DNA from: a virus | Length of the DNA stretch: 64,000 nt | Virus record (IMG/VR): IMGVR_UViG_3300048029_000212 | Location: 96,051 to 160,050 of that record | Direction: 5' to 3' (one strand) | Shown here: positions 1-64,000 of the stretch, one piece after another | Position numbering within the stretch: position 1 is the first letter of the stretch | Layout: the number at the start of each line of letters is the position of its first letter | Translations under genes and position numbers: made by a program | The notes under the pieces: model-generated | Database searches by the model: none | Seen by the model: the letters and a program-made list of their open reading frames with translations, nothing else | What the model was told of the DNA's origin: nothing

Positions 1-3000
1 CTCAACTGCAATCTCTAACGAGGTTACACGTGCAACAACTGCAGAAGCTGATCTACAAGGTCAGATCACTGCAGAAGTATCTGCACGTACTGCTGGCGAC
101 ACTGCACTTCAGACTGCACTTACTGCAGAAGAAGCTGCTCGTATCGCTGCTGACAACGCACTAAACGTTCGACTAACCACAGAAGAAGGTAATGTAGACA
201 CTCTACAATCTGACCTTGCTGCTGAGATCGTTCGTGCAACTGCGGCTGAAGCGGTTAACGCTCAGGATATCGCAGACGAAGAAACTCGTGCAACAGCGGC
301 AGAAGCTGCAAACGCACAATCTATCCAAGACGAAATCTCTGCACGTGCAACTGCTGACACACAAGTCCGCACTGACATGACTGCATTGATCAACTCTGGT
401 GACGCTGCAACTCTAGTATCTGCAAAAGCACACGATGATCTATTGATCGGCGATGCGACTGTAGATGGTACTACAGGAAACACTGTAACTGACCGTATCG
501 CATCTGCAGAAGCTGCATCTAAGTCACACGCTGATTCAGGTGTTGCTGCAGAAGAAGCTGCACGTATTGCAGGCGACTCTGACCTACAAGCAGGTCTTGA
601 CGCTGAAATCGCTCGTGCGACTGCTGCGGAAGGCGTACTAACATCTGACCTAGCGGCAGAAGTTGTTCGTGCAACTGGTGTTGAATCTGGTCTACGTACT
701 GACGTTGACGCTGTTCAATCACAAGTTACAACAATCCTTGGTGCTTCACCAGAAACTCTAGATACACTAGAAGAGATCGTCTCTGCATTTGTAGATGCGG
801 ACTCAGACATCTCTGCACTAGTATCATCTAACACTACTGCTATTTCAACGGAAGCGTCTGTACGTGCTTCTGCAGACACTGCACTACAGAACGCGATTGA
901 CGCAGAAGCGGCGACTCGTGGTACTGCAGATGCTGGTCTACAGACACAGATTGATAACATCACTCTAGATTACATCGATCGCGACTCAGACGTACTATTC
1001 GCTGCAAAAGCATACACTGATCAAGAAGCAGATCTACATCAAGCGGCTGCAATTGCACACGCTGATGCACAAGACGCTGCCCTAATCGGTGACGCAACAG
1101 TAGACGGAACTGTCGGTAACACTGTTACTGCACGTATCCTAACTGCTAAGCAAGAAGCAAACGACTTCACTACTGCACAAGTTACTGCAGAAGCTGCAAC
1201 TCGTTCAGCTGCAGACGACGCACTTTCTCTACGCACTACTGCGCTAGAAGGTGAGATGGATGCAGTAGAAGCACTTGCTGATCAAAACGAAACTGATCTA
1301 CGTGCAGAAGAAGTTGCTCGTGCTGCTGGTGATGCGACTCTACAGTCTAACATCGACGCAGAAGCAGTTGCTCGTGCAAACGCAGACACTGCATTGCAGA
1401 ACAACATTGATGCAGAAGCCGTTACACGTGCTAGCGCAGACTCCGATCTAACAGCATCACTTGCAGCAGAAGTTGCTCGTGCTACTGGTATTGAAGGTGG
1501 TCTACGTTCAGACGTTAACACAAACACTGCTGCAATCGCACAGAACGCAGCTGATCTAACAATTGAAGTTACACGTGCACAGGCTGCAGAACAAGCCAAC
1601 GCTACTGCAATCGCAGACGAAACTACTCGCGCTACTGGCGTTGAAGGTGGTCTACGTACTGACGTTGACGCAGTAACTGGTCGTGTTGATGCGATTGTTG
1701 GTACTTCACCAGAAACTCTAGACACACTACAAGAAATCGTAGCTGCATTTGAAGACGCAGACTCAGACCTACAGAATGTTATTTCTGCAAACTCTGGTCG
1801 TCTAACAGTCAACGAAGCAGACATCGATGCTCTTGAACTACGTGCAACTGATCTAGAATCTCGTTCTACTTCACTAGAAGGTCGTGCGACTGCTCTAGAA
1901 ACAGAACAGGGTCTACAAGCAGGTCGTCTAACAGTTAACGAAGCAGACATCGACGCTCTAGAAGCGAAGATCGGTTCTGCAGAAGAAACTCTAGACACAA
2001 CTGCACAGACTCTAACTGGTGCAATCAACGAAGTACACGGCGAGACAGACGTTAACACTGCAGGTCTTGCAGCTGCTGTTGCTCGCGCAGACGCAGATTC
2101 AGATGCTCTTGTTTCTGAAATTGCAACACGTGTCCTAGAAGACTCTGCAATCCGTTCTGAGTTCGCTGCGGCAGATGTGGTAGTAACTAACGCATACATC
2201 GCGGCAGACGCTGTAGTCAAGTCAGAAGCGGCAACAGACGCTACTACTAAGGCTGACACTGCAGAAGCAAATGCTAAGACTTACGCAGACGGCATCGTTG
2301 CAAACGAAGCTACTCTACGTGAGAATGCGGATAACGTCCTAGACGGTAAGATCACTACAGAAACAAACGCACGTCAAGTTGCTGACAACGCTCTAGACTC
2401 ACGTCTAACAGTCGTTGAAGGTGAAATGACTGCAACACAAACAGCTGCTGGCGTTAATGCTGACGGCACTTATGCAACTCCATCCGGCACTAACTACATC
2501 AATCTATCTACATCTCTTGCAGATGCAGACCAGAAGTTGGACGCAGCGATCAAAGCAGTAGATACTGGTCGTTTATCAAAAGAGTCTTCACTTCAGGCAC
2601 AGATTGATGCAGAAGAAGCTGCACGTATTGCTGGCGATTCAGATCTAACTGCATCTCTAGCGGCAGAAGTTGCCCGTGCAACGGCTGCTGAAGTTGCAAA
2701 CGCAGGCGACATCGCAACTAACGCTGCAGCAATCGCTGCTGAATCAACTCGTGCACAGGGTGTTGAAACATCTCTACAGTCACAAGTTGACTTCATTAAG
2801 TCAAACACTGACTCTGCTGCACTAGACTCACTAACAGAAATCGTTGCTGCTTTCCAAGCTGCAGACGGTACTCTAACAGGTCTAGTATCACAGAACCAAA
2901 CAGACATCGCTGCTAACGCGACTGCAATTGCTACTGAAACTTCAACACGTGTTTCAGAAGACGCTGCGATCCGTGCAGAGTTTGCTGCTGCTGACGTAAT

Positions 3001-4027
3001 TCTACAAGCTGCAGTAGATACTAAGGTATCAAAGTCTGGCGACACAATGACTGGTGTTTTGAACATGGGTTCAAACAAGGTTGTTGCGGTTGCAAACGGT
3101 ACTGACGCAACAGACGCAGTCAACAAAGGTCAGATGGATGCAGGACTTGCTGCACAGCATATCTCTGTATTCTCAACTACTGATCTAAGTGAAGGCGATA
3201 ACGAATACTTTACTCCAGCACGTGCTCGTGCTTCAATCTCTGTCACAGACGTAGATGGTGAAGGCGACGTATCTTACAACAGTTCAACAGGTGTTCTATC
3301 AGTATCAACTGGTAAGGCATTCGTTGAGTTGGAAGACGTTACTGATTCATCTCTAGGTACTGCAAAGGCAGGATATGTTGCTCGCGTACGTACAGACGGT
3401 ACTGGTATCGAGCTTGTTGATCCAACTCAACTTCAGTTCAATGACGCACAACGTCAGACACTAAGCGGTGACGGTTCACAAACAGTATTTGCACTAGATT
3501 TCGCAACTACTAACCAGAACTCGTTCGTGTTTGTTGGTGGTGTTATTCAGGATCCAACAACTCACTACACAATTGATGGTCCTAATCAGACAATCACATT
3601 CACTTCTGCTATCCCAGTCGGTACACAGGCGGTTGTTATCGCTCAGTCTACTAACTCGGTTGGTGTCCTAGATCCTAAGTCTGTTGGTGCTGAAACACTA
3701 GCTGACGAAATCAAGGCATTCATTCAGGGTGAAGATGTTGCTGTAGGTACATCTGCTGTTGTCGTATCTTCGTTTGATTCAACTGTCCATCGTTCTGCTA
3801 AGTTCATCGTAACTGTAGATCTAGGCGGTCAACACGAAGTACGTGAGTGCATGGTAATCCACGACGGAACCAATGCATATATAACAGAGTACGGAATCGT
3901 TTATACAGGCGCAGGTCTGCTAGGTGATACCGACGTTCAAATGACAAATGGTTCAGTAGAACTAACATACACAGCTGTAAGTGCTGGTGCAACCGTTAAG
4001 GTCACTGCCACTCACGTTGACGTATAA
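1..4027 (+). CDS. Giant coiled-coil tail-fibre-like structural protein, 5' end outside window
   Basis: The frame is open from the left edge to the TAA at 4025-4027, so at least 1341 codons are present and the true start lies upstream. The protein is very rich in Ala, Asp, Glu and Thr, with heptad-like units (EExARxAxDxxLQxxID type) that predict long coiled coils. Three copies of a module built on SPETLDT or TDSAALDS, followed by EIVxAFxxADSD, occur near 719-840, 1685-1800 and 2790-2900. A fibre-shaft element (VLNMGSNKVVAVANGTDATD) lies near 3055-3115. The C-terminal ~200 residues are non-repetitive and beta-rich (from about 3430), resembling end domains of marine T4-like phage fibres. It probably forms part of the tail-fibre or whisker apparatus with the next gene. 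Placement in the particle is inferred from composition and position before gene 13. Confidence 0.75.
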   Translation, partial: STAISNEVTRATTAEADLQGQITAEVSARTAGDTALQTALTAEEAARIAADNALNVRLTTEEGNVDTLQSDLAAEIVRATAAEAVNAQDIADEETRATAAEAANAQSIQDEISARATADTQVRTDMTALINSGDAATLVSAKAHDDLLIGDATVDGTTGNTVTDRIASAEAASKSHADSGVAAEEAARIAGDSDLQAGLDAEIARATAAEGVLTSDLAAEVVRATGVESGLRTDVDAVQSQVTTILGASPETLDTLEEIVSAFVDADSDISALVSSNTTAISTEASVRASADTALQNAIDAEAATRGTADAGLQTQIDNITLDYIDRDSDVLFAAKAYTDQEADLHQAAAIAHADAQDAALIGDATVDGTVGNTVTARILTAKQEANDFTTAQVTAEAATRSAADDALSLRTTALEGEMDAVEALADQNETDLRAEEVARAAGDATLQSNIDAEAVARANADTALQNNIDAEAVTRASADSDLTASLAAEVARATGIEGGLRSDVNTNTAAIAQNAADLTIEVTRAQAAEQANATAIADETTRATGVEGGLRTDVDAVTGRVDAIVGTSPETLDTLQEIVAAFEDADSDLQNVISANSGRLTVNEADIDALELRATDLESRSTSLEGRATALETEQGLQAGRLTVNEADIDALEAKIGSAEETLDTTAQTLTGAINEVHGETDVNTAGLAAAVARADADSDALVSEIATRVLEDSAIRSEFAAADVVVTNAYIAADAVVKSEAATDATTKADTAEANAKTYADGIVANEATLRENADNVLDGKITTETNARQVADNALDSRLTVVEGEMTATQTAAGVNADGTYATPSGTNYINLSTSLADADQKLDAAIKAVDTGRLSKESSLQAQIDAEEAARIAGDSDLTASLAAEVARATAAEVANAGDIATNAAAIAAESTRAQGVETSLQSQVDFIKSNTDSAALDSLTEIVAAFQAADGTLTGLVSQNQTDIAANATAIATETSTRVSEDAAIRAEFAAADVILQAAVDTKVSKSGDTMTGVLNMGSNKVVAVANGTDATDAVNKGQMDAGLAAQHISVFSTTDLSEGDNEYFTPARARASISVTDVDGEGDVSYNSSTGVLSVSTGKAFVELEDVTDSSLGTAKAGYVARVRTDGTGIELVDPTQLQFNDAQRQTLSGDGSQTVFALDFATTNQNSFVFVGGVIQDPTTHYTIDGPNQTITFTSAIPVGTQAVVIAQSTNSVGVLDPKSVGAETLADEIKAFIQGEDVAVGTSAVVVSSFDSTVHRSAKFIVTVDLGGQHEVRECMVIHDGTNAYITEYGIVYTGAGLLGDTDVQMTNGSVELTYTAVSAGATVKVTATHVDV

Positions 4028-4055
4028 TATATTATAATTTCTAAATCATAACTTC

Positions 4056-4085
4056 GGGGGTGGAATCAGTCCACCCCCATTTCCC
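4056..4085 (+). terminator. Hairpin terminator after the first fibre gene
   Basis: A perfect 9-bp GC-rich stem (GGGGGTGGA at 4056-4064, TCCACCCCC at 4070-4078) with a 5-nt loop is followed by ATTTCCC. The T tract is poor, so termination may be partial and allow read-through into the next fibre gene. Confidence 0.6.
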
Positions 4086-4109
4086 ACATAGCCAAAAAAG
4101 GTATAAGCA

Positions 4110-7100
4110 ATGAATACTAACAAAAAGTTTAGGATTCAGAACGGCGTTGACGTAAAAGGTGAATTAACCGTCAATGATGTCGTTATAATCCGAGCTGATG
4201 GTACTATAGTTGCAGGGGCCATCGCAGACGCAGTCTCATCTCTAGTAGATGAAGGTGCACTCACTGGTTCAGGCAGTTCTATCGTCGACTCAGATTCACA
4301 AATTTTCATAGATGTAAACAGTAACACAGTTGCAATCGCATCTGAAACAGCAACACGTATTTCAGATATTGCATCCCTACAAACTCAGATTGACTCACTA
4401 GGAGTTAACTCCGACACTCAAGCAGCAGTAGATTCACTACAAACTCAAATTGACTCCATCTTAGGCGCTTCACCAGAAACACTTGATACTCTTGTCGAGA
4501 TCGTTTCCGCTTTTGAAGGTGCAGATAGTGACATTCAATCACTTCTAGCTGCAAACTCATCTCAACTAACAGCCAATTCAACACAGATAACTTCTGTTGC
4601 GAATGATCTTGCAGTTGAAACAACTCGCCGTATTGCCGGCGATAACGCACTGCAAAATAGTTTGAATGCTGAGATCGCACGTGCGATAACGGCAGACGAT
4701 CTAAACGCGGCCGCAATTACTGCTGAAGCAGTTGCACGTCAAGCAGACGTTGCAAGTTTGCAAGCATCACAGTTCACGTATAACGACAGTGACGGTTGGG
4801 CAGGAAACCTAATTCCATCATTGGATAACGAGTACACACTAGGTTCTCCAGATCGCGTATGGAAAGATCTATACATCGGTCCAGGCTCTCTGTACATTAA
4901 CGGTACTAAGATTCTAGAAGACAACAGCGGTACAATCACTATGTACGCAGACGCAGGTCAGAACCTGTCGTTCGGCGCAACAGGTGGTGGTAACATTGAT
5001 CTAAACGCTGGCGACGAAAGTGTCCAGTTGAAGTCAGATCTAGTAATGTCCGTTGGAGAAACAATTTCTACAGTCGGCGGCGAACCAACTAAGTTTGGTG
5101 GTGCTGTTGATATGGGAACACACAAAGTTACAAATGTCGGTGTTCCAGTAGATGCTTCAGACGCTGCAACAAAAGAATATGTTGACAGTTTAAATGCAGA
5201 CGGTACAATCACTGGCGATAAAGTCTTTGAAGATAATGTAACCATCGAAGGCAATTTGACCGTCGAGGGTACTACAACAACTCTAGACAGCCAGACCTTA
5301 AAAGTAGCTGACAACATCATCGATCTAAACAGCAATGTTTCTACAGGTGCTCCGGTACTTAACGCAGGTATTCGTATCATGCGTGGTGACGAACCTGCAG
5401 TTCAACTACGTTGGAACGAACTAGACGATCGTTGGGAAGTATACGACGGCGTTACAGCAACTCCAATCGCAGTAACAAGCACAGACGCTATTGCTGAAGG
5501 TGACAATAAGTTATTCTTCACAGTCGTACGCGCACGTGAGGCAGTATCTCAGGATATCGCTGATGCAGTCGCTGCGGAAGCAACGGCACGTGGTGCTGCA
5601 ATTGATGCAGAAATTGCTCGTGCAACATCTGCAGAACAAGCAAACGCTGCGGCAATAGAAACAGAAAAGACTGCTCGTGAAGACGCAGTAACTGCAGAAG
5701 CGGCCGCTCGTGTTGCTGGCGATGCAACAGTACAAGCTGCAGTAGACGCAGAACAAGCAGCACGTATTGCTGCTGACCTATCAGAAGCACAAACACGTGC
5801 AGCTGCGGTCTCTGATCTACAATCACAGTTGAATACTGTAACTGGTAGCGATTTATCAAGCATTCAATCACAACTAGACGCAATCGTTGGAACATCTCCA
5901 GAAACACTAGACACAATTCAAGAAGTTGTGGCGGCGTTTGAAGGTGCAGATAGTGACCTTACAGGTCTAATCACAGGCAACTCTTCTACTATTGCGGCAG
6001 TAAATGCATCATTGACTCAAGAAGTCTCTGAACGTACATTCGCTGTTCAAGCAGAAGCAACTGCACGTGAAAACGCAGACGATGCATTACAGTCATCTAT
6101 TGATGCAGAAGAAGCATCGCGTATCTCTGGCGATTCAGATCTAACCGCATCACTAGCAGCAGAAGTTTCAGCTCGTGAAGCGGCAGATACCGCAGAGTCA
6201 AGTGCTCGTGTTGGTGCAATTTCCGCAGAAGCAACCGCTCGTGTTGCAGGTGATGCAACAGTACAGGCAGCAGTAGACGCAGAAACGGCTCGTGCAACAG
6301 CGGCTGAACAAGCAAACGCTACAGCAATCTCTGCAGAAGAGACCCGCGCTTTAGCGGCAGAAGCCTTGTTGCAAAACAAGATTGACCAAGTTGAGGCGGG
6401 TGGACAAGCTCACCCATTGTTCTCTACTATGGGAGATCTACCAGACGCATCTGCAAATCACGGTATGTTTGCACACGTCCACGCAGAAGGTGCGGCATAC
6501 TTTGCACACGGTGGTCAGTGGGTAGAACTAGCGAAGTCTTCGGATCTAGCAAACTTAGATCTATCAAGCATCCAGTCACAGATTGATGCGATCTTGGGTT
6601 CATCTCCAGAAAATTTGGATACACTACAAGAGATCGTAGCTGCATTCCAAAGTGCTGATGGTGATCTACAGACATTGATGACTGCAAACTCATCCGCGAT
6701 TGGTGATGTTAGTTCTCTAGACACATCTGCCTCAACACTAGTTGATGCGATTAATGAACTACACACTGAGTTATCAGATACAGCTGGTGCAGATGCAGCA
6801 CTTCAACAAGAAGTAGACGCACGTATTGCAGCCGACACTTCAGAAGCAACTTCTCGTATCGCTGGTGACGCTGATCTTGCGGCGGACATATTAGACGAGA
6901 AGACTCAACGCATCGCACAGGCGTCTATCGAGACGACTGCACGTATGTCTTCTGACAGCGCTCTACAAGCACAGATAGATGCAGAAGAATCTGCACGTCT
7001 AGCTGGTGACGCTTCCTTACAGACATTTATTAACACACAGTCGCAAAACCTTACAGACGAAACAACTTCACGTATTGGTGCTGATGGAATTCTACAGAAC

Positions 7101-10100
7101 CAAATTGACGATATTGTTGCAGATAACGCAGCTCGAACTGCAAGTGGCGCAACTGTCGCCGAACTCAATGCTGTAGAAGATGCATTGGACGCAGAAGTTG
7201 TTCGTGCTCAGTTGGCAGAACAGGCTAACGCAAGTGCAGTCGTCACAGGTGACGCAGCACTACAAGCACAACTAGATGCAATTATCGGTACGTCCCCAGA
7301 GACATTAGATACTCTACAAGAAATTGTATCTGCATATGAAAGTGCTGATAACAGTCTACAGAATCTAATCAACACAAACACTGGTACACTAGCTGCACTA
7401 CAGACAACAATTGGTGCTGAAAACGTTCCTCTAATTACTCCAGACATCGGTGAGACAATCACCTATGAAGTAGAGTATGCGGGTCGTCAGTTCTATGCGG
7501 TTGCTGATAGTTATAACGTCTATGTGTATGATAGCGCAAGATCAAATCCAAGGGTTCCTGTTGCAACAATCTATAATGGTGGTAACAGTGTTCACATAAT
7601 GGATATGAACAGTGAAGCAGTATTTGTTCGATGGAATTCTAACGCACACATAGTTTACAGATATGAATTATCAGACCTAGTTTTAGGTATAACTTCATCT
7701 TCTAAAAATTACAGACCAGCTGAAGCTGGCGGACAAAGCGTCTCAGCCTTTGCCGTTTCTGAAGATTACATTTATGTGCACGAAACTAGTGGAACAGACC
7801 AAATCTGGAGACAACCGCTATCAGAAGGCGGAACTACAGGTGCTGTCTCAACATATACTATTAACGGACTTAATACGTATAAAATGCGAGTTTTCGGTGA
7901 TAAGTTATATGCGCTTAGAACTTCTGGTACTGATACTCTTTGGGTCTGGGATATTGACGCAACCGATGGTTCTTTGAGTAATGCACATCAATTAACTTCT
8001 AGTGATTTGAACTCAGATACTATTGCTTGGGGGTCAGGCGAACTTACTGGCGCATTCGAAGCTTCATCTACTCTTATTGCTGTAGGTGCTCCGAACGATG
8101 ATACGCAAGGAATCAATCATGGTTCTGTTTATTTGTTTAATCCGGATAACCTAAATGAACCACACACTAAGTTATATGCGCCACCCGAATACGCATCTTC
8201 CAATCTTCAATTTGGACATTCTATCGCTTTAACAGATACTCGATTGATTGTTGGTGCTTTAGATGCTAGCAGTATGAGCACAACTCCAAGTTCTAATGGA
8301 CTTATGTTCATTTACGACTCTACAAATTTGATTTTACCACCTTTAGTTGTAGAATCGCCTGATGAAGGTGTTAGTAACTTTGCACGATCCATACACGAAG
8401 AAAGCAACCGGTTGTTGGTAAGAAGTGCTTCAGAAACTGGCATTTATGTCTATGATCTAACAAATATGGATCAAGATCCTATTAATTTGATAGAACCTAC
8501 CAACAGTACTGCGGGCGGCACATTCGGTAATCGTATGGCAATCTCGCCAGCGGCAACTGTTACGCAGTCAATCACTGACACAATCATTCCAGCTGCTGGT
8601 CTAGGTAACTCGATCAACTACTTGGAATCTAAGCGTCAGGAACTACGTGCAGATCTAGAAGCAAACTTGGCAGCAATTCAGTCAAATGATGCAGATATCG
8701 CTGCAGTAGCAGCAGACGTTGCAACTAACACTGCAAACATTGCAACTAATGCAGCTGCAATCGTTGCGGTAGATGCAGATCGTACTGCATTCGAAGCATC
8801 TGTAAACGCGGAGCGTCAAACACACCGTGATGCAGTTCAAGCTGATATTGATCAGGTGAATGCTGATCGTACTGCGTTTGAGAATACAGTAAACGCTTCT
8901 CAAGCAGAGTTTATCTTAGATCACGATTCTGATTATACCTCGTTCACATCAAGTGTAGAAAGTGCATTTGCGACAACGAATGAACTTCAAGAAGAAATTC
9001 GTACTCGCATGGGCGTGGGTCACGTTGCTTTACCACAAGACACAACCTCTATCACTTATGATAGGCAGATCCCAGATCAGTACTATGTTGTGCGTCGTGG
9101 CGATGATGAGACTTATGTTTACACTTCAGCCAATTGGTCATCAACTGGTCAAAACGTTGGTGTAAGTACAAGAATTCAGTTCCCAGACGAATATACGTCG
9201 AATAATGCAACAGATCAGATGGTCGTAACTCGCGATTATGCAATATTCCTTGTGGATAAGGCAAATGTCTCGGGCGAACATTCGTTCTTAGTATATGATT
9301 TAGAAACAATCAATGTCTCATCAACACCAATTGCAGTCGTAGATTGTGAAGGATTTGATAGAAACTTAGAGTATGATGGTGGAACCAAACTAATGGTCAC
9401 CAAGTATCAAGATCACTCGGACGATAGTTTAGGCGGCGTAAGGGTTTATGATATTCCATCATTAGCCTCAGGCAGTGCAATCTATGTCGAATCTATGGTC
9501 GACGATCTACCTTCTTCACTTAATATACCAGGCCCTGATGTAACTGATGGGGATCTTTGGTATGGTAATCATGCAGCTTGGAACAGTACGCACATATTCG
9601 TTGCTCTAGGAGGACAAAGAAAGGTTGTTGTTTACAATAAGTCTGATCTGTCTTTCGTAACTACATTGTCGGATACCGTAACCAATGGCAGCGATTTTGG
9701 TCGTGTATCTGTTCGTGCAAGTGATACGATGGTGGCAGTCACTTCTCGTAATGGTCAATATAATTGGTCTGATGGTACAGGTAAAGTTGCTGTCTTTGAT
9801 GCAACTGACTTATCCATACCACCTGTTATCATAACTGATAACAATATGGTTCGACATTACAGTTCGTCAGATCGTCCAGATAACCATTATTACTATGCAT
9901 TTAATTCTCAAGATCAAATAGCAGTTCATGACGATTATCTTTTCTTAGGTAATACTGGGCATTTCTACTACGGTAACAACGGCAGAGTATACGTAATCCC
10001 TAAAGCTATTGCCTTACAAGGCGATTCGGCTATGCCAAGCAACGGTACCAATTCTGCTGGTCTATTAAGTTGGAAAGATACAACTTGGGGGCACTCAGAT

Positions 10101-13100
10101 AATGGCAGTGATGCCAGATATGCTCATGAGATTTCTGTTCATGGAGATTTGTTCGTCGTAAATGCTCATGACTACAGACAACATTCGTTTAATCGTACTA
10201 ATTTGACGATGATCCATGATATTAATGATCTATCTCTTGCTCCGGTAAAAATTGAAGAAATTGATGATGGAACAACTTCGTATGCATCTACTGTTATTTC
10301 TCCTCGTGCAACAATCACAGAATCTTACACTGAAACATTCAATCCGAATGACAGTCTAACGTCTGCGGTTAACTACTTAAATGCTAAGAAAGAAGAACTT
10401 CTTACTGCGGTAGGTGCACTAACGGGATCGGCCTCATTCGTTGAAGACGTACAAGCAATCGAAGACAATATTGACTTCAAACTTGCTGCACAAGATCAAC
10501 GTTTCGATTCTGATAAAGCAGAACAGGTTGCGATTTATGCACAGGCTAACTTAGATCAGTCTGCGGTATATGCTGCTGCAAACGCAGAGCAAGCGTCAAT
10601 TTATGACAGTGCAAACGCGGCACACGTAGCATACTTCGAACAGTATACTGACGGAGAAACTGCTGCACGTGAAGCTGCAGACACAACTTTGCAGACAAAC
10701 ATTGATACTGAAGAATCAGCACGTATTGCTGGTGATTCAAATCTACAATCTCAGATCGATGCTATCCTAGGGGCAAGTCCAGATCACCTAGACACTATGG
10801 TAGAAATTGTATCAGCATTTGAAAATGCCGATTCAGATATATCTAATCTACTTTCAACAAACGCAACAAACAACGCTGTTAACGCGACTGCTATTTCTGC
10901 ACTAGAATCTAGTGTTGAGGCAATTGCTTCTGCGACAGAAGTTGATTTAGATGCGAAAGTTCCTTTTGTCTTCGTTAAGAAGCCAGAAGCAAACACAGTA
11001 CTTGCTTACAACGGTAATAACCTAAACCTATCACCTATCGAACTAACTCCAAACCGTGAGTCTGGTGAGACAGTAGATGCGGATATGGGTTATGGTGTTG
11101 ACGTTGCGGTATCATCAACTAAGGTTGTTGTTGCAGCATCAAACGGCGAGTTCTTTGTGTATGACGCATCGGATTTGTTCTCTGCTCCGACTATCATCAA
11201 CAGTGGCGTAACTTCTGGAGACTTCGGTTCTTCAATTGTTATGACTGACGACGTTATTGCTATCAGTAGTGTTTCGGACAGTTCATACGGAACTGTGAAA
11301 CTATACGACGCAAGTTCTTACGCTCTATTAAGCACAATAGAACCTTCTGTAGGTTCTGCGGGTATGGGCTATGGACACTCTATGGCAATCAGAGGAACTA
11401 CTTTGGTAGTCTCTTCACCTAAGCAACAAATGACTATGGAATCGGTAGTTTCTGTTGGTTTCCTTTATGTCTATGACATCACCAATCCAGCATCTTCATC
11501 TTTAGTTGCGACTCTAAGAGGTCCAAACTCAGATGTGGGTATTATCGGTGGTTCAGTAACTATGAACGATCGTTGGATTGCAACATCATTGACTGATAAG
11601 GCTGTTGTTTGGGATAGATTGAACCTGTCAGAATCTCCAAAAGTATTCAGTACTGGTGGTCTAGAATCTGGTCTAACCCAAGGTGGTCTATGGGGAGCGA
11701 AGAGAAGCGGACAAGGAGGATGGTCAAGCGGTATTGACATGCCGTTGTCAAACGCTAGCCTATACACCAATCAGATTAACCTAGGTGATGAAGGTGACTA
11801 CTATAGTTACCAGTTTGTTGGTTACTTTAAAGCTCCAGAAACAGCAAACTTTACTTTCAGAATAAATTCTGATAACCAAGGGTTGATGTGGATCGGTGAA
11901 AATGCATTAATGAACACTTCAAATAGAGGTACTGCCGAAGCAATCATATATCAGACTAACGTTGGTACAGATACTGCAACAGTCTCAATGGTTGAAGGTG
12001 AAATGTATCCTATCTTGTTGTCTTTCACCGAAAACGTTGCTGGCGCTTGGTTCCAGTTTACATGGCAGGGTGGTGCACAGACAAGTTACACTTATGATCT
12101 GACACAGCACTTCTACTACTATGCTGACGAAGCAAACTTCTCACCAGCACACATTCCTGTCAACTCTATTGAACCAATCATCTTAGAAGATAACAAGATG
12201 TACATCGGTTCATACAATGGCGTTAGCATCTGGAATGATATCTCAACAGTTAATACAACAGATTACACTGATTGGAAACAAGCTGTTGCTGCTGACTCGC
12301 AAGTTGTTGCTCCTAACAACGAAGATCAGTTTGGTGTCGCGATTGGTTTGATGTCCGGATTCCTATTCGTAGGTTCTAACTCACAGTCAATCTCTGTATT
12401 TGAGGTTGCAAACCTAGACAACCCACCAAACGTTAAGTTGATCGATTCTGTTTCACGTAATCTTGAATCAGTACCTGCTGAACTTGCTCCGCCTGTTGCG
12501 GAAGGTCTACTGACTAATGCAGATTCAACGATCGGTGCGATTAACGAAGTTCACAACGAACTAGACGCTGAAGTAGTACGTGCACTTGGTATCGAAGCTG
12601 GTCTACGTACCGATGTCGATGCAAACGCTGCAACTATCAATACTAACATTGTAGATATTGCAAATGAGACTTCGGCTCGTGTTGCTGGTGACTCAGTTCT
12701 ACAAGCACAGATTGATAACATTGTCGGAACGTCTCCAGAAACTCTGGATACAATCCAAGAAGTTGTTTCTGCATTCCAGAATGCTGACAACGACATTCAG
12801 ACATTAATCTCAAACAACTCTACACATCTATTAAGTCTAGAGAATGAGATTAGTGGTGGTGCAGGACTAACAAACCTACCTAATGTGATGACAGAAATTT
12901 CACGTACGGTCTATCAAGATCAGTATATGATTGTTTCTGGTAACAAAAATAGTGGTTCAGTCTACGTCTTTGATGCAAACAATCCAACTGAACAGCCAGT
13001 TAAGTTAACGCACCCAGACGGAATTACAGGTGGTTACTTTGGTCACGCAGCAGCTGTTGTTCGCGAATATCTGGTTATCAGTGACCCATACGATGACACT

Positions 13101-16100
13101 ATAGTAAGTAATCAGGGCGCTGTATTTGTATATGAAATAGCGGACTTGACTATTCCTCCAGTTAGACTACATCCTAACATCACAAGCGAAGCTGACATGC
13201 AGTTTGGTTGGGATGTTACTGGTACCGATGAGTTCATTATTGTCGGTTGTCCGGGCGATGACTATACCGTACCTGAAGCATCTAATACCAATACGGGTTC
13301 TGTTTATCTATTTGACGTTAATAACTTAGGATTAAGTCCTACTGTACTAACCCCTACTCACTCTCAGATTGAGCTATATGGAAACTCAAACGATGCAGAC
13401 AATGACGATAACACTTACTTTGGTCGAAGAGTAGAAGTTATCGACAACATGTTAGTAGTCGGTGCTGATAACTACGGCGAAAGGGACGGTTTTACGGGCG
13501 AATATTCAGGCGGTCACACCGAGCAATATTCAAGTGGGTCATTACGCGGATATTATGGTGCCATATACACATATGACCTAACGAACCTTTTGAACAGTGG
13601 ATCTTCAATCTCTAATCTTAGTGCTATAAACTGGCATAACGATAATTACTACAACAAGTATTACGCTTCGGGAGAAAGTCCGAGTCGTGGATATGGTCAG
13701 TATGGTATTGCCATGAGCAGTACTCATATTTTCGTAGGTATGCCTTATGACGACTATGATCCTGATGGAGGAAAATACGATGTTGGACTCATATCAATAC
13801 ACCCAAGATCAAATGATTATGGAGTTAGTAGTGATTATAGGTTCATTAGAGCTCCCGATTGGTATGAACAAAATCAAAATTTTGGTTGGGACCTAGCGAC
13901 CGACGAAAACTACTTGTATGTTGGTGTTCCATACGATGATAATCCTTATGGCGTCAACGCAGGACAAGTTCTTGTTTATGAACTAGAAGGACTTTACGAT
14001 AACGCTACTCAGGCTGGATCATATGCTCCACCACCAGTGTTTACACTGAATGCACCAGATGCTTCGGCAGGTGATAACTTCGGTTATAAGATTTCTGTTA
14101 ACGGCGGTAAGTTAGCCGTTGCTGCTCCTTACGATGATGATCAAGGAACTAACTCTGGTGCTGTATACATTTATCAGACAAATCTGTTAACTGGTGTTCC
14201 AGTCAAGATCACTCCAAGCGATTTGGTAGATCAAGACACAACTACTACAGAACAGTCATTCGGATATAGAAGTTTAAGCTTGACACTGGCTTCTGGTGCA
14301 GTAGAGATCACAGAACACGTTCTACCGAACTCTGGTATCTCAACAGGTATGAACTACTTGATGCATAGAACCAATCAGTTAGAACAGTTGGCAAATGATG
14401 TTAACGTTAACGCTTACAATTATGCTAACAATATTTCTGTTGCACAGGAAGGATACGGCATAGGTATTGCAGACAACGCTGCGGCAATTGCTACAGAAAC
14501 GACTGCACGTGCTGATGGTGATGCAGCTCAACAAGTTGAGATCGATTCATTAACTACGATCACAACAGATCTAACATCACAATTGAGTGCAGAGATTTCT
14601 CGTTCAACGACCGAAGATACAATCTTAACTCAAAGAGTAGATATCCTTTCTAGCGCACTACAACCAGACTCAGACGGAGATATTAGAGTCGAAGGTTTGG
14701 CAACGTTTAGTGATGGAATCTCGGTTGGTACAAGTGGTGGTGCGATCGGACACGATCCATTAAGTGACGCGATTACTATCATGTCTGATCTAGACATGAA
14801 TGAGCATCAAGTCCTTAACATTGCAGAACCTACAGTTGATAAGGATGTTACTACTAAGTTGTATGTTGATACGCAAGTTTCCAACGAAGAAACTCGTGCG
14901 ACAACTGTGGAAACAGATCTACAGGCTCAGATTGACCACATCGTTGGTACATCACCAGAGACTCTAGACACGTTCCAAGAGATCGTCTCAACACTTCAGG
15001 GTTCAGATAGTGATCTACTAGCACTAATGACCTCTAACGCAACAGGTGTTGGCGGTTTGAATGCATCTCTAACTACAGAGACTGCAAACCGCGAAGCTGC
15101 AGATACTGTTCTACAATCTAACATTGACGCTGAAGAAGCATCACGCATTGCGGGTGATTCGGATCTACAATCGCAGATTGATTCGAACGACACAGACATC
15201 TCCAATTTGGATTCAGATGTCGGTGCAGTATCATCGTTGGCAACAACTGCAACAACTGTTGTTGGTGCGATCAACGAAGTTCACTCAGAACTAGATGCTG
15301 AAGTTATTCGTGCTGTTTCTGCAGAAAATGCAGAAGAGACACGTGCTCTAGCGGCAGAAGGTGTGCTACAGTCTAACATCAACACTGAGTCTTCATCTCG
15401 CATCGCGGGTGACGCAAGTCTACAGTCTCAGATTGACGGATTGTCTAACACACAGGTCGCTGATAAGGGTGGACTAGAAGTATCTCTAGCTACTGAGGTC
15501 GCTCGTGCTACTCTCGCAGAAGGTGCGCTACAAAGTGCAATTGATGCAGAAGAACTACGCGCAACAACTGCAGAAGGTGTAAATGCTGCCGCTGTCGTAA
15601 CTGAACAGTCTCGTGCAGAAGCAGTAGAAGCAGGTCTTGCTGCGGATATCGCGGTAGAAACTGCTCGTGCAACGGCTGCAGAAACTCAACTTGCAAATCA
15701 TCTAGGCGCAAACTTTACTGACGGATCTATCACAGTTGACGGTCTAGCGACATTCAACGGTGGTCTATACTTCGGTGACGGAACTGGTACTATCGGATTC
15801 AACGCTGACGTTGACAATCTGCAGGTACTTTCAAACCTAGACCTAATGGGCAACAGAATCATTAACTACCCAACTCCGGTAGATTCTGGTGACGTTACCA
15901 CTAAGGGATATGTTGATGCAACTACACAAGCAGTAAGTGATCGTGTTGACGCAATCCTACAAGGTGCTGGTGAATCACTAGACACTATTGTTGAGGTTGT
16001 TGCGGCATTTGAGAACGCGGATAGTGATATCCAGTCTCTGATCACATCTAACAGCACAAGCGTAACGGCTAACACTGACGCAATTAATGCAGAAGTGGCG

Positions 16101-19100
16101 GCACGTCAACAGGCAATCACAGATGAAGCATCTGCTCGCAGAAACGCTGACTCTGACTTGAGTGCTGGTTTGTCGAACGAAACATCTCGTGCTCTATCGG
16201 CAGAAGGTGTACTAACGTCTGATCTAGCTGCTGAAGTTGCCCGTGCAACATCTGCAGAAACAGGTCTTGCGTCAGACATTGCTGCTGAAACATCACGTGC
16301 AACAGCTGCTGAGGGTGTTAATGCTCAGGCAATTGCCGATGAGACAACACGTGCGACTACGGTCGAAGCGTCACTTGCTCAAGACATTGCTGATGAGTCA
16401 CTACGTGCACAAGGTGCGGAAGCGGTATTAACTTCTGACGTATCTGCAAACGCGACTGCGATTTCAGGTTTACAATCACAGGTTGCTGGTGTAAGCACAT
16501 CTTCTGGTTCATCTAACATTGAGATGAGTGCTGAAGTTGACATGTCTGGTAACAAGATTACTGATATGGCTGATCCAACTGCCGCACAAGACGCTGCAAC
16601 TAAGTCATACGTTGATGCAACTGTCGCGACAGAAGCAACTAGTCGTACAACAGAAGACACTTCACTGCAGTCTAACATTGACGCTGCAAATGCTCGTATC
16701 GACGCGATTCTAAATGGTTCTGTTGAATCACTAGACACCGTCGTTGAGGTTGTAAGTGCATTTGAAGGTGCGGATAGCGATATCCAAAACCTAATTACTG
16801 CGAACGCTTCAACAATTTCGCAGAATGCTGCTGCAATCGCAACTGAAGCAACTGATCGTGCGAACGCTGACTCAGATGAGGCTGCACTACGTGTTGCTGG
16901 TGACGCAGTACTAACTGCTGATCTTGCTGCTGAAGTTGCTCGTGCACAGACTGCAGAATCTGCAGAGACAAGTGCTCGTGTTGCTGCTGACTCTGACTTG
17001 CAGACACAGATTGACTTCATTAAGGAAAATACTGATCCAGCTGCATTGGATTCATTGACTGAACTAGTCTCTGCATTCCAAGACGCAGATAGTGACGTTA
17101 CCACAATGGTGGCCTCAAATGCAAGCGCAATTGCTGCAACGAACGCACGTACTGCAGGTATCAGTGTAGATTCCGACTCTAATGTCGCATTGTCAGTAGG
17201 CATTGAGATGGGTCAGAACAACATCAAGGATGTTAATGATGTTTACGCTAACCGTGCATTCATTGACACGATTGAATCGAATGACCTGAAAGTTCAAACA
17301 GGAACTGTTGATTTCGAAGGTTCTATAGTAAACTTCGGTTCATCAACAATCATTGGTGGTGGTTTCGGTAATGCTACTAAGGCAGAGATCGACCAACACT
17401 TGAATGTTTCTGCTGCGGATTCTGGTGAGTTCTTGAAGTGGAACGGAACGGACTACGAGTTCACTGATTACATTCAAGGTCGTATTGCTTCTAACCAAAT
17501 CGTAGTTGAAGGAACACTAAAGGTAGAACAGCCAGGATCAACTATTGATTGGCAAGATGGTCTAGTACACTTCGGTGGTTCACAAGTAATCGTTGACGAA
17601 CCAACTTCAGCAAATCTTGCTGCAAACAAGCGATATGTTGATGAAGCTGATAGTGATCTAAATGCACTACTTTCTACTGCGATTTCAAACGAGGAATCTC
17701 GTGCGACAACTGCAGAAGGTGTATTGACAACTAACTTGGCTAACGAGATCTCTCGTGCAACGTCTGCGGAAGCGACACTTGCATCTGACATCTCTGCGGA
17801 AGAGTCACGTGCTCTAGCGGCAGAAGCTGCAGAAGCAAGTACTCGTGCTGACGCTGATTCGGACCTACAGTCTGCGATCGATGCTGAAGTTGCTCGTGCA
17901 ACTGCGGCAGAAGCGGTTAACGCACAAGCGGTTGTTGACGAAGGTACAGCACGTACTACTGCAGATAATACTCTACAGTCTAACATCGACACAGTAAGTG
18001 GACGTGTTGACGCGATTCTAAATGGTTCTTCGGAGTCACTAGATACAATCGTAGAAGTTGTCGCTGCATTTGAGAACGCAGATTCTGATCTACAAACACT
18101 AATCTCATCTAACGCAGGATCACACACAGCGAATGCTGCTGCGATTACTGCAGAAGAGACACGTGCCCTAACTGCTGAAGGTGTACTACAAAGTGCAATC
18201 GACGCGGAAGAGACACGTGCGACTGGTGTTGAAACAGATCTACAATCTCAGATCACTTCTGAAGTTGCGGCACGTTCTGCTGCAGATCAGTCAATGAGAG
18301 AAGATCTAGACTCAGACATCGCTGCTGAAGCTGCACTACGTGTTGCTGGTGATGCGTCGTTACAGTCTGGACTAGATGTAGAAGTTGCCCGTGCAACTGC
18401 TGCGGAAGGTGTTCTACAGTCACTACTAGATTCAGAACAGTCTGCTCGTATCCTATCTGACCAAGGTCTACAGTCTGCAATCACTGCAGAAGAGAACGCA
18501 CGTATCGCGGCTGATGCAGTACTTCAGTCTGCAATTGATGCTGAAGAGTTAGCAAGAACATCTGCTGACAATGCACTTCAGGCGAACATCAATGCGGTAG
18601 ATGCGGCAGTAACTGCAATCACAAACGGTTCTCCAGAAACTCTGAACCAGTTGGTTGAAGTTGTCGCGGCATTTGAAGATGCTGACTCTGATCTACAGAC
18701 CGTAATCTCTAATCTAGGTGGTGACGCAAGTGCATTGACTGCACGTGTTTCAACTCTAGAAAGTGAGATGGACGCAACTGAACTTGCAACAACGTCTAAC
18801 GCAAACGCTATCTCTGCTGAGACAGTGGCGCGTGTTGCTGCGGTACAGGTGAATGCGGATGCGATTACTGCAGAATCAACTGCTCGTGCTGCTGCGATTA
18901 CCGCAGAACAGAACGCACGTGCGGCTGCAATCGTTGCATCTGAATCTGATCGTGATTCTGCTGACGCAGAACTACAATCTCAGATTGACGCATTGTCTGC
19001 GGAAGAGACTGCAGGTAAGAGTTCACTACAGTTCCAGTTAGGTCAAGAAGAAGATGCTCGCATCGCGGGTGATTCTGATCTGACTGATTCACTAGCTGCT

Positions 19101-19607
19101 GAAGTTGCCCGTGCGACTGCTGCAGAAAGTGCACTGTCAAGTGATATCTCTGCTGAAGAAAGTGCTCGTGTATCTGCAGACGCAAGTCTACAGTCTCAGA
19201 TTGACTTCATCGTATCTAACACTGACTCTGCATCACTAGATTCTCTAACAGAGATTGTTGCAGAATTCCAGTCAGTAGATGGAACGTTATCTGGTCTAAT
19301 CAGTAGTAATGGTTCACGCATCACTTCACTAGAAACAAATGTTGGAACTATCAATAGTTGGACAACAGACAACCTATCAGAAGGATCAATCAACAAGTAC
19401 TGGACAGAACAACGTACTAAGGATTGTCTATCTGGTGGTCTATGTATCGACTACAACTCAACAACTGGTGAGATTGCAATTGACGAAGTAGAAGCTGCTT
19501 CATCACTAACAGTTGCGGAATCGCATGACGCGAACGCACTGGGTGGACAAGCTCCTACATACTACCGTATCAACGTCTATGACGCTGCCGGTAACCTAGT
19601 CAACTAA
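4110..19607 (+). CDS. 5165-residue giant fibre protein with beta-propeller blocks and PA14-like insert
   Basis: A single uninterrupted frame of 5165 codons. The N-terminus (FRIQNGVDVKGELTVNDV) and an early shaft element (YTLGSPDRVWKDLYIG, about 4840-4880) are typical of T4-like marine phage fibre proteins. Most of the chain is Ala/Glu/Asp-rich heptad repeat broken by about 13 copies of a SPETLDT...EIVxAFxxADSD module. Four FG-GAP (integrin-alpha-like) propeller blocks lie at roughly residues 1107-1484, 1627-2067, 2284-2781 and 2924-3397; the third contains a PA14-like lectin segment at about 2541-2657. Shaft motifs of the form DAATKxYVD recur. The C-terminus (HDANALGGQAPTYY) matches a motif common at phage fibre ends. 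Its likely role is a long adhesive fibre that binds host surface glycans. Assignment to a particular T4 gene product is not possible. Confidence 0.8.
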   Translation: MNTNKKFRIQNGVDVKGELTVNDVVIIRADGTIVAGAIADAVSSLVDEGALTGSGSSIVDSDSQIFIDVNSNTVAIASETATRISDIASLQTQIDSLGVNSDTQAAVDSLQTQIDSILGASPETLDTLVEIVSAFEGADSDIQSLLAANSSQLTANSTQITSVANDLAVETTRRIAGDNALQNSLNAEIARAITADDLNAAAITAEAVARQADVASLQASQFTYNDSDGWAGNLIPSLDNEYTLGSPDRVWKDLYIGPGSLYINGTKILEDNSGTITMYADAGQNLSFGATGGGNIDLNAGDESVQLKSDLVMSVGETISTVGGEPTKFGGAVDMGTHKVTNVGVPVDASDAATKEYVDSLNADGTITGDKVFEDNVTIEGNLTVEGTTTTLDSQTLKVADNIIDLNSNVSTGAPVLNAGIRIMRGDEPAVQLRWNELDDRWEVYDGVTATPIAVTSTDAIAEGDNKLFFTVVRAREAVSQDIADAVAAEATARGAAIDAEIARATSAEQANAAAIETEKTAREDAVTAEAAARVAGDATVQAAVDAEQAARIAADLSEAQTRAAAVSDLQSQLNTVTGSDLSSIQSQLDAIVGTSPETLDTIQEVVAAFEGADSDLTGLITGNSSTIAAVNASLTQEVSERTFAVQAEATARENADDALQSSIDAEEASRISGDSDLTASLAAEVSAREAADTAESSARVGAISAEATARVAGDATVQAAVDAETARATAAEQANATAISAEETRALAAEALLQNKIDQVEAGGQAHPLFSTMGDLPDASANHGMFAHVHAEGAAYFAHGGQWVELAKSSDLANLDLSSIQSQIDAILGSSPENLDTLQEIVAAFQSADGDLQTLMTANSSAIGDVSSLDTSASTLVDAINELHTELSDTAGADAALQQEVDARIAADTSEATSRIAGDADLAADILDEKTQRIAQASIETTARMSSDSALQAQIDAEESARLAGDASLQTFINTQSQNLTDETTSRIGADGILQNQIDDIVADNAARTASGATVAELNAVEDALDAEVVRAQLAEQANASAVVTGDAALQAQLDAIIGTSPETLDTLQEIVSAYESADNSLQNLINTNTGTLAALQTTIGAENVPLITPDIGETITYEVEYAGRQFYAVADSYNVYVYDSARSNPRVPVATIYNGGNSVHIMDMNSEAVFVRWNSNAHIVYRYELSDLVLGITSSSKNYRPAEAGGQSVSAFAVSEDYIYVHETSGTDQIWRQPLSEGGTTGAVSTYTINGLNTYKMRVFGDKLYALRTSGTDTLWVWDIDATDGSLSNAHQLTSSDLNSDTIAWGSGELTGAFEASSTLIAVGAPNDDTQGINHGSVYLFNPDNLNEPHTKLYAPPEYASSNLQFGHSIALTDTRLIVGALDASSMSTTPSSNGLMFIYDSTNLILPPLVVESPDEGVSNFARSIHEESNRLLVRSASETGIYVYDLTNMDQDPINLIEPTNSTAGGTFGNRMAISPAATVTQSITDTIIPAAGLGNSINYLESKRQELRADLEANLAAIQSNDADIAAVAADVATNTANIATNAAAIVAVDADRTAFEASVNAERQTHRDAVQADIDQVNADRTAFENTVNASQAEFILDHDSDYTSFTSSVESAFATTNELQEEIRTRMGVGHVALPQDTTSITYDRQIPDQYYVVRRGDDETYVYTSANWSSTGQNVGVSTRIQFPDEYTSNNATDQMVVTRDYAIFLVDKANVSGEHSFLVYDLETINVSSTPIAVVDCEGFDRNLEYDGGTKLMVTKYQDHSDDSLGGVRVYDIPSLASGSAIYVESMVDDLPSSLNIPGPDVTDGDLWYGNHAAWNSTHIFVALGGQRKVVVYNKSDLSFVTTLSDTVTNGSDFGRVSVRASDTMVAVTSRNGQYNWSDGTGKVAVFDATDLSIPPVIITDNNMVRHYSSSDRPDNHYYYAFNSQDQIAVHDDYLFLGNTGHFYYGNNGRVYVIPKAIALQGDSAMPSNGTNSAGLLSWKDTTWGHSDNGSDARYAHEISVHGDLFVVNAHDYRQHSFNRTNLTMIHDINDLSLAPVKIEEIDDGTTSYASTVISPRATITESYTETFNPNDSLTSAVNYLNAKKEELLTAVGALTGSASFVEDVQAIEDNIDFKLAAQDQRFDSDKAEQVAIYAQANLDQSAVYAAANAEQASIYDSANAAHVAYFEQYTDGETAAREAADTTLQTNIDTEESARIAGDSNLQSQIDAILGASPDHLDTMVEIVSAFENADSDISNLLSTNATNNAVNATAISALESSVEAIASATEVDLDAKVPFVFVKKPEANTVLAYNGNNLNLSPIELTPNRESGETVDADMGYGVDVAVSSTKVVVAASNGEFFVYDASDLFSAPTIINSGVTSGDFGSSIVMTDDVIAISSVSDSSYGTVKLYDASSYALLSTIEPSVGSAGMGYGHSMAIRGTTLVVSSPKQQMTMESVVSVGFLYVYDITNPASSSLVATLRGPNSDVGIIGGSVTMNDRWIATSLTDKAVVWDRLNLSESPKVFSTGGLESGLTQGGLWGAKRSGQGGWSSGIDMPLSNASLYTNQINLGDEGDYYSYQFVGYFKAPETANFTFRINSDNQGLMWIGENALMNTSNRGTAEAIIYQTNVGTDTATVSMVEGEMYPILLSFTENVAGAWFQFTWQGGAQTSYTYDLTQHFYYYADEANFSPAHIPVNSIEPIILEDNKMYIGSYNGVSIWNDISTVNTTDYTDWKQAVAADSQVVAPNNEDQFGVAIGLMSGFLFVGSNSQSISVFEVANLDNPPNVKLIDSVSRNLESVPAELAPPVAEGLLTNADSTIGAINEVHNELDAEVVRALGIEAGLRTDVDANAATINTNIVDIANETSARVAGDSVLQAQIDNIVGTSPETLDTIQEVVSAFQNADNDIQTLISNNSTHLLSLENEISGGAGLTNLPNVMTEISRTVYQDQYMIVSGNKNSGSVYVFDANNPTEQPVKLTHPDGITGGYFGHAAAVVREYLVISDPYDDTIVSNQGAVFVYEIADLTIPPVRLHPNITSEADMQFGWDVTGTDEFIIVGCPGDDYTVPEASNTNTGSVYLFDVNNLGLSPTVLTPTHSQIELYGNSNDADNDDNTYFGRRVEVIDNMLVVGADNYGERDGFTGEYSGGHTEQYSSGSLRGYYGAIYTYDLTNLLNSGSSISNLSAINWHNDNYYNKYYASGESPSRGYGQYGIAMSSTHIFVGMPYDDYDPDGGKYDVGLISIHPRSNDYGVSSDYRFIRAPDWYEQNQNFGWDLATDENYLYVGVPYDDNPYGVNAGQVLVYELEGLYDNATQAGSYAPPPVFTLNAPDASAGDNFGYKISVNGGKLAVAAPYDDDQGTNSGAVYIYQTNLLTGVPVKITPSDLVDQDTTTTEQSFGYRSLSLTLASGAVEITEHVLPNSGISTGMNYLMHRTNQLEQLANDVNVNAYNYANNISVAQEGYGIGIADNAAAIATETTARADGDAAQQVEIDSLTTITTDLTSQLSAEISRSTTEDTILTQRVDILSSALQPDSDGDIRVEGLATFSDGISVGTSGGAIGHDPLSDAITIMSDLDMNEHQVLNIAEPTVDKDVTTKLYVDTQVSNEETRATTVETDLQAQIDHIVGTSPETLDTFQEIVSTLQGSDSDLLALMTSNATGVGGLNASLTTETANREAADTVLQSNIDAEEASRIAGDSDLQSQIDSNDTDISNLDSDVGAVSSLATTATTVVGAINEVHSELDAEVIRAVSAENAEETRALAAEGVLQSNINTESSSRIAGDASLQSQIDGLSNTQVADKGGLEVSLATEVARATLAEGALQSAIDAEELRATTAEGVNAAAVVTEQSRAEAVEAGLAADIAVETARATAAETQLANHLGANFTDGSITVDGLATFNGGLYFGDGTGTIGFNADVDNLQVLSNLDLMGNRIINYPTPVDSGDVTTKGYVDATTQAVSDRVDAILQGAGESLDTIVEVVAAFENADSDIQSLITSNSTSVTANTDAINAEVAARQQAITDEASARRNADSDLSAGLSNETSRALSAEGVLTSDLAAEVARATSAETGLASDIAAETSRATAAEGVNAQAIADETTRATTVEASLAQDIADESLRAQGAEAVLTSDVSANATAISGLQSQVAGVSTSSGSSNIEMSAEVDMSGNKITDMADPTAAQDAATKSYVDATVATEATSRTTEDTSLQSNIDAANARIDAILNGSVESLDTVVEVVSAFEGADSDIQNLITANASTISQNAAAIATEATDRANADSDEAALRVAGDAVLTADLAAEVARAQTAESAETSARVAADSDLQTQIDFIKENTDPAALDSLTELVSAFQDADSDVTTMVASNASAIAATNARTAGISVDSDSNVALSVGIEMGQNNIKDVNDVYANRAFIDTIESNDLKVQTGTVDFEGSIVNFGSSTIIGGGFGNATKAEIDQHLNVSAADSGEFLKWNGTDYEFTDYIQGRIASNQIVVEGTLKVEQPGSTIDWQDGLVHFGGSQVIVDEPTSANLAANKRYVDEADSDLNALLSTAISNEESRATTAEGVLTTNLANEISRATSAEATLASDISAEESRALAAEAAEASTRADADSDLQSAIDAEVARATAAEAVNAQAVVDEGTARTTADNTLQSNIDTVSGRVDAILNGSSESLDTIVEVVAAFENADSDLQTLISSNAGSHTANAAAITAEETRALTAEGVLQSAIDAEETRATGVETDLQSQITSEVAARSAADQSMREDLDSDIAAEAALRVAGDASLQSGLDVEVARATAAEGVLQSLLDSEQSARILSDQGLQSAITAEENARIAADAVLQSAIDAEELARTSADNALQANINAVDAAVTAITNGSPETLNQLVEVVAAFEDADSDLQTVISNLGGDASALTARVSTLESEMDATELATTSNANAISAETVARVAAVQVNADAITAESTARAAAITAEQNARAAAIVASESDRDSADAELQSQIDALSAEETAGKSSLQFQLGQEEDARIAGDSDLTDSLAAEVARATAAESALSSDISAEESARVSADASLQSQIDFIVSNTDSASLDSLTEIVAEFQSVDGTLSGLISSNGSRITSLETNVGTINSWTTDNLSEGSINKYWTEQRTKDCLSGGLCIDYNSTTGEIAIDEVEAASSLTVAESHDANALGGQAPTYYRINVYDAAGNLVN

Positions 19608-19626
19608 TCACACATTAGTGTTTAAC

Positions 19627-19654
19627 AAGGGAGTCTTCGGACTCCCTTTTTTTT
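19627..19654 (+). terminator. Strong intrinsic terminator with UUCG loop
   Basis: A 9-bp stem (AAGGGAGTC at 19627-19635, GACTCCCTT at 19640-19648) closed by a TTCG tetraloop runs into a T tract. It separates the giant fibre gene from the neck genes. The same GGGAGTC-TTCG-GACTCCC core is reused after the capsid gene at 33625-33642. Confidence 0.9.
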
Positions 19655-19667
19655 ACTTTAAAAAACG

Positions 19668-19675
19668 TATAAATA
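19668..19675 (+). promoter_or_regulatory. T4-type late promoter upstream of gene 13
   Basis: An exact TATAAATA octamer, the T4 late-promoter -10 element, lies 28 bp before the gene 13 start and directly after a terminator. The window also encodes the late sigma factor gp55 and the sliding clamp gp45, which activate such promoters in T4. Confidence 0.85.
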
Positions 19676-19703
19676 GAACAGTAAACCAATTTCGGAAACT
19701 GAC

Positions 19704-20474
19704 ATGTATTCTACAACTAGAGAAGAGTTAATTGATTACTGTCTACGCGCACTGGGCCATCCAGTAGTAGAAGTAAACATTGACGAAGAACAGTTAGATG
19801 ATCGTATTGATGAGGCGTTGCAGTGGTTTCGTGAAAATCACCCCGATGGTTCTAAAAGATATTATCTAAAACACCAATTAACCGAACAGGATATTGAGAA
19901 TCAGTATGTTGATTTTCCAGATAATCTAGATCTGTCTGCGGTTGTTCGTATGGTGCCAGTAACATTTAGTTCTGCACACTCAGGGTGGTTTAGTGATGCG
20001 TGGCAAGTTATGGCCTACACTATGTCAGACTTTACACGAAATGGTGGGATCTTAGGAGATCTTGCACACTACGAACAAATGCAACAACAGTTATCACTCC
20101 TAGATATGAAACTTGGTGGTATGCCTCAGATCACATTTGATCGTCAGTATAATCGTGTTAATCTACACGTTTCTAAAACGAAATTAGAACTGCATGATTA
20201 TATTGTATTTGAGGTCTACACTATTCGTGATCCAGATGAGTCTGTTACAGAATATAACTCACTTTGGAATCATCGTTTTCTAAAAGAATATGCAACCGCA
20301 CTGATAAAGAGACAGTGGGGACTCAACCTAATCAAGTTCGATGGTATGGCACTGCCTGGCGGTGTTACTGTCAACGCACGTCTTATTTACGAAGATGCAC
20401 TTTCAGACATCGAGAGAATAATTGAACGTTTTCGTACGGACGAAGATGAAGGTCCAATGTTCTTCATGGGGTAA
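19704..20474 (+). CDS. 13: Neck protein gp13
   Basis: A 256-residue protein resembling T4-like gp13 neck proteins. It starts MYSTTREELIDYCLRALG and contains the acidic segment EQLDDRIDEALQWFRENHPDG, which is typical of the cyanophage-type family. gp13 joins gp14 at the head-tail junction after DNA packaging and completes the portal end of the head. The gene is first in the late operon behind TATAAATA at 19668 and lies 3 bp before gene 14. The ATG at 19704 has only a weak ribosome site (GGAAA), but no better upstream start is visible. Length is close to other marine T4-like gp13 proteins (T4 itself is about 309). Confidence 0.85.
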   Translation: MYSTTREELIDYCLRALGHPVVEVNIDEEQLDDRIDEALQWFRENHPDGSKRYYLKHQLTEQDIENQYVDFPDNLDLSAVVRMVPVTFSSAHSGWFSDAWQVMAYTMSDFTRNGGILGDLAHYEQMQQQLSLLDMKLGGMPQITFDRQYNRVNLHVSKTKLELHDYIVFEVYTIRDPDESVTEYNSLWNHRFLKEYATALIKRQWGLNLIKFDGMALPGGVTVNARLIYEDALSDIERIIERFRTDEDEGPMFFMG

Positions 20475-20477
20475 GAC

Positions 20478-21359
20478 ATGGCTACTAATCCATATATTAG
20501 TTTAAAAAACAGACAAGAACAGAACCTCTATGAAGACATTCTCATTGAGGCAATTCAGTTCTATGGTCAGGATGTTTACTATCTCCCACGCGAAGTGGTC
20601 GAGAGAGAAGACATCTTCTTAGATAGTATTCAGTCTCAGTTCTCTGACGCCTACAAAGTTGAGGTGTACATCGAGAACGCAGAAGGTTTCGAAGGCGAAG
20701 GCGATCTGTTCACTAAGTTCGGCATCGAGTTGCGTGATCAAGCTACATTTGTTATCGCACGACGCAGATGGAAAAGTTTGATTGGTGATCGTCTTTCTGA
20801 CGCACAGTTCCGTCCACGTGAGGGCGATGTAATATACTTGCCTCTATCAGAATCTCTTTTCGAGGTCAAACGCGTCTATACAGAATCTCCGTTTTATCAA
20901 CTATCCCAACTGCCTCTTTTCCGTATGCAATGTGAGTTGTTTGAATTCTCCGATGAGGACTTTGATACTGGCATTCCGGGCATTGACAACGTTGAGGTTG
21001 AAGGCGCATTCCAATACGAACTCAAGATGCCAGACGAAGGCATGGGTCGTGAAATCTATTACCTTGTCGGTGAAGATGTTTATCAAGAGTTTGATGACTT
21101 CCGACTTGAGGGTGAAGTCACTTATTGGAACCACGACACACGTGTCCTCAAGATTGCACACACGGGCGCAACAGACGGTAAGTATCACGAGTGGGCGACA
21201 AACAGACCTGTTATTGGCGAGAACGCATCATTGACACCTATCTCTGAAAAAGAGGGAGTCAACGAGATTGATCGTTTGGCACAGAAAGAAGTGTTTGATG
21301 ATTGGGCAAATGACTTTGTTGATTTCTCAGAATCCAATCCGTTTGGAGATATATTCTAA
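20478..21359 (+). CDS. 14: Neck protein gp14
   Basis: A 293-residue protein in the gp14 position, between genes 13 and 15. The N-terminal segment (NPYISLKNRQEQNLYEDILIEAIQFYGQDVYYLPR) and the following acidic region match the gp14 family of T4-like cyanophages. gp14 forms the neck with gp13 and stabilises filled heads before tail attachment. Its TAA stop overlaps the ATG of gene 15 by one base (TAATG), suggesting translational coupling. Nothing appears unusual in length or sequence. Confidence 0.85.
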   Translation: MATNPYISLKNRQEQNLYEDILIEAIQFYGQDVYYLPREVVEREDIFLDSIQSQFSDAYKVEVYIENAEGFEGEGDLFTKFGIELRDQATFVIARRRWKSLIGDRLSDAQFRPREGDVIYLPLSESLFEVKRVYTESPFYQLSQLPLFRMQCELFEFSDEDFDTGIPGIDNVEVEGAFQYELKMPDEGMGREIYYLVGEDVYQEFDDFRLEGEVTYWNHDTRVLKIAHTGATDGKYHEWATNRPVIGENASLTPISEKEGVNEIDRLAQKEVFDDWANDFVDFSESNPFGDIF

Positions 21360-23413
21360 TGATGGGCGGACACTTTTATCATAAACGAGTTAGGTCTTGC
21401 GTGGCTTTATTCGGTTCTATGTTTGATGATATTAATATTTTAAGAACAAACTCTGCGGGTAAAGTGTTGTCGCAGGTAAAGGTTCCTCTATCTTATGCAC
21501 CGGCTAGATCGTTTATTGAACGACTAGAAGAGATGTCACAAGGAGAAGGGGCTGAACGTAGAGTCGCTTTAAAATTACCACGTATGTCATTTGAGATCGT
21601 TTCTATTGCATACGACGCACAGAGACAACTGCCCAAACTTAATCACTTTACCGTTTCAGACGGCAGTCAATTTGCAGACAAATACTATGTCGGCGTACCA
21701 TATACTTTGTCATTTCAGTTAAGCGTTTACGCACGATCACAAGATGATGCGCTTCAGGTGGTAGAACAAATCCTACCATACTTCGCTCCTCAGTATACGT
21801 TGACAGTCAAACCTTTCGTTGATTTGCCTGATATCAAAGAAGACATTCCTATTTCACTAACGAGTGTTGATTTTCAAGACGACTTTGAGGGTCCCGTAGA
21901 ACAGAGACGTACTATCATATATAACATGACATTTGATATGCGTGTGAACTTCTATGGCCCAGAAAATCCAACTCCAATTGTTCGTGAAGTGAACACCAAT
22001 ATCAATCTTATTACTACCGAAGGTTCAGATTTTGTTGAAACTGTTAGAGTTACTCCAGATCCTATTGATGTAAGCCCAGACGGAGACTATGGGTTTAATG
22101 TTGAAATAATAGAAGCTTCGGAACCCGAACCGGAACCCGAACCCGAACCGGAACCCGAACCGGAGCCAGAACCCGAACCGACATACGATTATATCATCAC
22201 TGGCGTAACAGAAGATCCGACATCTATTGATTGGAGAACGCATTACGCACCGCCAGGATATGTTTGGACTCCAAATGTAGGTTTTACTACAGACGAACCA
22301 TTGATGCACACTGACTGGATGTTCTTCGATGAGTCTTCTCAGACATCTACTTTGGGTAGTGCAAATATCACCAATTTAGATATGTCCCAAGTCGTAACCG
22401 CAAGAGAGATGCTTAGAGAATCGGACTTTGCATCTAACACGAGTGATATTACTGGGTGGGATGTTTCTAAAAATAGAGACTTCACATCTATGTTCCGTGA
22501 AGCAGTATTCAATCAGGACATTAGTGGATGGACTATTTGCGCAGATAAAACTACACCTATCACTGACGTAGTTGCATCTTACTGGACGGACTCTGGTGTC
22601 ACAATCAATCAAAACACTTACTCAGACTTTGATTACATGCATGATTGGGACGATTACGCTCCGACAGGTGGTTACCCACTTAGCAGCGCTGGTGTCCACG
22701 GTGTTATTTTACAATCAATGTTTTATGACAATGTCACTTTCAACCAACCTATTGGTAGTTGGGACACTTCAGCTGTATTCAGATTTGATGAAACCTTCCT
22801 CAGAGCGGCATTCGATCAAGACCTAAGTGGATGGGACACTTCCAACGCAAGAACAATGTCAGATATGTTTGATGCATCTGAATTTACGGGTCAAGGTGTC
22901 GGTAGTTGGGATGTGTCTAATGTGATTAGTTTTTATGACACGTTCAAAAATACTTATTTCAATGCCACAGTAACAAACTCAGATATTTCTAGTTGGAACA
23001 CAGGAAGTGCTGTCAATATGTCGGGAATGTTTGCCGTTGCTGGTTCTGTGTGGACTGGTGTTCCAGCTCCTTTCGGTGCAGATATCGGTGGATGGGATGT
23101 TTCTAATGTCAAAGATATGTCAGAGATGTTTGAAGAGAACGAAGACTTTGACATCAACATCGGTGCGTGGGACGTATCTAACGTAGACACCATGAACGAA
23201 ATGTTCCAAGACTGTCCTTCGTTCAGTAATAACGGAAGCGCAGATATCGCCAACTGGGACACATCCAGTGTAACAGATATGGGCGAGATGTTCGAAAACG
23301 CAACATCATTCAACCAAGATTTGAGTGGATGGAACGTGTCTAGTGTGACTTCATATGATCAGTTTGATAACGGTGCGTCGAGTTGGACGTTACCGAAACC
23401 TAACTTTATTTAA
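21359..23413 (+). CDS. 15: Tail completion/sheath stabiliser gp15 with BspA-like repeat extension
   Basis: Residues 1 to about 250 resemble gp15, the hexameric tail-completion protein at the head-proximal tail end (start GGHFYHKRVRSCVALFGSMF; later FIERLEEM and a beta-rich core). The family is usually about 260-270 residues, but this protein has 684. At 255-274 lies a linker of ten Glu-Pro dipeptides. It is followed by about 400 residues of BspA/DUF285-like repeats built on WDVSNVxxMxxMF, with at least eight recognisable copies. Such repeats are otherwise found in bacterial and protist surface proteins. The frame is continuous, so this is a true fusion, not two genes. The extension would project from the neck and may bind host surfaces or act as a decoration. 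That role is inference. Confidence 0.8.
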   Translation: MMGGHFYHKRVRSCVALFGSMFDDINILRTNSAGKVLSQVKVPLSYAPARSFIERLEEMSQGEGAERRVALKLPRMSFEIVSIAYDAQRQLPKLNHFTVSDGSQFADKYYVGVPYTLSFQLSVYARSQDDALQVVEQILPYFAPQYTLTVKPFVDLPDIKEDIPISLTSVDFQDDFEGPVEQRRTIIYNMTFDMRVNFYGPENPTPIVREVNTNINLITTEGSDFVETVRVTPDPIDVSPDGDYGFNVEIIEASEPEPEPEPEPEPEPEPEPEPTYDYIITGVTEDPTSIDWRTHYAPPGYVWTPNVGFTTDEPLMHTDWMFFDESSQTSTLGSANITNLDMSQVVTAREMLRESDFASNTSDITGWDVSKNRDFTSMFREAVFNQDISGWTICADKTTPITDVVASYWTDSGVTINQNTYSDFDYMHDWDDYAPTGGYPLSSAGVHGVILQSMFYDNVTFNQPIGSWDTSAVFRFDETFLRAAFDQDLSGWDTSNARTMSDMFDASEFTGQGVGSWDVSNVISFYDTFKNTYFNATVTNSDISSWNTGSAVNMSGMFAVAGSVWTGVPAPFGADIGGWDVSNVKDMSEMFEENEDFDINIGAWDVSNVDTMNEMFQDCPSFSNNGSADIANWDTSSVTDMGEMFENATSFNQDLSGWNVSSVTSYDQFDNGASSWTLPKPNFI
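22121..22180 (+). repeat. Hexanucleotide repeat coding for (Glu-Pro)10 linker
   Basis: Sixty bases made of ten GARCCN hexamers, mostly GAACCC or GAACCG, encode alternating Glu and Pro. It marks the junction between the gp15 domain and the BspA-like domain. Such a repeat could vary in copy number by slippage without breaking the frame. Confidence 0.9.
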
Positions 23414-23428
23414 GACATAGATATATTT

Positions 23429-23815
23429 ATGAGAGACAATCGTAAACCGCCAGGCCTGTTTGACGAAGAACAGAAGAAAAACTTCGTGCACGAGCAGGAC
23501 TATGAGTACTCTCGTGATACTTACTATGACCTAATTGAGAAAGGTCGTGAGTCACTAGAACTCATGATTGAAGTCGCACGTGAGAGTGAACACCCTCGTG
23601 CGTTTGAGGTTCTGTCTGGCATGATCAAAGGCATCGCAGATGTCAATGACAAGCTGATGGATCTCAACAAGAAACAGAAAGAACTTCAGAAAGAAGACAA
23701 ACCTGCCGAAGCAACAACTACTAATAATAATCTATTTGTCGGGTCTACTACAGAATTACAGCGTATGCTGATGGGTGATGAAAAAACTATAGACCACGAC
23801 GACGAAGATGAGTAG
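23429..23815 (+). CDS. 16: Small terminase subunit gp16
   Basis: A 128-residue acidic, helical protein immediately before the large terminase gene. It has the segment YSRDTYYDLIEKGRESLELM and the motif EHPRAFEVLSGMIKGIADVNDKLMDL, which are characteristic of gp16 in T4-like marine phages. gp16 forms rings that recognise concatemeric DNA and stimulate the gp17 motor. The 3' end overlaps gene 17 by 8 bases in another frame, so translation is probably coupled. The C-terminal Asn/Thr-rich stretch before LQRMLMGD is likely a flexible linker. Confidence 0.85.
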   Translation: MRDNRKPPGLFDEEQKKNFVHEQDYEYSRDTYYDLIEKGRESLELMIEVARESEHPRAFEVLSGMIKGIADVNDKLMDLNKKQKELQKEDKPAEATTTNNNLFVGSTTELQRMLMGDEKTIDHDDEDE

Positions 23816-25415
23816 TTATACAAAGAACTCCTACCTAGGTAATCCGTTAGTTAAGAAAGATGGTGTCGCAGAAGAATGGGACGCCAAGAAGCTGCGCGAG
23901 TATAAGAAATGCATGAAGGACCCATCGTATTTCTGTCGCAAGTACGTCAAGGTCATTCACCTAGATAAAGGTCTCGTGCCATTCAAGCTCTATCCATATC
24001 AGGAAAAGATGTTTGAACACTTCAACGATAACCGATTCAACATCGTATTGGCATGTCGTCAGTCGGGTAAGTCTATCAGTTCGGTTGGTTATCTGTTGTG
24101 GTACGCACTCTTTCACCCAGAGAAGACTATCGCGATCCTCGCGAACAAAGGTATGACCGCACGTGAGATGTTGGCACGTGTCACACTTATGTTAGAGAAT
24201 CTGCCGTTCTTTCTTCAGCCAGGGTGTAAGGCACTCAACAAGGGGTCTTTGGAATTCAGTAATAATAGTCGTATTATTGCAGCTGCAACCTCTGGTTCAT
24301 CTATTCGTGGTATGTCGGTCAACTTATTGTTTCTAGATGAGTTTGCGTTCGTAGAGAATGCCGCTGAGTTCTACACATCCACATATCCAGTAATCTCATC
24401 TGGTAAAGATACAAAAGTTATCATAACAAGTACTGCGAACGGTATCGGAAATACCTATCACAAGATATGGGAAGGTGCCGTACAAGGAGTGAACGAATAC
24501 AAACCATTCCGTGTAGATTGGTGGGATGTGCCTGGCCGAAATGAAAAGTGGAAAGAACAAACCATTGCCAATACCTCTAGTTTACAGTTTGACCAAGAAT
24601 TTGGCAACACTTTTTTTGGTACTGGCAATACTCTAATTGAAGGCCAGATATTATTAGATTTACGGGCTAGAGAACCTAAACGTAGACTAGAAGGTGGCGA
24701 CTTATTAGTTTATGAAGATGTTATTGAAGAACACCAGTATATCATGACAGTAGATGTCTGTCAAGGCCGTGGCCAAGATTATTCCACATTTAATATAATA
24801 GATGTTTCGGTACAACCTTTCAAACAGGTGTGTGTATATCGTAACAATAGAATATCTCCAATACTTTTTCCGAATATAATTTACAAGTACGCCACTCTTT
24901 ATAACGAGGCATACACTGTCATTGAGAATAACGATCAGGGTATGGTGACTTGTGTGGGTTTGTATCAAGATCTAGAGTACGAGAACATTCACCTTGAGTC
25001 TGCAGTGAAGGCCGATGCGATCGGCATTCGTATGGACCGCAAGGTAAAACGTATCGGATGTTCCGCCATCAAGGATATTATCGAGAATCATAAACTTGAT
25101 ATCGTAGATGAGAATACGATTATGGAGATCTCTACGTTTGTGTCTAAGGGACAGTCGTTTGAGGCCAGTGACGGCAACCACGACGACTTGATGATGAACC
25201 TAGTGATGTTCGGATACTTCGTAGGGACACAGTCTTTCGGTGATATGACAGACGTGAATATAAAGCAGATGTTATTTGATCAACGGATGAGGGAGATTGA
25301 AGACGACGTGCCTCCGTTTGGTATTATAGACGACGGAAACCATTACGTGCCTCCGTCAGAACCATATGATCCATATAGTATGCAATGGGCTAAATATGAC
25401 CCCGAAGATTGGTAA
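23808..25415 (+). CDS. 17: Large terminase subunit gp17 (packaging ATPase/nuclease)
   Basis: A 535-residue protein that drives DNA into the prohead and cuts concatemers. Visible ATPase elements are the Walker A motif ACRQSGKS near residue 82 and Walker B LLFLDEFAF near 177. The RNase H-like nuclease domain begins near residue 300 with the acidic motif MTVDVCQGRGQDYSTF. A further catalytic acidic pair lies in the segment SDGNHDDLMM near 458-462. The gene overlaps gene 16 by 8 bases. Length is below T4 gp17 (610) but normal for the marine T4-like group. Confidence 0.95.
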   Translation: MSSYTKNSYLGNPLVKKDGVAEEWDAKKLREYKKCMKDPSYFCRKYVKVIHLDKGLVPFKLYPYQEKMFEHFNDNRFNIVLACRQSGKSISSVGYLLWYALFHPEKTIAILANKGMTAREMLARVTLMLENLPFFLQPGCKALNKGSLEFSNNSRIIAAATSGSSIRGMSVNLLFLDEFAFVENAAEFYTSTYPVISSGKDTKVIITSTANGIGNTYHKIWEGAVQGVNEYKPFRVDWWDVPGRNEKWKEQTIANTSSLQFDQEFGNTFFGTGNTLIEGQILLDLRAREPKRRLEGGDLLVYEDVIEEHQYIMTVDVCQGRGQDYSTFNIIDVSVQPFKQVCVYRNNRISPILFPNIIYKYATLYNEAYTVIENNDQGMVTCVGLYQDLEYENIHLESAVKADAIGIRMDRKVKRIGCSAIKDIIENHKLDIVDENTIMEISTFVSKGQSFEASDGNHDDLMMNLVMFGYFVGTQSFGDMTDVNIKQMLFDQRMREIEDDVPPFGIIDDGNHYVPPSEPYDPYSMQWAKYDPEDW

Positions 25416-25427
25416 AAATCGCGTTAT

Positions 25428-25435
25428 TATAAATA
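25428..25435 (+). promoter_or_regulatory. T4-type late promoter upstream of gene 18
   Basis: An exact TATAAATA octamer lies in the 84-bp gap between genes 17 and 18, 64 bp before the sheath gene start. This is the expected place for a separate strong late promoter, because sheath and tube proteins are needed in many copies. Confidence 0.85.
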
Positions 25436-25499
25436 GTTACATTGAAATAATTACTCCGTATTATGATCTCTTATTATACCTTAACAAAAGGAAACTATT

Positions 25500-27176
25500 A
25501 TGGCTCTTAAATTTTCAGAGTCGCCAGCAGTAAATGTTCGTGAGATTGACCTAACTGGAGTTGTTCCATCGGTCACATCTACTACGGGCGCTTTTGTCGG
25601 TGACTTCAACTGGGGCCCTGTAAACACGCCTGTTCTTGTCGGTACAGAATCAGAACTAGCGTCCACTTTCGGGTCTCCTCTCGCGGGAGAAGCATATGCA
25701 GGCGATTTTTTGTCTGTCGCGCATTTCCTAAAATACTCTTCAAGCGCATTCGTTGTACGCGCATCCAAAGACGGTTCTGCATCTGCAGTTTCAGGACAAT
25801 TCACAGCAAAGTATCCAGGCACATTAGGCAACTCTATTACAGTAGAAGTCTGTGACGCTGCTCATTGGTTAGATACTTCAGACACTCTAGTTCAAGCTAG
25901 AGACTCGGACGGTCAACTTGTTTTTGAAACTGTTCCTGTACTTGATTCAGACGGCACACCTGTACTTGATTCGGACAATCAACCTGTCACACAGGAAGTT
26001 CCTGTGATGATAAATCCACCTAATCCGTGGGAATATCAAAAGCTTTTCACCTCGGCGCCGGTTGGTGATGAACTTCATATTGTTGTTTTATCAAAAGCAG
26101 GCACTGACGATGAATCAGTTCTAGACACCTTTGAATACGTATCTACAACCAAAGGTTCTATTCTAGATAATGGTTTGTCTAATTATTTTGTCGAAGTTGT
26201 AAATAAAAACTCATCTTGGATAGTCATGAACGAAGGTGACGAAGTTCCAGACGTTGGTCGTTATGTGTTACAAGGCGGAAAGGATGGTGATGAAGACGTT
26301 CAACCAAATTATGTTGATGCATATGGTGAGTTCGAAGATAAAAATACTATCCAGATCGATTTCTTGGTTCCACCAGCAGGTGGTCAAGGGAGTTCTATTG
26401 CAATTCATCAAAAATTGGTAAACATCGCAGAATCACGTAAAGATTGTATTGCAGTTATTTCACCATCAATAACAGGAGAGTCAACAGTTATAGACTCTAT
26501 GTTAGCGCACGTATCATCTTTAAATAAAAGTTCATCGTACCTAGTTGTCGATGGAAACTGGTTGAAAGTATACGATAAGTATAACGATAAGTACGAGAAT
26601 ATTCCAGCGGCATCATCAACTGCAGGCATCATGGCGGCGGGTGACGTAACAGATGCGCCTTGGTTCTCACCAGCCGGTTCACGTCGTGGTCAATACTTGG
26701 GTGTTACTGACATTCTAGTCAATCCATCCAAGACAGACCGTGATCGTCTATACAAAGCAGGCATTAACCCAATCGTCAGTTTCCCTGGCCAGGGCATTAT
26801 GCTTTACGGTGACAAGACTCACTTATCACGTCCATCTGCGTTTGATCGCATCAACGTACGTCGTTTGTTCCTAGTTCTAGAACGTGCAATTTCTGCAGCG
26901 GCCGAGAACGTTATGTTTGAGTTCAACGACGATTTCACACGTGCAGAGTTTGTCAATACCGTAGAACCATTTCTACGTGAAGTTCAGGGTCGTCGTGGTA
27001 TCACTGACTTCCGTCTTGTTTGTGACGAAACAAACAACACGCCAGAAGTTATTGACCGCAACGAATTCGTCGCATCTTGCTTTATCAAACCAGCACGTTC
27101 AATCAACTACGTAACTCTAAACTTCGTAGCAGTGAGAACTGGTGTTGACTTTGAAGAAGTCGTCGGACAAGTATAA
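25500..27176 (+). CDS. 18: Contractile tail sheath protein gp18
   Basis: A 558-residue tail sheath protein. The N-terminus (SPAVNVREIDLTGVVPSVTSTTGAFVG) is the standard sheath signature, and the C-terminal third (FDRINVRRLFLVLERAIS to the end) is the conserved sheath core that forms the inter-subunit mesh. The middle region (about residues 95-320) is more divergent and probably the surface-exposed protease-resistant domain. The start is preceded by an AAAGGAAA ribosome site. It is followed 11 bp later by the tube gene, as in T4. Confidence 0.95.
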   Translation: MALKFSESPAVNVREIDLTGVVPSVTSTTGAFVGDFNWGPVNTPVLVGTESELASTFGSPLAGEAYAGDFLSVAHFLKYSSSAFVVRASKDGSASAVSGQFTAKYPGTLGNSITVEVCDAAHWLDTSDTLVQARDSDGQLVFETVPVLDSDGTPVLDSDNQPVTQEVPVMINPPNPWEYQKLFTSAPVGDELHIVVLSKAGTDDESVLDTFEYVSTTKGSILDNGLSNYFVEVVNKNSSWIVMNEGDEVPDVGRYVLQGGKDGDEDVQPNYVDAYGEFEDKNTIQIDFLVPPAGGQGSSIAIHQKLVNIAESRKDCIAVISPSITGESTVIDSMLAHVSSLNKSSSYLVVDGNWLKVYDKYNDKYENIPAASSTAGIMAAGDVTDAPWFSPAGSRRGQYLGVTDILVNPSKTDRDRLYKAGINPIVSFPGQGIMLYGDKTHLSRPSAFDRINVRRLFLVLERAISAAAENVMFEFNDDFTRAEFVNTVEPFLREVQGRRGITDFRLVCDETNNTPEVIDRNEFVASCFIKPARSINYVTLNFVAVRTGVDFEEVVGQV

Positions 27177-27187
27177 GGAGAATTATC

Positions 27188-27712
27188 ATGTCATTAAGAG
27201 TAGACGATTTTAAAGCAAAACTAAAAGGTGGCGGTGCACGTCCTAATTTATTCCGTGTAACCCTAAATTTCCCAGCGTATGCCGGTGGTAACGCAGAACT
27301 AACTTCATTTATGTGCAAAGGCGCACAGTTGCCTGCATCAACAATCAATGCTGTTGAAGTACCATTCCGTGGTCGTCAGTTGAAGATTGCTGGTGATCGT
27401 ACATTTGAAGATTGGTCAGTTACAGTAATCAACGATACAGGTTTTGAAGTTCGTAACGCAATGGAACGATGGATGAACGGAATGAACGGTCACACCGCTA
27501 ACACAGGATTCACAAACCCTGTAGCTTATCAAGCGGATCTTATTGTAGATCAACTAGATAAGGACGGTAGTGTGTTAAAGAGTTATAACTTCCGTGGAGC
27601 ATTCCCTAACAGCGTTGCTGCAATCGACCTATCATACGATACAGTTGATACAGTAGAAGAGTTTGAAGTAGCATTTTCAATCCAATACTGGGAGTCAAAT
27701 ACCACTAGTTAA
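27188..27712 (+). CDS. 19: Tail tube protein gp19
   Basis: A 174-residue tube protein. It has the N-terminal LRVDDFKAKLKGGGARPNLFRV and the segment MCKGAQLPASTINAVEVPFRGRQLKIAG, both typical of T4-like gp19. The protein stacks as hexameric rings inside the sheath. An AAGGAG ribosome site lies just upstream, at the end of gene 18. A paralogous fold occurs at 33684. The gene is followed by a GC-rich hairpin at 27734. Confidence 0.93.
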   Translation: MSLRVDDFKAKLKGGGARPNLFRVTLNFPAYAGGNAELTSFMCKGAQLPASTINAVEVPFRGRQLKIAGDRTFEDWSVTVINDTGFEVRNAMERWMNGMNGHTANTGFTNPVAYQADLIVDQLDKDGSVLKSYNFRGAFPNSVAAIDLSYDTVDTVEEFEVAFSIQYWESNTTS

Positions 27713-27733
27713 AGGTATTATAAGTAAGTTGAC

Positions 27734-27760
27734 AGGGGGTGTTAATCCACCCCCTCATTT
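27734..27760 (+). terminator. Hairpin after tail tube gene
   Basis: An 8-bp stem (AGGGGGTG at 27734-27741, CACCCCCT at 27748-27755) with a 6-nt loop is followed by CATTTATTATTA. It lies between genes 19 and 20 and argues against the alternative gene 20 start at 27739, which would fall inside the stem. Termination is likely only partial. Confidence 0.6.
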
Positions 27761-27777
27761 ATTATTACGAGGATTTT

Positions 27778-29286
27778 ATGGCAGACGAAAGAAATATTTT
27801 CCAAGCATTCGGATTTGAACTAAAACGCGTTCAAAAAATGAAAGACGAAAATGACAAGACGCCCTCTATCGTACCGAAGGTCGATGAAGATGGCGCTGGA
27901 TATGTTACTGCTTCTGGTTCTTATTTTGGTCAGTACATCGACATGGACGGTGGCGCAGCCAAAGACAACGCAGAACTCATCAAAAAATATCGTTCGGTCG
28001 CTGAACACCCAGAGTGTGATGCTGCGATAGAAGATATTATCAATGAAACAATCGTTTCATCCGAATTAGAATCTTCGGTCACTCTTAATTTAGATAAAGT
28101 TGAGGCCGGAGATAAAATCAAAAAGACTATTACAGAAGAGTTTGACAACATCGTCGGTATGTTAAACTTTGAAGAATATGGACACGATATGTTCCGTTCT
28201 TGGTATGTAGATGGTCGCATATATCACCACTTAGTTGTTAATGAGTCTAACCTAAAGGCTGGAATCCAAGAGATTCGCCCTATTGACGCAACTAAGATTC
28301 GTAAAGTCAAAGAGATAAAACATAAGAAAGATCCGAAAACTGGGGCAAAGTTAGTAGATAAAGTTAATGAGTTTTACATCTACCAAGATAAGGGTGGTGC
28401 ATCTACTGGCATTAAGTTAACACCAGATTCTGTGTCTTATGTCACTTCAGGTCTTTTGGATGCGTCAAAAAAACGCGTCCTATCCTACCTACAGAAAGCA
28501 ATCAAACCTGTAAACCAATTGCGCATGATGGAAGACTCATTGGTCATCTATCGTCTCGCACGTGCGCCTGAACGACGCATCTTCTATATTGATGTTGGTA
28601 ACCTGCCGAAGGGTAAGGCCGAACAACACATCAAAGATATTATGGCGCGATACCGTAACAAGATTGTGTATGATGCGAACTCTGGTGAGATCAAAGACGA
28701 TCGTAAACATATGTCAATGTTAGAGGACTTTTGGTTGCCACGTCGCGAAGGTGGTCGTGGAACAGAGATAAGTACTCTACCAGGCGGCGAAAACCTAGGA
28801 CAGATTGACGATATCATTTATTTCCAAAAGAAGTTGTATCGTTCGTTAAACGTGCCTTTGAACCGATTGGAACAAGAATCACAGTTTTCTTTGGGTCGTA
28901 CAACAGAAATTGGCCGTGACGAAGTAAAGTTCCAAAAGTTTATTGACCGACTGCGCAAAAAGTTTGCGCACCTGTTCCTTGGTGTTCTTAAGAAACAACT
29001 TATTCTTAAGGGCGTATGTACAGAACAAGACTGGGAAGAATGGAAAACTCAAATTCAGGTTGACTACACTAGAGACAACCACTTCGCAGAACTAAAAGAT
29101 TCTGAGTTGTTGCGAGAACGACTAGCCACTATGGATCAAATCGCCAGTTATGTGGGAGAGTATTTCTCACGTGAGTGGGTAATGAAAAACGTAATGATGT
29201 TTAATGATGAAGACATCGAAGAGATGTCAAAACAAGTCGAAGCTGAAAACGAAAAAAGCGGAGACGTGGATGATATGGAGGTATAA
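27778..29286 (+). CDS. 20: Portal vertex protein gp20
   Basis: A 502-residue portal protein. The open frame extends upstream to 27739, but the ATG at 27778 is chosen because it has a GAGG ribosome site at 27769-27772 and begins MADERNIFQAFGFELKR, matching the family N-terminus. Diagnostic segments include EHPECDAAIEDIINE, VIYRLARAPERRIFYIDVGNLPK and SLNVPLNRLEQ. Twelve copies form the DNA-entry ring on which the prohead is initiated and to which the terminase docks. It is followed by the prohead core genes in T4 order. Confidence 0.95.
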   Translation: MADERNIFQAFGFELKRVQKMKDENDKTPSIVPKVDEDGAGYVTASGSYFGQYIDMDGGAAKDNAELIKKYRSVAEHPECDAAIEDIINETIVSSELESSVTLNLDKVEAGDKIKKTITEEFDNIVGMLNFEEYGHDMFRSWYVDGRIYHHLVVNESNLKAGIQEIRPIDATKIRKVKEIKHKKDPKTGAKLVDKVNEFYIYQDKGGASTGIKLTPDSVSYVTSGLLDASKKRVLSYLQKAIKPVNQLRMMEDSLVIYRLARAPERRIFYIDVGNLPKGKAEQHIKDIMARYRNKIVYDANSGEIKDDRKHMSMLEDFWLPRREGGRGTEISTLPGGENLGQIDDIIYFQKKLYRSLNVPLNRLEQESQFSLGRTTEIGRDEVKFQKFIDRLRKKFAHLFLGVLKKQLILKGVCTEQDWEEWKTQIQVDYTRDNHFAELKDSELLRERLATMDQIASYVGEYFSREWVMKNVMMFNDEDIEEMSKQVEAENEKSGDVDDMEV

Positions 29287-29288
29287 CC

Positions 29289-29624
29289 ATGAATGAATTA
29301 GATACAGAATTAGATTTAGAACTAGAAGTGGCAGAGACTGAGGTAGAAGTTGATCCTACTCTAAGTTTTGTTGATGCACTTCAGAACGGCAACTTCAATG
29401 GAGCTGAAACTCTATTTAATGACATTTTGGGCAATAAAGTCCAAGATGCTTTAGATGCTGAGAAAGTTGCGGTCGCTGATCAGATCTTTAATGGCGTTGA
29501 ACCGGAAGAGATGGATCTAGACGACGAAGTTGAGGTTGACGATACTTCGGAAGTCGAATACGGCGAAGAAGCTGAAGATTTTGGTTCTACAGATTCTGAA
29601 TTGGAAGAAACCGAAGAGTCGTGA
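29289..29624 (+). CDS. Acidic prohead-core-like protein (gene 67 position)
   Basis: A 111-residue, extremely acidic protein (repeated Glu/Asp runs such as LDTELDLELEVAETEVEVD) between the portal gene and the protease genes. In T4 this position holds gene 67, a small acidic prohead core protein cleaved by the gp21 protease. A GGAGGT ribosome site precedes the ATG. Its 3' end overlaps the GTG of the next gene (GTGA). Function is inferred from position and charge, not from a clear sequence match. Confidence 0.6.
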   Translation: MNELDTELDLELEVAETEVEVDPTLSFVDALQNGNFNGAETLFNDILGNKVQDALDAEKVAVADQIFNGVEPEEMDLDDEVEVDDTSEVEYGEEAEDFGSTDSELEETEES

Positions 29625-30256
29625 ATATAGTTAAAAGCATGTGTCACATATGGATAGGGCATTTAAGCCCACCATTGCAGTGGATGGATACATGGAAAGA
29701 AAAACACCCCGACTGGGACTATTATATTTTTACAGATGAGATGTTACGAGCCAGACAATGGCACAATCAACATCTAATCGCAAAGTATTATAATCAGGGG
29801 GCGTACGCAGGTGTTGCGGATTTAATCCGATATGAACTACTGTATGAACAAGGTGGGTTTTTACCGCCAGCTGATGCAGTTTGTTTACGTAATACGGATG
29901 AACTATTCACTGCGCCTGCGGATCATGCATACACTGTATTTGAGAGTGAGACTATTGTGCCTAACTTTATCTCACCGATACAGGCGTGTAATCCAGAGAA
30001 TACGTTTGTGCGAATGTTGATTGACGAACTGCACAAATTAAGACCGGAAGACTTGGACCCTAAACCGTATAAGTCTACGGGTAATGAATGGTTGTCACAA
30101 TTTGTACCAGATAAAGAGAAACACAAACTGGTAATATGGCCGTCACACTATTTGATACCGAGACATTTTAAAAAGAAACATGTCTATTATGATGGCCCAG
30201 ATCCAGTTTATGCTGATCAAATGTTCGGTAGTACGAAGCATCTTTATCGTAAATAA
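29621..30256 (+). CDS. GT32-like glycosyltransferase inserted in head gene cluster
   Basis: A 211-residue protein of the Gly_transf_sug (DXD) type. It shows CHIWIGHLSPPLQWMDTWKE near residues 8-27 and AGVADLIRYELLYEQGG at 63-79, which match the sugar-nucleotide-binding core. The expected DXD that follows is altered: the segment reads FLPPADAVCLRN, keeping only one Asp. It may therefore use another metal ligand or be impaired. The gene starts with GTG overlapping the previous stop; an ATG at 29639 is an alternative. It could glycosylate virion proteins, given its place among head genes, or host surface glycan. The acceptor is unknown. Confidence 0.65.
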   Translation: MNIVKSMCHIWIGHLSPPLQWMDTWKEKHPDWDYYIFTDEMLRARQWHNQHLIAKYYNQGAYAGVADLIRYELLYEQGGFLPPADAVCLRNTDELFTAPADHAYTVFESETIVPNFISPIQACNPENTFVRMLIDELHKLRPEDLDPKPYKSTGNEWLSQFVPDKEKHKLVIWPSHYLIPRHFKKKHVYYDGPDPVYADQMFGSTKHLYRK

Positions 30257-30285
30257 CAAAAAGTTACATTTAAAAAACTTTTTTG
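30257..30285 (+). terminator. Weak AT-rich hairpin before late promoter
   Basis: CAAAAAGTT at 30257-30265 can pair with AACTTTTTTG at 30276-30285, leaving one bulged T. It lies directly between the glycosyltransferase stop and the next late promoter. The stem has few GC pairs, so its action as a terminator is uncertain. Confidence 0.35.
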
Positions 30286-30293
30286 TATAAATA
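30286..30293 (+). promoter_or_regulatory. T4-type late promoter for prohead genes
   Basis: An exact TATAAATA octamer lies 20 bp upstream of the gene at 30314 and would drive the 68-like, 21, 22 and 23 genes. Confidence 0.85.
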
Positions 30294-30313
30294 CATTCTA
30301 AAGGAGACTTAAT

Positions 30314-30511
30314 GTGAAAACTTTTCAAGAATTACGTGAGGCGAAAGATAAGGTCGTCTTGAAGAAAAAGATGTCTGGTTATCCGGTAGTCATCACTAAA
30401 ACTGCAAAGGGTTTTCATCTGTCAATCGATGGAGATTCTGTTGACACATTTAAGTCACAAAAAGAAGCGGAGTCAACCGCGAAACAAGTCCTTAAAGACT
30501 TAGGAAAATAA
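30314..30511 (+). CDS. Small basic protein in gene 68 position
   Basis: A 65-residue basic protein (MKTFQELREAKDKVVLKKKMSG...). The start is GTG at 30314; the nearby ATG at 30312 is followed directly by a stop. AAGGAG at 30301-30306 gives ideal spacing to the GTG. The end AxxxAKQVLKDLGK and the central segment FHLSIDGDSVDTF resemble small proteins found before gene 21 in T4-like cyanophages. It is likely a prohead core component by position. It lies one base before gene 21. Confidence 0.65.
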   Translation: MKTFQELREAKDKVVLKKKMSGYPVVITKTAKGFHLSIDGDSVDTFKSQKEAESTAKQVLKDLGK

Positions 30512-30512
30512 A

Positions 30513-31172
30513 ATGAAACTGATTAGCGAATACGTAGAAAACGATATACAATGCATCGTTGAAGCCAAAGAAGATGGCGGCAAGAATTTTGTTATTGAAG
30601 GTGTATTTGCACAGGCAGAACAAAAGAATCGTAACGGACGTGTTTACCCAAAACAGATTATGGAATCTGCTGTAAACAAGTACGTTGAAGAACAGGTTAA
30701 CAAAAAACGCGCCGTGGGTGAATTGAATCATCCAGAGGGCCCAACCGTTAACCTTGATAAAGTTTCTCACCTCATCACAGACCTAAAATTGGAAGGTAAT
30801 GATGTGGTTGGAAAGGCACAAATATTGGACACCCCAATGGGCAAGATTGTGAAAGGTCTCTTAGAAGGTGGTGTACAACTAGGCGTGTCAACTCGTGGAA
30901 TGGGAAGTCTTGAGAGAAAAAATGGCGCAATGTACGTCAAAGAAGACTTTATTCTTAATACGGTAGATATCGTACAAGATCCAAGCGCACCAGAAGCATT
31001 TGTTAATGGGATTATGGAAGGTGTAGACTGGGTCTGGAATAATGGAGTACTTCAACCTCAAGTCATTGAAGATATAGAGACTGAAATTAAGCAAGCACCA
31101 ATTGCACATCAACCTGAAGTGCAAATGCGTGAGTTCAAGAATTTCCTCTCGTTAATCAAATCTAAACTATAA
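30513..31172 (+). CDS. 21: Prohead protease gp21
   Basis: A 219-residue prohead maturation protease. The herpesvirus-like serine protease fold is indicated by the His in AVGELNHPEGP and the Ser in LGVSTRGMGS. The opening segment AEQKNRNGRVYPKQIMESAV is family-typical. It degrades the scaffold and trims the capsid and core proteins before DNA packaging. It is followed 9 bp later by the scaffold gene, as in T4 (gp21 is 212 residues there). Confidence 0.93.
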   Translation: MKLISEYVENDIQCIVEAKEDGGKNFVIEGVFAQAEQKNRNGRVYPKQIMESAVNKYVEEQVNKKRAVGELNHPEGPTVNLDKVSHLITDLKLEGNDVVGKAQILDTPMGKIVKGLLEGGVQLGVSTRGMGSLERKNGAMYVKEDFILNTVDIVQDPSAPEAFVNGIMEGVDWVWNNGVLQPQVIEDIETEIKQAPIAHQPEVQMREFKNFLSLIKSKL

Positions 31173-31181
31173 GGAGTCACT

Positions 31182-32219
31182 ATGACTGATTTAAATCAAG
31201 GTGAAATCCGCGATCTAGATGTTGAAACAAACGAAATCGTGGAGGAAACTCTCGAAGAAGCAAAAGCTCCTACAACTAAAGGCAAGGCAAAGGAAGATCA
31301 ACCTATTGATGAACCTGAGTCAATCGCCTCTGTAGATAAAGCTAAGAAGGCAACTTCAAAGACTGCTCCGCCTAAAACAAAGGCAGGCATGGTTAACGCC
31401 ATGTATAAGGCTACTTCTAAAATGAAAAAAGAAGACCTAACAAATGCATACAACAAGTTGTTTGCAGAGTCTGTTGAACTACTGGATGACGTTGAAGACG
31501 CTGACACATCTGCAGAACTATCTGCAATTGTTGATGGTGAAGCAACTCTATCAGAAGAGTTCAAGGAAAAGACCGCAATCATCTTTGAGTCTGCAGTTAA
31601 GTCTAAGCTTTCTGAAGAAGTAACTCGACTAGAAGAGCAGTATGCTGAAGAGCTTGCTGAAGAAGTCGAAACAATCAAAACCGACCTAGTCGGTAAAGTT
31701 GATTCATACCTAAACTACGTGGTTGAATCTTGGATGGAAGAGAACAAGTTGGCAATTCAGAACGGTCTACGTACTGAAATCGCTGAAGGGTTCATGAACG
31801 GAATGCGTGATCTATTCGTAGAGTCTTACGTTGAAGTTCCAGAGTCTAAGGTAGACCTAGTTGATGAACTTGCAGGACAAGTAGAAGATTTAGAAGAACG
31901 TCTAAACTCAACTACTGGTGATGCAATTTCACTTGCTGAAGAACTAGAAAATTATAAGCGTGAAGCGATTATCGCTGAAGCATCTCGTGATTTGGCAGAC
32001 ACACAAGCGGAGAAGTTAGCAGATCTTCTAAACAGTGTTGATTTTGAGAACGAAGAATCATTCGTTACTAAAGTGAATACAGTTAAAGAATCATACTTCT
32101 CAAAAGAAATTCCAGAGCAACTTGAAGAGTCAGCTTCAGAAGAAGCTGAAGAAGAAGTAGAAGTATCACAATCTATGGAAGGATACTTGAGCGCTCTACG
32201 TAAAACCTCTAAGAAATAA
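31182..32219 (+). CDS. 22: Prohead scaffold protein gp22
   Basis: A 345-residue acidic scaffold protein that fills the prohead and is degraded by gp21. The N-terminal ~85 residues are Lys/Glu/Thr-rich with KTKAGMVNAMYKATSKMKKEDL. The remainder is predicted helical and acidic, including YLNYVVESWMEENKLAIQNGL and the conserved FMNGMRDLFVESYVEVPESK, which marks T4-like gp22. Good AAGGAG ribosome site. It lies between the protease and the capsid gene in the standard order. Confidence 0.92.
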   Translation: MTDLNQGEIRDLDVETNEIVEETLEEAKAPTTKGKAKEDQPIDEPESIASVDKAKKATSKTAPPKTKAGMVNAMYKATSKMKKEDLTNAYNKLFAESVELLDDVEDADTSAELSAIVDGEATLSEEFKEKTAIIFESAVKSKLSEEVTRLEEQYAEELAEEVETIKTDLVGKVDSYLNYVVESWMEENKLAIQNGLRTEIAEGFMNGMRDLFVESYVEVPESKVDLVDELAGQVEDLEERLNSTTGDAISLAEELENYKREAIIAEASRDLADTQAEKLADLLNSVDFENEESFVTKVNTVKESYFSKEIPEQLEESASEEAEEEVEVSQSMEGYLSALRKTSKK

Positions 32220-32230
32220 GGAATCTAACA

Positions 32231-33595
32231 ATGAACAATTCATTCGATCAATTGATTGAGAAGTGGGCGCCAGTACTTAATGAAGAGTCTGCTGGTCAAA
32301 TCACCGATCATCACCGTAAGGCAGTTACAGCTGCTATCCTAGAAAACCAAGAGAAGGCACTTTCAGAAGAGCGTGCTGCAATGGGTGGTTTTCTAACAGA
32401 AACTGGTCCAACTAACAGCGTCGGTAATGCAGGCGTTGCTAACTGGGATCCAATCCTAATCTCACTAGTACGTCGCGCAATGCCAAACCTAATGGCATAT
32501 GACCTATGTGGTGTCCAGCCAATGTCTGGCCCAACTGGTCTAATCTTCGCGATGAAGTCAAAGTACAACGGTATGGACGGACCAGAAGCATTGGGTCTAG
32601 ACGAGCCAAGTACTGGATTCTCTGGTGGTAAGCCAGGCGCTGTACCACCATACTCAAGCGGATTTGATAACGCTGGTGATGCACCAACTACACAAGCTTC
32701 TGGTTTCGGTGGAGACTCAGATACTTTCACTGTTGTTGATGCAGTAGGTCGTCCAATGTCAACTGCTGCGGCAGAAGGTCTAGGTCGTGACACAGGTGCT
32801 TTCCAAGAGATGGGTTTCTCAATCGAGAAGACAGCCGTCACTGCAAAGTCACGTGCACTAAAGGCTGAGTACTCACTAGAACTAGCGCAAGACCTAAAGG
32901 CAATCCACGGTCTAGACGCAGAGACAGAACTAGCAAACATTCTGTCTACAGAGATTCTTGCTGAAATCAACCGCGAAATCGTTCGTACAATCAACTTGCA
33001 GGCTAAACTTGGTCTACAAGAGTCTTCAAACGTTACTAACCCAGGCATCTTCGATCTATCGACAGACGCTGATGGTCGTTGGTCTGCGGAGAAGTTCAAA
33101 GGTCTAGCAATGCAGATCGAACGCGAAGCAAACCGTATCGCGAAAGACACACGTCGCGGTAAGGGTAACATCATCGTATGTTCATCTGACGTTGCTACTG
33201 CACTTGCAGCTTCTGGTCAGTTGGACTACACTCCAGGCGCTGGTCTATCAGTAGATGATACTGGTAACACATTCGCTGGTACTCTAAACGGTCGTATGCG
33301 CGTATTCATCGATCCATACGCAGACATCAACTACTGTACAGTAGGTTATAAGGGTACTAACCCATATGACGCTGGTATGTTCTATTGCCCATATGTACCA
33401 CTACAGATGGTCAAGGCAGTTGGCGAGAATGATTTCCAACCACGTATCGGGTTTAAGACTCGTTATGGTATGGCTGCGAACCCATTCATCGGCACACTAG
33501 ATGGATCTTCACGTGACATCTCTGCGACAACTGGTTTGAACACATACTACCGCATCTTCCGCGTCGACAATATTCTTGATCGCGCAGGTGTTTAA
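32231..33595 (+). CDS. 23: Major capsid protein gp23
   Basis: A 454-residue HK97-fold capsid protein. Family segments include WDPILISLVRRAMPNLMAYDLCGVQPMSGPTGLIFAM, KSRALKAEYSLELAQDLKAIHGLDAE and the C-terminal NTYYRIFRVDNIL. The N-terminal ~60 residues should be removed by gp21 during maturation. Length is close to marine T4-like gp23 and below T4 (521). Codon choice is very uniform (CTA for Leu, CGT for Arg), as expected of the most highly expressed late gene. A strong terminator follows. Confidence 0.97.
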   Translation: MNNSFDQLIEKWAPVLNEESAGQITDHHRKAVTAAILENQEKALSEERAAMGGFLTETGPTNSVGNAGVANWDPILISLVRRAMPNLMAYDLCGVQPMSGPTGLIFAMKSKYNGMDGPEALGLDEPSTGFSGGKPGAVPPYSSGFDNAGDAPTTQASGFGGDSDTFTVVDAVGRPMSTAAAEGLGRDTGAFQEMGFSIEKTAVTAKSRALKAEYSLELAQDLKAIHGLDAETELANILSTEILAEINREIVRTINLQAKLGLQESSNVTNPGIFDLSTDADGRWSAEKFKGLAMQIEREANRIAKDTRRGKGNIIVCSSDVATALAASGQLDYTPGAGLSVDDTGNTFAGTLNGRMRVFIDPYADINYCTVGYKGTNPYDAGMFYCPYVPLQMVKAVGENDFQPRIGFKTRYGMAANPFIGTLDGSSRDISATTGLNTYYRIFRVDNILDRAGV

Positions 33596-33623
33596 TAAAA
33601 AGAACTAGTCTACTAGTCATTTT

Positions 33624-33649
33624 GGGGAGTCTTCGGACTCCCTTTTTTT
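33624..33649 (+). terminator. Strong intrinsic terminator after capsid gene
   Basis: GGGAGTC at 33625-33631 and GACTCCC at 33636-33642 form a stem with a TTCG tetraloop, followed by seven T residues. The core is identical to the terminator at 19627-19654. Confidence 0.92.
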
Positions 33650-33654
33650 ATGCG

Positions 33655-33662
33655 TATAAATA
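33655..33662 (+). promoter_or_regulatory. T4-type late promoter after gene 23
   Basis: An exact TATAAATA octamer directly follows the gene 23 terminator and lies 21 bp before the tube-like gene at 33684. It is the last exact late promoter on the + strand outside coding sequence in this window. Confidence 0.85.
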
Positions 33663-33683
33663 AAGTGATAACGAGGACTTATT

Positions 33684-34151
33684 ATGAGTTTAACTAACAA
33701 CAAGAACTTTTTGCAACCGTCAGGATTTCGTATTGTAATAGAACGAGAACAGTATGCAAACCTTGAGTTCTTTTCACAGTCTGTTACACATCCCGGCTCT
33801 ACAGTTAATGCTGTAGAAATTGGTATACCTAGAATTCAAGGGTTTCCGGTTTCTGGAGACACTATCAATTACGGCGATTTGTCCTTAACACTAATTCTTG
33901 ACGAAGATCTTTCTGCATATAAAGAAATGCAGACTTGGTTAGAACAATGTGTCTATAACAAAGGCGAGACTGTGAATCATGATGTGACCGTTATCATTCT
34001 CAATAGTCATAACAACTCGTGTGGCAAGATTCGATATAAGAACGCTATACCAACACAGTTGGGTTCTATTGAGTTTACGTCGACTCAAGGCGATGTGGCA
34101 TACATATCCTTTGATGTGACATTTAGATTTACAGAATTTGAATTAGTTTAA
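33684..34151 (+). CDS. Second tail-tube-like protein (gp19 paralogue)
   Basis: A 155-residue protein with the same outline as gp19: an N-terminal NFLQPSGFRIVIER strand, then SQSVTHPGSTVNAVEIGIPRIQGFPVSGD, matching the gp19 segment around PASTINAVEVPFRGRQLKIAG, and a C-terminal beta hairpin ending FDVTFRFTEFELV. T4-like phages use several tube-fold proteins (gp19, gp54, gp48) in the tube and its baseplate initiator. This one may be such an initiator or baseplate tube protein. It has its own late promoter and a GAGGA ribosome site. Confidence 0.7.
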   Translation: MSLTNNKNFLQPSGFRIVIEREQYANLEFFSQSVTHPGSTVNAVEIGIPRIQGFPVSGDTINYGDLSLTLILDEDLSAYKEMQTWLEQCVYNKGETVNHDVTVIILNSHNNSCGKIRYKNAIPTQLGSIEFTSTQGDVAYISFDVTFRFTEFELV

Positions 34152-34161
34152 GGAGGTCATA

Positions 34162-34953
34162 ATGGCACAATATAGCGCAAGGAGAGGCATACATTTAGGT
34201 GGTGGAACTCGCAACGATATCCACGAAGTCGTAATGATTGCCGACAAAGACGGTAACATCCTAAACACCTCTGGCGCGGCAAGTAATATTTCAATCGCAG
34301 CCGGTGATGTATCTGGTTACGCACATATCAACAAGTTTGGTGCGACTAACGGAGACGTGACAGAAGGAACTGTTTGGGACGGTAATGACGGCGATGTTGC
34401 ATACCCATACCCAGATGCTGGTCTAGTTTCCATATCTTCTCTAACAGAGGTTGGTGAAGATGTGATCGTTGACGGTCTAGATGCGGACTACAATCTACAG
34501 AGTGAGACGATTGCTATCGGCGCAACAGGTGTTCTAACTTTCTCTCGTGTGTTCCGATGCAAGATGTCTACTACTACCAACGCAAGTGATGTTACAATTA
34601 ATCAAGGCGGTGATCTCGCGGCCAAGATTCTTGCTGGTCTAGGTCAGACTTTGATGTCAACATACACAGTACCTGCCGGTAAGACTGGTTACATACTGGG
34701 TCTTCACTTGGGTTCCGACAAAGCATCCACTAACTCGCGTATGACATATCGTTTGTTTTGTCGTGAAGTTACTGACGGCGGTGTATTCCGAATCAAAGCA
34801 AACTTAAATGCTGCGGGCGGTCAAAGTCTGGATATTGAATACCCAGTACCATTAGTCGTTCCAGAAATGACTGACATCAAAGTAGATGTCGTGGCTGGAC
34901 AACAAACACAAGTGTCAGCAACATTTGATATTATTTTGGTAGATAACGACTAA
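34162..34953 (+). CDS. Putative virion structural protein
   Basis: A 263-residue protein with no catalytic motif visible. It is Gly/Ala/Thr/Asp-rich and predicted beta-rich, with RGIHLGGGTRNDIHEVVMI at the start, a central DGLDADYNLQSETIAIGATG and TYTVPAGKTGYILGLHLGSD near residue 172. Proteins with the same VPAGKTGY layout occur as structural proteins in marine myoviruses. An AAGGAGGT ribosome site suggests high expression, and the late-promoter context supports a virion role. Exact placement is unknown. Confidence 0.6.
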   Translation: MAQYSARRGIHLGGGTRNDIHEVVMIADKDGNILNTSGAASNISIAAGDVSGYAHINKFGATNGDVTEGTVWDGNDGDVAYPYPDAGLVSISSLTEVGEDVIVDGLDADYNLQSETIAIGATGVLTFSRVFRCKMSTTTNASDVTINQGGDLAAKILAGLGQTLMSTYTVPAGKTGYILGLHLGSDKASTNSRMTYRLFCREVTDGGVFRIKANLNAAGGQSLDIEYPVPLVVPEMTDIKVDVVAGQQTQVSATFDIILVDND

Positions 34954-35601
34954 ATGACCCTTTCAAAATACGAGATCAAGAATAGGAATGTTCTTGATCT
35001 GTTAGAAGAGTTTCGGTACACTTATCGTGAACTCTACCAACCAGAAAAGACCAACCTTGTACTGAGATCAGATCAAGCAGGGATGGCTGATCATTATACA
35101 GGCGAAAATGAAATGCGTCGTATAATGAATATGGGAGAACGACATCTGGGTGCGGCAGAGAACTCTGTGTGTCATCCTATCAAGGTTGAGTTTTATCGTG
35201 GGACGCATCCTGAAGAGTATGCAAAGACATGGTCCCATCTTGACGGTAAAATGAAGACAGAACTTGGTTTGGAAACAAGTGCGTTATCTACTCTATATCC
35301 GCCGAACGGGTTTATTGGGTGGCACAATAACGCGAATGCGTCTGCCTTCAATCTGATTTTTACTTGGTCAGAAGAAGGAGACGGATGGTTCAAATATGTC
35401 GATCCAGAAACGCAAGCGGTTATTACGATTCAAGATGAACGGGGGTGGCAACTAAAGGCAGGATATTTTGGTGAGTACGGATCAGATCAAGTGGTGTATC
35501 ACGCCGCGAGAACCAACTGTTACCGTATGACATTGAGCTACGTCTTAGGTCACAATGAAGATTATTGGAAAGATTGTATTGACTACATCACCCATACGTG
35601 A
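34954..35601 (+). CDS. 2OG-Fe(II) oxygenase-like protein, copy A
   Basis: A 215-residue protein paralogous to the one at 59222. The shared core is LYPPNGFIGWHNNANASAFNL, then TWSEEGDGWFKY, then a WQ-containing segment and a distal YHAARTNCYRMTLSY. This layout (proximal His, distal His, then Arg) fits a double-stranded beta-helix 2-oxoglutarate oxygenase. However, the expected second ligand is missing here: the proximal segment reads HNNANA, with no Asp. Activity is therefore doubtful. The ATG follows the preceding stop directly. Substrate is unknown. Confidence 0.55.
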   Translation: MTLSKYEIKNRNVLDLLEEFRYTYRELYQPEKTNLVLRSDQAGMADHYTGENEMRRIMNMGERHLGAAENSVCHPIKVEFYRGTHPEEYAKTWSHLDGKMKTELGLETSALSTLYPPNGFIGWHNNANASAFNLIFTWSEEGDGWFKYVDPETQAVITIQDERGWQLKAGYFGEYGSDQVVYHAARTNCYRMTLSYVLGHNEDYWKDCIDYITHT

Positions 35602-35634
35602 TATACTATACGTTTTATCCGCAAGAGTTTTTAC

Positions 35635-36081
35635 ATGATTAATATTGAAGGCATTTTAAAAGAGTGGGAAGAAGATTCTCACATTCCAATCCACCAGTTA
35701 GATGAGACATCAAGGAGAACGCCCAACTTACATGCAAAATATCTAGAGTACCTTACCATTAGTAAGTTGTCACTGCAACGAGCAGAGACTTCACAGAAGA
35801 CACTATTAAAACAAAAGTGGTTATACTATAATGGTAAAATGGATCAGAAAGAGATCATGGATAAGGGCTGGGAACCAGATCCATTCAATGGTCTTAAAAT
35901 TCTGAAGGGGGAAATGGACTACTACTATGACGCTGATCCAGAGATACAGAAGTCAGTAGAGAGAATATCTATGTTAAAGATACAGATAGATACTTTAACG
36001 GATATATTAAATGTTTTGAAGTGGAGACATTCTACGATCAAGAACATGATCGACTATAGAAAGTTTGAATCTGGTGGATAA
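35635..36081 (+). CDS. uvsY: Recombination mediator UvsY
   Basis: A 148-residue protein matching UvsY in size (T4: 137) and position before uvsW. It has MINIEGILKEWEEDSHI at the start, a segment KWLYYNGKMDQKEIMDKGWEPDPFNGLKILKGEMDYYYDADPE and a C-terminal helix with TDILNVLKWRHSTIKNMIDYRKFESGG, all typical of the family. UvsY loads UvsX recombinase onto gp32-coated single strands. The 3' end overlaps uvsW by 17 bases. Confidence 0.88.
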   Translation: MINIEGILKEWEEDSHIPIHQLDETSRRTPNLHAKYLEYLTISKLSLQRAETSQKTLLKQKWLYYNGKMDQKEIMDKGWEPDPFNGLKILKGEMDYYYDADPEIQKSVERISMLKIQIDTLTDILNVLKWRHSTIKNMIDYRKFESGG

Positions 36082-37594
36082 TAAAATACGAATTCGGATG
36101 AAAGACCATTCACACTTTATGGTGGAAGCTCATCCGGCACAAGAAAACGAATTGAGGGAGTATTTCTCTTTCTTCGTGCCTGGCTATAAATATATGCCAG
36201 CATATAAATCTCGACACTGGGACGGTAGGGTTAAACTCTACAACATAGTGTCGAAACAAATGAATGTAGGATTGTACCAACATCTGCGCCGTTTTTGTGC
36301 GGACAGATTTTACCAGTTAGAGATACTTGAACATGAAACGTATGGAATTCCGTCGTTTAGAGAAGACATCGATCACCCTGCTTTGGTTGAGTTTTTATCT
36401 GTTCTTGATGCACCATTCAAGCCTAGAGACTATCAGTACAAAGCTATTTCACACGGCGTTGAGCACCGACGCTGTATTTTACTTAGTCCTACTGGTAGCG
36501 GCAAGTCATTTATCATATATAATCTTCTTCGGTACTGTTTTGAGGTCACTGATGAAAAAATTCTGGTAGTCGTTCCTACCACATCACTTGTAGAACAAAT
36601 GTACAAGGACTTCTCAGATTACGGATATGATGTAGATGAATTCTGTCATCGTATCTACTCAGGTAAAGAAAAGAATACCGACAAACGCATTATCATCTCA
36701 ACATGGCAATCTATCTATAAGTTCGGCAAAGAGTGGTTTGAACAGTTCGGAACTGTCTTTGGCGATGAGGTGCATCTATTCAAAGCAAAGTCTCTCACTA
36801 CCATGATGGACAAATGCATCAACGCCAAATACAGATTTGGTCTCACTGGTACCCTTGACGGTACCGAAACAAACAAACTGGTCTTAGAAGGACTATTTGG
36901 TCCAACACTCACTGTTACCCGCACGGTGGAACTGCAAAAGTCAAAAGAACTGGCAGAGTTGGACATCTCAATCTTGTTGTTAAGATACCACAACGATATC
37001 TGTCACATGATGAAAGACAAAAGTTATCAAGAAGAACTTGATTACATTGTCACATATGAACCACGCAATAAGTTTATCAGCAAAATTGCGTTGGATCAAA
37101 CAGGGAATACCCTAGTAATGTTTCAATTTGTAGAGAAACATGGAAAGGTATTATACGATATGATCAGAAAGTTGGCTGCTGAAGACCGTAAAGTATTTTA
37201 CGTATCTGGGGAAGTGGACGCTACTGATCGCGAACAAATACGAGGAATCGTAGAAAAAGAAAATGACGCTATTATTGTCGCTTCTCTTGGCACTTTCAGC
37301 ACTGGCATCAACATCCGCAACCTTCATAATATTATATTTGCGACACCGTCCAAATCTCAAGTCAAAGTCCTCCAATCAATTGGTCGTGGCCTTCGTCAGT
37401 CTGACAACGGTAGGAGTACTAGGCTTATTGATATCGCTGACGATCTCCATGTCAAATCTCATAAGAATTTTACCCTGAAGCATAGCGCTGAAAGAATCAA
37501 GATATATACTAAAGAAGGATTTGATTATAAGATCTATCCTATTGACCTTAAACCCATAAGAGTAGAAGAATATGGAGACGAACTCTTCGATTAA
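36065..37594 (+). CDS. uvsW: UvsW superfamily 2 helicase
   Basis: A 509-residue SF2 helicase that unwinds branched DNA and R-loops and promotes the switch from origin- to recombination-dependent replication in T4. Motif I is SPTGSGKS near residue 140 and motif II is GDEVHLF near 235. Motif VI lies at QSIGRGLRQ near 440. The track start is TTG at 36065, overlapping uvsY; the sequence before the ATG at 36098 (KIRIRMKDHSHFMV) aligns with the T4 N-terminus, so the TTG or another upstream start is preferred. Its 3' end overlaps the next gene by 23 bases. Confidence 0.92.
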   Translation: MNLVDNKIRIRMKDHSHFMVEAHPAQENELREYFSFFVPGYKYMPAYKSRHWDGRVKLYNIVSKQMNVGLYQHLRRFCADRFYQLEILEHETYGIPSFREDIDHPALVEFLSVLDAPFKPRDYQYKAISHGVEHRRCILLSPTGSGKSFIIYNLLRYCFEVTDEKILVVVPTTSLVEQMYKDFSDYGYDVDEFCHRIYSGKEKNTDKRIIISTWQSIYKFGKEWFEQFGTVFGDEVHLFKAKSLTTMMDKCINAKYRFGLTGTLDGTETNKLVLEGLFGPTLTVTRTVELQKSKELAELDISILLLRYHNDICHMMKDKSYQEELDYIVTYEPRNKFISKIALDQTGNTLVMFQFVEKHGKVLYDMIRKLAAEDRKVFYVSGEVDATDREQIRGIVEKENDAIIVASLGTFSTGINIRNLHNIIFATPSKSQVKVLQSIGRGLRQSDNGRSTRLIDIADDLHVKSHKNFTLKHSAERIKIYTKEGFDYKIYPIDLKPIRVEEYGDELFD

Positions 37595-38000
37595 ACATTT
37601 GAAATTAGTAACGGGTGAGGAACTTATTTGTGAGTTAATTAGTGAGATGAAAGAATCTTTCATAGTGCGTAATGCACTAAGTCTCACTGCCAAAACAATG
37701 AATGATGGATCTAAGTTTTTTGCTTTTAAAACATATATGGTGTATCAAGACTCACCGATGAATGTGATAATGATATTTACGGATAAAGTAATGTCTATTG
37801 CTGTCCCTACTGAAGAAATGGTAAATCAGTATGGAAACGCATTAAAGGAAATGGCTGCATATCTAGAAGAGGATGAGGCCCAACAGTTAGAAGATGACTT
37901 TAATGATTCTTTGTCTCTGGATGATTTCCTTGATGAAATGAATTTGAATTTGTCTGAAGAAGGCATTGATTCGGACACCACAGGGATGACAATTAATTAG
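37572..38000 (+). CDS. Conserved phage protein of unknown function downstream of uvsW
   Basis: A 142-residue acidic protein. Residues 1-90 (IKHLKLVTGEELICELISEM..., then SLTAKTMNDGSKFFAFKTYMVY) look like a small Sm-like beta barrel, as seen in many T4-like marine phages next to uvsW. The remainder is Asp/Glu-rich (EEDEAQQLEDDFNDSLSLDDF), perhaps a protein-binding tail. No enzyme motif is present. It overlaps uvsW by 23 bases. A promoter on the opposite strand at 38029-38057 points into this gene and would make antisense RNA. Confidence 0.7.
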   Translation: METNSSIKHLKLVTGEELICELISEMKESFIVRNALSLTAKTMNDGSKFFAFKTYMVYQDSPMNVIMIFTDKVMSIAVPTEEMVNQYGNALKEMAAYLEEDEAQQLEDDFNDSLSLDDFLDEMNLNLSEEGIDSDTTGMTIN

Positions 38001-38028
38001 TATATTATCCTCCCTCGACAACAGAGAT

Positions 38029-38057
38029 ATTATACACTATAAAATGCGATCTGTCAA
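38029..38057 (-). promoter_or_regulatory. Consensus sigma70 promoter on minus strand (antisense)
   Basis: Read on the minus strand, TTGACA (complement of TGTCAA at 38052-38057), a 17-bp spacer and TATAAT (complement of ATTATA at 38029-38034) form a perfect sigma70 promoter. Transcription would start near 38022 and run into 38000-37572 and uvsW, antisense to both. No minus-strand gene is evident there. Confidence 0.7.
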
Positions 38058-38062
38058 GTGCA

Positions 38063-38091
38063 TTGACAAACAGTGTAGATTATAGTATAAT
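38063..38091 (+). promoter_or_regulatory. Consensus sigma70 promoter for gene 55
   Basis: TTGACA at 38063-38068, a 17-bp spacer and TATAAT at 38086-38091, a perfect host-type promoter. The predicted start near 38098 leaves a 22-nt leader with GAG before the ATG at 38120. Its -35 box is one arm of the inverted repeat TGTCAA-GTGCA-TTGACA shared with the minus-strand promoter. Confidence 0.88.
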
Positions 38092-38119
38092 GTCACCTTA
38101 ATTAATCGAGTTGTATATT

Positions 38120-38716
38120 ATGAAACCAAAAGAAAAACCACATTACGTAAGTAATAGAGATTTCTCAAATGCAGTGGTGGAGTACTGCACTGAAGTCCGA
38201 GAAGCCAAGTCTAGTGAAAAATCCGTACCTGTTGTTCCGGATTATATCGCATCTTGTTTTCTTAAGATTGCAGAAGGTCTCTCTCACAAGGGGAACTTTG
38301 TGCGATACACTTATCGTGAAGAAATGGTTATGGACGCTGTTGAGAATATGCTCAAAGCGATTGAGAACTATAATATAGAGGCCGCAACTCGTAGTGGCAA
38401 ACCAAATGCGTTCGCTTACTTTACGCAGATCTCGTGGTTCGCGTTTCTTCGTAGAATAGAGAAAGAGAAAAAACAACAGAACATCAAACTCAAGTATATT
38501 GCCGAAGCGGATGTTATGGACTTCTTGGCTGAATCACTTGAGGAAGATGGATATACAGCTCAACAAGCATCTCCTTTCATTGACTCTTTGCGTATGCGCA
38601 TTGACGCAGTAAAGTCTGCAGATCATGAGTTCAAAGAGTATGTGAAGGAAGAAAAACAACGTCGCCGTCGTGCGGTAAATGTAGACTCAGACTTATCAGA
38701 ATGGATGGAAGATTAA
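38120..38716 (+). CDS. 55: Late sigma factor gp55
   Basis: A 198-residue sigma-70-family late transcription factor (T4: 185). The core NMLKAIENYNIEAATRSGKPNAFAYFTQISWFAFLRRIEKEKK is the sigma region 2-like segment conserved in T4-like gp55. gp55 directs RNA polymerase to TATAAATA promoters together with gp45 and gp33. An in-frame TTG at 38111 is possible, but the GAG at 38108-38110 suits the ATG at 38120. It sits behind a perfect sigma70 promoter, as expected of a middle-phase regulator. Confidence 0.92.
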   Translation: MKPKEKPHYVSNRDFSNAVVEYCTEVREAKSSEKSVPVVPDYIASCFLKIAEGLSHKGNFVRYTYREEMVMDAVENMLKAIENYNIEAATRSGKPNAFAYFTQISWFAFLRRIEKEKKQQNIKLKYIAEADVMDFLAESLEEDGYTAQQASPFIDSLRMRIDAVKSADHEFKEYVKEEKQRRRRAVNVDSDLSEWMED

Positions 38717-38717
38717 C

Positions 38718-38746
38718 TTGACATGACTCCTATACTATAGTATAAT
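38718..38746 (+). promoter_or_regulatory. Consensus sigma70 promoter for tRNA-like element and genes 47/46
   Basis: TTGACA at 38718-38723, a 17-bp spacer and TATAAT at 38741-38746, immediately after the gene 55 stop. The spacer and -10 form a palindrome, TATACTATAGTATA. The predicted RNA starts near 38753, about 20 nt before the tRNA-like element. Confidence 0.88.
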
Positions 38747-38773
38747 GTGTGTCTAAATTAGTAAAAGTTTAAT

Positions 38774-38842
38774 GCGGGAGTTCGTTATGGAGACAGTGAG
38801 TACCCCTTACTGTAGTAGGTGAAATCCCTACATCCCGCTCCA
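38774..38842 (+). ncRNA. Degenerate tRNA-Gly-like element in the gene 47 leader
   Basis: These 69 nt fold as a shortened tRNA. Acceptor GCGGGAG (38774-38780) pairs with ATCCCGC (38832-38838) except for the last pair. Discriminator T and an encoded CCA follow, exactly as in bacterial tRNA-Gly. An anticodon arm AGTGA/TTACT encloses loop GTACCCC, with U33 and anticodon ACC (Gly). A T arm GTAGG/CCTAC encloses the 7-nt loop TGAAATC. The D arm is shrunken to about 3 bp and the T loop is not canonical, so it may not be a working tRNA. It could be a processing or regulatory structure. The element ends 14 nt before gene 47. Confidence 0.55.
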
Positions 38843-38856
38843 ATTACTGAGAGTTT

Positions 38857-39915
38857 ATGAAGATCGCTATATTGAATGACACCCACTGCGGGTGTCGCAA
38901 TTCATCTGAAATTTTTATGGATTACCAAGAACGTTTCTACGTTGAGGTGTTCTTTCCTTATCTGCTTGAGAATAACATCTCGCAGATCCTTCACTTAGGT
39001 GACTATTACGATAATCGTAAGACGGTCAACCTCAAGGCGCTTAGTCACAATCGTAGAATCTTTTTAGACAAGCTGCGTGACTATAATATTCACATGGACA
39101 TCATTCCCGGCAACCACGATGTGTATTACAAAAACACCAATGGTTTGAACTCCCTCAAAGAGTTGATGGGTCATTACATGAACGAGGTCGATATTCTTAT
39201 GGACCCGATCGTTCGTGAGTACGACGGTGTTAAGTTTGGTCTTGTGCCTTGGATCTGTCCAGAGAATGAGAAAGAGGTAATGACTTTCTTGGACAACTGT
39301 GGCGCCGATGTGATCGGTGGCCACTTCGAGCTCGCAGGGTTTGAGATGGACAAGGGTCTGGTTTGTAAAGAGGGTATGGACCCCAAACCACTGCAGAAGT
39401 TTGAGACAGTTCTGTCCGGACACTTTCACACCAAGTCAAGCAAGGGTAATATACACTACCTAGGCGCGCAGATGGAGTTCTTCTGGAACGATGCGCACGA
39501 CCCCAAGTATTTCCACATCTATGACACAGAAACGCGTGAACTGACGCCTGTGCAGAATGACGTGACTATCTTCCACAAGATCTATTATGATGAGGACACG
39601 GTTAAGTATTTCGAAGACTTATCATATCTTGACGGCAAGTTTGTTAAACTGATAGTGTCCAACCGATCCGACCTACAGAAGTTTGAACGATATGTAGAAC
39701 GCATTCAACAACAGAAAGTTCATGAGTTGAAGATTGCCGAAGACTTCCGTGAGTTTCGTGGTGAAAATGTCTCAGACGAAGATTTAAGGGTTGACGACAC
39801 GGAAACTTTAATCTATAATTACATACAAGAAGTCGAAACTGATTTAGACAAGGACCGCATTAAAAGTGTTGTGTCCGAATTGATGGTAGAGGCGCAGGCC
39901 GTAGAAATTGCATGA
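38857..39915 (+). CDS. 47: Recombination nuclease subunit gp47 (Mre11/SbcD-like)
   Basis: A 352-residue calcineurin-type phosphoesterase, the nuclease partner of gp46. Metal-binding motifs are visible in order: NDTHCG near residues 7-12, GDYYDN near 49, GNHD near 85, and GHFHTKSSKG near 188. The complex resects double-strand ends for recombination-dependent replication and degrades host DNA. The start is ATG at 38857, with GAGAG just after the tRNA-like element. The stop overlaps the ATG of gene 46 (ATGA). Confidence 0.94.
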   Translation: MKIAILNDTHCGCRNSSEIFMDYQERFYVEVFFPYLLENNISQILHLGDYYDNRKTVNLKALSHNRRIFLDKLRDYNIHMDIIPGNHDVYYKNTNGLNSLKELMGHYMNEVDILMDPIVREYDGVKFGLVPWICPENEKEVMTFLDNCGADVIGGHFELAGFEMDKGLVCKEGMDPKPLQKFETVLSGHFHTKSSKGNIHYLGAQMEFFWNDAHDPKYFHIYDTETRELTPVQNDVTIFHKIYYDEDTVKYFEDLSYLDGKFVKLIVSNRSDLQKFERYVERIQQQKVHELKIAEDFREFRGENVSDEDLRVDDTETLIYNYIQEVETDLDKDRIKSVVSELMVEAQAVEIA

Positions 39916-41636
39916 TTAGATTTGAAACATTGCGTTGGAAGAACTTTCTTTCGACGGGTAACTATTTTAACGAAATTAATTTCCTTGACTGCTCGACCAA
40001 TCTCATTGTCGGTGAGAACGGTGCGGGTAAGTCCACAATGCTAGACGCACTGTCGTTTGCGTTGTTCGGTAAGGCACATCGTAAGATTACTAAGAACCAG
40101 TTAATCAACACAATCAACAATAAAGATTGTTTGTCGGAAGTGACCTTTACTGTCAACGGTATTGGATACCGTATCGTGCGTGGTATTAAACCCGCGAAGT
40201 TTGAAATCTGGAAAGATGGTACTATGATCAACCAGAGTTCTCACTCACGAGAGTATCAAGAGATTCTTGAGAAGAACATCTTACAAATGTCTCACAAGAG
40301 TTTCCACCAAATTGTTGTTCTCGGCTCGTCGTCGTTTATCCCGTTCATGCAACTCAACTCAACCTCTCGGCGTGACGTGATAGAAGACCTTCTTGATATT
40401 AACATATTTTCTAAAATGAATGTGATACTCAAGGAGAAAACCTCTCTCCTCAAAGGCGAGCTCGAGAACAACAACCATTCTATAGAAGTTGTAAAGACCA
40501 AGATCAACGCACAGAAGAAATACATTCGTGATCTGACTGCTATCAATACGCAACAACGTAAAGAGAAAGAGTCAGAGATTCGGGGTCTTAATGACGATAT
40601 CGCTACACTCAACGAAGCGACGGCAGAACTGTCAGAGACCGTCAATAATTTGTTACCTTCTGTGCAAGATGAACTGTGCAAAATCCGTACCAATAAACAA
40701 AAACTAGAAAAGTATCGTACACAGTTTGATACTCAGGTAAAATCTGTGGTTAAAGACGCAAAGTTCTTTGATCAACATGAACACTGCCCGACCTGTGATC
40801 AAGACATTGGTGATGAGTTGCGACAATCTAAAAAGTCCGCTGCGACTGATCGCGCCAAAGAACTCAAGGGTTTAATGTCAGAGGCTGATAAACAACTACT
40901 AGAGTACCAAGAAAACATTGAGAGACTAGAGTCTGAGATGTCGGAATTAGCCCACAAGCAGAATGTTATGAATAACAATATGCAACTGGTTTCACGATTG
41001 ACTCAAAATGTCCAAAAGATTCAGTCTGACCTTTCTCAGATGTCTAACAGTGATGGAGACATGGGACAAGCAAACGCAGACCTTACTGAACTAGATTCTG
41101 AGTTGCACGATCTCACAGACAACAAATTTAAACTGACCGAGCGTTCATCTTATAACCGCATTGCCAGTGAGTTGTTGCGTGATACGGGTATTAAGACTAA
41201 AATCATTCGTCAGTATATTCCGGTCATCAACGAACTGACTAACAAGTACTTGCAAATCCTAGACTTCTTTGTTCACTTTGAGTTGGATGATAGTTTCACT
41301 GAGACTATCCGGTCTCGTTACCGCGACACCTTCTCTTACGATTCTTTCTCAGAAGGGGAGAAGCAACGTATTGACCTATCTCTTTTGTTCACTTGGCGAC
41401 AGATTGCCAAGATGAAAAATTCTGTGTCGACTAACCTGTTGATCCTTGATGAGACTTTTGATTCGTCTCTCGATGGGGAGGGTGTCGACAACCTTATGAA
41501 GATTATTGACACATTAAAAGAAGACACCAATGTGTTTGTAATCTCACACAAGACTGAGCTTGAAGATGCCCACTTCGAACGAAAGTTGTCGTTCGTAAAG
41601 GATAAAAATTTCAGTCGTATGAGAGAGACCACTTGA
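39912..41636 (+). CDS. 46: Recombination ATPase subunit gp46 (Rad50/SbcC-like)
   Basis: A 574-residue ABC-type SMC-like ATPase. Walker A is GENGAGKS (34-41). A long coiled coil is split by a zinc-hook CPTC motif near residue 292. The ABC signature FSEGEKQRIDLSL and Walker B LLILDETFDSS lie near the C-terminus. With gp47 it forms the end-resection complex. Its TGA stop (41634-41636) lies inside the -35 box of the gene 45 promoter. Confidence 0.95.
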   Translation: MIRFETLRWKNFLSTGNYFNEINFLDCSTNLIVGENGAGKSTMLDALSFALFGKAHRKITKNQLINTINNKDCLSEVTFTVNGIGYRIVRGIKPAKFEIWKDGTMINQSSHSREYQEILEKNILQMSHKSFHQIVVLGSSSFIPFMQLNSTSRRDVIEDLLDINIFSKMNVILKEKTSLLKGELENNNHSIEVVKTKINAQKKYIRDLTAINTQQRKEKESEIRGLNDDIATLNEATAELSETVNNLLPSVQDELCKIRTNKQKLEKYRTQFDTQVKSVVKDAKFFDQHEHCPTCDQDIGDELRQSKKSAATDRAKELKGLMSEADKQLLEYQENIERLESEMSELAHKQNVMNNNMQLVSRLTQNVQKIQSDLSQMSNSDGDMGQANADLTELDSELHDLTDNKFKLTERSSYNRIASELLRDTGIKTKIIRQYIPVINELTNKYLQILDFFVHFELDDSFTETIRSRYRDTFSYDSFSEGEKQRIDLSLLFTWRQIAKMKNSVSTNLLILDETFDSSLDGEGVDNLMKIIDTLKEDTNVFVISHKTELEDAHFERKLSFVKDKNFSRMRETT

Positions 41637-41662
41637 CAAGTGGGTATAGAATGTTATATAAT
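41633..41662 (+). promoter_or_regulatory. Sigma70 promoter for gene 45
   Basis: TTGACA at 41633-41638, an 18-bp spacer and TATAAT at 41657-41662. The stop codon of gene 46 is the TGA of the -35 box. The predicted start near 41669 gives a 23-nt leader containing GAGGAAAC before gene 45. Confidence 0.82.
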
Positions 41663-41691
41663 GTGCAACATATCAACTGAGGAAACATCTA

Positions 41692-42369
41692 ATGGAACTA
41701 TCTAGTCGCACGGTCGAGATCTTGCGAAACTTCTCGACTATCAATCCAAACATTGTTGTCAATGGCGGAAACGTCTTGAAGACCATGTCTATCGCAAAGA
41801 ACATCGTATCTCGCGCTGAGATCGAAGAGGACTTTCCAAACACATTTGGTATCTATGATTTGTCTGAGTTCTTGTCTGTGTTGTCTCTGGTAGACAATCC
41901 ATCAATTACTTTTGGCGAACACTTCTGTACCGTTTCGGACGGCAGTGGCCTTTCTTCGGTTAAGTACTTCTACTCTGATCCAGAGATGCTTTCTGCACCC
42001 AAGAAAGATATCGTGATGCCTGAGTGTGAGGTCAAATTTATACTCACAAACGAGACACTAAGTAAGATCAAACGTGCGTCGTCTGCTCTTGGATATGACA
42101 ACATATCAATCCGTCCCAATGGGAACTCTATTGAAGTGTCTGTGATCGATACCAACGATTCCACATCAAACTCATACTCTATCTTGGTTGAAGGTCAGTT
42201 CCCTGTGGACGCAGACTTCAACTTTGTTATGGGTGTGGGTAACATGAAGTTGTTGGGAGAAGACTATGAGGTGTCGGTCTCAACTAAGTTGATCTCACAC
42301 TTCCGATCAATTAATTCTAACACGCAATATTTCATTGCACTTGAAAAGTCATCAACATACGGAGCTTAA
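41692..42369 (+). CDS. 45: Sliding clamp gp45
   Basis: A 225-residue trimeric sliding clamp (T4: 228). The opening (MELSSRTVEILRNFSTINPNIVVNGGNVLKTMS) and the later IYDLSEFLSVLSLVDNPSITF segment are typical of the family. It tethers polymerase gp43 to DNA and, in T4, activates late promoters through gp55 and gp33. It has its own sigma70 promoter. A small gene follows immediately. Confidence 0.94.
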   Translation: MELSSRTVEILRNFSTINPNIVVNGGNVLKTMSIAKNIVSRAEIEEDFPNTFGIYDLSEFLSVLSLVDNPSITFGEHFCTVSDGSGLSSVKYFYSDPEMLSAPKKDIVMPECEVKFILTNETLSKIKRASSALGYDNISIRPNGNSIEVSVIDTNDSTSNSYSILVEGQFPVDADFNFVMGVGNMKLLGEDYEVSVSTKLISHFRSINSNTQYFIALEKSSTYGA

Positions 42370-42370
42370 C

Positions 42371-42574
42371 ATGACTGAAGAACAAACAACATTTAACGAA
42401 CTTGCAAATCGCGTGTCACGTTCCTGTGTCGCGGTTGTAGATACCGTCGTCACTCGTGGTGGTTTCAAAGGTGAAGAACTCACTACTATCGGACAGTTGC
42501 GTGACCAAGCAATTCAGGTTGTGGCTCTTTACGAGACTCTCACGCAACAACAGGCAGAAGAATCTGCCAAGTAA
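42371..42574 (+). CDS. Small helical protein of unknown function
   Basis: A 67-residue protein (MTEEQTTFNELANRVSRSCVAVVDTVVTRGGFKGEELTTIG...). The ATG at 42371 has GGAG at 42361-42364 and follows the gene 45 stop by one base, so it shares that operon. It is predicted to be two helices with a Gly-rich turn. Similar small proteins sit beside gene 45 in some marine T4-like phages, but I cannot assign a function. Confidence 0.65.
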   Translation: MTEEQTTFNELANRVSRSCVAVVDTVVTRGGFKGEELTTIGQLRDQAIQVVALYETLTQQQAEESAK

Positions 42575-42581
42575 CCAGTTT

Positions 42582-42653
42582 GGGTTCGTGGGTGACCTGT
42601 TGCCTGCGAATGATTTTTTTATAATGTTTATATACCCACGAACCCCTTTTTTT
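42582..42653 (+). terminator. Long-loop hairpin with T tract
   Basis: A perfect 12-bp stem, GGGTTCGTGGGT at 42582-42593 and ACCCACGAACCC at 42634-42645, encloses a 40-nt AT-rich loop and is followed by C and seven T. It resembles an intrinsic terminator with an unusually large loop. The last T runs straight into the ATG at 42654. Confidence 0.6.
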
Positions 42654-42892
42654 ATGAAACTATATGATCCCCTGATTGCAAAAGAAACGTCTATCCACGT
42701 TGCTCTTGGGACGGTCATCAATTACCCACTTAACATCTTCTACACCTGGCTAGCGGTTGTTAAGTGGGGAATTACGGATCCTTTAACTCTGTCCACAATT
42801 CTTACTGTTGGAATATCGTTTGTAGCGTTCACTCGCATATACATAGTAAGGTCCCTTACAGAAAGAAGTAAGGAAAAACTGAAACAGAACAT

Positions 42893-42902
<10 letters not shown>
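42654..42902 (+). CDS. Small two-helix membrane protein (DUF7220-like)
   Basis: An 82-residue protein with two hydrophobic segments (about 17-38 and 47-65), and a basic end (RSLTERSKEKLKQ). The pattern HVALGTVINYPLNIFYTWLA, then a second helix ending FVAFTRIYIVRS, matches small inner-membrane proteins common in marine and enterobacterial phages. The open frame extends upstream to 42456, but that part overlaps the previous gene and the hairpin, so ATG 42654 is used (ATG 42624 is possible). No ribosome site is obvious. Its stop lies within the first ten bases of the tRNA-Thr. Confidence 0.55.
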
Positions 42903-42968
<66 letters not shown>

Positions 42969-42982
42969 TCTTTGGAGATTCC

Positions 42983-43576
42983 GTGAATATCACTACAAAA
43001 ATGTCAGATGTGTTTGCAAGATCAATGACCTCTTTCTTTAGGTTTTTTGCAGACACGTTCTTCCGGCGAAACTATGGCAAACGCGCTCTCATTTTAGAGA
43101 CAGTTGCTGGAGTGCCGGGCATGGTTGGCGGAATGTTAACCCACTTGTATAGTCTACGCAGACTACAGAAGGGTAACGGCACCAAGATCCAAGAACTGTT
43201 AGACGAAGCCACTAATGAACGCAAGCACTTAATGTTCTTTATGGAAATAGTTCATCCTTCTGTTCTAGAGAGGGTTCTCATTATTTTTGTTCAGTTTATC
43301 TTCTGGCATTATTATCTTTTGATGTATATGTTGTTTCCCCGTACTGCGCATCGCATGACTGGGTACTTTGAAGAAGAGGCTGTAAATAGTTACACCAGTT
43401 ACTTGGCACTAATATCTGCAGGGGAGATTGAGGATGTTCCTGCCCCACAAATTGCCATTGACTATTACGTAGATCTTGAAGAGGGTGCAATGCTCTCTGA
43501 TATGATTGTTTGTGTCCGTCGTGATGAAATGCACCACGCCAAAGTCAATCACGCTTATGCGGATGAACGCATATAA
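42983..43576 (+). CDS. aox: Alternative oxidase (di-iron quinol oxidase)
   Basis: A 197-residue protein with the complete alternative oxidase/PTOX signature. It shows LETVAGVPGMVGGMLTHLYSL (first Glu ligand at 39), the NERKHL motif with Glu79 and His82, the EEEAVNSYTSYL motif near 130-140 and the DEMHH motif with Glu182 and His185. All expected di-iron ligand motifs are present. The enzyme oxidises quinol with oxygen without pumping protons, on the inner face of the membrane. The start is GTG at 42983 with TTGGAG upstream; ATG at 43001 is an alternative. Length fits compact bacterial forms. It probably came from a bacterial host and would bypass cytochrome oxidase during infection. Confidence 0.9.
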   Translation: MNITTKMSDVFARSMTSFFRFFADTFFRRNYGKRALILETVAGVPGMVGGMLTHLYSLRRLQKGNGTKIQELLDEATNERKHLMFFMEIVHPSVLERVLIIFVQFIFWHYYLLMYMLFPRTAHRMTGYFEEEAVNSYTSYLALISAGEIEDVPAPQIAIDYYVDLEEGAMLSDMIVCVRRDEMHHAKVNHAYADERI

Positions 43577-43628
43577 TCTTTATTGATTGTTCACATTGTA
43601 AAAATTAATTGACATTATTAACTGTAAT

Positions 43629-43689
43629 CGCATAAATAAATTATGCGAGAGGTTTACTTGAAGGGAGAAATGTAGTATAATACTCCCTA
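43629..43689 (+). promoter_or_regulatory. Promoter and operator-like region before gene 44
   Basis: A -10 box TATAAT at 43676-43681 pairs with TTTACT at 43653-43658 (17-bp spacer). The -10 is inside nested inverted repeats: AGTAT-A-ATACT, flanked by AGGGAG (43662-43667) and CTCCCT (43684-43689). Upstream, CGCATAA/TTATGCG (43629-43647) forms a perfect 7-bp hairpin that also contains CATAAATA, a one-mismatch late box. The symmetry suggests an operator or RNA hairpin. Confidence 0.5.
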
Positions 43690-43716
43690 CAACTTTTATT
43701 ATATTATGAGGTACGA

Positions 43717-44661
43717 ATGAGTAATGAATTTCTCTGGGTTGAAAAATACCGTCCCACCGCTGTGTCGCAGACTATTCTGCCTGCGGAGTTAAAAACAACT
43801 TTTCAAAACATCGTTAAAGGCGGAGAACTGCCTAATATGATGTTTGCAGGGAGTGCAGGTACGGGTAAAACTACTGTTGCCAAAGCTATCTGTGATGAGT
43901 TGGATCTTGACTACATCGTAATCAACGGATCAGAAGAAGGCAATATTGACACCCTACGCGGGAAGATCAAGCAGTTTGCCTCTTCGGTGTCCCTGTCTGG
44001 TGGGTACAAGGTTGTTATCCTAGATGAGGCGGACTATCTCAATCCACAGTCCACACAGCCCGCGTTGCGTGGGTTTATTGAAGAGTTCTCAAAGAACTGT
44101 CGTTTCATTATGACGTGCAACTTTGAGAATCGTATTATTGAACCTCTCCACTCGCGATGTTCCAAGTATTCGTTTAACTTTAGTAAGACTGATCTTCCGG
44201 AGCTCTGTGGCGACTTCATGTCACGGGTTGTTGATATTCTAAAATCTGAAAACGTTGAGTATGAGAAATCGGTCGTTGCGCAGATCATTATGAAACATGC
44301 TCCAGACTGGCGACGTGTTCTTAATGAATGTCAGCGCGGAACAATATCAGGAACACTCAACACCGTTCCCGATAAACAGACCGATATCTCCGACACATAC
44401 ACGCAGTTGTTTACTTCTTTACGCGACAAAAACTTTAAGAAGATGCGATCTTGGGTTGTCAACAATCTTGATCTAGAACCCACGGCGATATTTCGTGGTT
44501 TATATGATAGGATGTATGATCATGTTGACCCGAATAGTATACCTCAGTTGGTTCTCATTCTGGCTGACTATCAGTACAAGAATGCGTTTGTTGCGGACCA
44601 TGAGTTGAATTTAGTTGCTTGTCTCACTGAATGTATGGCAAACGTAGAGATCAAAGCATGA
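43717..44661 (+). CDS. 44: Clamp loader large subunit gp44
   Basis: A 314-residue AAA+ ATPase (T4: 319). Walker A is GSAGTGKT at 45-52, Walker B VVILDEADYL is near 107-116, and the arginine-finger SRC motif lies in LHSRCSKY near 147. Four copies join one gp62 to open gp45 and load it on primed DNA. GAGG precedes the ATG. Its stop overlaps the gene 62 ATG (ATGA). Confidence 0.95.
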   Translation: MSNEFLWVEKYRPTAVSQTILPAELKTTFQNIVKGGELPNMMFAGSAGTGKTTVAKAICDELDLDYIVINGSEEGNIDTLRGKIKQFASSVSLSGGYKVVILDEADYLNPQSTQPALRGFIEEFSKNCRFIMTCNFENRIIEPLHSRCSKYSFNFSKTDLPELCGDFMSRVVDILKSENVEYEKSVVAQIIMKHAPDWRRVLNECQRGTISGTLNTVPDKQTDISDTYTQLFTSLRDKNFKKMRSWVVNNLDLEPTAIFRGLYDRMYDHVDPNSIPQLVLILADYQYKNAFVADHELNLVACLTECMANVEIKA

Positions 44662-45038
44662 GTCCATTTGAGTTTGTGACCAGTATTAATAACACAAAAA
44701 TTAATCTTATGGACAAAGATGAGGACGTGGAGACTAAATATAACTCGTTTCTCGTAAACAGGTCTTTATCATATTTTCCAGATACTGTAATTATGTCGAA
44801 TGAAATGAACAGATTACATCATCTAGATGCGAAGATGCAATACGACTTTCTTATAAATATTGTACGTAAGAAGAAACGATTCTCTAAATGGGATAAGCCT
44901 GAACAACGAGACGACTTGGAGTGTATTAAGGAATATTTTGGGTATAGTGAATCAAAAGCGAAACAAATTATTGGGCTCTTGACAGAATCACAAATAAAAA
45001 CTATCAAAAATAAGGTATCCAGAGGTGGAAGAGAATAA
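44658..45038 (+). CDS. 62: Clamp loader small subunit gp62
   Basis: A 126-residue protein in the gp62 position between genes 44 and regA. The ATG at 44658 overlaps the gene 44 stop; a longer frame from 44631 is less likely. Family segments are SYFPDTVIMSNEMNRLHHLDAKMQYDFLINIVRKKKRFSKW and a C-terminal helix with KQIIGLLTESQIKTI. T4 gp62 is longer (187), and the compact form is usual in marine relatives. It acts as the fifth subunit of the clamp loader. Confidence 0.9.
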   Translation: MSPFEFVTSINNTKINLMDKDEDVETKYNSFLVNRSLSYFPDTVIMSNEMNRLHHLDAKMQYDFLINIVRKKKRFSKWDKPEQRDDLECIKEYFGYSESKAKQIIGLLTESQIKTIKNKVSRGGRE

Positions 45039-45060
45039 TCTAGTTCAATGGAACTCCGAC

Positions 45061-45435
45061 ATGATGTTAGAAATCACGTTGGCAGAACCAGATGACTTTT
45101 TAAAGGTCAGAGAAACACTAACGCGTATAGGGGTTGCTTCGCGTAGAGATAATACCCTATTCCAATCATGCCATATCTTGCACAAGCAGGGTAGGTACTT
45201 TATCGTCCATTTTAAGGAGTTGTTCTTGTTGGACGGCAAGAAATCTAATCTAGAAGTTTCAGACATGGAACGACGTAACACTATCGCCACTCTGCTTGCA
45301 GATTGGGGCTTAGTTGCAATAGTTAATAAAGACGTTGCACTTGACTGTGCTCCGATGAGACAGATCAAGATCATCTCATACAAAGACAAGTCCAACTGGA
45401 ACTTGCAACCGAAGTATAATATTGGAAACAACTGA
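45061..45435 (+). CDS. regA: Translational repressor RegA
   Basis: A 124-residue RNA-binding repressor (T4: 122). Matching segments are LEITLAEPDDFLKVRETLTRIG, LFQSCHILHKQGRYFIVHFKELF and the C-terminal WNLQPKYNIGNN. RegA shuts off translation of early mRNAs by binding near their starts. The frame is open from a GTG at 45025 that overlaps gene 62, but the ATG at 45061 fits the T4 N-terminus (MIEITLKKPEDF) and has GGA upstream. Placement directly after gene 62 is as in T4. Confidence 0.92.
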   Translation: MMLEITLAEPDDFLKVRETLTRIGVASRRDNTLFQSCHILHKQGRYFIVHFKELFLLDGKKSNLEVSDMERRNTIATLLADWGLVAIVNKDVALDCAPMRQIKIISYKDKSNWNLQPKYNIGNN

Positions 45436-45437
45436 TA

Positions 45438-45977
45438 ATGTCAGAATATTATGGTATTTTTGACGATCGTGATGAGAACATTCGGACCAAAACACCATTC
45501 ATAGGAAACTTGCCGTTTGATATGGAAGAGACCTATAATTGGAATGAGTACATGCAAATGATGGACTCGCATCCGAATGATCTCTACGATCGCAACTCAG
45601 ACAAAATGCGTATAGGATTAAATTCGTTTCATAGTCGCGGTAGTGCACCGGACTTTGCGAAAAAGATCTATGAAGAAATGCAGGATGTCTTCGCGCTTCA
45701 CGCAAACAAAATCACGAACATTGCGTTTAGTGGTTTTGGTCGTGCAAGCGGATCTTATCCATGGCACAAAGATTCTATGGATGTGTTCTTAGTTCAGGTT
45801 ATTAGTACGGTCGGTCTAAAAGTAGAAGGCATAAACAATAATGAACCGTTTGACTTTGAGCCAGGCATGTATGTGTATTTGCCTAGAGGAACTCACCATC
45901 AAGTGTTTCCTAAAGTTTCGCGAGTATCATTCTCATTCGGGGTAGAAGGAAGCCCAGATCCGTCAATGTACTACTAA
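45438..45977 (+). CDS. Cupin/JmjC-like or 2OG-oxygenase-like protein
   Basis: A 179-residue protein with a plausible iron site: YPWHKDSMDVFLVQVIS supplies His-x-Asp, and PRGTHHQVFPKVSRVSFSFG supplies the distal His and a following Arg. The GMYVYLPRGTHH turn is typical of cupin and JmjC-type hydroxylases. It lies 2 bp after regA and 9 bp before the next gene, so it is in the same operon. Its target could be a protein, nucleotide or metabolite and is unknown. It is not clearly related to the 34954/59222 pair. Confidence 0.6.
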   Translation: MSEYYGIFDDRDENIRTKTPFIGNLPFDMEETYNWNEYMQMMDSHPNDLYDRNSDKMRIGLNSFHSRGSAPDFAKKIYEEMQDVFALHANKITNIAFSGFGRASGSYPWHKDSMDVFLVQVISTVGLKVEGINNNEPFDFEPGMYVYLPRGTHHQVFPKVSRVSFSFGVEGSPDPSMYY

Positions 45978-45986
45978 GGACAAGAT

Positions 45987-46235
45987 ATGACAGATAACAA
46001 AAACAACATTGTTTCGTTTTCTGAAGTAGCTAAAAAGAAATTAGAGAAAGAAAAAGAATTAGATTTTTATTACAGACACTTGGACATGTGCTTGCAGAAG
46101 CAAGCGTTCATAGAAATGGACATCAAGGTCACAAAAGAAATCATCGACATGATCGAAAATGAAAGGGTTGTGTTGGTTGATGATTCTGTCCCTATTATAG
46201 AGATAGATGATGACGACTATGATCCTTTTGCGTGA
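45987..46235 (+). CDS. Small coiled-coil protein with acidic tail
   Basis: An 82-residue protein. The Lys/Glu-rich helix (EVAKKKLEKEKELDFYYRHLDMCLQKQAFIEMDIKVTKEIIDMI) is followed by an acidic end (EIDDDDYDPFA). No catalytic motif is visible. It closes the operon that starts at gene 44 and is followed by a terminator at 46290. Small proteins with the same layout occur beside regA/hsp20 in T4-like cyanophages, without a known function. Confidence 0.6.
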   Translation: MTDNKNNIVSFSEVAKKKLEKEKELDFYYRHLDMCLQKQAFIEMDIKVTKEIIDMIENERVVLVDDSVPIIEIDDDDYDPFA

Positions 46236-46289
46236 CATATTCACAAATTATATGTTACTTTTAGTATCATAACTCGTATATATAGTAAC

Positions 46290-46320
46290 GAGTGTGCCGA
46301 ATGTTTCGGGCACTCTTTTT
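46290..46320 (+). terminator. Intrinsic terminator before hsp20
   Basis: GAGTG (46290-46294) pairs with CACTC (46311-46315), and CCGAA (46297-46301) pairs with TTCGG (46305-46309), with a small internal mismatch; a T tract follows. Confidence 0.8.
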
Positions 46321-46349
46321 AAACTTGCTTAATTTTAAGGAGTCACAAC

Positions 46350-46835
46350 ATGACATTAACAGCAAAACAACTGTTCCCACGTTCAGCATTCGTCGGATTT
46401 GATACTATGATCGACGAATTGGATAGAGTCGCACGACACTCGGGTGATACGTTCCCCCCGCATAACATTCTAAAGACGGGAGAGGATCAATACCTAATCG
46501 AGTTAGCAGTCGCCGGATTCACGGAAGACGAACTCGAGATCGAAGTAAAGAACCGTACACTTAGCATTCGAGGGTCTGTAAACGACACTAGAGAGTATAT
46601 TCATAAAGGCATTTCGACGAAGAGATTTGAACGTCAGTTCCGTCTGTCGGAGTATGTTGAAGTAATGGGAGCTGATTTCAGGAACGGGTTACTTGCCATC
46701 CAATTGGAGGTAATAATCCCTGAAAGTCAGAAGCCTCGTAAAGTAACAATTAATTCGGGTGTCACTTATCAATCGACCCCGCAACTTTTAAACGAGGAGA
46801 GCAACAATGGAGAAGAGCAACCGAGCCAACTCTAG
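46350..46835 (+). CDS. hsp20: Small heat-shock protein, Hsp20 family
   Basis: A 161-residue alpha-crystallin-domain chaperone. The domain runs from about PPHNILKTGEDQYLIELAVAGF to the IPESQKPRKVTIN end, with ELEIEVKNRTLSIRG and the GLLAIQLE element before a final I-P-like motif. Hsp20 between regA and gene 43 is a conserved feature of T4-like cyanophages and some marine relatives. It probably protects phage or host proteins from aggregation in infection. AAGGAG precedes the ATG. The 3' end overlaps the next small gene. Confidence 0.9.
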   Translation: MTLTAKQLFPRSAFVGFDTMIDELDRVARHSGDTFPPHNILKTGEDQYLIELAVAGFTEDELEIEVKNRTLSIRGSVNDTREYIHKGISTKRFERQFRLSEYVEVMGADFRNGLLAIQLEVIIPESQKPRKVTINSGVTYQSTPQLLNEESNNGEEQPSQL

Positions 46836-46914
46836 GTTAGAGGAGATGGGTTGGATGTTCGCAGGACTATCAAGTGTATTCGTGGTAGCCGTCTGTGTCC
46901 AACAACTAATGTAA
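46807..46914 (+). CDS. 35-residue single-pass membrane peptide
   Basis: A 35-residue frame (MEKSNRANSRLEEMGWMFAGLSSVFV...) that overlaps the end of hsp20 by 29 bases. GAGGAG at 46795-46800 lies at good spacing. Residues 15-35 form one hydrophobic helix. It ends just before a terminator at 46921. The strong ribosome site and membrane segment favour a real gene. No function can be assigned. Confidence 0.6.
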   Translation: MEKSNRANSRLEEMGWMFAGLSSVFVVAVCVQQLM

Positions 46915-46920
46915 TAAATA

Positions 46921-46946
46921 AGGGGGAGTAACATCCCCCTTTTTTG
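46921..46946 (+). terminator. Intrinsic terminator after hsp20 operon
   Basis: AGGGGGA (46921-46927) pairs with TCCCCCT (46934-46940) around a 6-nt loop, followed by a T-rich tract. Confidence 0.85.
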
Positions 46947-46954
46947 TGAGTCAT

Positions 46955-47755
46955 ATGAAAGCAATACAAATAGTTATGAAAGGAGACGAACGGTCTGAAG
47001 AGTACGCAGAACTCTCCCGTCAGTCTTTCCAACGCGCTATCGACGAAGGTTACATCGACTCTATTGAAACCTTTGACGCAATCACCCCACAATCTGATAC
47101 GTTTCAAGAACATGTAGATAAGTATGTTTGGTCTAAAAGTCTTATGACTTTAGACACATTATCAGGCAAAGAAAAAGATGACCACTCCCCTACAGAGAAG
47201 GCTGGGATGTGTTCTCACTGGGATTTGATGCGCCAACAGGGCGAGTCAGAAGAAAAGTTCTGGATCATGGAACATGACACTTGGTTGGTGGAAGAGAGGT
47301 ATGAATCCTTTAAACTACTCGCTGAGTACGCAGAGAACACGCTCTACGCGAATATAGGACTGTTCATGGGTATGTATTGCATGGATCAAAGATTTGCGCA
47401 CTGGGGATACCACATGCTCTTGAACAATGCATTTCCTATCAACTGTGGGCCCTATTGTGTGATGCAACGTCTTTTCAGAACATACACTACACGTCATCTA
47501 GAACTACCAGAAATTAATTATTATGGAATCAAAAATACCGCTTTACATCCTTGGACCAAATGTGATACTATAGGTGTTGGTCGAGATATCGGGATTTATT
47601 TTAATTATCCTGATCGTCATATGACAGGAATCCCTACACCGACGACACAGGTGATTTCAAAACGCCTTTCAGTCACACAGGATCATCATGGATATAGTGA
47701 TAAAAAGATACAGGAACCTTGGAATAGACATAAATTTTTTCACGTTATTGATTGA
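46955..47755 (+). CDS. Glycosyltransferase-like protein (GT25-like)
   Basis: A 266-residue protein whose first half looks like family 25 lipooligosaccharide glycosyltransferases. It has a short N-terminal strand and EYAELSRQSFQRAI, then EKAGMCSHWDLMRQ (81-94), comparable to the GEIGCxxSH motif. FWIMEHDTWL (103-111) stands where LILEDDA is usual, with His in place of one Asp. The frame opens at GTG 46946, but ATG 46955 avoids the terminator T tract. It probably modifies host surface sugar or virion glycans. Its TGA stop lies within the -35 box of the gene 43 promoter. Confidence 0.55.
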   Translation: MKAIQIVMKGDERSEEYAELSRQSFQRAIDEGYIDSIETFDAITPQSDTFQEHVDKYVWSKSLMTLDTLSGKEKDDHSPTEKAGMCSHWDLMRQQGESEEKFWIMEHDTWLVEERYESFKLLAEYAENTLYANIGLFMGMYCMDQRFAHWGYHMLLNNAFPINCGPYCVMQRLFRTYTTRHLELPEINYYGIKNTALHPWTKCDTIGVGRDIGIYFNYPDRHMTGIPTPTTQVISKRLSVTQDHHGYSDKKIQEPWNRHKFFHVID

Positions 47756-47780
47756 CATACGCATAATTTGGGTGTATAAT
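47752..47780 (+). promoter_or_regulatory. Consensus sigma70 promoter for gene 43
   Basis: TTGACA at 47752-47757, a 17-bp spacer and TATAAT at 47775-47780. The -35 includes the upstream TGA stop. The expected +1 is near 47787, one base before the ATG of gene 43, so the mRNA would be leaderless. Confidence 0.85.
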
Positions 47781-47787
47781 TCACCAC

Positions 47788-50265
47788 ATGACTAAATTTT
47801 ATACCTCTGTGCTGCGTATGGGCAGCAACATTCTTTATCGTGGATATGACAACGGCAAGCAAGTCAAGTTGCGCATTCCATTTAAACCCAAACTTTACGT
47901 GACCGGCGACAGCCCATCTGAGTGGAAAACTCTGGAGGGCACTTCTGTTGTAGAAGTACAGTTTGACTCTATGCCAGAGGCGACAGAGTTTAACAAAAAA
48001 TATGCTGATGTCTCCAACTTCAAAGTTTATGGAAACACCAATTATACTGCACAATTTATTGCAGAGAATTTTCCTAATAAGATCAAGTATGACCGCGACT
48101 TGGTCCGCGTTTTAAATATTGATATTGAGGTGGCGTCCGATCAAGGGTTCCCCGAACCGGCTGAAGCTGCGCACCCAATTATCTCAATCGCCATTCGTAA
48201 GAACGATGGTAACTACTGGGTCTGGGGTCTTAATGACTACACGCCTACGCGTGAGGATGTTCTGTTCATCAAGTGCGACAATGAGATTGATCTGGTCCGC
48301 AAGTTCGTAGATCACTTCCAGCGTTACTCTCCCGATGTCATCACTGGGTGGAACACCCGATTCTTTGATATGCCTTACATCATCAACCGTTGTGTTAAAC
48401 TATTTGGTGACGACACGTTACTAAAACGACTCTCGCCTTGGGGCGCAGTGCGTGAACGTAAGACCAAGATTAATGGCAAGGAGAATCAAGAATACATCAT
48501 TGAAGGCGTTGAACAACTGGATTATCTTGAGGTCTTTCGGAAGTTTACTTACAACACTTTAGGCCAACAAGAATCGTATCGTCTTGACCACATTGCGCAC
48601 GTTGTTCTTGGAGAACGCAAACTCTCTTACGAAGAACATGGTAACCTTTTCACTTTGTATAAAGAGGACTATCAAAAGTTCATTGACTATAACATTAAAG
48701 ACGTGGAGTTGGTACATAAGATTGATGAGAAACTTGATCTGATCTCACTGATCCTCACGATGGCTTATAAGGCAGGAGTGAACTATAACGACACTCTGGG
48801 CACTACTAATATCTGGGACTGCATCATCTATCGTATGTTGACAGAACAAAAGATTGTTGTGCCCCCCAAGACGGAGAAACCTAAAACACCATATCCCGGC
48901 GGTTATGTAAAAGATCCGCAGGTAGGTTCGCACGACTGGGTCACCTCTTTTGACTTAAACTCTCTATATCCAAACATCATCGTACAGTACAACATGTCGC
49001 CAGAGACCGTTATAGATGGTCTGGACGTGAGGGCAAGTGTGGATAGTTTCTTGGATGGTAGTTGTGTCATTGACGGTGAAGGGTTCTCCCTTGCGCCTAC
49101 GGGGGTCCGATTCTCCCACGATCGCAAAGGTGTTGTCCCTACAATTATTGAACAATACTCGGCCGAACGTAAAGTGATAAAACGCGAGATGTTAGATGCC
49201 GAGAAAGAACTGCAGAAGAATCCCTCTAAACAATTAGAGTACCGAATTGCCTCTCTTAACAACCAACAGATGGCCATTAAGATTTTGATGAACTCTCTTT
49301 ATGGTGCATTGGGTAACAAGTGGTTCCGTTACTTTGATCAGAGAGTCGCCGAGTCAATTACTGCTGCTGGTCAGTTGGTGATTAAATGGGCGGAGAGAGC
49401 TGTAAACAATGAGATGCAGAAGATACTGGGGACCGATGAAGACTATGTTGTGGCAATTGACACCGATTCTGTTTATATTAGAATGGGGGGTCTTGTTGAT
49501 AAGTTCAGTCCCAAGAATCCTGTAAAGTTTCTGGATAACATCTGCAACGATCACTTTGAGCCAGTTCTAAACAAGGCCTATCAACAACTTGCTGATGTGA
49601 CAGGTGCGTATGATCAACGTATGGTCATGGAACGAGAGGTGATTGCGGATCGTGGCATCTGGATGGCCAAGAAGAGATATATCCTCAACGTCCACAATTC
49701 GGAGGGCGTACAGTTTGCTGAACCCAAACTCAAGATGATGGGTATTGAGGCGATCAAGTCGTCCACGCCGCAGGTTGTTCGTGACAGGTTTAAACAGATC
49801 TTCCGTGTGATCATCGAGGGGACCGAAGGAGACACACAGTCGTTTATTCGCAACTTCAAGTCGGATTTTAAATCTCTGCCGCCAGAAGATGTGTCTTTCC
49901 CGCGTGGTGTATCAGACTTGATTAAGTGGACAGACCGCGAAATGATTTACAAGAAAGGCACACCTATCCACGTTCGGGGTGCGTTGTGTTTCAATAATGC
50001 GATTAAGTCACAGGGACTGTCTATCAAGTATGAGTCGGTTAAACAGGGCGAGAAGATTAAGTTTGTTTATCTGAAGGTTCCAAACAAACTGGGAGAAAAT
50101 GTCGTTTCGTTTCCACTAAATCTTCCGGAGGAACTGGGTCTGCACAAACACATTGATTACGACACAATGTTTGACAAAACATTCCTTGACCCATTAACCC
50201 CTATTCTAGATGCTGTTGGGTGGACTGCAGAACCGGCTGCAACTCTAGAAGATTTTTTCGCTTGA
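47788..50265 (+). CDS. 43: Family B DNA polymerase gp43
   Basis: An 825-residue replicative polymerase with proofreading exonuclease. Exo I is NIDIEVA near residue 112; a further exo motif is [14 protein letters not shown]. Polymerase motif A is [10 protein letters not shown] near 391, motif B is [14 protein letters not shown], and motif C is AIDTDSVYI near 560. The C-terminal end LEDFFA is the clamp-binding type tail. T4 gp43 is 898. No Shine-Dalgarno site precedes the ATG, and the promoter predicts a leaderless mRNA. This differs from T4, where gp43 and RegA act on its leader. Confidence 0.96.
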
Positions 50266-50290
50266 CATATATAATTTATTACCGTATAAT
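50262..50290 (+). promoter_or_regulatory. Consensus sigma70 promoter for the gene at 50299
   Basis: TTGACA at 50262-50267, a 17-bp spacer and TATAAT at 50285-50290. The gene 43 TGA stop (50263-50265) lies in the -35 box. The expected +1 near 50297 is two bases before the ATG. Confidence 0.85.
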
Positions 50291-50298
50291 ATCAGATT

Positions 50299-50832
50299 AT
50301 GAAAACAGTAAAAAGAGAATCTTTTGACAGAAAAGAAGATGGTGAGTGGGGCTTGACAAAGACTTGGACTTTGTGTTATACTCCCATTTCCTTTGATGAA
50401 GTAGATGAAGTTTCTGAAGAGATACGTAAGGTATTAAGACCAGAACTACTGTCTTCTAAATATAAAGAGGATAACGAGACCAATCCTTTATTTGGTCATT
50501 GTTATCATTCTACTCAGGCCATGTATATCATGCTTGATGGTGATGAGAAAGATGATCTCATATCATATAGTGGTACAGATGAACTGGGGAATATACATTG
50601 GTGGTTGAATCATAACGATACAATCATCGATGTTACGGCGGGTCAATATGACCTTATGGAATGTGATCCGCCTTATGGTGAAGGTAACCCAACAAAGTGG
50701 TACGGTTGGAGATACCGATTCCATAAACGGTCAATGGGTTTGGTTCAAGACGTTCAAGGTGGTAAACTTGTGTGTACTGATCCGGATGGTAATGTAATTT
50801 CTATCAGAAAGCCCTTGCCAAACACACTTTAA
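50299..50832 (+). CDS. Possible papain-like-fold protein of unknown function
   Basis: A 177-residue protein. The segment FGHCYHSTQAMYIML (Cys then His), followed by IHWWLNHNDTIIDVTAGQYD, gives a Cys...His...Asp order like that of papain-fold peptidases or transglutaminases. A final RFHKRS is basic. Similar GHCY...HWW...DVTA proteins occur in phages and bacteria, and I know no proven function. It has its own promoter and a predicted leaderless start, with no ribosome site. It lies apart from, but beside, three more unusual genes up to 54279. The fold is inference. Confidence 0.55.
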   Translation: MKTVKRESFDRKEDGEWGLTKTWTLCYTPISFDEVDEVSEEIRKVLRPELLSSKYKEDNETNPLFGHCYHSTQAMYIMLDGDEKDDLISYSGTDELGNIHWWLNHNDTIIDVTAGQYDLMECDPPYGEGNPTKWYGWRYRFHKRSMGLVQDVQGGKLVCTDPDGNVISIRKPLPNTL

Positions 50833-50844
50833 GTGTGGTACTAT
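50815..50844 (+). promoter_or_regulatory. Possible sigma70 promoter with hairpin before 50916
   Basis: TTGCCA at 50815-50820, an 18-bp spacer and TACTAT at 50839-50844. The spacer holds an inverted repeat, CACACT (50823-50828) and AGTGTG (50832-50837). Both boxes are imperfect, so this is tentative. Confidence 0.4.
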
Positions 50845-50915
50845 ATACAAATACTGATCCCTAAAGGACAGTGTATTGAAACTAAACTAACTCACGACTA
50901 AATCGGAGAGACAAA

Positions 50916-52112
50916 ATGTCAAAAAACAAGGTAACAAATATAACTTCTTCACGTGGCGCTGATGGTACATTGAAGACAAAGGCCCAAAACAAGAAGAAGT
51001 GGATTATAAATCTGAAGGAACGCACCTTCAACGAACAAGATGTTGAAACCTACGAGTGGTTATACGAGACTCTATGGTCCGAATCTGAACCAAAACACTT
51101 TGGTGATGAAATCCACCCAGCCATCCGCTTTTTGCACTTCGAACTGAAACCCATAAAATCGACCGTTGCTCAGGATCACCGCAAAGGTGGCCGTGTCAAG
51201 GATCCAAAGAATGTGTTTCGTTCTTTGGATAAGGGTTTTAAGTTAACCGAACTTCCACCTTCGGAACTACGTGTCGGTACAACCGACACTCAGTTGACCG
51301 GAGATACACGTAAAGAGTACTTCTCAGCGAACGGTCATGAAAACTACATTGCTGCCATTTACGTACCTGTAGAAGGCGCAACTGAGTGGGAAGTCGAGGA
51401 TGCTATCTCTTACATGGGTCAGACCCTACAAGAGGAACCCGCATCTAACCCGAACTCAATGGAAGATGTAAAGGATGCACTGACTGTTCAGTCGACTATC
51501 TTTAAAGAGTCTGGAGGTAAGGCAGGTGTTAACCCACTAAGCATTGAGGATCTTCTTGCACGTACTGAACGCATTGGTTTTAGGTTTACTGAGGGTAAGC
51601 GCCACGATATCGCCTACTCTGTCTACAACCAGTTCAACCCTTCTACGCCAGTTGCGTCGTGGTCTTCGAACCCTAAGGCTCACTTCCAGATCAAGGCCTA
51701 CATGACGCAATTCAAGTTGCAGAATTCGAAAGATGGCAAGGTCATCTATATGTGTTCGGCTGCTTCGACTATCTCAAAGGTATTTACTTCTGCTTTACGT
51801 AAGGCAGCAGCGAATCCAAATGCAGAGATACGAATTGTTTTGCATACAAGTACTCTTACTGGCACAGACCCTCTGACTTCTTTCGAGACCGTTGCAAAAA
51901 ACAACATTGACAAGTTCAATACTTTTATGTCAGATGCCAACATTGTATTGAATGGTGATGGTAACTCGCGTATCAGCATATACGGACTCCTACCGGCTGT
52001 TGGTTCTGCACACTCTTTCGATGAACCAGTCCTGTATGATCCGATCACAGAGACACTTTACCAACGCAAGGGCAATTACTTTTGTGACATCTCAACTGAA
52101 GATGATCAGTAA
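50916..52112 (+). CDS. Unknown 398-residue protein
   Basis: I do not recognise this protein. The N-terminal 100 residues are basic with Trp-rich WIINLKERTFNEQDVETYEWLYETLW. The middle is acidic. The C-terminal half (about 260-390) looks like an alternating beta/alpha domain: GKVIYMCSAASTISKVFTSALRK, then AEIRIVLHTST, then NIVLNGDGNSRISIYGLLP. It could bind nucleotides, but no Walker or nuclease motif is visible. A GGAGAG ribosome site precedes the ATG. It has its own leader and terminator, so it forms a monocistronic unit beside the DruA-like and primase-like genes. Confidence 0.75.
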   Translation: MSKNKVTNITSSRGADGTLKTKAQNKKKWIINLKERTFNEQDVETYEWLYETLWSESEPKHFGDEIHPAIRFLHFELKPIKSTVAQDHRKGGRVKDPKNVFRSLDKGFKLTELPPSELRVGTTDTQLTGDTRKEYFSANGHENYIAAIYVPVEGATEWEVEDAISYMGQTLQEEPASNPNSMEDVKDALTVQSTIFKESGGKAGVNPLSIEDLLARTERIGFRFTEGKRHDIAYSVYNQFNPSTPVASWSSNPKAHFQIKAYMTQFKLQNSKDGKVIYMCSAASTISKVFTSALRKAAANPNAEIRIVLHTSTLTGTDPLTSFETVAKNNIDKFNTFMSDANIVLNGDGNSRISIYGLLPAVGSAHSFDEPVLYDPITETLYQRKGNYFCDISTEDDQ

Positions 52113-52117
52113 GTAAC

Positions 52118-52142
52118 AAGGGGACGCAAGTCCCCTTTTTTG
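52118..52142 (+). terminator. Intrinsic terminator after 50916 gene
   Basis: AAGGGGAC (52118-52125) pairs with GTCCCCTT (52130-52137) around a GCAA tetraloop, followed by T residues. Confidence 0.92.
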
Positions 52143-52146
52143 TGTC

Positions 52147-52175
52147 TTGACAGTTGACACTTTATTTGATATAAT
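52147..52175 (+). promoter_or_regulatory. Consensus sigma70 promoter for DruA-like gene
   Basis: TTGACA at 52147-52152, a 17-bp spacer and TATAAT at 52170-52175. A second TTGACA directly follows at 52154-52159, giving a tandem -35 repeat. The leader is about 17 nt and has GGGAG at 52188. Confidence 0.88.
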
Positions 52176-52198
52176 GTGTTTCGTAATGGGAGTAATAC

Positions 52199-53335
52199 AT
52201 GATTCTATCTAAGCAAGACGCAATCCATGCGGCGAATGTCTTTTCTGATTTCTTTGGCAGTTTCGATCGCATCGACGAATACCAACGTTCTATCAAAATG
52301 GATCGTATGGCAACCTTTCCAGCATCTCTGCCTGGCATGGGCCCAGAGACGGATTTGTTTGACGACTTCTCTATTCATCCCAACGACATGGAATTCTCAA
52401 TATACGAGTGTCGTCAGGATCACTTCATGACATATATGGAGATCACGACATCCGCGCCAGTCGAGTCGTCGATCCCAGGCAAACAACTTCTCTACATCGT
52501 CAAAGAGAAGAACACTGGTCAAGTATTTGGGATGATCCGTTTTGGGTCACCTACGATTAATTCGCGTCCACGTAACGAATGGTTGGGTGCGCCTCTTGAC
52601 ACCATGAACCCAGATGTTATGAAAAGATTTAACAAGTCTGCCATAATGGGTTTTAATATTGTTCCTGTCCAGCCCGTAGGATATAACTACCTTGGTGGTA
52701 AACTGTTGGCGGGCATTTGTTGTTCGCATCTAGTGCGTCGTGCGTTAAACAAAAAGTACGATGCAAACATATGTCTTTTCGAAACAACTAGTTTGTATGG
52801 TTCCTCTAAGTCATCATCGATGTATGATGGTATGCGGCCGTTCTTACGTCACAACGGATTGACAGACAGTAACTTTGCACCGTTGATCAACGATACCAAG
52901 TTCCGAACACTGAACGACTGGTTCAAGGAACGCAACGAGGGTGAGTATCTGGTTCCCGCCGATGCGTCATCTCGTAAACTGAAGACACAGACAAAGATGG
53001 CTTCAATCATCAAGGCCTCACTCAAAGGTGTGGATGATGGTGCGTATCAAAAGTTCTGTCAAACCTTCCTTGATGCGAAGGGTCTGACAGAACGTAAGCG
53101 TTCGTATTATAGCACATATGGTCATGAGGCTCAGTCGGTTAAAGATTACATGAATTTAAAAACTGATGAACTCAAACCAGCAGAAAACTTTGACAGATTC
53201 GAAGTTGAGAATATCATTGAGTGGTGGAAGAACAAGGCGTCTAAACGTTATGAGACCCTTAAGTCCGAGGGTAGACTACGCACGATAGTTGAGACTTGGA
53301 ATACTAATCCCGAAGATATCGACATCATAAGATGA
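52199..53335 (+). CDS. DruA-like (DUF4338-like) protein
   Basis: A 378-residue protein. The central ~130 residues follow the pattern of DUF4338/DruA: GQVFGMIRFGSP, then RPRNEWLGAP, then NKSAIMGFNIVPVQPVGYNYLGGKLL, a helix with LVRRALNKKY, and ICLFETTSLYGSSKSSSMYDGM. In DruA proteins these correspond to the RDEWIGW, IxNxxRFLILP, NLxSxLL and LLETFVD elements. DruA defines Druantia anti-phage systems in bacteria, with unknown chemistry. The terminal ~130 residues are basic and helical. It overlaps the next gene by four bases (ATGA). The relation is by pattern only and needs a profile search. Confidence 0.55.
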   Translation: MILSKQDAIHAANVFSDFFGSFDRIDEYQRSIKMDRMATFPASLPGMGPETDLFDDFSIHPNDMEFSIYECRQDHFMTYMEITTSAPVESSIPGKQLLYIVKEKNTGQVFGMIRFGSPTINSRPRNEWLGAPLDTMNPDVMKRFNKSAIMGFNIVPVQPVGYNYLGGKLLAGICCSHLVRRALNKKYDANICLFETTSLYGSSKSSSMYDGMRPFLRHNGLTDSNFAPLINDTKFRTLNDWFKERNEGEYLVPADASSRKLKTQTKMASIIKASLKGVDDGAYQKFCQTFLDAKGLTERKRSYYSTYGHEAQSVKDYMNLKTDELKPAENFDRFEVENIIEWWKNKASKRYETLKSEGRLRTIVETWNTNPEDIDIIR

Positions 53336-54279
53336 CATACGAACTAACAATTTTTAAAAACCAGTTTGATAACAAGACACATCGTCGTACCACGTTTATG
53401 TCGTGGATGGACTTCGTGGTGTGTCTTCGTGATTCTTACACTAAGCCAGGAGAGAAAGGTGGTCCTAACAGTTCTCCTCTTCTTACTCCTGCTGTGTTCG
53501 ACGTGGGTACGACGCGTAGTAACAAGTCTGTTCTTTATTGGAGTAGTTGGTGTTGCGTTGATGTGGATGACCCTATTGACGGTTGCCGTGATACTGAGTC
53601 CTTAAGAACTTGGTTGCAACGTCAGTATGGTCAGTATGACTATGTCGTTTATAATACAGCAGGGTGTAGAAGAGATAATCTTAAATTTCGCATTATATTC
53701 CGTCTGGATGAACAGATTGAGAATGCTCGTATAAAACCGTTTTGGCACGCCCTCAACACCGAACTGGGTGAGTTGGGCGATCCACAGACTAAAGACCTCG
53801 CACGTATGTACTATGCGCCAGGCCAGTATAAGGACGCTTATAGTTTCTTTATTGTTAACTCAGGTGGGTCTGCCCTCAACGCATCTGAGTTGATTGCAAA
53901 ACATCCTTATCACGAGAAGACTGGGAATTCTTTCCTAGATAGACTGCCGCCAGAGATGCAGAAGGCGATAATACAGCATCGTAAAGACAGTCTAAATAAC
54001 ACCGACTACCGATGGTCGTCTTATCGTGACTGTCCTTTCTGGCCCCGTAGGTTGGGTGCGGAATATCAACAGATCACGGAAACGGGATGGTATTCCAAGA
54101 TGTACAAGATTATGATTGCGATTGCAGGTAATGCATACTCTAAGGGATATCCGATCAGCGCAAAACAGATTTCGGATTTGTGCCGTGAGTTTGACAGTGA
54201 GACTGGTAATTGGTATGAGAATAGACCCTTGACCGTAGAGGCGGACAGGGCATTAGAATTTATATACAGGAATAATTGA
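53332..54279 (+). CDS. Putative primase-like protein (AEP-type motifs)
   Basis: A 315-residue protein. Residues 75-80 (CVDVDD) follow a hydrophobic strand and resemble the Asp-x-Asp motif of archaeo-eukaryotic-type primases. YNTAGCRRDNLKFRIIFRLDE at 107-127 matches the following substrate-binding strand (Ser/Thr...Lys-x-Arg). DLARMYYAPGQ is near residue 163, as in PrimPol-like phage proteins. The C-terminal third has YRDCPFWPRRLGAEYQQI and helical segments. No T4-type gp61 primase is seen in the window, so this may supply or supplement primer synthesis. It overlaps the DruA-like gene by four bases, suggesting joint action. The family call is tentative. Confidence 0.5.
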   Translation: MTYELTIFKNQFDNKTHRRTTFMSWMDFVVCLRDSYTKPGEKGGPNSSPLLTPAVFDVGTTRSNKSVLYWSSWCCVDVDDPIDGCRDTESLRTWLQRQYGQYDYVVYNTAGCRRDNLKFRIIFRLDEQIENARIKPFWHALNTELGELGDPQTKDLARMYYAPGQYKDAYSFFIVNSGGSALNASELIAKHPYHEKTGNSFLDRLPPEMQKAIIQHRKDSLNNTDYRWSSYRDCPFWPRRLGAEYQQITETGWYSKMYKIMIAIAGNAYSKGYPISAKQISDLCREFDSETGNWYENRPLTVEADRALEFIYRNN

Positions 54280-54280
54280 T

Positions 54281-55231
54281 ATGGAACGAGTATTAGTTAC
54301 GGGCGCTGCAGGGTTTATCGGTTCTCAACTTTCAAAGAGGTTGATGGATCGTGGACTTGTGGTAAAGGGGATTGACAATTTTAACAACCACTTATACAGC
54401 CCTGTGTTAAAACGTGATCGTATGGTACACTTCGGCCTTGATATTTGGGGATGTGACCTACGAGATGAGATCAAACTAGAAGCTCTTTTACGAGACTTTC
54501 AACCAGACACTATTGTCCACTTAGCTGCAATGGCAGGTGTGCGAGACTCTCTAGGCAAAGAAAAGAGTTATCACGCAAACAATATTGACGGTACACAGAA
54601 TCTAATTGATGTTTGTAAAAAACACATGCCAGACACACGTATCCTGTATGCATCAACATCTTGCATCTATGCCGGCGCACCAGTGCCATGGGTGGAGGGC
54701 AAAGAACACGGTAAACAGTTGAACGCGTATGGTTATACCAAGTGGGCAAACGAGTGTCAGATGCAGTCGTCTGGTCTCAATACTGTCGGTCTGCGGTTCT
54801 TCACAGTCTATGGTCCTTGGGGTCGTCCGGATATGGCGTTGTTTGACTTTACTAAGAATGTTCTTGCAGGTAATCAAATAACTGTTTATAACTATGGCGA
54901 TATGAAACGCGACTTTACGTATGTTGATGACATCAATGATGGAATTGAAATTGTCTTGGACAATAAGGATATTCCGGCCGGTGAGATCTTTAACATTGGT
55001 CGCGGCGAACAGGTCCCGTTGATGGACTTTATTTCAGAAATTGAGAAGAATACTGGCAAAGAAGCTGACAAGAACTTGGCACCAAAACATCCCGCCGACA
55101 CCAAAGAGACTTGGTCAAACACAGAGAAACTTCAGGCGTTAGGGTATCGACCGAAGGTGAGTATCGCAGAGGGTGTCGCAAAATTCTATGAATGGTATAA
55201 AGAATATCACGAGGTGACTAATGCCGAGTAA
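54281..55231 (+). CDS. NAD-dependent nucleotide-sugar epimerase
   Basis: A 316-residue extended short-chain dehydrogenase. The Rossmann motif TGAAGFIG lies at 7-14, the catalytic Tyr-x3-Lys in NAYGYTKWANE near 150, and FFTVYGPWGRPDMALFDFTKNVL matches UDP-glucuronate 4-epimerases. With the dehydrogenase that follows (11-base overlap), it could make UDP-galacturonate from UDP-glucose. It may serve surface-glycan changes or virion glycosylation. Full length; nothing is missing. Confidence 0.85.
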   Translation: MERVLVTGAAGFIGSQLSKRLMDRGLVVKGIDNFNNHLYSPVLKRDRMVHFGLDIWGCDLRDEIKLEALLRDFQPDTIVHLAAMAGVRDSLGKEKSYHANNIDGTQNLIDVCKKHMPDTRILYASTSCIYAGAPVPWVEGKEHGKQLNAYGYTKWANECQMQSSGLNTVGLRFFTVYGPWGRPDMALFDFTKNVLAGNQITVYNYGDMKRDFTYVDDINDGIEIVLDNKDIPAGEIFNIGRGEQVPLMDFISEIEKNTGKEADKNLAPKHPADTKETWSNTEKLQALGYRPKVSIAEGVAKFYEWYKEYHEVTNAE

Positions 55232-56177
55232 CCCAACAAAAGAACCGAAAATATTTCGGTTGGGCATAGTAGGTCACGGTTTTGTTGGACAAGCTGTAGA
55301 GTATGCATTTACTCACCCGATTGTTCAGTTTAGATTATATGATCCAAAATACAATACAGATGTAGAAGAACTGAAAGAGATGGATCGCGAAGATCATCCG
55401 CAGTGTTTTTTCATTTGTGCTCCGACTCCGTCTAATGACGACGGGTCAGTCAACTCCTCTATTGTTGAGACTGCAGTCATTAAGTGTCTGAACTATACAG
55501 ACGCTATGGTCATTGTCAAATCAACTATTACGCCAGATGTGGTGCATCGTTTGTACTCTGCGATGAACGAAGAACAAAAAGACCGATTTGCATATAACCC
55601 AGAGTTCCTCACAGAGAAGAATGCTAAGGCAGATTTTGTTTCTGCAGATTTCCATGTTGTTGGTGGTACGCCGTCTGCAATTATGGAGACGATTGATATT
55701 TACGAAATCTTCAGTTCGTGTGAGTCAAATGACTATCACAAGATGACTGCATATGAGGCCTCATTCGTTAAGTATACTATCAACTCTTTCCTATCAACCA
55801 AGGTCACGTTCTTTAATCAACTATATGATCTTGTCAACTTATATGGTTGTAACTACAATACTATCGTTCGCGCTGTGGGTAAAGACGACCGCGTTGGGAT
55901 GGGTCACACAAGAGTGCCTGGCTTTGATGGTAAACGAGGATTCGGTGGTGCCTGTCTTCCAAAAGATACGAGAGCGTTTCTGAATTTTTCCACACATGAT
56001 CATGAAGATGGTGGGGTAATAAGTTTTGATTTGTTGCAAAAAGTACTTGACATCAACACGTCTTATCGTGTACAATATGACCTCGATGAACGTGAAAAAG
56101 TTAATAACATTACATTTGTAGATTTTGGAGCTAAGAATGTCAATAATGGACAAACTGAAGAAGAACTCGAAGATTAA
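55221..56177 (+). CDS. UDP-glucose/GDP-mannose dehydrogenase family protein, short form
   Basis: A 318-residue nucleotide-sugar dehydrogenase. It shows an N-terminal GIVGHGFVGQAVE, CAPTPSNDDGS, KSTITPD, YNPEFLTEKNA, YEASFVKYTINSF and the catalytic GFGGACLPKDTRAF with Cys near 244. Usual members have 390-450 residues, so the C-terminal nucleotide-sugar-binding domain is mostly absent. This short form may still oxidise sugar nucleotides or may be specialised. It is co-transcribed with the epimerase. A sigma70 promoter for uvsX is embedded at 56047-56076. It overlaps uvsX by 41 bases. Confidence 0.8.
   Translation: MPSNPTKEPKIFRLGIVGHGFVGQAVEYAFTHPIVQFRLYDPKYNTDVEELKEMDREDHPQCFFICAPTPSNDDGSVNSSIVETAVIKCLNYTDAMVIVKSTITPDVVHRLYSAMNEEQKDRFAYNPEFLTEKNAKADFVSADFHVVGGTPSAIMETIDIYEIFSSCESNDYHKMTAYEASFVKYTINSFLSTKVTFFNQLYDLVNLYGCNYNTIVRAVGKDDRVGMGHTRVPGFDGKRGFGGACLPKDTRAFLNFSTHDHEDGGVISFDLLQKVLDINTSYRVQYDLDEREKVNNITFVDFGAKNVNNGQTEEELED
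56047..56076 (+). promoter_or_regulatory. Sigma70 promoter for uvsX inside upstream gene
   Basis: TTGACA at 56047-56052, an 18-bp spacer and TACAAT at 56071-56076. It lies within the dehydrogenase coding sequence, 61 bp before the uvsX ATG. Confidence 0.6.
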
Positions 56178-57192
56178 AGAGACTTCTACTTTATCAACGA
56201 GTAAATTCTTCACAGAAAAAGATATGGTTCCGACCGACGTTCCGATGGTGAACGTCGCGTTATCCGGTTCCGTAGACGGTGGCATCTCGCCTGGGCTGAC
56301 TGTCCTTGCTGGACCATCTAAGCACTTCAAGACATCATTCGCATTACTTATGGCGGGTGCATATCTCAACGCGAAACCAGACGCAGTCATGTTGTTCTAT
56401 GATTCAGAGTTCGGTTCGCCTCAGTCATACTTCACTCAGTTCGGTATTGACACGAGTCGTGTGTTGCACACACCGATTGCAAACGTTGAAGAACTCAAGT
56501 TTGATATGATCAACCAGTTAGAACAGTTAGATCGTGAAGATGACGTTATTATCGTGATTGACTCTATTGGCAACCTTGCGTCTAAGAAAGAGTTGGAAGA
56601 CGCACTCAATGAAAAGGGTGTCGCAGACATGTCACGTGCGAAGGCACTGAAAGGTCTGTTCCGTATGTCAACACCATACCTTGCGATGAAGAACATTCCG
56701 ATGCTTGCAATCAATCACACTTATAAAGAGATTGGTTTGTTTCCAAAAGATATCGTGAGTGGTGGTACTGGCATCTATTACTCTGCTGACAACATCTGGA
56801 TCATCGGCCGTCGTCAAGAGAAGCAGGGTACGGAGATCGTTGGTTATGATTTTGTGATCAATGTAGAGAAGTCCCGATATGTCAAAGAGAAGTCAAAGAT
56901 TCCGATTGGCGTCTCGTGGGAAGGTGGAGTGCAGAAGTATTCAGGACTACTTGATGTTGCGCTCGCTGGTGGTTATGTTATTAAGCCTTCTAACGGGTGG
57001 TATCAAAAAGTTGACACATCTACAGGTGAAGTCATTGGGACTAAAGTACGAACAAAGGATACCCTGAACGGAGAGTTTTGGGAACCTGTTTTTGAAACAA
57101 CTAACTTCGCAGACTTTTTACAGAAGACCTATAAGATCGGGTATTCTAGTGAAGTCAATGCAGAACTTATTGGAGAGCTGGAGGAAGCATGA
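56137..57192 (+). CDS. uvsX: RecA-like recombinase UvsX
   Basis: A 351-residue strand-exchange recombinase. The phage-type Walker A is GPSKHFKTS near residue 59. IIVIDSIGNLASKKELEDAL is the Walker B region, followed by INHTYKEIGLFPKDIVSGGTG. It forms filaments on single strands, helped by UvsY, to start recombination-dependent replication. The frame opens at TTG 56125, but the ATG at 56137 has GGAG at 56127-56130 and is preferred. It overlaps the next gene by four bases. Confidence 0.94.
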   Translation: MSIMDKLKKNSKIKETSTLSTSKFFTEKDMVPTDVPMVNVALSGSVDGGISPGLTVLAGPSKHFKTSFALLMAGAYLNAKPDAVMLFYDSEFGSPQSYFTQFGIDTSRVLHTPIANVEELKFDMINQLEQLDREDDVIIVIDSIGNLASKKELEDALNEKGVADMSRAKALKGLFRMSTPYLAMKNIPMLAINHTYKEIGLFPKDIVSGGTGIYYSADNIWIIGRRQEKQGTEIVGYDFVINVEKSRYVKEKSKIPIGVSWEGGVQKYSGLLDVALAGGYVIKPSNGWYQKVDTSTGEVIGTKVRTKDTLNGEFWEPVFETTNFADFLQKTYKIGYSSEVNAELIGELEEA

Positions 57193-57527
57193 GTGAATTA
57201 AACCTAGACAAACCGTCAGAGTTTCTAGATTATAAACTGGAACCTGTTGTTGTTGAGGGTAAAGACGCGTGGAACGTTAATCTTCTGCGAGAACCTTATA
57301 ACGACATAACTGTTCGATATAACAATGTCACTATCGATGGCGAAGATGGTGTGATTAAATTTAACTTTGATGTTATTGACACACCCGACACAAGCGTGTA
57401 TAATATTGAAAATACTGGACTTCAGCAATTTGCTGCAGACGTACTTCAAGATATTTTAGAGGCGGCTATTAAGACATATGACGGAAATCAATCTACAACA
57501 GACGATTCTACGGAATCTACTGACTAA
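57189..57527 (+). CDS. Small protein of unknown function between uvsX and gene 41
   Basis: A 112-residue acidic protein (LNLDKPSEFLDYKLEPVVVEGKDAWNVNLLREPYNDITVRYNNV...). It is predicted beta-rich through residue 75, then a helix (GLQQFAADVLQDILEAAIKTY) and a Thr/Ser/Asp tail. It sits at the ATGA overlap with uvsX and overlaps gene 41 by 50 bases. A small gene at this position is common in T4-like marine phages. No function can be assigned. Confidence 0.65.
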   Translation: MSELNLDKPSEFLDYKLEPVVVEGKDAWNVNLLREPYNDITVRYNNVTIDGEDGVIKFNFDVIDTPDTSVYNIENTGLQQFAADVLQDILEAAIKTYDGNQSTTDDSTESTD

Positions 57528-58872
57528 CGATTCTTATATGAGGAAGGTCGCTCCCTTCCTCTCTCCCGAATACTTTGAAGGGGTCTACAAAGGTCTTTTC
57601 AAAGAGTTCACTACTTATATTGCTAAGTTCAATAATCTGCCCAGTAAAGAAGCTCTGAAAATTGAGATTGATGCGGCAGATCGTTTATCAGATGATCACT
57701 ATCGTGTTGCGATGGAGATACTCCCCGACATCTTTAAGTATGCGGAAGAAGATCTTTCGTGGTTAGTGGAACGCACTGAGAAGTGGTGTCAAGACCGTGC
57801 GGTATTCAATGCAGTTATGGAATCTATAACTATTATTGATGGCAATCACCAGTCACTGTCTCGCAATGCGATACCCGACGTTCTCTCTAAGGCGTTGTCA
57901 GTGACGTTTGATACTAACATTGGTCACGACTACCTTGAATCGGTGGACGCACGTTATGACTTTTATACGCAGGATGAGGAACGCCTTCCATTTGATCTGG
58001 ATTACTTTAACCGGATTACTAAGGGTGGACTACCTAATAAGACCCTCAACATCGCACTGGCGGGTACGGGTGTCGGTAAATCTCTCTTCATGTGTCATAG
58101 TGCTGGTGCTGCCCTATCACAGGGGAAGAATGTCCTTTACATCACTATGGAGATGGCTGAAGAACGCATTGCAGAACGGATCGATGCGAATCTACTCAAT
58201 GTCCCGATAGACCAACTCGAACATCTGAGTAAGGACATGTTTTCAAACCGTGTCAAGTCTGTCGCGGAGAAGACCAACGGTAAGTTGATTATCAAAGAGT
58301 ATCCGACGGGTAGTGCGCACTCGAACCACTTTCGTGCGTTACTGAATGAATTGAAGCTGAAGAAGAAGTTTATTCCCGATCTAATCTTTATTGATTATCT
58401 GAATATCTGTGCTTCTTCCCGAATGAAGAGTATGGGCGGTGCTATTAACTCGTATACGTATATCAAGTCTATTGCTGAAGAGCTACGTGGTCTTGCCGTG
58501 GAATTTGACGTGCCGGTCGTGTCTGCAACGCAGACGACTCGTTCTGGTTACTCTAATGATGACTTGGGGCTTGAAGATACGTCCGAGTCTTTTGGACTAC
58601 CCGCAACCGCCGATCTCATGTTTGCACTTATCTCGAACGACGAACTGAGTTCCCACAATCAGATTTTAGTGAAACAGTTAAAGAATAGATATAACGACCC
58701 TCATATGAATCAGAGGTTTGTCGTGGGTATTGACCGAGCTAAAATGAGACTTTTTGATGTTGATCAAAATGATTCACCCCTAAATAAAGAAGTAGATAAT
58801 GGACCAGCCTTTGATAACTCCACATCCGGTCAGCGAATAGATAGTGAAAAGTTTGCTGGCTTTAAAATATAA
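57478..58872 (+). CDS. 41: Replicative DNA helicase gp41
   Basis: A 464-residue DnaB-type hexameric helicase (T4: 475). The N-terminal domain (ILRNLLTNDSYMRKVAPFLSPEYFEG) matches the family. Walker A is GTGVGKS near residue 197, Walker B LIFIDYLNICASSR near 304, and VVSATQTTRSGYSND follows. It travels on the lagging strand ahead of gp43. The start lies 50 bases inside the preceding gene. GGCGG is a weak ribosome site, consistent with coupled translation. Confidence 0.94.
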   Translation: MTEINLQQTILRNLLTNDSYMRKVAPFLSPEYFEGVYKGLFKEFTTYIAKFNNLPSKEALKIEIDAADRLSDDHYRVAMEILPDIFKYAEEDLSWLVERTEKWCQDRAVFNAVMESITIIDGNHQSLSRNAIPDVLSKALSVTFDTNIGHDYLESVDARYDFYTQDEERLPFDLDYFNRITKGGLPNKTLNIALAGTGVGKSLFMCHSAGAALSQGKNVLYITMEMAEERIAERIDANLLNVPIDQLEHLSKDMFSNRVKSVAEKTNGKLIIKEYPTGSAHSNHFRALLNELKLKKKFIPDLIFIDYLNICASSRMKSMGGAINSYTYIKSIAEELRGLAVEFDVPVVSATQTTRSGYSNDDLGLEDTSESFGLPATADLMFALISNDELSSHNQILVKQLKNRYNDPHMNQRFVVGIDRAKMRLFDVDQNDSPLNKEVDNGPAFDNSTSGQRIDSEKFAGFKI

Positions 58873-58883
58873 GGAGTCCAACA

Positions 58884-59066
58884 ATGGATCCGTACTTGCA
58901 TACACTTATAGCTGTCGCACTCATGTTTATAACATATATGGTGGGACGAACCACAGGCACACAAAGAGGTATTAATTCAACAGTTTCATTCCTACTACAT
59001 ATGGGTGTGTGTACTGAAGAAGACATTAAGAAAGCAAATGAAGAATTCGAGCAAGATAACTTCTAG
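58884..59066 (+). CDS. Small single-pass membrane protein
   Basis: A 60-residue protein with one membrane helix (HTLIAVALMFITYMVGRTTG) and a cytoplasmic acidic end (TEEDIKKANEEFEQDNF). AAGGAG precedes the ATG. Proteins with the same DxxLHTLIAxxLMF opening are common small genes in T4-like cyanophages. It overlaps the next small gene by 29 bases. Function unknown. Confidence 0.7.
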   Translation: MDPYLHTLIAVALMFITYMVGRTTGTQRGINSTVSFLLHMGVCTEEDIKKANEEFEQDNF

Positions 59067-59229
59067 TTCTTGGATTTGTCCAGTGATTGAAGTTGAAGGA
59101 GGAGAAATTGCCTTCGAGATAAACGATGATTTGATGGACCAATTAAATTTAAAATCTGGTGATACAATTGTATTTAAAAGTACACTGAAAGATCGTTACT
59201 CAATGGTGATTATTCGCGACAATGACTGA
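59038..59229 (+). CDS. AbrB/MazE-like small protein
   Basis: A 63-residue protein. CPVIEVEGGEIAFEINDDLMDQLNLKSGDTIVFK follows the swapped-hairpin AbrB/SpoVT pattern, with LxLKxGDxI as the diagnostic end. The ATG at 59038 is used; the frame extends upstream to a GTG at 59005 inside the previous gene. Such proteins bind DNA as dimers or act as antitoxins, and similar small genes are common in T4-like cyanophages. No toxin partner is visible beside it, so a transcription role is more likely. Confidence 0.6.
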   Translation: MKNSSKITSSSWICPVIEVEGGEIAFEINDDLMDQLNLKSGDTIVFKSTLKDRYSMVIIRDND

Positions 59230-59896
59230 AGTAGTAATTCGTAATAAAGAAATGTTAGATGTGTTGAATAGCTTCTCTAATGAGATGCTTTCTAAACCCT
59301 CTCTCAATGACAAAAAGTATTGGACTTATCGTGAAGAGAAAGATATTGACTTGGGGTCTTATTATACCTCATATGAATATCTGTTAGAATGTCTTTCACG
59401 AGACCGTCTAGTTGGCCCGCCCGATAGGTATTTCGCACAACCTATAGCAAAAATGGTGCGTGAAGATAAAGAAACTTGGGGAGACTTCATGCAGAGGGTC
59501 AAGTACGATTTCGCATCGGAACTTGGCGCACACACTTCTGCATTACTCTCTTACTACCCGCCAGGCGGTTTTGTGGGATGGCATACTAACTATGATGCCA
59601 ATGCATACCAAGTCTTGTTCACGTGGTCAGAGACCGGAGAAGGTTTCTTTGAATACTACGACAGACAGAAAGACAAAATCATCAAGATCGATGATGTCCC
59701 TGGCTGGCAATGTCGTCACTATTATTTCGGTTCAGAACAAGAAGAAGACCTACACTGTTGGCATGCTGCATACACAGAGTGCCAACGCATCACACTTGCA
59801 TATAAGTTTGTGAATAACGGCAGTGTAAATAGTCCTGAAGACGCACAGGCACGTGCTATGCGTGACATGTTGATTGAAGATATAGAGACTCCGTAA
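59222..59896 (+). CDS. 2OG-Fe(II) oxygenase-like protein, copy B
   Basis: A 224-residue paralogue of the protein at 34954. The shared core is YYPPGGFVGWHTNYDANAYQV, TWSETGEGFFEY, PGWQCRHYYF and a distal WHAAYTECQRITLAY. It has more of a metal site than copy A: His in WHTNYD is followed by Asn and then Asp. The canonical His-x-Asp is still absent, so iron binding must be tested. It lies one base before iscU. Target unknown. Confidence 0.55.
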   Translation: MTEVVIRNKEMLDVLNSFSNEMLSKPSLNDKKYWTYREEKDIDLGSYYTSYEYLLECLSRDRLVGPPDRYFAQPIAKMVREDKETWGDFMQRVKYDFASELGAHTSALLSYYPPGGFVGWHTNYDANAYQVLFTWSETGEGFFEYYDRQKDKIIKIDDVPGWQCRHYYFGSEQEEDLHCWHAAYTECQRITLAYKFVNNGSVNSPEDAQARAMRDMLIEDIETP

Positions 59897-60270
59897 TGTA
59901 TTCAGATAAAGTTTTAGATCACTACGAAAACCCACGCAATGTGGGTAAGATGGACAAGGAAGACGACAACGTAGGAACTGGCATGGTCGGTGCACCCGCG
60001 TGTGGTGACGTTATGCAATTACAGATCCTTGTCGGTGATGATGGAATCATTGAAGATGCGAAATTTAAAACTTATGGTTGTGGTAGTGCTATTGCTTCTA
60101 GTTCTCTACTCACCGAATGGGTCAAAGGTAAAAATATCGAAGACGCAGGGAATATCCGTAATACAGACATCGCCAAAGAACTCGCACTCCCACCCGTAAA
60201 AATCCATTGCAGTGTACTCGCAGAGGATGCGATCAAAGCTGCTATCAAAGACTACAAAGAGAAGAATTAA
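59896..60270 (+). CDS. iscU: Iron-sulfur cluster scaffold IscU
   Basis: A 124-residue, apparently complete IscU (E. coli: 128). It carries the three cluster-ligand cysteines in APACGDVM (C36), TYGCGSAIASSSL (C62) and KIHCSVLAEDAIKAAI (C105), the Asp after the first Cys, and the LPPVK chaperone-binding motif at 98-102. It is very close to gammaproteobacterial IscU from memory, including VGAPACGDVM and TEWVKGK. IscS, HscA and HscB are not encoded here, so it would use host partners. It lies in an operon with the oxygenase-like gene and is followed by an overlapping ATG. It was probably acquired from a host. Confidence 0.95.
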   Translation: MYSDKVLDHYENPRNVGKMDKEDDNVGTGMVGAPACGDVMQLQILVGDDGIIEDAKFKTYGCGSAIASSSLLTEWVKGKNIEDAGNIRNTDIAKELALPPVKIHCSVLAEDAIKAAIKDYKEKN

Positions 60271-61040
60271 TGTTACTGACCGCAGGATGTAGTTTCGTCT
60301 GGGGGGACGAACTGAAAGGTTTTGATAATAATCCGCCCACACATTGGCCCTTGACTTTCACTCATATCCTTGCGGGTAAAATGGCGATGCCCTATATCAA
60401 CTTGGGATCTTGTGGTGCCGGTAATGATAAAATATTTCGTGAAGTTACTGACTATCTCCATCATCCTAGACAAGAAACTCCGGTCACACACATCGTCGTC
60501 ATATGGTCAGCCTTTCAACGGGCGGAGATCGTAGAGTATATGCCTAAAGAAAGAGAGATCAAGATTCAAAGACAAGGTGATGTCACTCAATTTTCTCCAT
60601 TGAGAACAGAGGGCATATATGATCTCGATAAACGTCGTGTTATGAATGAATGGTTTGATACCGCTTATGACTCACGTACAGACGTTATGCATACTCTCAC
60701 CAAAATGAAAACTCTAGAACTTTTATGTGACAGTATGGACATTAAACTTGTGCAGGGATTCTTCCATAGACGATGTTGGTCAAACATTATGGCTATCCTA
60801 CGCAATTCTGTGTCAGACGAAGACGATAAGTCGTCTTCAAAAAGTATGCCATTATACATATCTTGGTTAAAAGACTCTATTGCAGATCTTAAACCCACCA
60901 GTCGTGTGGGCGCAGGTAAAGGTAAAGATTTATACACCATCGCCATTGAAAACAATGATCTAAAAACATACGGACACCCTGGCGAAAAATCTCAGGTCAT
61001 TTTTTCCGACTTTCTTCACAAAAAATTTATTGACATGTAG
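60270..61040 (+). CDS. SGNH/GDSL-hydrolase-like protein
   Basis: A 256-residue protein. The start is ATG at 60270, sharing a base with the iscU stop (TAATG). AGCSFVWGDEL provides the Ser block near residue 5, NLGSCGAGNDKIF provides the Gly/Asn blocks, and VVIWSAFQRAEIV follows as a central strand. The final His block may be in YGHPGEKSQVIFSDFLHKKF. Similar proteins are common in marine myoviruses and may deacetylate or de-esterify surface sugars. The GSCGAGND spacing is unusual for true hydrolases, so activity is uncertain. Confidence 0.6.
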   Translation: MLLTAGCSFVWGDELKGFDNNPPTHWPLTFTHILAGKMAMPYINLGSCGAGNDKIFREVTDYLHHPRQETPVTHIVVIWSAFQRAEIVEYMPKEREIKIQRQGDVTQFSPLRTEGIYDLDKRRVMNEWFDTAYDSRTDVMHTLTKMKTLELLCDSMDIKLVQGFFHRRCWSNIMAILRNSVSDEDDKSSSKSMPLYISWLKDSIADLKPTSRVGAGKGKDLYTIAIENNDLKTYGHPGEKSQVIFSDFLHKKFIDM

Positions 61041-61058
61041 GGTCTATTATAGTATAAT
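61030..61058 (+). promoter_or_regulatory. Consensus sigma70 promoter for 61093 operon
   Basis: TTGACA at 61030-61035, a 17-bp spacer and TATAAT at 61053-61058. The upstream gene's stop lies just inside the spacer. The -10 region shares TATAGTATAAT with the promoters at 38086 and 38741. Confidence 0.88.
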
Positions 61059-61092
61059 ATTCTCCATAAATTAACCAAAGTGGAGTACTACT

Positions 61093-61317
61093 ATGCCTTA
61101 CCTAGACGTTTACGTCGATGATGATCAGTTTGATAAAATAGTTGTTGAAGAACTAGATTTCGCTATCCTAGAAGATAAAGAACTCGACACCGATCCTGAG
61201 TTGCGCAGAGCATTCATGATGGTTAGAAACTATTTTAGCGCCCAACCTAGTATGGACCAAAGTTCTTTTGGGTTTATGTATAGTGAGGAGGAGATGCAGA
61301 ATGGTATATCAAGCTAA
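61093..61317 (+). CDS. Small acidic protein of unknown function
   Basis: A 74-residue acidic protein (MPYLDVYVDDDQFDKIVVEELDFAILEDKELDTDPELRR...). It has no membrane segment or catalytic motif and is probably a helical binding protein. It opens the operon led by the promoter at 61030. The 3' end overlaps the next small gene by 17 bases and carries its GAGGAGGAG ribosome site. Small acidic proteins of this form are common in T4-like marine phages near gene 61. Confidence 0.6.
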   Translation: MPYLDVYVDDDQFDKIVVEELDFAILEDKELDTDPELRRAFMMVRNYFSAQPSMDQSSFGFMYSEEEMQNGISS

Positions 61318-61426
61318 TCTGACCAGAGAATATGCGCAACTGCGCAGAAAGGCAGGCGACAATCCTACGCCCAAACAAAAGAAAAAACTTCTGAAGTTAG
61401 AAAAGTTACTGAGGATGACGTTATGA
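61301..61426 (+). CDS. 41-residue basic peptide
   Basis: A 41-residue frame (MVYQANLTREYAQLRRKAGDNP... then Lys/Leu-rich to the end). GAGGAGGAG at 61285-61293 is a strong ribosome site with 7-nt spacing. The stop overlaps the ATG of the exported hydrolase (ATGA). The Lys/Leu-rich C-terminus is amphipathic and may bind nucleic acid or membrane. Tight coupling on both sides supports a real gene. Confidence 0.65.
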   Translation: MVYQANLTREYAQLRRKAGDNPTPKQKKKLLKLEKLLRMTL

Positions 61427-61950
61427 AGATCTTCCGTGGTGTGTGTGTTTTAACTCTATTGATAATTTTTGGATATGTCGGATATGTCAATGCGGAAAAT
61501 GTTAAGATCAATGCCACGGATGAACTTGAGTGTCTTGCACTCAATGTCTATCACGAAGCTCGTAGTGAAAGTCTGGCTGGACAGTATGCTGTCGCAGACG
61601 TGACGCTCAATCGTGTGAAGAATGATCGTTATCCATCCACAATATGTGGCGTCGTCAAACAGGCAGTGATGTCTGAGTGGGGCGTAGATCGAGGACTTTT
61701 CATACCGAAGAAAAATATGTGTCAGTTTAGTTGGTACTGTGACGGTCAATCAGACGTTCCAGTAGAGACTTACGCTTGGTTGCGGTCAAAGGGCATCGCT
61801 CAAGATATTCTTTCATATAGGAAGTATAGGGGACTCACAGAAGGTGCTACACACTATCACGCTGATTATGTAAAGCCGGAGTGGAGTTTTAGTAGAAAGA
61901 TGACGTTGGTTGGCCGCATTGGTGACCATATATTTTACGTGGAGGAATAA
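61423..61950 (+). CDS. Exported cell-wall hydrolase, SleB/Hydrolase_2 family
   Basis: A 175-residue protein with a clear signal peptide (KIFRGVCVLTLLIIFGYVGYVNA, cut likely after NAE). The mature part is Hydrolase_2-like: ECLALNVYHEARSES, TLNRVKNDRYPSTICGVV, FSWYCDG and the C-terminal THYHADYVKPEWSFSRK. The Glu in HEARSE is the likely catalytic acid of this lysozyme-like family. Export by the host secretion system would place it in the periplasm for lysis. No holin is clear in the window, so a signal-arrest or Sec-dependent endolysin is plausible. ATGA overlap with the preceding gene. Confidence 0.85.
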   Translation: MKIFRGVCVLTLLIIFGYVGYVNAENVKINATDELECLALNVYHEARSESLAGQYAVADVTLNRVKNDRYPSTICGVVKQAVMSEWGVDRGLFIPKKNMCQFSWYCDGQSDVPVETYAWLRSKGIAQDILSYRKYRGLTEGATHYHADYVKPEWSFSRKMTLVGRIGDHIFYVEE

Positions 61951-61951
61951 T

Positions 61952-62188
61952 ATGTTACCTGAACTTGCAATTGTTTTTTCTCTAAATACTACTGCTCCCG
62001 AAGATTTTGTTCCGTTGGAGACGGACACACAAAGAATCGTAAGGGAGTTATTTGAGAAGTCGTACGAAGAAAAACGATCGGTTCTCAGAACAAGAAAGGT
62101 AATCGTTCCCATAGAGGACCGTACAGATCTTGTCGTGAGATTTAAAAGAAAAAAGTTCTTTACGCTTGTCTACTACTTCGATTTATGA
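61952..62188 (+). CDS. Small protein of unknown function after hydrolase
   Basis: A 78-residue protein (MLPELAIVFSLNTTAPEDFVPLETDTQRIVRELFEKSYEEKRSVL...). GGAGG at 61941-61945 is a strong ribosome site, and the gene follows the hydrolase stop by one base. A hydrophobic start precedes an amphipathic helix and a basic end (RFKRKKFF). It could be a spanin- or lysis-linked protein, but no lipobox is visible. It shares its end with the promoter at 62166. Confidence 0.5.
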   Translation: MLPELAIVFSLNTTAPEDFVPLETDTQRIVRELFEKSYEEKRSVLRTRKVIVPIEDRTDLVVRFKRKKFFTLVYYFDL

Positions 62189-62194
62189 TATAAT
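62166..62194 (+). promoter_or_regulatory. Sigma70-like promoter before 62220
   Basis: TTGTCT at 62166-62171, a 17-bp spacer and TATAAT at 62189-62194. The -35 is imperfect and lies inside the preceding coding sequence. Confidence 0.5.
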
Positions 62195-62219
62195 AACAAC
62201 ATCCCAAGAGGTAACGAAA

Positions 62220-62471
62220 GTGGAAAAATTAGCATATCCATCCGCATATTTTAATGATGGTAAGCTGAGTACTCAAAATGTCTACGTTGCGTTTGATCCT
62301 ATAGGAACAATCATCGGCGTATACCAGTGCATTGAGACGGCTATCGACAAGTGCGCAGGAGAGGTGTCAAATCACTTCTGTGAACAAGTGCATGTCGAAG
62401 TCTCCGACGTTGCTATTTTTGTTGAAGGGGAAAAGGGTAAAGTTACTATCCTCATTGAGGATTTAAAGTAA
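62220..62471 (+). CDS. Small protein of unknown function before tRNA-Glu
   Basis: An 83-residue protein. The start chosen is GTG at 62220 with AAGAGGT at 62206-62212; the frame extends upstream to a TTG at 62166, which lies inside the promoter's -35. It is beta-rich (NVYVAFDPIGTIIGVYQCIETAIDKCAGEVS) with two or three Cys and no signal peptide. It lies directly before tRNA-Glu. Function unknown. Confidence 0.55.
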   Translation: MEKLAYPSAYFNDGKLSTQNVYVAFDPIGTIIGVYQCIETAIDKCAGEVSNHFCEQVHVEVSDVAIFVEGEKGKVTILIEDLK

Positions 62472-62482
62472 CTCTATATAAT
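62455..62482 (+). promoter_or_regulatory. Sigma70-like promoter for tRNA-Glu and aceA
   Basis: TTGAGG at 62455-62460, a 16-bp spacer and TATAAT at 62477-62482. The expected start near 62489 is four bases before the tRNA, so the RNA would begin at the tRNA 5' end. Confidence 0.55.
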
Positions 62483-62492
62483 GCAGTGAAAC

Positions 62493-62568
62493 GTCCGGTT
62501 CGTCTAGTGGTCTAGGACACCGCCCTTTCACGGCGGGAACAGGGGTTCGAACCCCCTACTGGATACCA
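62493..62568 (+). tRNA. tRNA-Glu (anticodon TTC)
   Basis: A 76-nt cloverleaf. Acceptor GTCCGGT/ACTGGAT includes two G-T pairs. The anticodon stem CCGCC/GGCGG encloses loop CTTTCAC with anticodon TTC (codons GAA/GAG). T arm AGGGG/CCCCT encloses TTCGAAC. CCA is encoded. It ends 19 nt before aceA. GAA is a heavily used codon in the fibre and core genes here. Confidence 0.95.
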
Positions 62569-62587
62569 TATTATTACAGGATTTGTT

Positions 62588-63829
62588 ATGAAAAAGAGAA
62601 ACTACTCGCCCGAAGACGTAACTCGTTTGCAGGGCACAGTTCAAATCGACCACACCCTCGCGCAAATGGGCGCATCAAAACTTCGAAAGTTATTTGAAGA
62701 AAACGAGTACATCAACACGTTTGGAGCATATAATGGACAACAAGCAGTACAACACGTTAAAGCAGGACTCAAAGCGATATATCTTTCGGGATGGCAAGTG
62801 GCTGCGTCGGCCAACTCTCATGGCGAAGTTTATCCAGATCAGTCGTTATATGCTGTTGATAGCGTTCCTAACGTTGTGCGTAGCATCAATAATGCATTTA
62901 GACGCCAAGACCAAATCGAATATCTGGAAACTGGAAACGGGTTTGAATTTGCCCCTATTATTGCCGATGCTGAAGCAGGATTCGGAGGAGTTCTAAATGC
63001 GTATGAACTTGCAAGAAATCTTATCGAAGCAGGTGCTGCCGCTGTTCACTTTGAAGACCAAGTTGCTGCCGAGAAGAAGTGCGGACACTTGGGAGGAAAG
63101 GTTCTCATACCGACTAGTCAAGCTATACGCAACCTTAATGCCGCTCGCCTTGCTAGTGACGTTGCTGGCACTGATACAGTCGTTATTGCTCGTACCGATG
63201 CTGAGTCTGCTAAGTTAATCTCTAGCAACATCTCAGACATCGACAAACCATTCATCAAGAGAGTCTCGCAGGGTACTGCGGGATCTATTCAATGTCGCAC
63301 ACAAGAAGGGTTCTATATGCTCGAAGAGGGCAGAGGACTAGAGTTCGGTTGTGTGCGTGGTCAGGCATACGCAGAATACGCAGACCTCGTTTGGTGTGAA
63401 ACATCGACACCCGACTTGAAGGATGCGAAGCGTTTCGCTGACGCAGTCAAAGGTGCAGTCCCCGACGCAATGTTGGCATACAACTGTTCACCGTCATTCA
63501 ACTGGCGCAAGTCAATTCCAGGCGATCAAGAACTAAAAGATTTTCAACGTGAGTTGGGTAAGATGGGATTCAAGTTCCAGTTTATCACACTTGCAGGATT
63601 CCACCAGACTAACTACTCTGTCTTTGATTTCGCAAACCGATACAAAGACGAAGGTATGTACGCATACTCGTTGTTACAAGAAGCAGAGTTTGCCGCAGAG
63701 TCACGTGGATACACAGGTGCGAAGCACCAGAGAGAAGTGGGTGTCGGTTACTTCGATGCCATCACCACTACATTGGGGTCTAGTTCAACTGCCGCGATGT
63801 CAGGATCAACTGAAGAGGACCAGTTCTAA
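62588..63829 (+). CDS. aceA: Isocitrate lyase
   Basis: A 413-residue, apparently full-length isocitrate lyase (E. coli: 434). The signature KKCGHLGG (163-170) includes the catalytic Cys165. Other conserved elements are YLSGWQVAASAN, DADAEAGFGG-type IIADAEAGFGGVLNAYEL, VHFEDQ, LVWCETSTPDL, AYNCSPSFNW and the end TAAMSGSTEEDQF, which matches the family C-terminus that closes the active site. It splits isocitrate into glyoxylate and succinate, the first step of the glyoxylate shunt. Malate synthase is not in this window. The ATG has AGGA upstream and lies 19 nt after tRNA-Glu. It was probably acquired from a host. Confidence 0.95.
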   Translation: MKKRNYSPEDVTRLQGTVQIDHTLAQMGASKLRKLFEENEYINTFGAYNGQQAVQHVKAGLKAIYLSGWQVAASANSHGEVYPDQSLYAVDSVPNVVRSINNAFRRQDQIEYLETGNGFEFAPIIADAEAGFGGVLNAYELARNLIEAGAAAVHFEDQVAAEKKCGHLGGKVLIPTSQAIRNLNAARLASDVAGTDTVVIARTDAESAKLISSNISDIDKPFIKRVSQGTAGSIQCRTQEGFYMLEEGRGLEFGCVRGQAYAEYADLVWCETSTPDLKDAKRFADAVKGAVPDAMLAYNCSPSFNWRKSIPGDQELKDFQRELGKMGFKFQFITLAGFHQTNYSVFDFANRYKDEGMYAYSLLQEAEFAAESRGYTGAKHQREVGVGYFDAITTTLGSSSTAAMSGSTEEDQF

Positions 63830-64000
63830 TGTTTAAGAGTATTGGATTTGCAATTTACGACCTTTACAGATACTTCTTTGATTTGAAGATCAATCCATTG
63901 AGACACATTCCTAACGAACTTGTGCAGTTTATTCTCATGTTCTACTTGTCGGTGATGTGGTCAGTAGTATTCACCTTCTGGGCTGGATACACTTGGATGT
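63829..64000 (+). CDS. Membrane protein, 3' end outside window
   Basis: The first 57 codons of a gene whose ATG shares a base with the aceA stop (TAATG). The sequence MFKSIGFAIYDLYRYFFDLKINPLRHIPNE is followed by one hydrophobic helix (LVQFILMFYLSVMWSVVFTFW). Coupling to aceA suggests a joint operon. It could be a small membrane protein like those common in T4-like marine phages. The product cannot be named from this piece. Confidence 0.6.
   Translation, partial: MFKSIGFAIYDLYRYFFDLKINPLRHIPNELVQFILMFYLSVMWSVVFTFWAGYTWM

Follow-up and report, generated by a model that had tools for sequence, protein, structure and literature searches.

The window analysed here is a stretch of viral DNA of 64,000 nucleotides (positions 96,051 to 160,050 of IMG/VR record IMGVR_UViG_3300048029_000212), in which gene 55, for the late sigma factor, is followed by a perfect sigma70-type promoter and then by gene 47, which encodes an SbcD-like recombination nuclease subunit (Table 1). 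Between the promoter and gene 47 lies a compact RNA of 69 nt that resembles tRNA-Gly, here termed E1. It begins 27 nt past the TATAAT box, and 14 nt separate its end from the gp47 start codon. The first-pass annotation of this DNA had described a fold of this length with acceptor, anticodon and T-like arms, a discriminator T and CCA, placed between these same two signals; the promoter and the gene start are verified in the sequence, and the fold is borne out by sequence and folding alike. MFE folding predicts that in every E1 leader haplotype the element is enclosed by an outer helix, P0. An alternative in which the 5' strand of the anticodon stem pairs with the ribosome-binding region was rejected, as MFE prefers P0 in all haplotypes. 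A separate, perfect 7-bp hairpin (GACACCC-ACUGC-GGGUGUC) occupies window positions 38873-38891, within the first gp47 codons, and its pairing is retained via G-U changes in the E1-bearing relatives checked.

E1 is predicted to form a compact four-helix cloverleaf (fold z-score -3.3) with the geometry of a tRNA: an acceptor of seven layers, six of them base pairs and the seventh G.A, is followed by U73 and the encoded CCA, and is directly abutted by the T arm. The anticodon arm has, as first described, the loop GUACCCC, in which U33 precedes the anticodon ACC. Its stem has 7-8 bp and not 5, and because the 32-38 pair covaries (G-C/A-U) the loop may be one of 5 nt (UACCC). The D arm is shrunken to about 3 bp (UUC/GAG), as the first-pass annotation had it, but with 3-4 bp present its suggestion of a D-armless tRNA is wrong. 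Position 37 is C, and the elbow nucleotides G18, G19, U55 and C56 are absent. The bacterial glycine identity set as known from E. coli, namely U73, G1-C72, C2-G71, C35 and C36 (PMC9976931), is present in E1 and invariant across E1 and the two sister copies, E2 and E3, described below.

Table 1. Coordinates of E1, its parts, its neighbours and its sister copies (window positions unless a contig is named).
Feature	Position	Strand	Evidence or remark
Gene 55, late sigma factor, upstream neighbour	38111-38716	+	phrog_234, E 1e-46
Perfect sigma70-type promoter (TTGACA, 17-nt spacer, TATAAT)	38718-38746	+	boxes at 38718-38723 and 38741-38746; upstream of E1 and gp47
Predicted outer helix P0, 5' strand UUAGUAA	38758-38764	+	MFE of all leader haplotypes; invariant
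E1, compact tRNA-Gly-like RNA with encoded UCCA	38774-38842	+	69 nt; sequence, folding, descriptor, covariance model
Acceptor, 5' strand GCGGGA	38774-38779	+	pairs with 38833-38838; two pairs covary with E2/E3
Reduced D arm UUC-GUUAUG-GAG, without G18G19	38781-38792	+	folding and joint alignment
Anticodon hairpin, 7-8 bp	38793-38813	+	5 pairs changed on both sides
U33; anticodon ACC	38801; 38802-38804	+	GCC instead in contig L106 and E3
T-like arm GUAGG-UGAAAUC-CCUAC, without T-psi-C	38815-38831	+	abuts acceptor directly; stem invariant
Acceptor, 3' strand UCCCGC; U73; CCA	38833-38838; 38839; 38840-38842	+	UCCA invariant in all copies
Predicted outer helix P0, 3' strand UUACUGA	38844-38850	+	invariant; overlaps start of weak gp47 SD region
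Gene 47, SbcD-like recombination nuclease subunit	38857-39915	+	phrog_100, E 7e-98; PF00149; ATG at 38857
E2, tRNA-Gly(ACC)-like, same genome	L109:9505-9572 (= G000:C1:9505-9572)	+	strict descriptor; covariance model
E3, anticodon GCC, 151-kb relative	L236:7175-7244	-	covariance model

The first-pass annotation had warned that a standard tRNA finder might miss this element, and this is the case. Default ARAGORN makes no call on E1, E2 or E3, and Rfam, including the tRNA model RF00005, returns nothing for any of the three even at E<=10, so that none reaches the score cut-off of these bacterial tRNA models; the mitochondrial modes of ARAGORN give nothing consistent for E1. At a 70% threshold ARAGORN does place a tRNA-Gly(acc) at exactly the boundaries of E1, amid 304 calls per window, and because so many places score we take this call to be no evidence. 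A strict descriptor was therefore defined by geometry: an acceptor with at least 6 of 7 pairs, an abutting T arm of 5 bp and 7 nt, an anticodon arm of 5 bp and 7 nt with U33, and CCA, with no demand for a D- or T-loop consensus. In the window it finds only E1 and the two true tRNAs, against a single match when 12 Mb of random sequence is scanned (about 0.011 per window). The reading of E1 as a riboswitch or known leader family was dropped because there is no Rfam match.

Besides the window's own record, 17 IMG/VR contigs carry E1, each time in the gp47 leader, and the copies comprise six element sequences. Seven of the 22 columns of the anticodon hairpin vary, as against 2 of 93 in the remaining leader (p = 1e-4), and no variation occurs in the acceptor, D or T arm, while the fourfold sites of gp47 differ by 15-58% between the E1-bearing phages. 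On this comparison the three arms evolve far more slowly than the anticodon stem, whatever the history of exchange. Within the hairpin, columns 27/33 change jointly from G-C to A-U and columns 24/37 from U-A to G-C, and a mismatch or bulged C interrupts the stem of some haplotypes. The loop keeps U33, C35, C36 and C37 in every E1 copy, and position 34 is A, or G in L106. That E1 is the decaying relic of a captured tRNA-Gly, as had been suggested at first pass, could be argued from these stem defects and from the non-canonical elbow. We find it scarcely credible given the near-invariance of E1 outside the anticodon hairpin, where the acceptor, D and T arms are identical in all E1 copies, set beside gp47 fourfold divergence of up to 58%, and given the compensatory changes between E1, E2 and E3. 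The confinement of variation to the anticodon hairpin would also suit a decoy, an RNA resembling tRNA-Gly that keeps host anticodon nucleases, or other defences aimed at tRNAs, occupied or else eludes them, with an anticodon arm that changes under attack, and phage tRNAs have been proposed or shown to counter defences of this kind (PMC10264068, PMC11555353). However, the fixed loop core, U33 and C35-C37, is what anticodon nucleases usually read, relaxed constraint on the stem accounts for the variation equally well and no defence partner is known, and a decoy is in our judgement very improbable.

In close relatives that lack E1, among them the isolate Phage C48C1, a short leader lies between the same promoter and gp47, and most E1-free relatives also retain a perfect sigma70-type promoter. 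In the gp47 phylogeny, phages with and without E1 intermingle inside one clade, which suggests that alleles of the gp47 leader have been exchanged between phages. A ATAAGTTGAGTTGAG-type motif, which may be a site of translational control, is conserved in most of the short alternative leaders (L012-L077, for example L013 just upstream of 1245). A different long leader (L132-L139), which follows the same kind of promoter, has a possible hairpin (ACACACATGTCACATGAGTGTGT) about 130 nt upstream of gp47.

The genome that contains the window carries a second copy, E2, which starts 6 nt past a di-haem cytochrome c peroxidase-like gene (PF03150) and 30 nt ahead of a tRNA-Ala, and which is present in three further contigs (L216, L217 and L218). 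The third copy, E3, sits at the corresponding place in its genome and is followed after 5 nt by a canonical tRNA-Gly(GCC). Phage C48C1 is empty at both known insertion sites, the gp47 leader and the E2 site. The peroxidase-like (CCP_MauG) gene lies beside the tRNA region in both settings (L109:8068-9498 and L236:7457-8911). Pairwise identity between E1, E2 and E3 is 70-74%, and a nucleotide search of the genome using E1 missed E2. A covariance model built from the E1 copies only scores E2 at 63.6 bits (E 3.6e-19) and E3 at 62.1 bits (E 1.2e-18); the same model gives canonical tRNA-Gly genes about 24 bits (E 2e-5). Covariance models R1 and R3 found no additional member in the window's record or the other records searched, and no annotated phage carrying a copy came up in blastn searches with the leader, E2 or E3. 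In a scan of bacterial genomes a first pattern gave no hits and a second gave 5 places, whose weak or partial model scores are inflated by the selecting pattern, with no convincing member among them. Two sets of candidates, both obtained from viral contigs by degenerate DNA patterns with too-short or coding-biased gaps, were set aside: L107 and L111-L121 are chance coding hits, and L208, L209, L211-L213 and L215 are ordinary tRNA-Gly(UCC) genes.

Joint alignment of the three elements reveals 8 pairs altered on both sides, a number reached in none of 500 shuffles, and 97% of pair cells are standard, with far lower values in slid registers; these counts lean towards structure, since the alignment was fitted to the covariance model. 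The T stem never varies among the copies, so that the covariation rests on the other helices, and acceptor pairs 5 and 6 change while the glycine identity nucleotides stay fixed. From these comparisons we conclude that the structure of E1-E3 is kept by selection and is not decaying. The first-pass annotation had made its proposal depend on covariance support, and this support is found, outside the T arm; together with the glycine identity set, the CCA end and the location of the sister copies in tRNA regions, it upholds the likening of E1 to tRNA-Gly. Neither of the sister copies, nor helix P0, had been noticed in the first-pass annotation. It is formally conceivable that the elements form a structured RNA family of another kind, such as a four-way junction that binds a protein or a ligand, and that their likeness to tRNA-Gly is partly accidental or ancestral only. 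The lack of a match to the tRNA model would fit such a family, as would the conserved features foreign to tRNA, namely the UACCC/UGCCC loop, the T-loop core GAA and the D-loop UAU, without an elbow motif. We nevertheless consider it quite improbable, because the glycine identity set, U73 and CCA are invariant though adjoining acceptor pairs change, the acceptor and T arm abut in the fashion of a tRNA, and one copy stands in tandem with a canonical tRNA-Gly.

Given their glycine identity, their encoded CCA and their location in tRNA regions, the elements are best read as glycine tRNA-like genes. According to this reading, which we favour with some reserve, E1 is probably one of a small family of tRNA-Gly genes, compact, non-canonical and not annotated before, which these marine T4-like phages carry and whose RNA would be transcribed early, processed and charged by glycyl-tRNA synthetase (GlyRS). 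The window's own record, which may be incomplete, has about ten canonical tRNAs, none of them for glycine. In the model we propose, the early promoter would transcribe E1 together with gp47 as one RNA, RNase P would cut on the 5' side of 38774, trimming past 38842 would fall to an exonuclease or a 3' nuclease, and host GlyRS would charge the freed E1. The product could give the phage a Gly-tRNA(GGY) of its own, or stand in for the normal tRNAs while evading the host's attack on them; phage tRNAs able to replace attacked host tRNAs or to withstand such attack have been proposed or shown (PMC10264068, PMC11555353), which makes such a benefit plausible. Processing would leave 14 nt of leader on the gp47 mRNA and, by removing the P0 5' strand, would expose the gp47 ribosome-binding region, so that it may also switch gp47 on. 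P0 may in this way tie E1 processing to gp47 translation.

The same helix could instead act in cis, E1 being a regulatory leader of tRNA-like origin whose fold, with P0, gates the gp47 ribosome-binding site, perhaps via GlyRS or tRNA-processing enzymes, with no free tRNA produced. It accords with this that every E1 contig has the element between promoter and gp47, that P0 is predicted in all leader haplotypes and overlaps the start of the SD region, and that the flanks of E1 are as invariant as the element itself. However, E2 and E3 sit in tRNA regions and not in the 5' leaders of protein genes, many relatives with the same promoter and gp47 have no such leader, and regulation in cis has no need for an encoded CCA or glycine identity; we regard this account as rather unlikely. 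The narrower idea of the first-pass annotation, a tRNA mimic used for processing or regulation, is possible for the leader copy E1. On the sequence evidence, E1 is real, selected and missed by annotation, a variant of tRNA-Gly and a candidate tRNA. As counts of phage tRNAs rest on finders that miss the E1-E3 family, they may understate both the translation capacity of phages and their use of tRNAs in counter-defence. Here, moreover, a tRNA-like gene forms part of the leader of a gene for a DNA-recombination nuclease, and natural alleles of that leader with and without E1 exist.

The E. coli thrS operator also places a tRNA-like fold in an mRNA 5' leader, close to the ribosome-binding site; E1 differs from it in that CCA is encoded and sister copies lie in tRNA regions. 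With canonical bacterial tRNA-Gly(GCC) the elements share the GCGG start of the acceptor, U73, the encoded CCA, U33, C35 and C36. They depart from it in the short D arm without G18G19 (D loops of GUUAUG, AGUAUU and GUUAU type), the T loop KGAARYY where the canonical loop is TTCRANY (UGAAAUC, GGAAGUU and UGAAACU, with no T54-U55-C56 elbow), the 7-8 bp anticodon stem, the variable region of about 3 nt and C37, and most E1 copies and E2 differ further in their anticodon ACC. The non-proteinogenic tRNA-Gly of staphylococci are likewise variants of tRNA-Gly, whose altered elements let them escape EF-Tu (PMC9976931). Their role is in the cell wall, whereas a search of the phage record for aminoacyl-transferase partners found neither a FemAB-family enzyme nor a leucyl/phenylalanyl transferase.

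In architecture E1 comes close to tRNA-Pyl, with which it shares an elongated anticodon stem, a small D loop without G18G19, no T-psi-C, a short variable loop (3 nt in E1) and a single base between the acceptor and D stems (PMC7609411). E1-E3 are unlike tRNA-Pyl in their glycine identity and in carrying anticodon ACC or GCC and not CUA. A tRNA-Pyl-shaped class of tRNA-Gly, charged with glycine and working outside ordinary decoding as a defence-resistant substitute, decoy or regulator, with one gp47-leader copy whose processing or charging sets nuclease expression, is an extension that we consider unlikely. The closeness to tRNA-Pyl means that a non-canonical shape does not exclude a working tRNA, and the E1 family stands as a natural candidate for a glycine tRNA without the canonical elbow.

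Follow-up and report, generated by a model that had tools for sequence, protein, structure and literature searches.

An alternative oxidase gene of T4-like phages and its linkage to genes for succinate production and oxidation

Viral control of host energy metabolism has so far been known mainly from cyanophages and photosynthesis. T4-like cyanophages carry a di-iron quinol oxidase, PTOX, together with petE, psbA/psbD and zwf/gnd, that is, near electron carrier and carbon-flux genes, and PTOX is among the genes absent from the non-cyanophage genomes with which they were compared (PMC3037559). Viral isocitrate lyase has also been reported: an aceBA operon accompanies T4-like structural genes in TARA_ERS478052_N000008 (PMC5332604), and aceA/aceB and sdh genes occur in viromes (PMC4053976), with no mention of alternative oxidase in either report. 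Our survey of the open-access literature found no earlier report of an alternative oxidase (AOX) in a non-cyanobacterial phage. AOX is an enzyme which burns respiratory electrons with O2 without making a proton gradient.

Here we analyse a window of 64,000 bases (bases 96051-160050 of the 160,050-base IMG/VR record IMGVR_UViG_3300048029_000212) which carries an AOX gene (Table 1). Like the cyanophage PTOX set, the gene encodes a di-iron quinol oxidase of a T4-like phage with electron carrier and carbon-flux genes nearby in its kin, but it belongs to a different oxidase subfamily, has respiratory partners, is not accompanied by photosynthesis genes, and has a different presumed host. Viral isocitrate lyase being already known, what is new here is its genomic linkage to AOX and to the succinate dehydrogenase subunit SdhB, a carriage of metabolic genes by phages that is respiratory and not photosynthetic. 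The presence of AOX beside succinate-making and succinate-oxidising genes in many related phages suggests that these viruses rewire host respiration. If this is true, a widespread phage AOX tied to the formation and oxidation of succinate would mean that viral control reaches the respiration of marine heterotrophs as well, and infected cells could respire carbon without an equivalent ATP yield, which bears on the bioenergetics of infected cells and on oceanic carbon loss.

Table 1. Features of the window and of the remainder of the record. Positions are those of the window unless stated otherwise.
Feature	Position	Strand	Basis or remark
Sigma-70-type promoter match, 12/12, 5' of gp45	41633..41662	+	consensus scan only
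gp45 sliding clamp, left border of slot	41692..42369	+	PHROG 223, E 2.5e-70
Small membrane-type ORF 5' of tRNA	42456..42902	+	conserved beside tRNA with or without AOX; no confident family
tRNA-Thr (TGT), directly 5' of AOX	42893..42968	+	ARAGORN
Alternative oxidase (AOX)	42983..43576	+	GTG start, 197 aa; Pfam, di-iron ligands, fold match
Sigma-70-type promoter match 5' of gp44	43653..43681	+	consensus scan only
gp44 clamp loader, right border of slot	43717..44661	+	PHROG 168, E 5.4e-115
IscU Fe-S cluster scaffold	59896..60270	+	TIGR01999, 226.7 bits against a cut-off of 192.4
Two small ORFs (61952-62185, 62166-62468) at the C48C1 sdhB site	61952..62471	+	synteny
tRNA-Glu (TTC), directly 5' of isocitrate lyase	62493..62568	+	ARAGORN
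Isocitrate lyase, 413 aa, KKCGH motif	62588..63829	+	Pfam ICL, E 4.8e-94; NCBIfam equivalog
Small c-type cytochrome	267-578 of record, outside window		
Peroxiredoxin	1590-2183 of record, outside window		
Di-haem CCP_MauG-type peroxidase	8068-9498 of record (L091), outside window		two CXXCH motifs

Identity and phylogeny of the phage oxidase

The AOX ORF matches a single Pfam family, PF01786, with 228.2 bits against a cut-off of 22.7 (E 1.2e-67), and its sequence matches trypanosome AOX (E ~5e-37), relative to which the N terminus is shorter, the match in the trypanosome protein beginning near residue 75-104. The di-iron ligand motifs listed in an earlier note on this DNA (Glu39, NERKHL, EEEA and DEMHH) are all present: E39 lies in LETVAG, E79 and H82 in NERKHL, E130 in FEEEAV, and E182 and H185 in DEMHH. 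Also kept is Y137, which corresponds to the catalytic Tyr of trypanosome AOX, and all seven residues are invariant in a 12-sequence alignment of diverse phage copies. The four motifs were found in 117 of 118 viral copies, the exception (in L229) being a broken second copy; the middle Glu of the EEEA pattern is no ligand and was thus not required in this count, the strict pattern missing ~40 viral copies. An AlphaFold2 model (pLDDT 82.4, pTM 0.79) has its best PDB matches in the AOX of Trypanosoma brucei (E 2.5e-12, TM 0.89, 42% identity). The gene hence encodes, as the earlier note held, a complete alternative oxidase, predicted to be a quinol:O2 oxidase. In sequence, in its six di-iron ligands and catalytic Tyr, and in predicted fold it matches trypanosome AOX and the AOX of marine Gammaproteobacteria; unlike these, it is encoded by a T4-like phage, and its activity is a predicted one. 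Di-iron hydroxylases acting on another substrate, such as COQ7, belong to the same superfamily of four-helix proteins, but the fold match falls to TM 0.37 for COQ7 and AOX is the only Pfam family matched, which makes a COQ7-like function very improbable.

Codon comparison of 36 distinct T4-like copies yielded a median dN/dS of 0.077 (88 usable pairs). Such strong purifying selection indicates that the function of the protein is maintained.

The phage carries the T4-like core genes gp45, gp44, gp62, gp46/47, regA and gp23. Its closest annotated relative is C48C1 (OQ984149), a complete genome of 156,191 bases whose record names no host and which is the sole AOX match among 50,697 phage records. 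Searches of the whole 160,050-base record and of C48C1 with psbA, psbD, petE, petF, hli, CP12, talC, gnd, zwf and PTOX returned no photosynthesis genes beyond chance, apart from a weak similarity of PTOX to AOX, while the gp17 and gp18 controls matched strongly; the Photo_RC HMM was found in 0 of 27 records, with a positive Synechococcus control. These results agree with the description in the earlier note of a T4-like phage lacking photosynthesis genes. Bacterial contamination as the source of the AOX contigs was considered and rejected, T4-like core genes lying beside AOX in most of them and the C48C1 genome being complete.

The phylogenetic comparison proposed in the same note was carried out as a maximum-likelihood tree of 74 sequences, including 34 representatives of phage AOX. 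Cyanophage and cyanobacterial PTOX split off with support of 100/100, and all 34 phage sequences fall into one set (100/96) together with the AOX of Halieaceae, of one Porticoccaceae genome and of one further gammaproteobacterium. The well-supported branches of the tree require a minimum of two changes between the AOX of phages and that of bacteria. The best full-length Halieaceae matches are 62-64% identical to phage AOX. The gene is present in 27 of 140 Halieaceae genomes versus 10 of 369 sampled Gammaproteobacteria. A cyanophage PTOX-like gene and a cyanobacterial host might be suspected, given that C48C1 is filed under Kyanoviridae and that 99 records of cyanophages contain PTOX. However, in addition to its separate position in the tree, the PTOX of S-SM2 is just 23-25% identical to phage AOX, the PHROG plastoquinol terminal oxidase matches the ORF only weakly (E 0.003), the genomic context is not photosynthetic, and the affinities of both AOX and SdhB are gammaproteobacterial. 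We therefore reject membership in PTOX, the chance of which appears close to nil; placement inside cyanophage PTOX with a cyanobacterial host, named in the earlier note as one of two outcomes that would speak against its view, did not occur.

An optional gene between gp45 and gp44

The AOX gene occupies a defined slot. In most close relatives, the small membrane ORF, the true start of which is probably internal (near 42621-42654), and tRNA-Thr are kept between gp45 and gp44; the tRNA is also found in relatives devoid of AOX and thus marks the insertion slot. Among contigs with gp44 at least 78% identical, AOX is present in the slot in 19 out of 31 and missing in the remaining 12 of this clade, and it is found in none of 38 more distant contigs. 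The shortest AOX-free sites are ~600 bases shorter than the occupied ones, which indicates that AOX is a clean, optional single-gene insert. As such, it might have been picked up passively from a host and serve no purpose in the phage, but strong purifying selection across many phage lineages, the invariance of the ligands and the presence of the gene in several contexts leave this hardly credible.

The promoter match preceding gp45 is a possible start of a transcript spanning gp45, the small ORF, the tRNA and AOX; gp44, preceded by a match of its own, may be transcribed without the need for read-through from AOX. By consensus matching only, the predicted promoters would fit an AOX transcript shared with replication genes. 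The slot between tRNA-Thr and gp44 is an apparent hotspot of metabolic genes. Its other cargo in relatives, judged by eye, includes an apparent S-adenosylmethionine synthetase (L419, L426 and L433) and peroxiredoxin-like and oxygenase-like genes (L434).

Linkage to succinate metabolism and a proposed pathway

The window phage also encodes an isocitrate lyase of the AceA type, which exceeds two curated cut-offs (623.6 against 562 bits for the NCBIfam equivalog, and 503.6 against 275.9 bits) and is predicted to cleave isocitrate. C48C1 has the same gene order, with identities to the window phage of 86% for AOX, 95% for isocitrate lyase and 90% for IscU, and its complete genome carries all three genes as well as SdhB; its annotation calls AOX, SdhB and isocitrate lyase just hypothetical proteins. 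In C48C1, SdhB lies 5' of isocitrate lyase (CDS0052-[SdhB]-CDS0054-ICL), between the counterparts of two small ORFs of the window, whereas no SdhB was found in the window phage genome, including this equivalent site. The SdhB of another relative, L082, exceeds the cut-offs of PRK05950 (364.9 against 228) and TIGR00384 (275.9 against 88) and is 77% identical to that of C48C1. The phage SdhBs represent several captures within Gammaproteobacteria.

Scans of IMG/VR detected AOX in at least 129 viral contigs, isocitrate lyase in 156 and SdhB relatives in 34. 'Phage' records of Salmonella, Escherichia, Acinetobacter, Listeria and similar bacteria with isocitrate lyase, SdhB or IscU were set aside, as the largest of them belong to bacterial strains or consist of multiple contigs, with annotation that reads as chromosome. 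Besides the record studied here, 20 contigs have isocitrate lyase on the same strand as AOX and no more than 3 kb away from it, either directly 5', or 5' with cytochrome c in between, or 3' beyond peroxiredoxin. In four contigs SdhB is within 3 kb of AOX, and in two of these the gap is just 23 and 29 bp, respectively. Cytochrome c precedes AOX by 9-116 bases in four contigs, and peroxiredoxin follows it at a distance of 76-82 bp in seven. It should be noted that related contigs are not independent and that the flanks examined favour short distances, and we claim no formal probability for these counts. The arrangements of AOX with isocitrate lyase or SdhB differ, which argues for repeated assembly. 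Large phage contigs with AOX and isocitrate lyase or SdhB are G000, G005, G007, G012, G013, G016, G018, G024 and G025. The large phage records L187, L204 and L215 (155-262 kb) carry SdhB, and in L204 (200.7 kb) AOX starts 23 bases after it. Several phages have isocitrate lyase but no AOX, or have SdhB but neither of the other two; the parts thus also act alone. On the genome of the window phage itself, ~19 kb separate AOX from isocitrate lyase and sdhB is lacking, so that the link to succinate rests on the relatives.

The best explanation for this recurrence is a phage respiratory cassette that would lead from isocitrate through succinate and quinol to AOX and O2. Isocitrate lyase yields succinate and glyoxylate, succinate dehydrogenase passes the electrons of succinate to ubiquinone, and AOX uses O2 to oxidise ubiquinol, with no protons being pumped. 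What we observe are the enzyme identities, an intact active site in AOX, selection on the gene and the physical linkage; flux, host and benefit we infer as follows. The phage isocitrate lyase would split isocitrate and bypass those steps of the TCA cycle in which CO2 is released. Succinate dehydrogenase would then oxidise the succinate and reduce ubiquinone, with SdhB provided by some of the relatives and the Fe-S scaffold IscU by the window phage, presumably in assembly with host subunits; SdhB and IscU may in this way renew a labile Fe-S subunit, as phage PsbA renews D1. Reoxidation of ubiquinol by AOX would keep the flux from being throttled by high proton-motive force, high ATP/ADP or the decay of host bc1 and terminal oxidases. 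Finally, the phage cytochrome c, di-haem peroxidase and peroxiredoxin could limit peroxide. Cytochrome c, a neighbour of AOX in some contigs, is not known to feed this enzyme, which counts against the proposal.

The main competing explanation is that AOX is a redox safety valve, preventing over-reduction of quinone and formation of superoxide under infection with no need for a succinate pathway. Such a role of AOX is known in other organisms, the phage genome encodes both a peroxiredoxin and the CCP_MauG di-haem peroxidase, and the seven contigs with peroxiredoxin directly 3' of AOX are in line with it. It nevertheless leaves the repeated linkage to isocitrate lyase and SdhB unexplained, and we regard it as unlikely. 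The earlier note, which proposed that AOX would keep quinol oxidation going when host terminal oxidases fail, was right about a complete AOX that is not PTOX in a phage lacking photosynthesis genes, but the gene does not stand alone: isocitrate lyase in the same genome, and isocitrate lyase, SdhB, cytochrome c or peroxiredoxin beside AOX in relatives, point to a succinate/quinol module and not to a general valve alone. A membrane di-iron oxidase could also act by consuming O2 or by countering a host defence based on respiratory arrest (for example, loss of membrane potential), with no support of catabolism. The linkage seen is, however, to carbon and redox genes, and the ribonucleotide reductase annotated in C48C1, if of the usual class Ia, needs O2; we consider this alternative quite improbable.

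We thus favour, with a probability of roughly 0.6, a functional quinol:O2 oxidase which works with phage redox enzymes to keep carbon and electrons flowing during infection of an aerobic heterotroph, which is most likely one of the marine Gammaproteobacteria. A broader proposal, which we put forward tentatively and hold to be possible but short of probable, is that T4-like phages of heterotrophs arrived independently at a respiratory equivalent of the photosynthesis cassette of cyanophages, namely, a proton-pump-free respiration of succinate (isocitrate lyase, succinate dehydrogenase with phage SdhB and IscU, ubiquinone and AOX) that would decouple carbon flux from ATP demand.

Host affinity and the phage genome

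The phage probably infects a marine gammaproteobacterium, of uncertain family. Naming a host from gene identity is indirect: AOX and SdhB are both closest to Halieaceae, whereas isocitrate lyase does not point there, as an AceA-type enzyme like that of the phage was found in 0 of 140 Halieaceae genomes, which have just a distant long form. Thus, either the phage gene has a source outside this family or the host is a different one; in a wider sample of the class, the best bacterial match to the phage isocitrate lyase is 63%.

The ends of the record (L091:1-774 against the last ~425 bases of the window) match at ~91% identity, and the cytochrome c gene is present in the head copy and missing from the tail copy. 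The genome is probably circularly complete, its assembly combining variants of the strain with and without this gene. The CCP_MauG protein has a lipoprotein-like start and is unusual in a phage. The same phage encodes a carbamoyltransferase and a radical SAM/SPASM protein (L092:18248-19750 and L093:1387-2370), and the window encodes a protein with a Druantia DruA-like match (52199-53335; PF14236, E 1.3e-9). A single ORF of 5,165 aa, very large for a T4-like phage, extends over positions 4110-19607; the tail genes of C48C1 include a 10-kb ORF.

Follow-up and report, generated by a model that had tools for sequence, protein, structure and literature searches.

Why a phage should encode an alternative oxidase (AOX), the Fe–S scaffold IscU and an isocitrate lyase (ICL), and whether the three act together, are the questions raised by the DNA described here. 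The window, meaning the whole stretch analysed, comprises 64,000 nucleotides (positions 96,051–160,050 of IMG/VR record IMGVR_UViG_3300048029_000212). The first-pass annotation had joined the three genes in one respiratory programme giving an uncoupled, carbon-saving metabolism during infection.

Three intact genes in a T4-like phage genome

At 160,050 bp, the record covers a near-complete genome of a marine T4-like virus with a bacterial host. The ends of the record overlap each other as two strain variants; a second ICL copy (paralogue) at the record start was rejected, because the apparent copy belongs to the strain variant whose end overlaps there. A relative, phage C48C1 (OQ984149, 156 kb, circular), carries AOX, IscU and ICL at the same positions as the window, with amino-acid identities of 86, 90 and 95%, respectively, and because all three are found in the same places chance and contamination are excluded.

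The AOX gene (42983..43576, + strand, 197 amino acids; GTG start, or ATG at 43001) matches Pfam PF01786 with E=1.2e-67. It is flanked by the sliding-clamp (gp45) and clamp-loader (gp44) genes, with a tRNA-Thr(TGT) located directly 5' by ARAGORN (42893..42968, + strand), and its position is the same in 14 of 18 relatives from a sample drawn by DNA polymerase. All six di-iron ligands (E/E/H/E/E/H, arranged as E, ExxH, E, ExxH) align with those of trypanosomal AOX and are invariant across 19 phage AOXs. Phage AOXs have several origins in the AOX tree; the window sequence falls inside an all-phage clade of 47 (SH-aLRT 95), and, among bacteria, its closest relatives are found in marine Gammaproteobacteria.

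The IscU gene (59896..60270, + strand, 124 amino acids; Pfam PF01592, E=1.4e-53; PHROG 8429) encodes the three Cys, the Asp and the HscA-binding LPPVK motif, and was aligned over its full length with bacterial IscU (E=5.5e-66). It is TAATG-coupled to a putative 2-oxoglutarate/Fe(II) oxygenase (59222..59896, + strand), which was assigned by eye and matched no Pfam family. Identity is 80–83% to IscU from Halieaceae and other Gammaproteobacteria and 60–64% to that from SAR86, which speaks against a close source in SAR86; IscU gives no further information on the host.

The ICL (62588..63829, + strand, 413 amino acids; Pfam PF00463, E=4.8e-94) is of the short AceA type. The KKCGH signature is kept, residues 4–413 match solved ICLs and the phage ICLs form a single clade in the ICL tree (support 100/100). 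A tRNA-Glu(TTC) was found directly 5' by ARAGORN (62493..62568, + strand), preceded by a sigma70-like sequence, TTGAGG-16-TATAAT (62455..62482, + strand), that is a consensus match only; the number of such matches in the ICL region is not above chance. The T4-type late promoter TATAAATA is absent near AOX, IscU and ICL, which is at most an indirect hint as to when they are expressed. TAATG-coupled to the 3' end of ICL is the start of a gene for a small two-helix membrane protein (SMP; 63829..64000, + strand), which continues past the window end; the full copy is present in the other strain variant (record bases 603–941, L241:603-941).

Between the window phage and C48C1, dN/dS was 0.05 for AOX, 0.09 for IscU and 0.04 for ICL, compared with 0.03 for the terminase. 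AOX, IscU and ICL are thus intact, keep their active-site residues and are under strong purifying selection; together with the Pfam matches, this bears out the identity of the three genes as first annotated, at the same coordinates.

Linkage of AOX, ICL and SMP across phage backbones

Stretches encoding each gene are numerous in IMG/VR (at least 531 for AOX, 156 for ICL and 599 for IscU). Relatives were sampled by the AOX, ICL and IscU genes themselves, except for the DNA-polymerase sample, which has no bearing on ICL. Beyond the window genome, all three also co-occur in C48C1 and, on fragmentary contigs, in at least two further groups of phages (L077/L079/L143 and L078).

In the window, AOX, IscU and ICL lie in three separate contexts, with 19 kb from AOX to ICL. 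These separate positions would suit unlinked cargo, i.e. independent gains of IscU for phage Fe–S proteins, of AOX for redox balance and of ICL for carbon. ICL is also missing from most other AOX phages (it was found in 2 of 20 AOX-bearing records of 42–250 kb, and six ICL-bearing records had no AOX; contigs in both cases may be fragments). IscU is common without either partner: among eight IscU-selected long records, AOX was found in one and ICL in none. The window phage also encodes a radical-SAM/SPASM protein; this radical-SAM Fe–S protein could be a client of IscU, which has earlier been tied to phage Fe–S proteins (PMC5332604).

Against unlinked cargo, ICL, SMP, cytochrome c, AOX and a peroxiredoxin (PRX) are repeatedly adjacent across phage backbones, for which chance is hard to invoke. 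Several different backbones have ICL and AOX either side by side or no more than ~1.3 kb apart, the recurrent orders being ICL–SMP–cytochrome c–AOX, ICL–AOX and AOX–PRX–ICL. Co-directional pairs separated by no more than 150 nt were counted in distinct sequences (below 93% nucleotide identity). SMP follows ICL directly in 12 distinct sequences and AOX in four; AOX is followed by PRX in nine, cytochrome c by AOX in six and ICL by AOX in four. Two distinct sequences each contain SMP then AOX, cytochrome c then SMP, SMP then IscU and ICL then cytochrome c; cytochrome c then IscU and AOX then IscU occur once each. Among 68 AOX groups not belonging to the window lineage, the families seen most often within 1.5 kb of AOX were SMP (20), ICL (15), an unnamed family (14), cytochrome c (12), a lysozyme-like family (10), PRX (9) and RNR (8 and 6). 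On the ICL tree, proximity of ICL to AOX needs six changes, at least four of them forced by supported branches; the pairing has therefore been gained or lost at least four times.

For the three genes taken together, we consider unlinked cargo unlikely. For IscU alone it is the more likely reading: adjacencies with AOX, SMP or cytochrome c are found in few phages, most IscU phages have neither AOX nor ICL, and membership of IscU in a respiratory gene set is uncertain. The proposal of one joint programme is partly supported: a lack of co-occurrence in related phages, named at the outset as grounds for rejecting it, was not seen, and ICL and AOX are recurrently adjacent, but the link of IscU to them is weak.

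SMP had no Pfam or PHROG match, and its AlphaFold model (pLDDT 75) drew no match in the PDB with an E-value below 7, so no function is assigned from structure. It represents a new protein family linked to AOX, ICL, cytochrome c, IscU and CoxA.

A proposed respiratory-maintenance set, peroxide control and oxidase genes

Related phages carry CoxA, CoxB and Cox11 instead of, or in addition to, the genes described above. Contig G027, syntenic with the window phage (18 ORFs at 53–95%), has the order CoxA–Cox11–PRX...CCP (CCP, cytochrome c peroxidase), which places aa3 oxidase genes beside PRX; its CoxA is cut by the contig end. Contig L486 has AOX...CoxB–CoxA, and L326 has ICL–AOX–SMP–CoxB–CoxA–Cox11. 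For L326, an ordinary bacterial chromosome locus was rejected: both its ICL and its AOX are nested in phage clades, and another CoxA is encoded elsewhere in the MAG. CoxA is rare among phage-like contigs (a handful of records). Its 89–90% identity to Halieaceae is the sole basis for suggesting that the hosts are perhaps marine Gammaproteobacteria of this family. CCP (closest identity only ~31%) was rejected as a host indicator, and ICL was uninformative (most candidate hosts encode a long ICL, ~40% identical to the phage ICL; the best bacterial short ICLs are 58–61% identical).

The model first proposed, in which uncoupled, carbon-saving respiration would result from ICL and AOX acting with a host succinate dehydrogenase that IscU matures, draws on the ICL–AOX linkage, on the lack of proton pumping in the AOX family and on a host malate synthase, which 12 of the 16 candidate hosts possess. 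A search of 26 phage records, the window genome and C48C1 included, gave no malate synthase (0/26), which counts against carbon saving, and succinate dehydrogenase was not recognised in the scanned parts of the phage genome. The IscU linkage is weak. 'Uncoupled' fits poorly with the proton-pumping aa3 oxidase genes of relatives; as these lie at the same locus, an uncoupled, carbon-saving reading is not required. Redox or peroxide control is suggested no less strongly by PRX, CCP and cytochrome c, and we regard the model in its exact form as improbable.

We favour, as moderately probable, a reading in which AOX, ICL, SMP, cytochrome c, PRX and CCP form a modular respiratory-maintenance set in T4-like phages of marine Gammaproteobacteria. 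Its genes are intact, recur in co-directional clusters and are spread among phage lineages; the mechanism is inferred. An infected host would no longer be able to renew its respiratory proteins. AOX, as a single small di-iron protein needing neither haem nor copper, could replace or relieve the terminal oxidase, and because it would hand quinol electrons to oxygen, the oxidation of NADH and succinate, and hence precursor supply, could go on. ICL would convert isocitrate to succinate, giving quinol via host succinate dehydrogenase, and to glyoxylate, giving malate via host malate synthase G, a route that would bypass two NADH-producing decarboxylations. Peroxide would be removed by PRX, and by CCP with cytochrome c. 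IscU may renew damaged Fe–S clusters, its tie to the set being weak. Because related phages carry CoxA, CoxB and Cox11, the common theme would be continued electron flow to oxygen, not uncoupling.

The window genome itself encodes PRX and CCP, the latter a di-haem lipoprotein; both genes are downstream of ICL in its lineage, and one of its strain variants has cytochrome c between ICL and SMP. The placement of PRX and CCP, with the AOX–PRX adjacencies, would also suit a defence against oxidative stress in which AOX would limit superoxide by keeping quinone oxidised, peroxide would be broken down by PRX and by CCP with cytochrome c, ICL would cut NADH supply and IscU would rebuild damaged Fe–S clusters, with energy and carbon saving secondary. 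Resistance of Acinetobacter to H2O2 needs aceA and not malate synthase (PMC6779741), and therefore suits an ICL without malate synthase. However, proton-pumping CoxA/CoxB at the same loci would have no direct antioxidant role, and catalase and superoxide dismutase were not recognised in the parts scanned. We give this defence somewhat less than an even chance; it overlaps respiratory maintenance and may be the same phenomenon seen from another side.

Iron sparing would have AOX avoid haem, ICL open the glyoxylate shunt and IscU handle scarce iron. Iron limitation induces the shunt in marine heterotrophs (PMC6618146) and AOX uses just two irons, but the same set includes the iron-rich haem proteins cytochrome c, di-haem CCP and CoxA, and this explanation is very unlikely.

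More tentatively, and with somewhat less than even odds, the respiratory-maintenance set may be part of an interchangeable replacement respiratory chain in phages of heterotrophic marine bacteria, with AOX, cytochrome c, aa3 subunits and a copper chaperone, carbon feed by ICL and peroxide control, joined by SMP. Such a chain would be the respiratory counterpart of cyanophage photosynthesis genes.

Comparison with known viral systems

No description of a phage combining ICL and AOX was found in the literature searched, in which subscription journals were sparsely covered; this is weak evidence of novelty. Viral AOX as such is known, since prasinoviruses also encode one; these are giant viruses of algae. 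For ICL, the nearest precedents are a marine viral aceBA operon (TARA_ERS478052_N000008; PMC5332604) and the aceAB genes of Pacific viromes (PMC4053976). In the operon, too, isocitrate lyase is carried by a T4-like marine virus; in contrast, the window ICL lacks malate synthase (AceB), and its partners in phages are SMP, cytochrome c and AOX. IscU of the same family has been reported in T4-like marine phages (PMC5332604); that of the window phage differs in being closer to Halieaceae/Gammaproteobacteria than to SAR86 and, in a few phages, in its coupling to AOX, SMP or cytochrome c. An earlier claim of viral haem–copper oxidase concerned cbb3-type reads from an Indian Ocean viral size fraction (PMC3474794), whereas here aa3-type CoxA/CoxB and Cox11 are encoded on phage-like contigs, including one syntenic with the window phage. 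These contigs provide candidate cases of phage-borne cytochrome c oxidase genes.

A further parallel is cyanophage plastoquinol terminal oxidase (PTOX), a phage-encoded di-iron quinol oxidase thought to sustain electron flow in the infected cell and to keep its redox state balanced (PMC7472177). The window AOX is also phage-encoded and belongs to the same AOX superfamily, but its partners are respiratory, not photosynthetic. It had no match to the cyanophage PTOX PHROG at E<=1e-3; one related phage AOX matches that PHROG, only at 4.7e-4. Cyanophages are known to support the electron transport of photosynthesis. If the respiratory reading is true, phages of heterotrophs carry an analogous respiratory set, and viral control would extend to oxygen consumption and carbon routing in marine bacteria that do not photosynthesise, which would bear on estimates of respiration.

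The phage genome and its three metabolic genes

The window covers bases 96051-160050 of a virus record that comprises 160,050 bp in total. The two ends of the record overlap, share 91% nucleotide identity and represent one locus in two strain variants; the genome is therefore essentially complete. The overlap (window 63576-64000; record bases 1-774, L241) covers the isocitrate lyase (ICL) locus, where an additional cytochrome c gene (about 330 nt) is present in one variant and absent from the other. The phage is T4-like (gp43, gp44, gp45, gp41, uvsX, RNR, terminase and tail genes are present) and is a close relative of phage C48C1 (OQ984149), assigned to the Kyanoviridae. One 5,165-aa ORF (window 4110-19607, + strand) occupies the tail-fibre/structural region, with about 450 aa alignable to C48C1 (48%). 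Three genes missing in C48C1, one encoding a DruA-family protein (PF14236, E=1.3e-9), were located between DNA polymerase and primase (window 50299-53335), the equivalent position in C48C1 being taken by a DNA methyltransferase. A JmjC_2-like protein (PF08007, E=3e-6; window 45438-45977), encoded beside regA, is conserved across the lineage.

The genes for alternative oxidase (AOX), the Fe-S scaffold IscU and ICL, placed by the first-pass annotation within window 42983-63829, were all intact, with catalytic residues retained and dN/dS values of 0.04-0.09 versus C48C1, in which AOX and ICL are labelled 'hypothetical'. AOX is located 3' of tRNA-Thr, with the sliding clamp on one side and the clamp loader on the other. 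Among 18 relatives chosen through their DNA polymerase and covering this interval, 14 have AOX in it; the DNA polymerase of the other four is more distant. IscU, 3' of gp41, is TAATG-coupled to a putative oxygenase gene. ICL is preceded by tRNA-Glu and TAATG-coupled to the gene for a small two-helix membrane protein (SMP), which extends beyond the window end. The three genes thus occupy three contexts in this genome and not one operon. T4-type late motifs (TATAAATA) were over-represented in the window, mostly 5' of structural genes, and the window scan found none near AOX, IscU or ICL. Early or middle expression of these genes is only hinted at by sequence.

Redox gene sets in this and other phages

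Outside the window, the genome has genes for a peroxiredoxin (PRX; record 1590-2183), a glutaredoxin, a radical-SAM/SPASM protein and class I RNR. A lipoprotein of 476 aa encoded there (record 8068-9498) contains two CXXCH motifs and matches di-haem cytochrome c peroxidases (CCP). In the record-start strain variant a 103-aa signal-peptide cytochrome c is flanked by ICL on one side and SMP on the other.

Viral contigs frequently encode AOX (at least 531 stretches) and ICL (at least 156 stretches). Most samples were selected using the studied genes themselves. In other phage backbones the two genes are grouped in the orders ICL-AOX (L111, L152, L158), ICL-SMP-AOX (L125, L407), ICL-SMP-cytochrome c-AOX (L128, L129, L412-414, L131, L445) and AOX-PRX-ICL (L065, L077, L079, L143); AOX and IscU genes overlapped in L229, L226, L236 and L237. 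Near-copies were removed before adjacent gene pairs were counted. With families not preselected, the commonest close AOX neighbours outside the window lineage included SMP, ICL, cytochrome c and PRX, together with one unnamed and one lysozyme-like family. The gene set is strongly modular. ICL was present in just 2/20 AOX-bearing records and several ICL records were without AOX. In another AOX phage group (L332, L447, L476) the genes close to AOX include those for ribonucleotide reductase, cytochrome c and glutaredoxin; L332 was binned as Synechococcus, yet is phage-like in appearance.

The phage ICLs formed a single, fully supported clade separate from the sampled bacterial short ICLs, on which ICL-AOX proximity underwent about six state changes, at least four of them on supported branches. 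The AOX tree contained more than one entry into phages, so the pairing involves AOXs of different clades; the window AOX sits in a large all-phage clade. SMP may be of host origin, since a few bacteria (L329, L337, L383 and L330; SAR86, Cellvibrionales) have homologues (62-83% identical to the L383 copy) at a distance of 0.7-4.3 kb from their chromosomal AOX.

Cytochrome c oxidase genes on viral contigs

CoxA genes are present in a small number of viral records. G027 (24.7 kb) clearly belongs to the window-phage lineage, with 18 syntenic ORFs at 53-95% in the one part compared. Its gene order is CoxA-Cox11-PRX...CCP, with CoxA truncated by the contig end. L486 has the order AOX...CoxB-CoxA. 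In L494, a 134-kb viral record, CoxB-Cox11-CoxA precedes an SMP homologue (profile E=7e-14), and DoxX-like, plastocyanin/azurin-family (PF00127) and endolysin-like genes are also present. A 6-kb contig from a bacterial MAG bin (L326) has ICL-AOX-SMP-CoxB-CoxA-Cox11, its ICL and AOX both falling within phage clades. The L486 CoxA is 89-90% identical to that of Halieaceae, a similarity that is the best, if indirect, clue to the host.

Proposed function

A functional link among ICL, AOX, PRX, SMP and cytochrome c is supported by their repeated clustering in the same direction. Their shared role would most likely be to sustain electron flow to oxygen and central carbon flow, along with control of peroxide, while the host proteome is not being renewed in infection. 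Strict uncoupling is not required, because relatives encode a proton pump. Malate synthase was searched for in the phage genome and not found; malate synthase G is present in 12/16 candidate hosts, and glyoxylate build-up would therefore not be necessary. Membership of IscU is doubtful: it is plentiful without the other genes of the set, although a few phages have it coupled to AOX, SMP or cytochrome c. Iron sparing (PMC6618146) as the purpose of the set fits poorly with its haem proteins. Defence against oxidative stress comes close behind sustained electron and carbon flow, and is favoured by the precedent of Acinetobacter, in which aceA, but not malate synthase, protects against H2O2 (PMC6779741).
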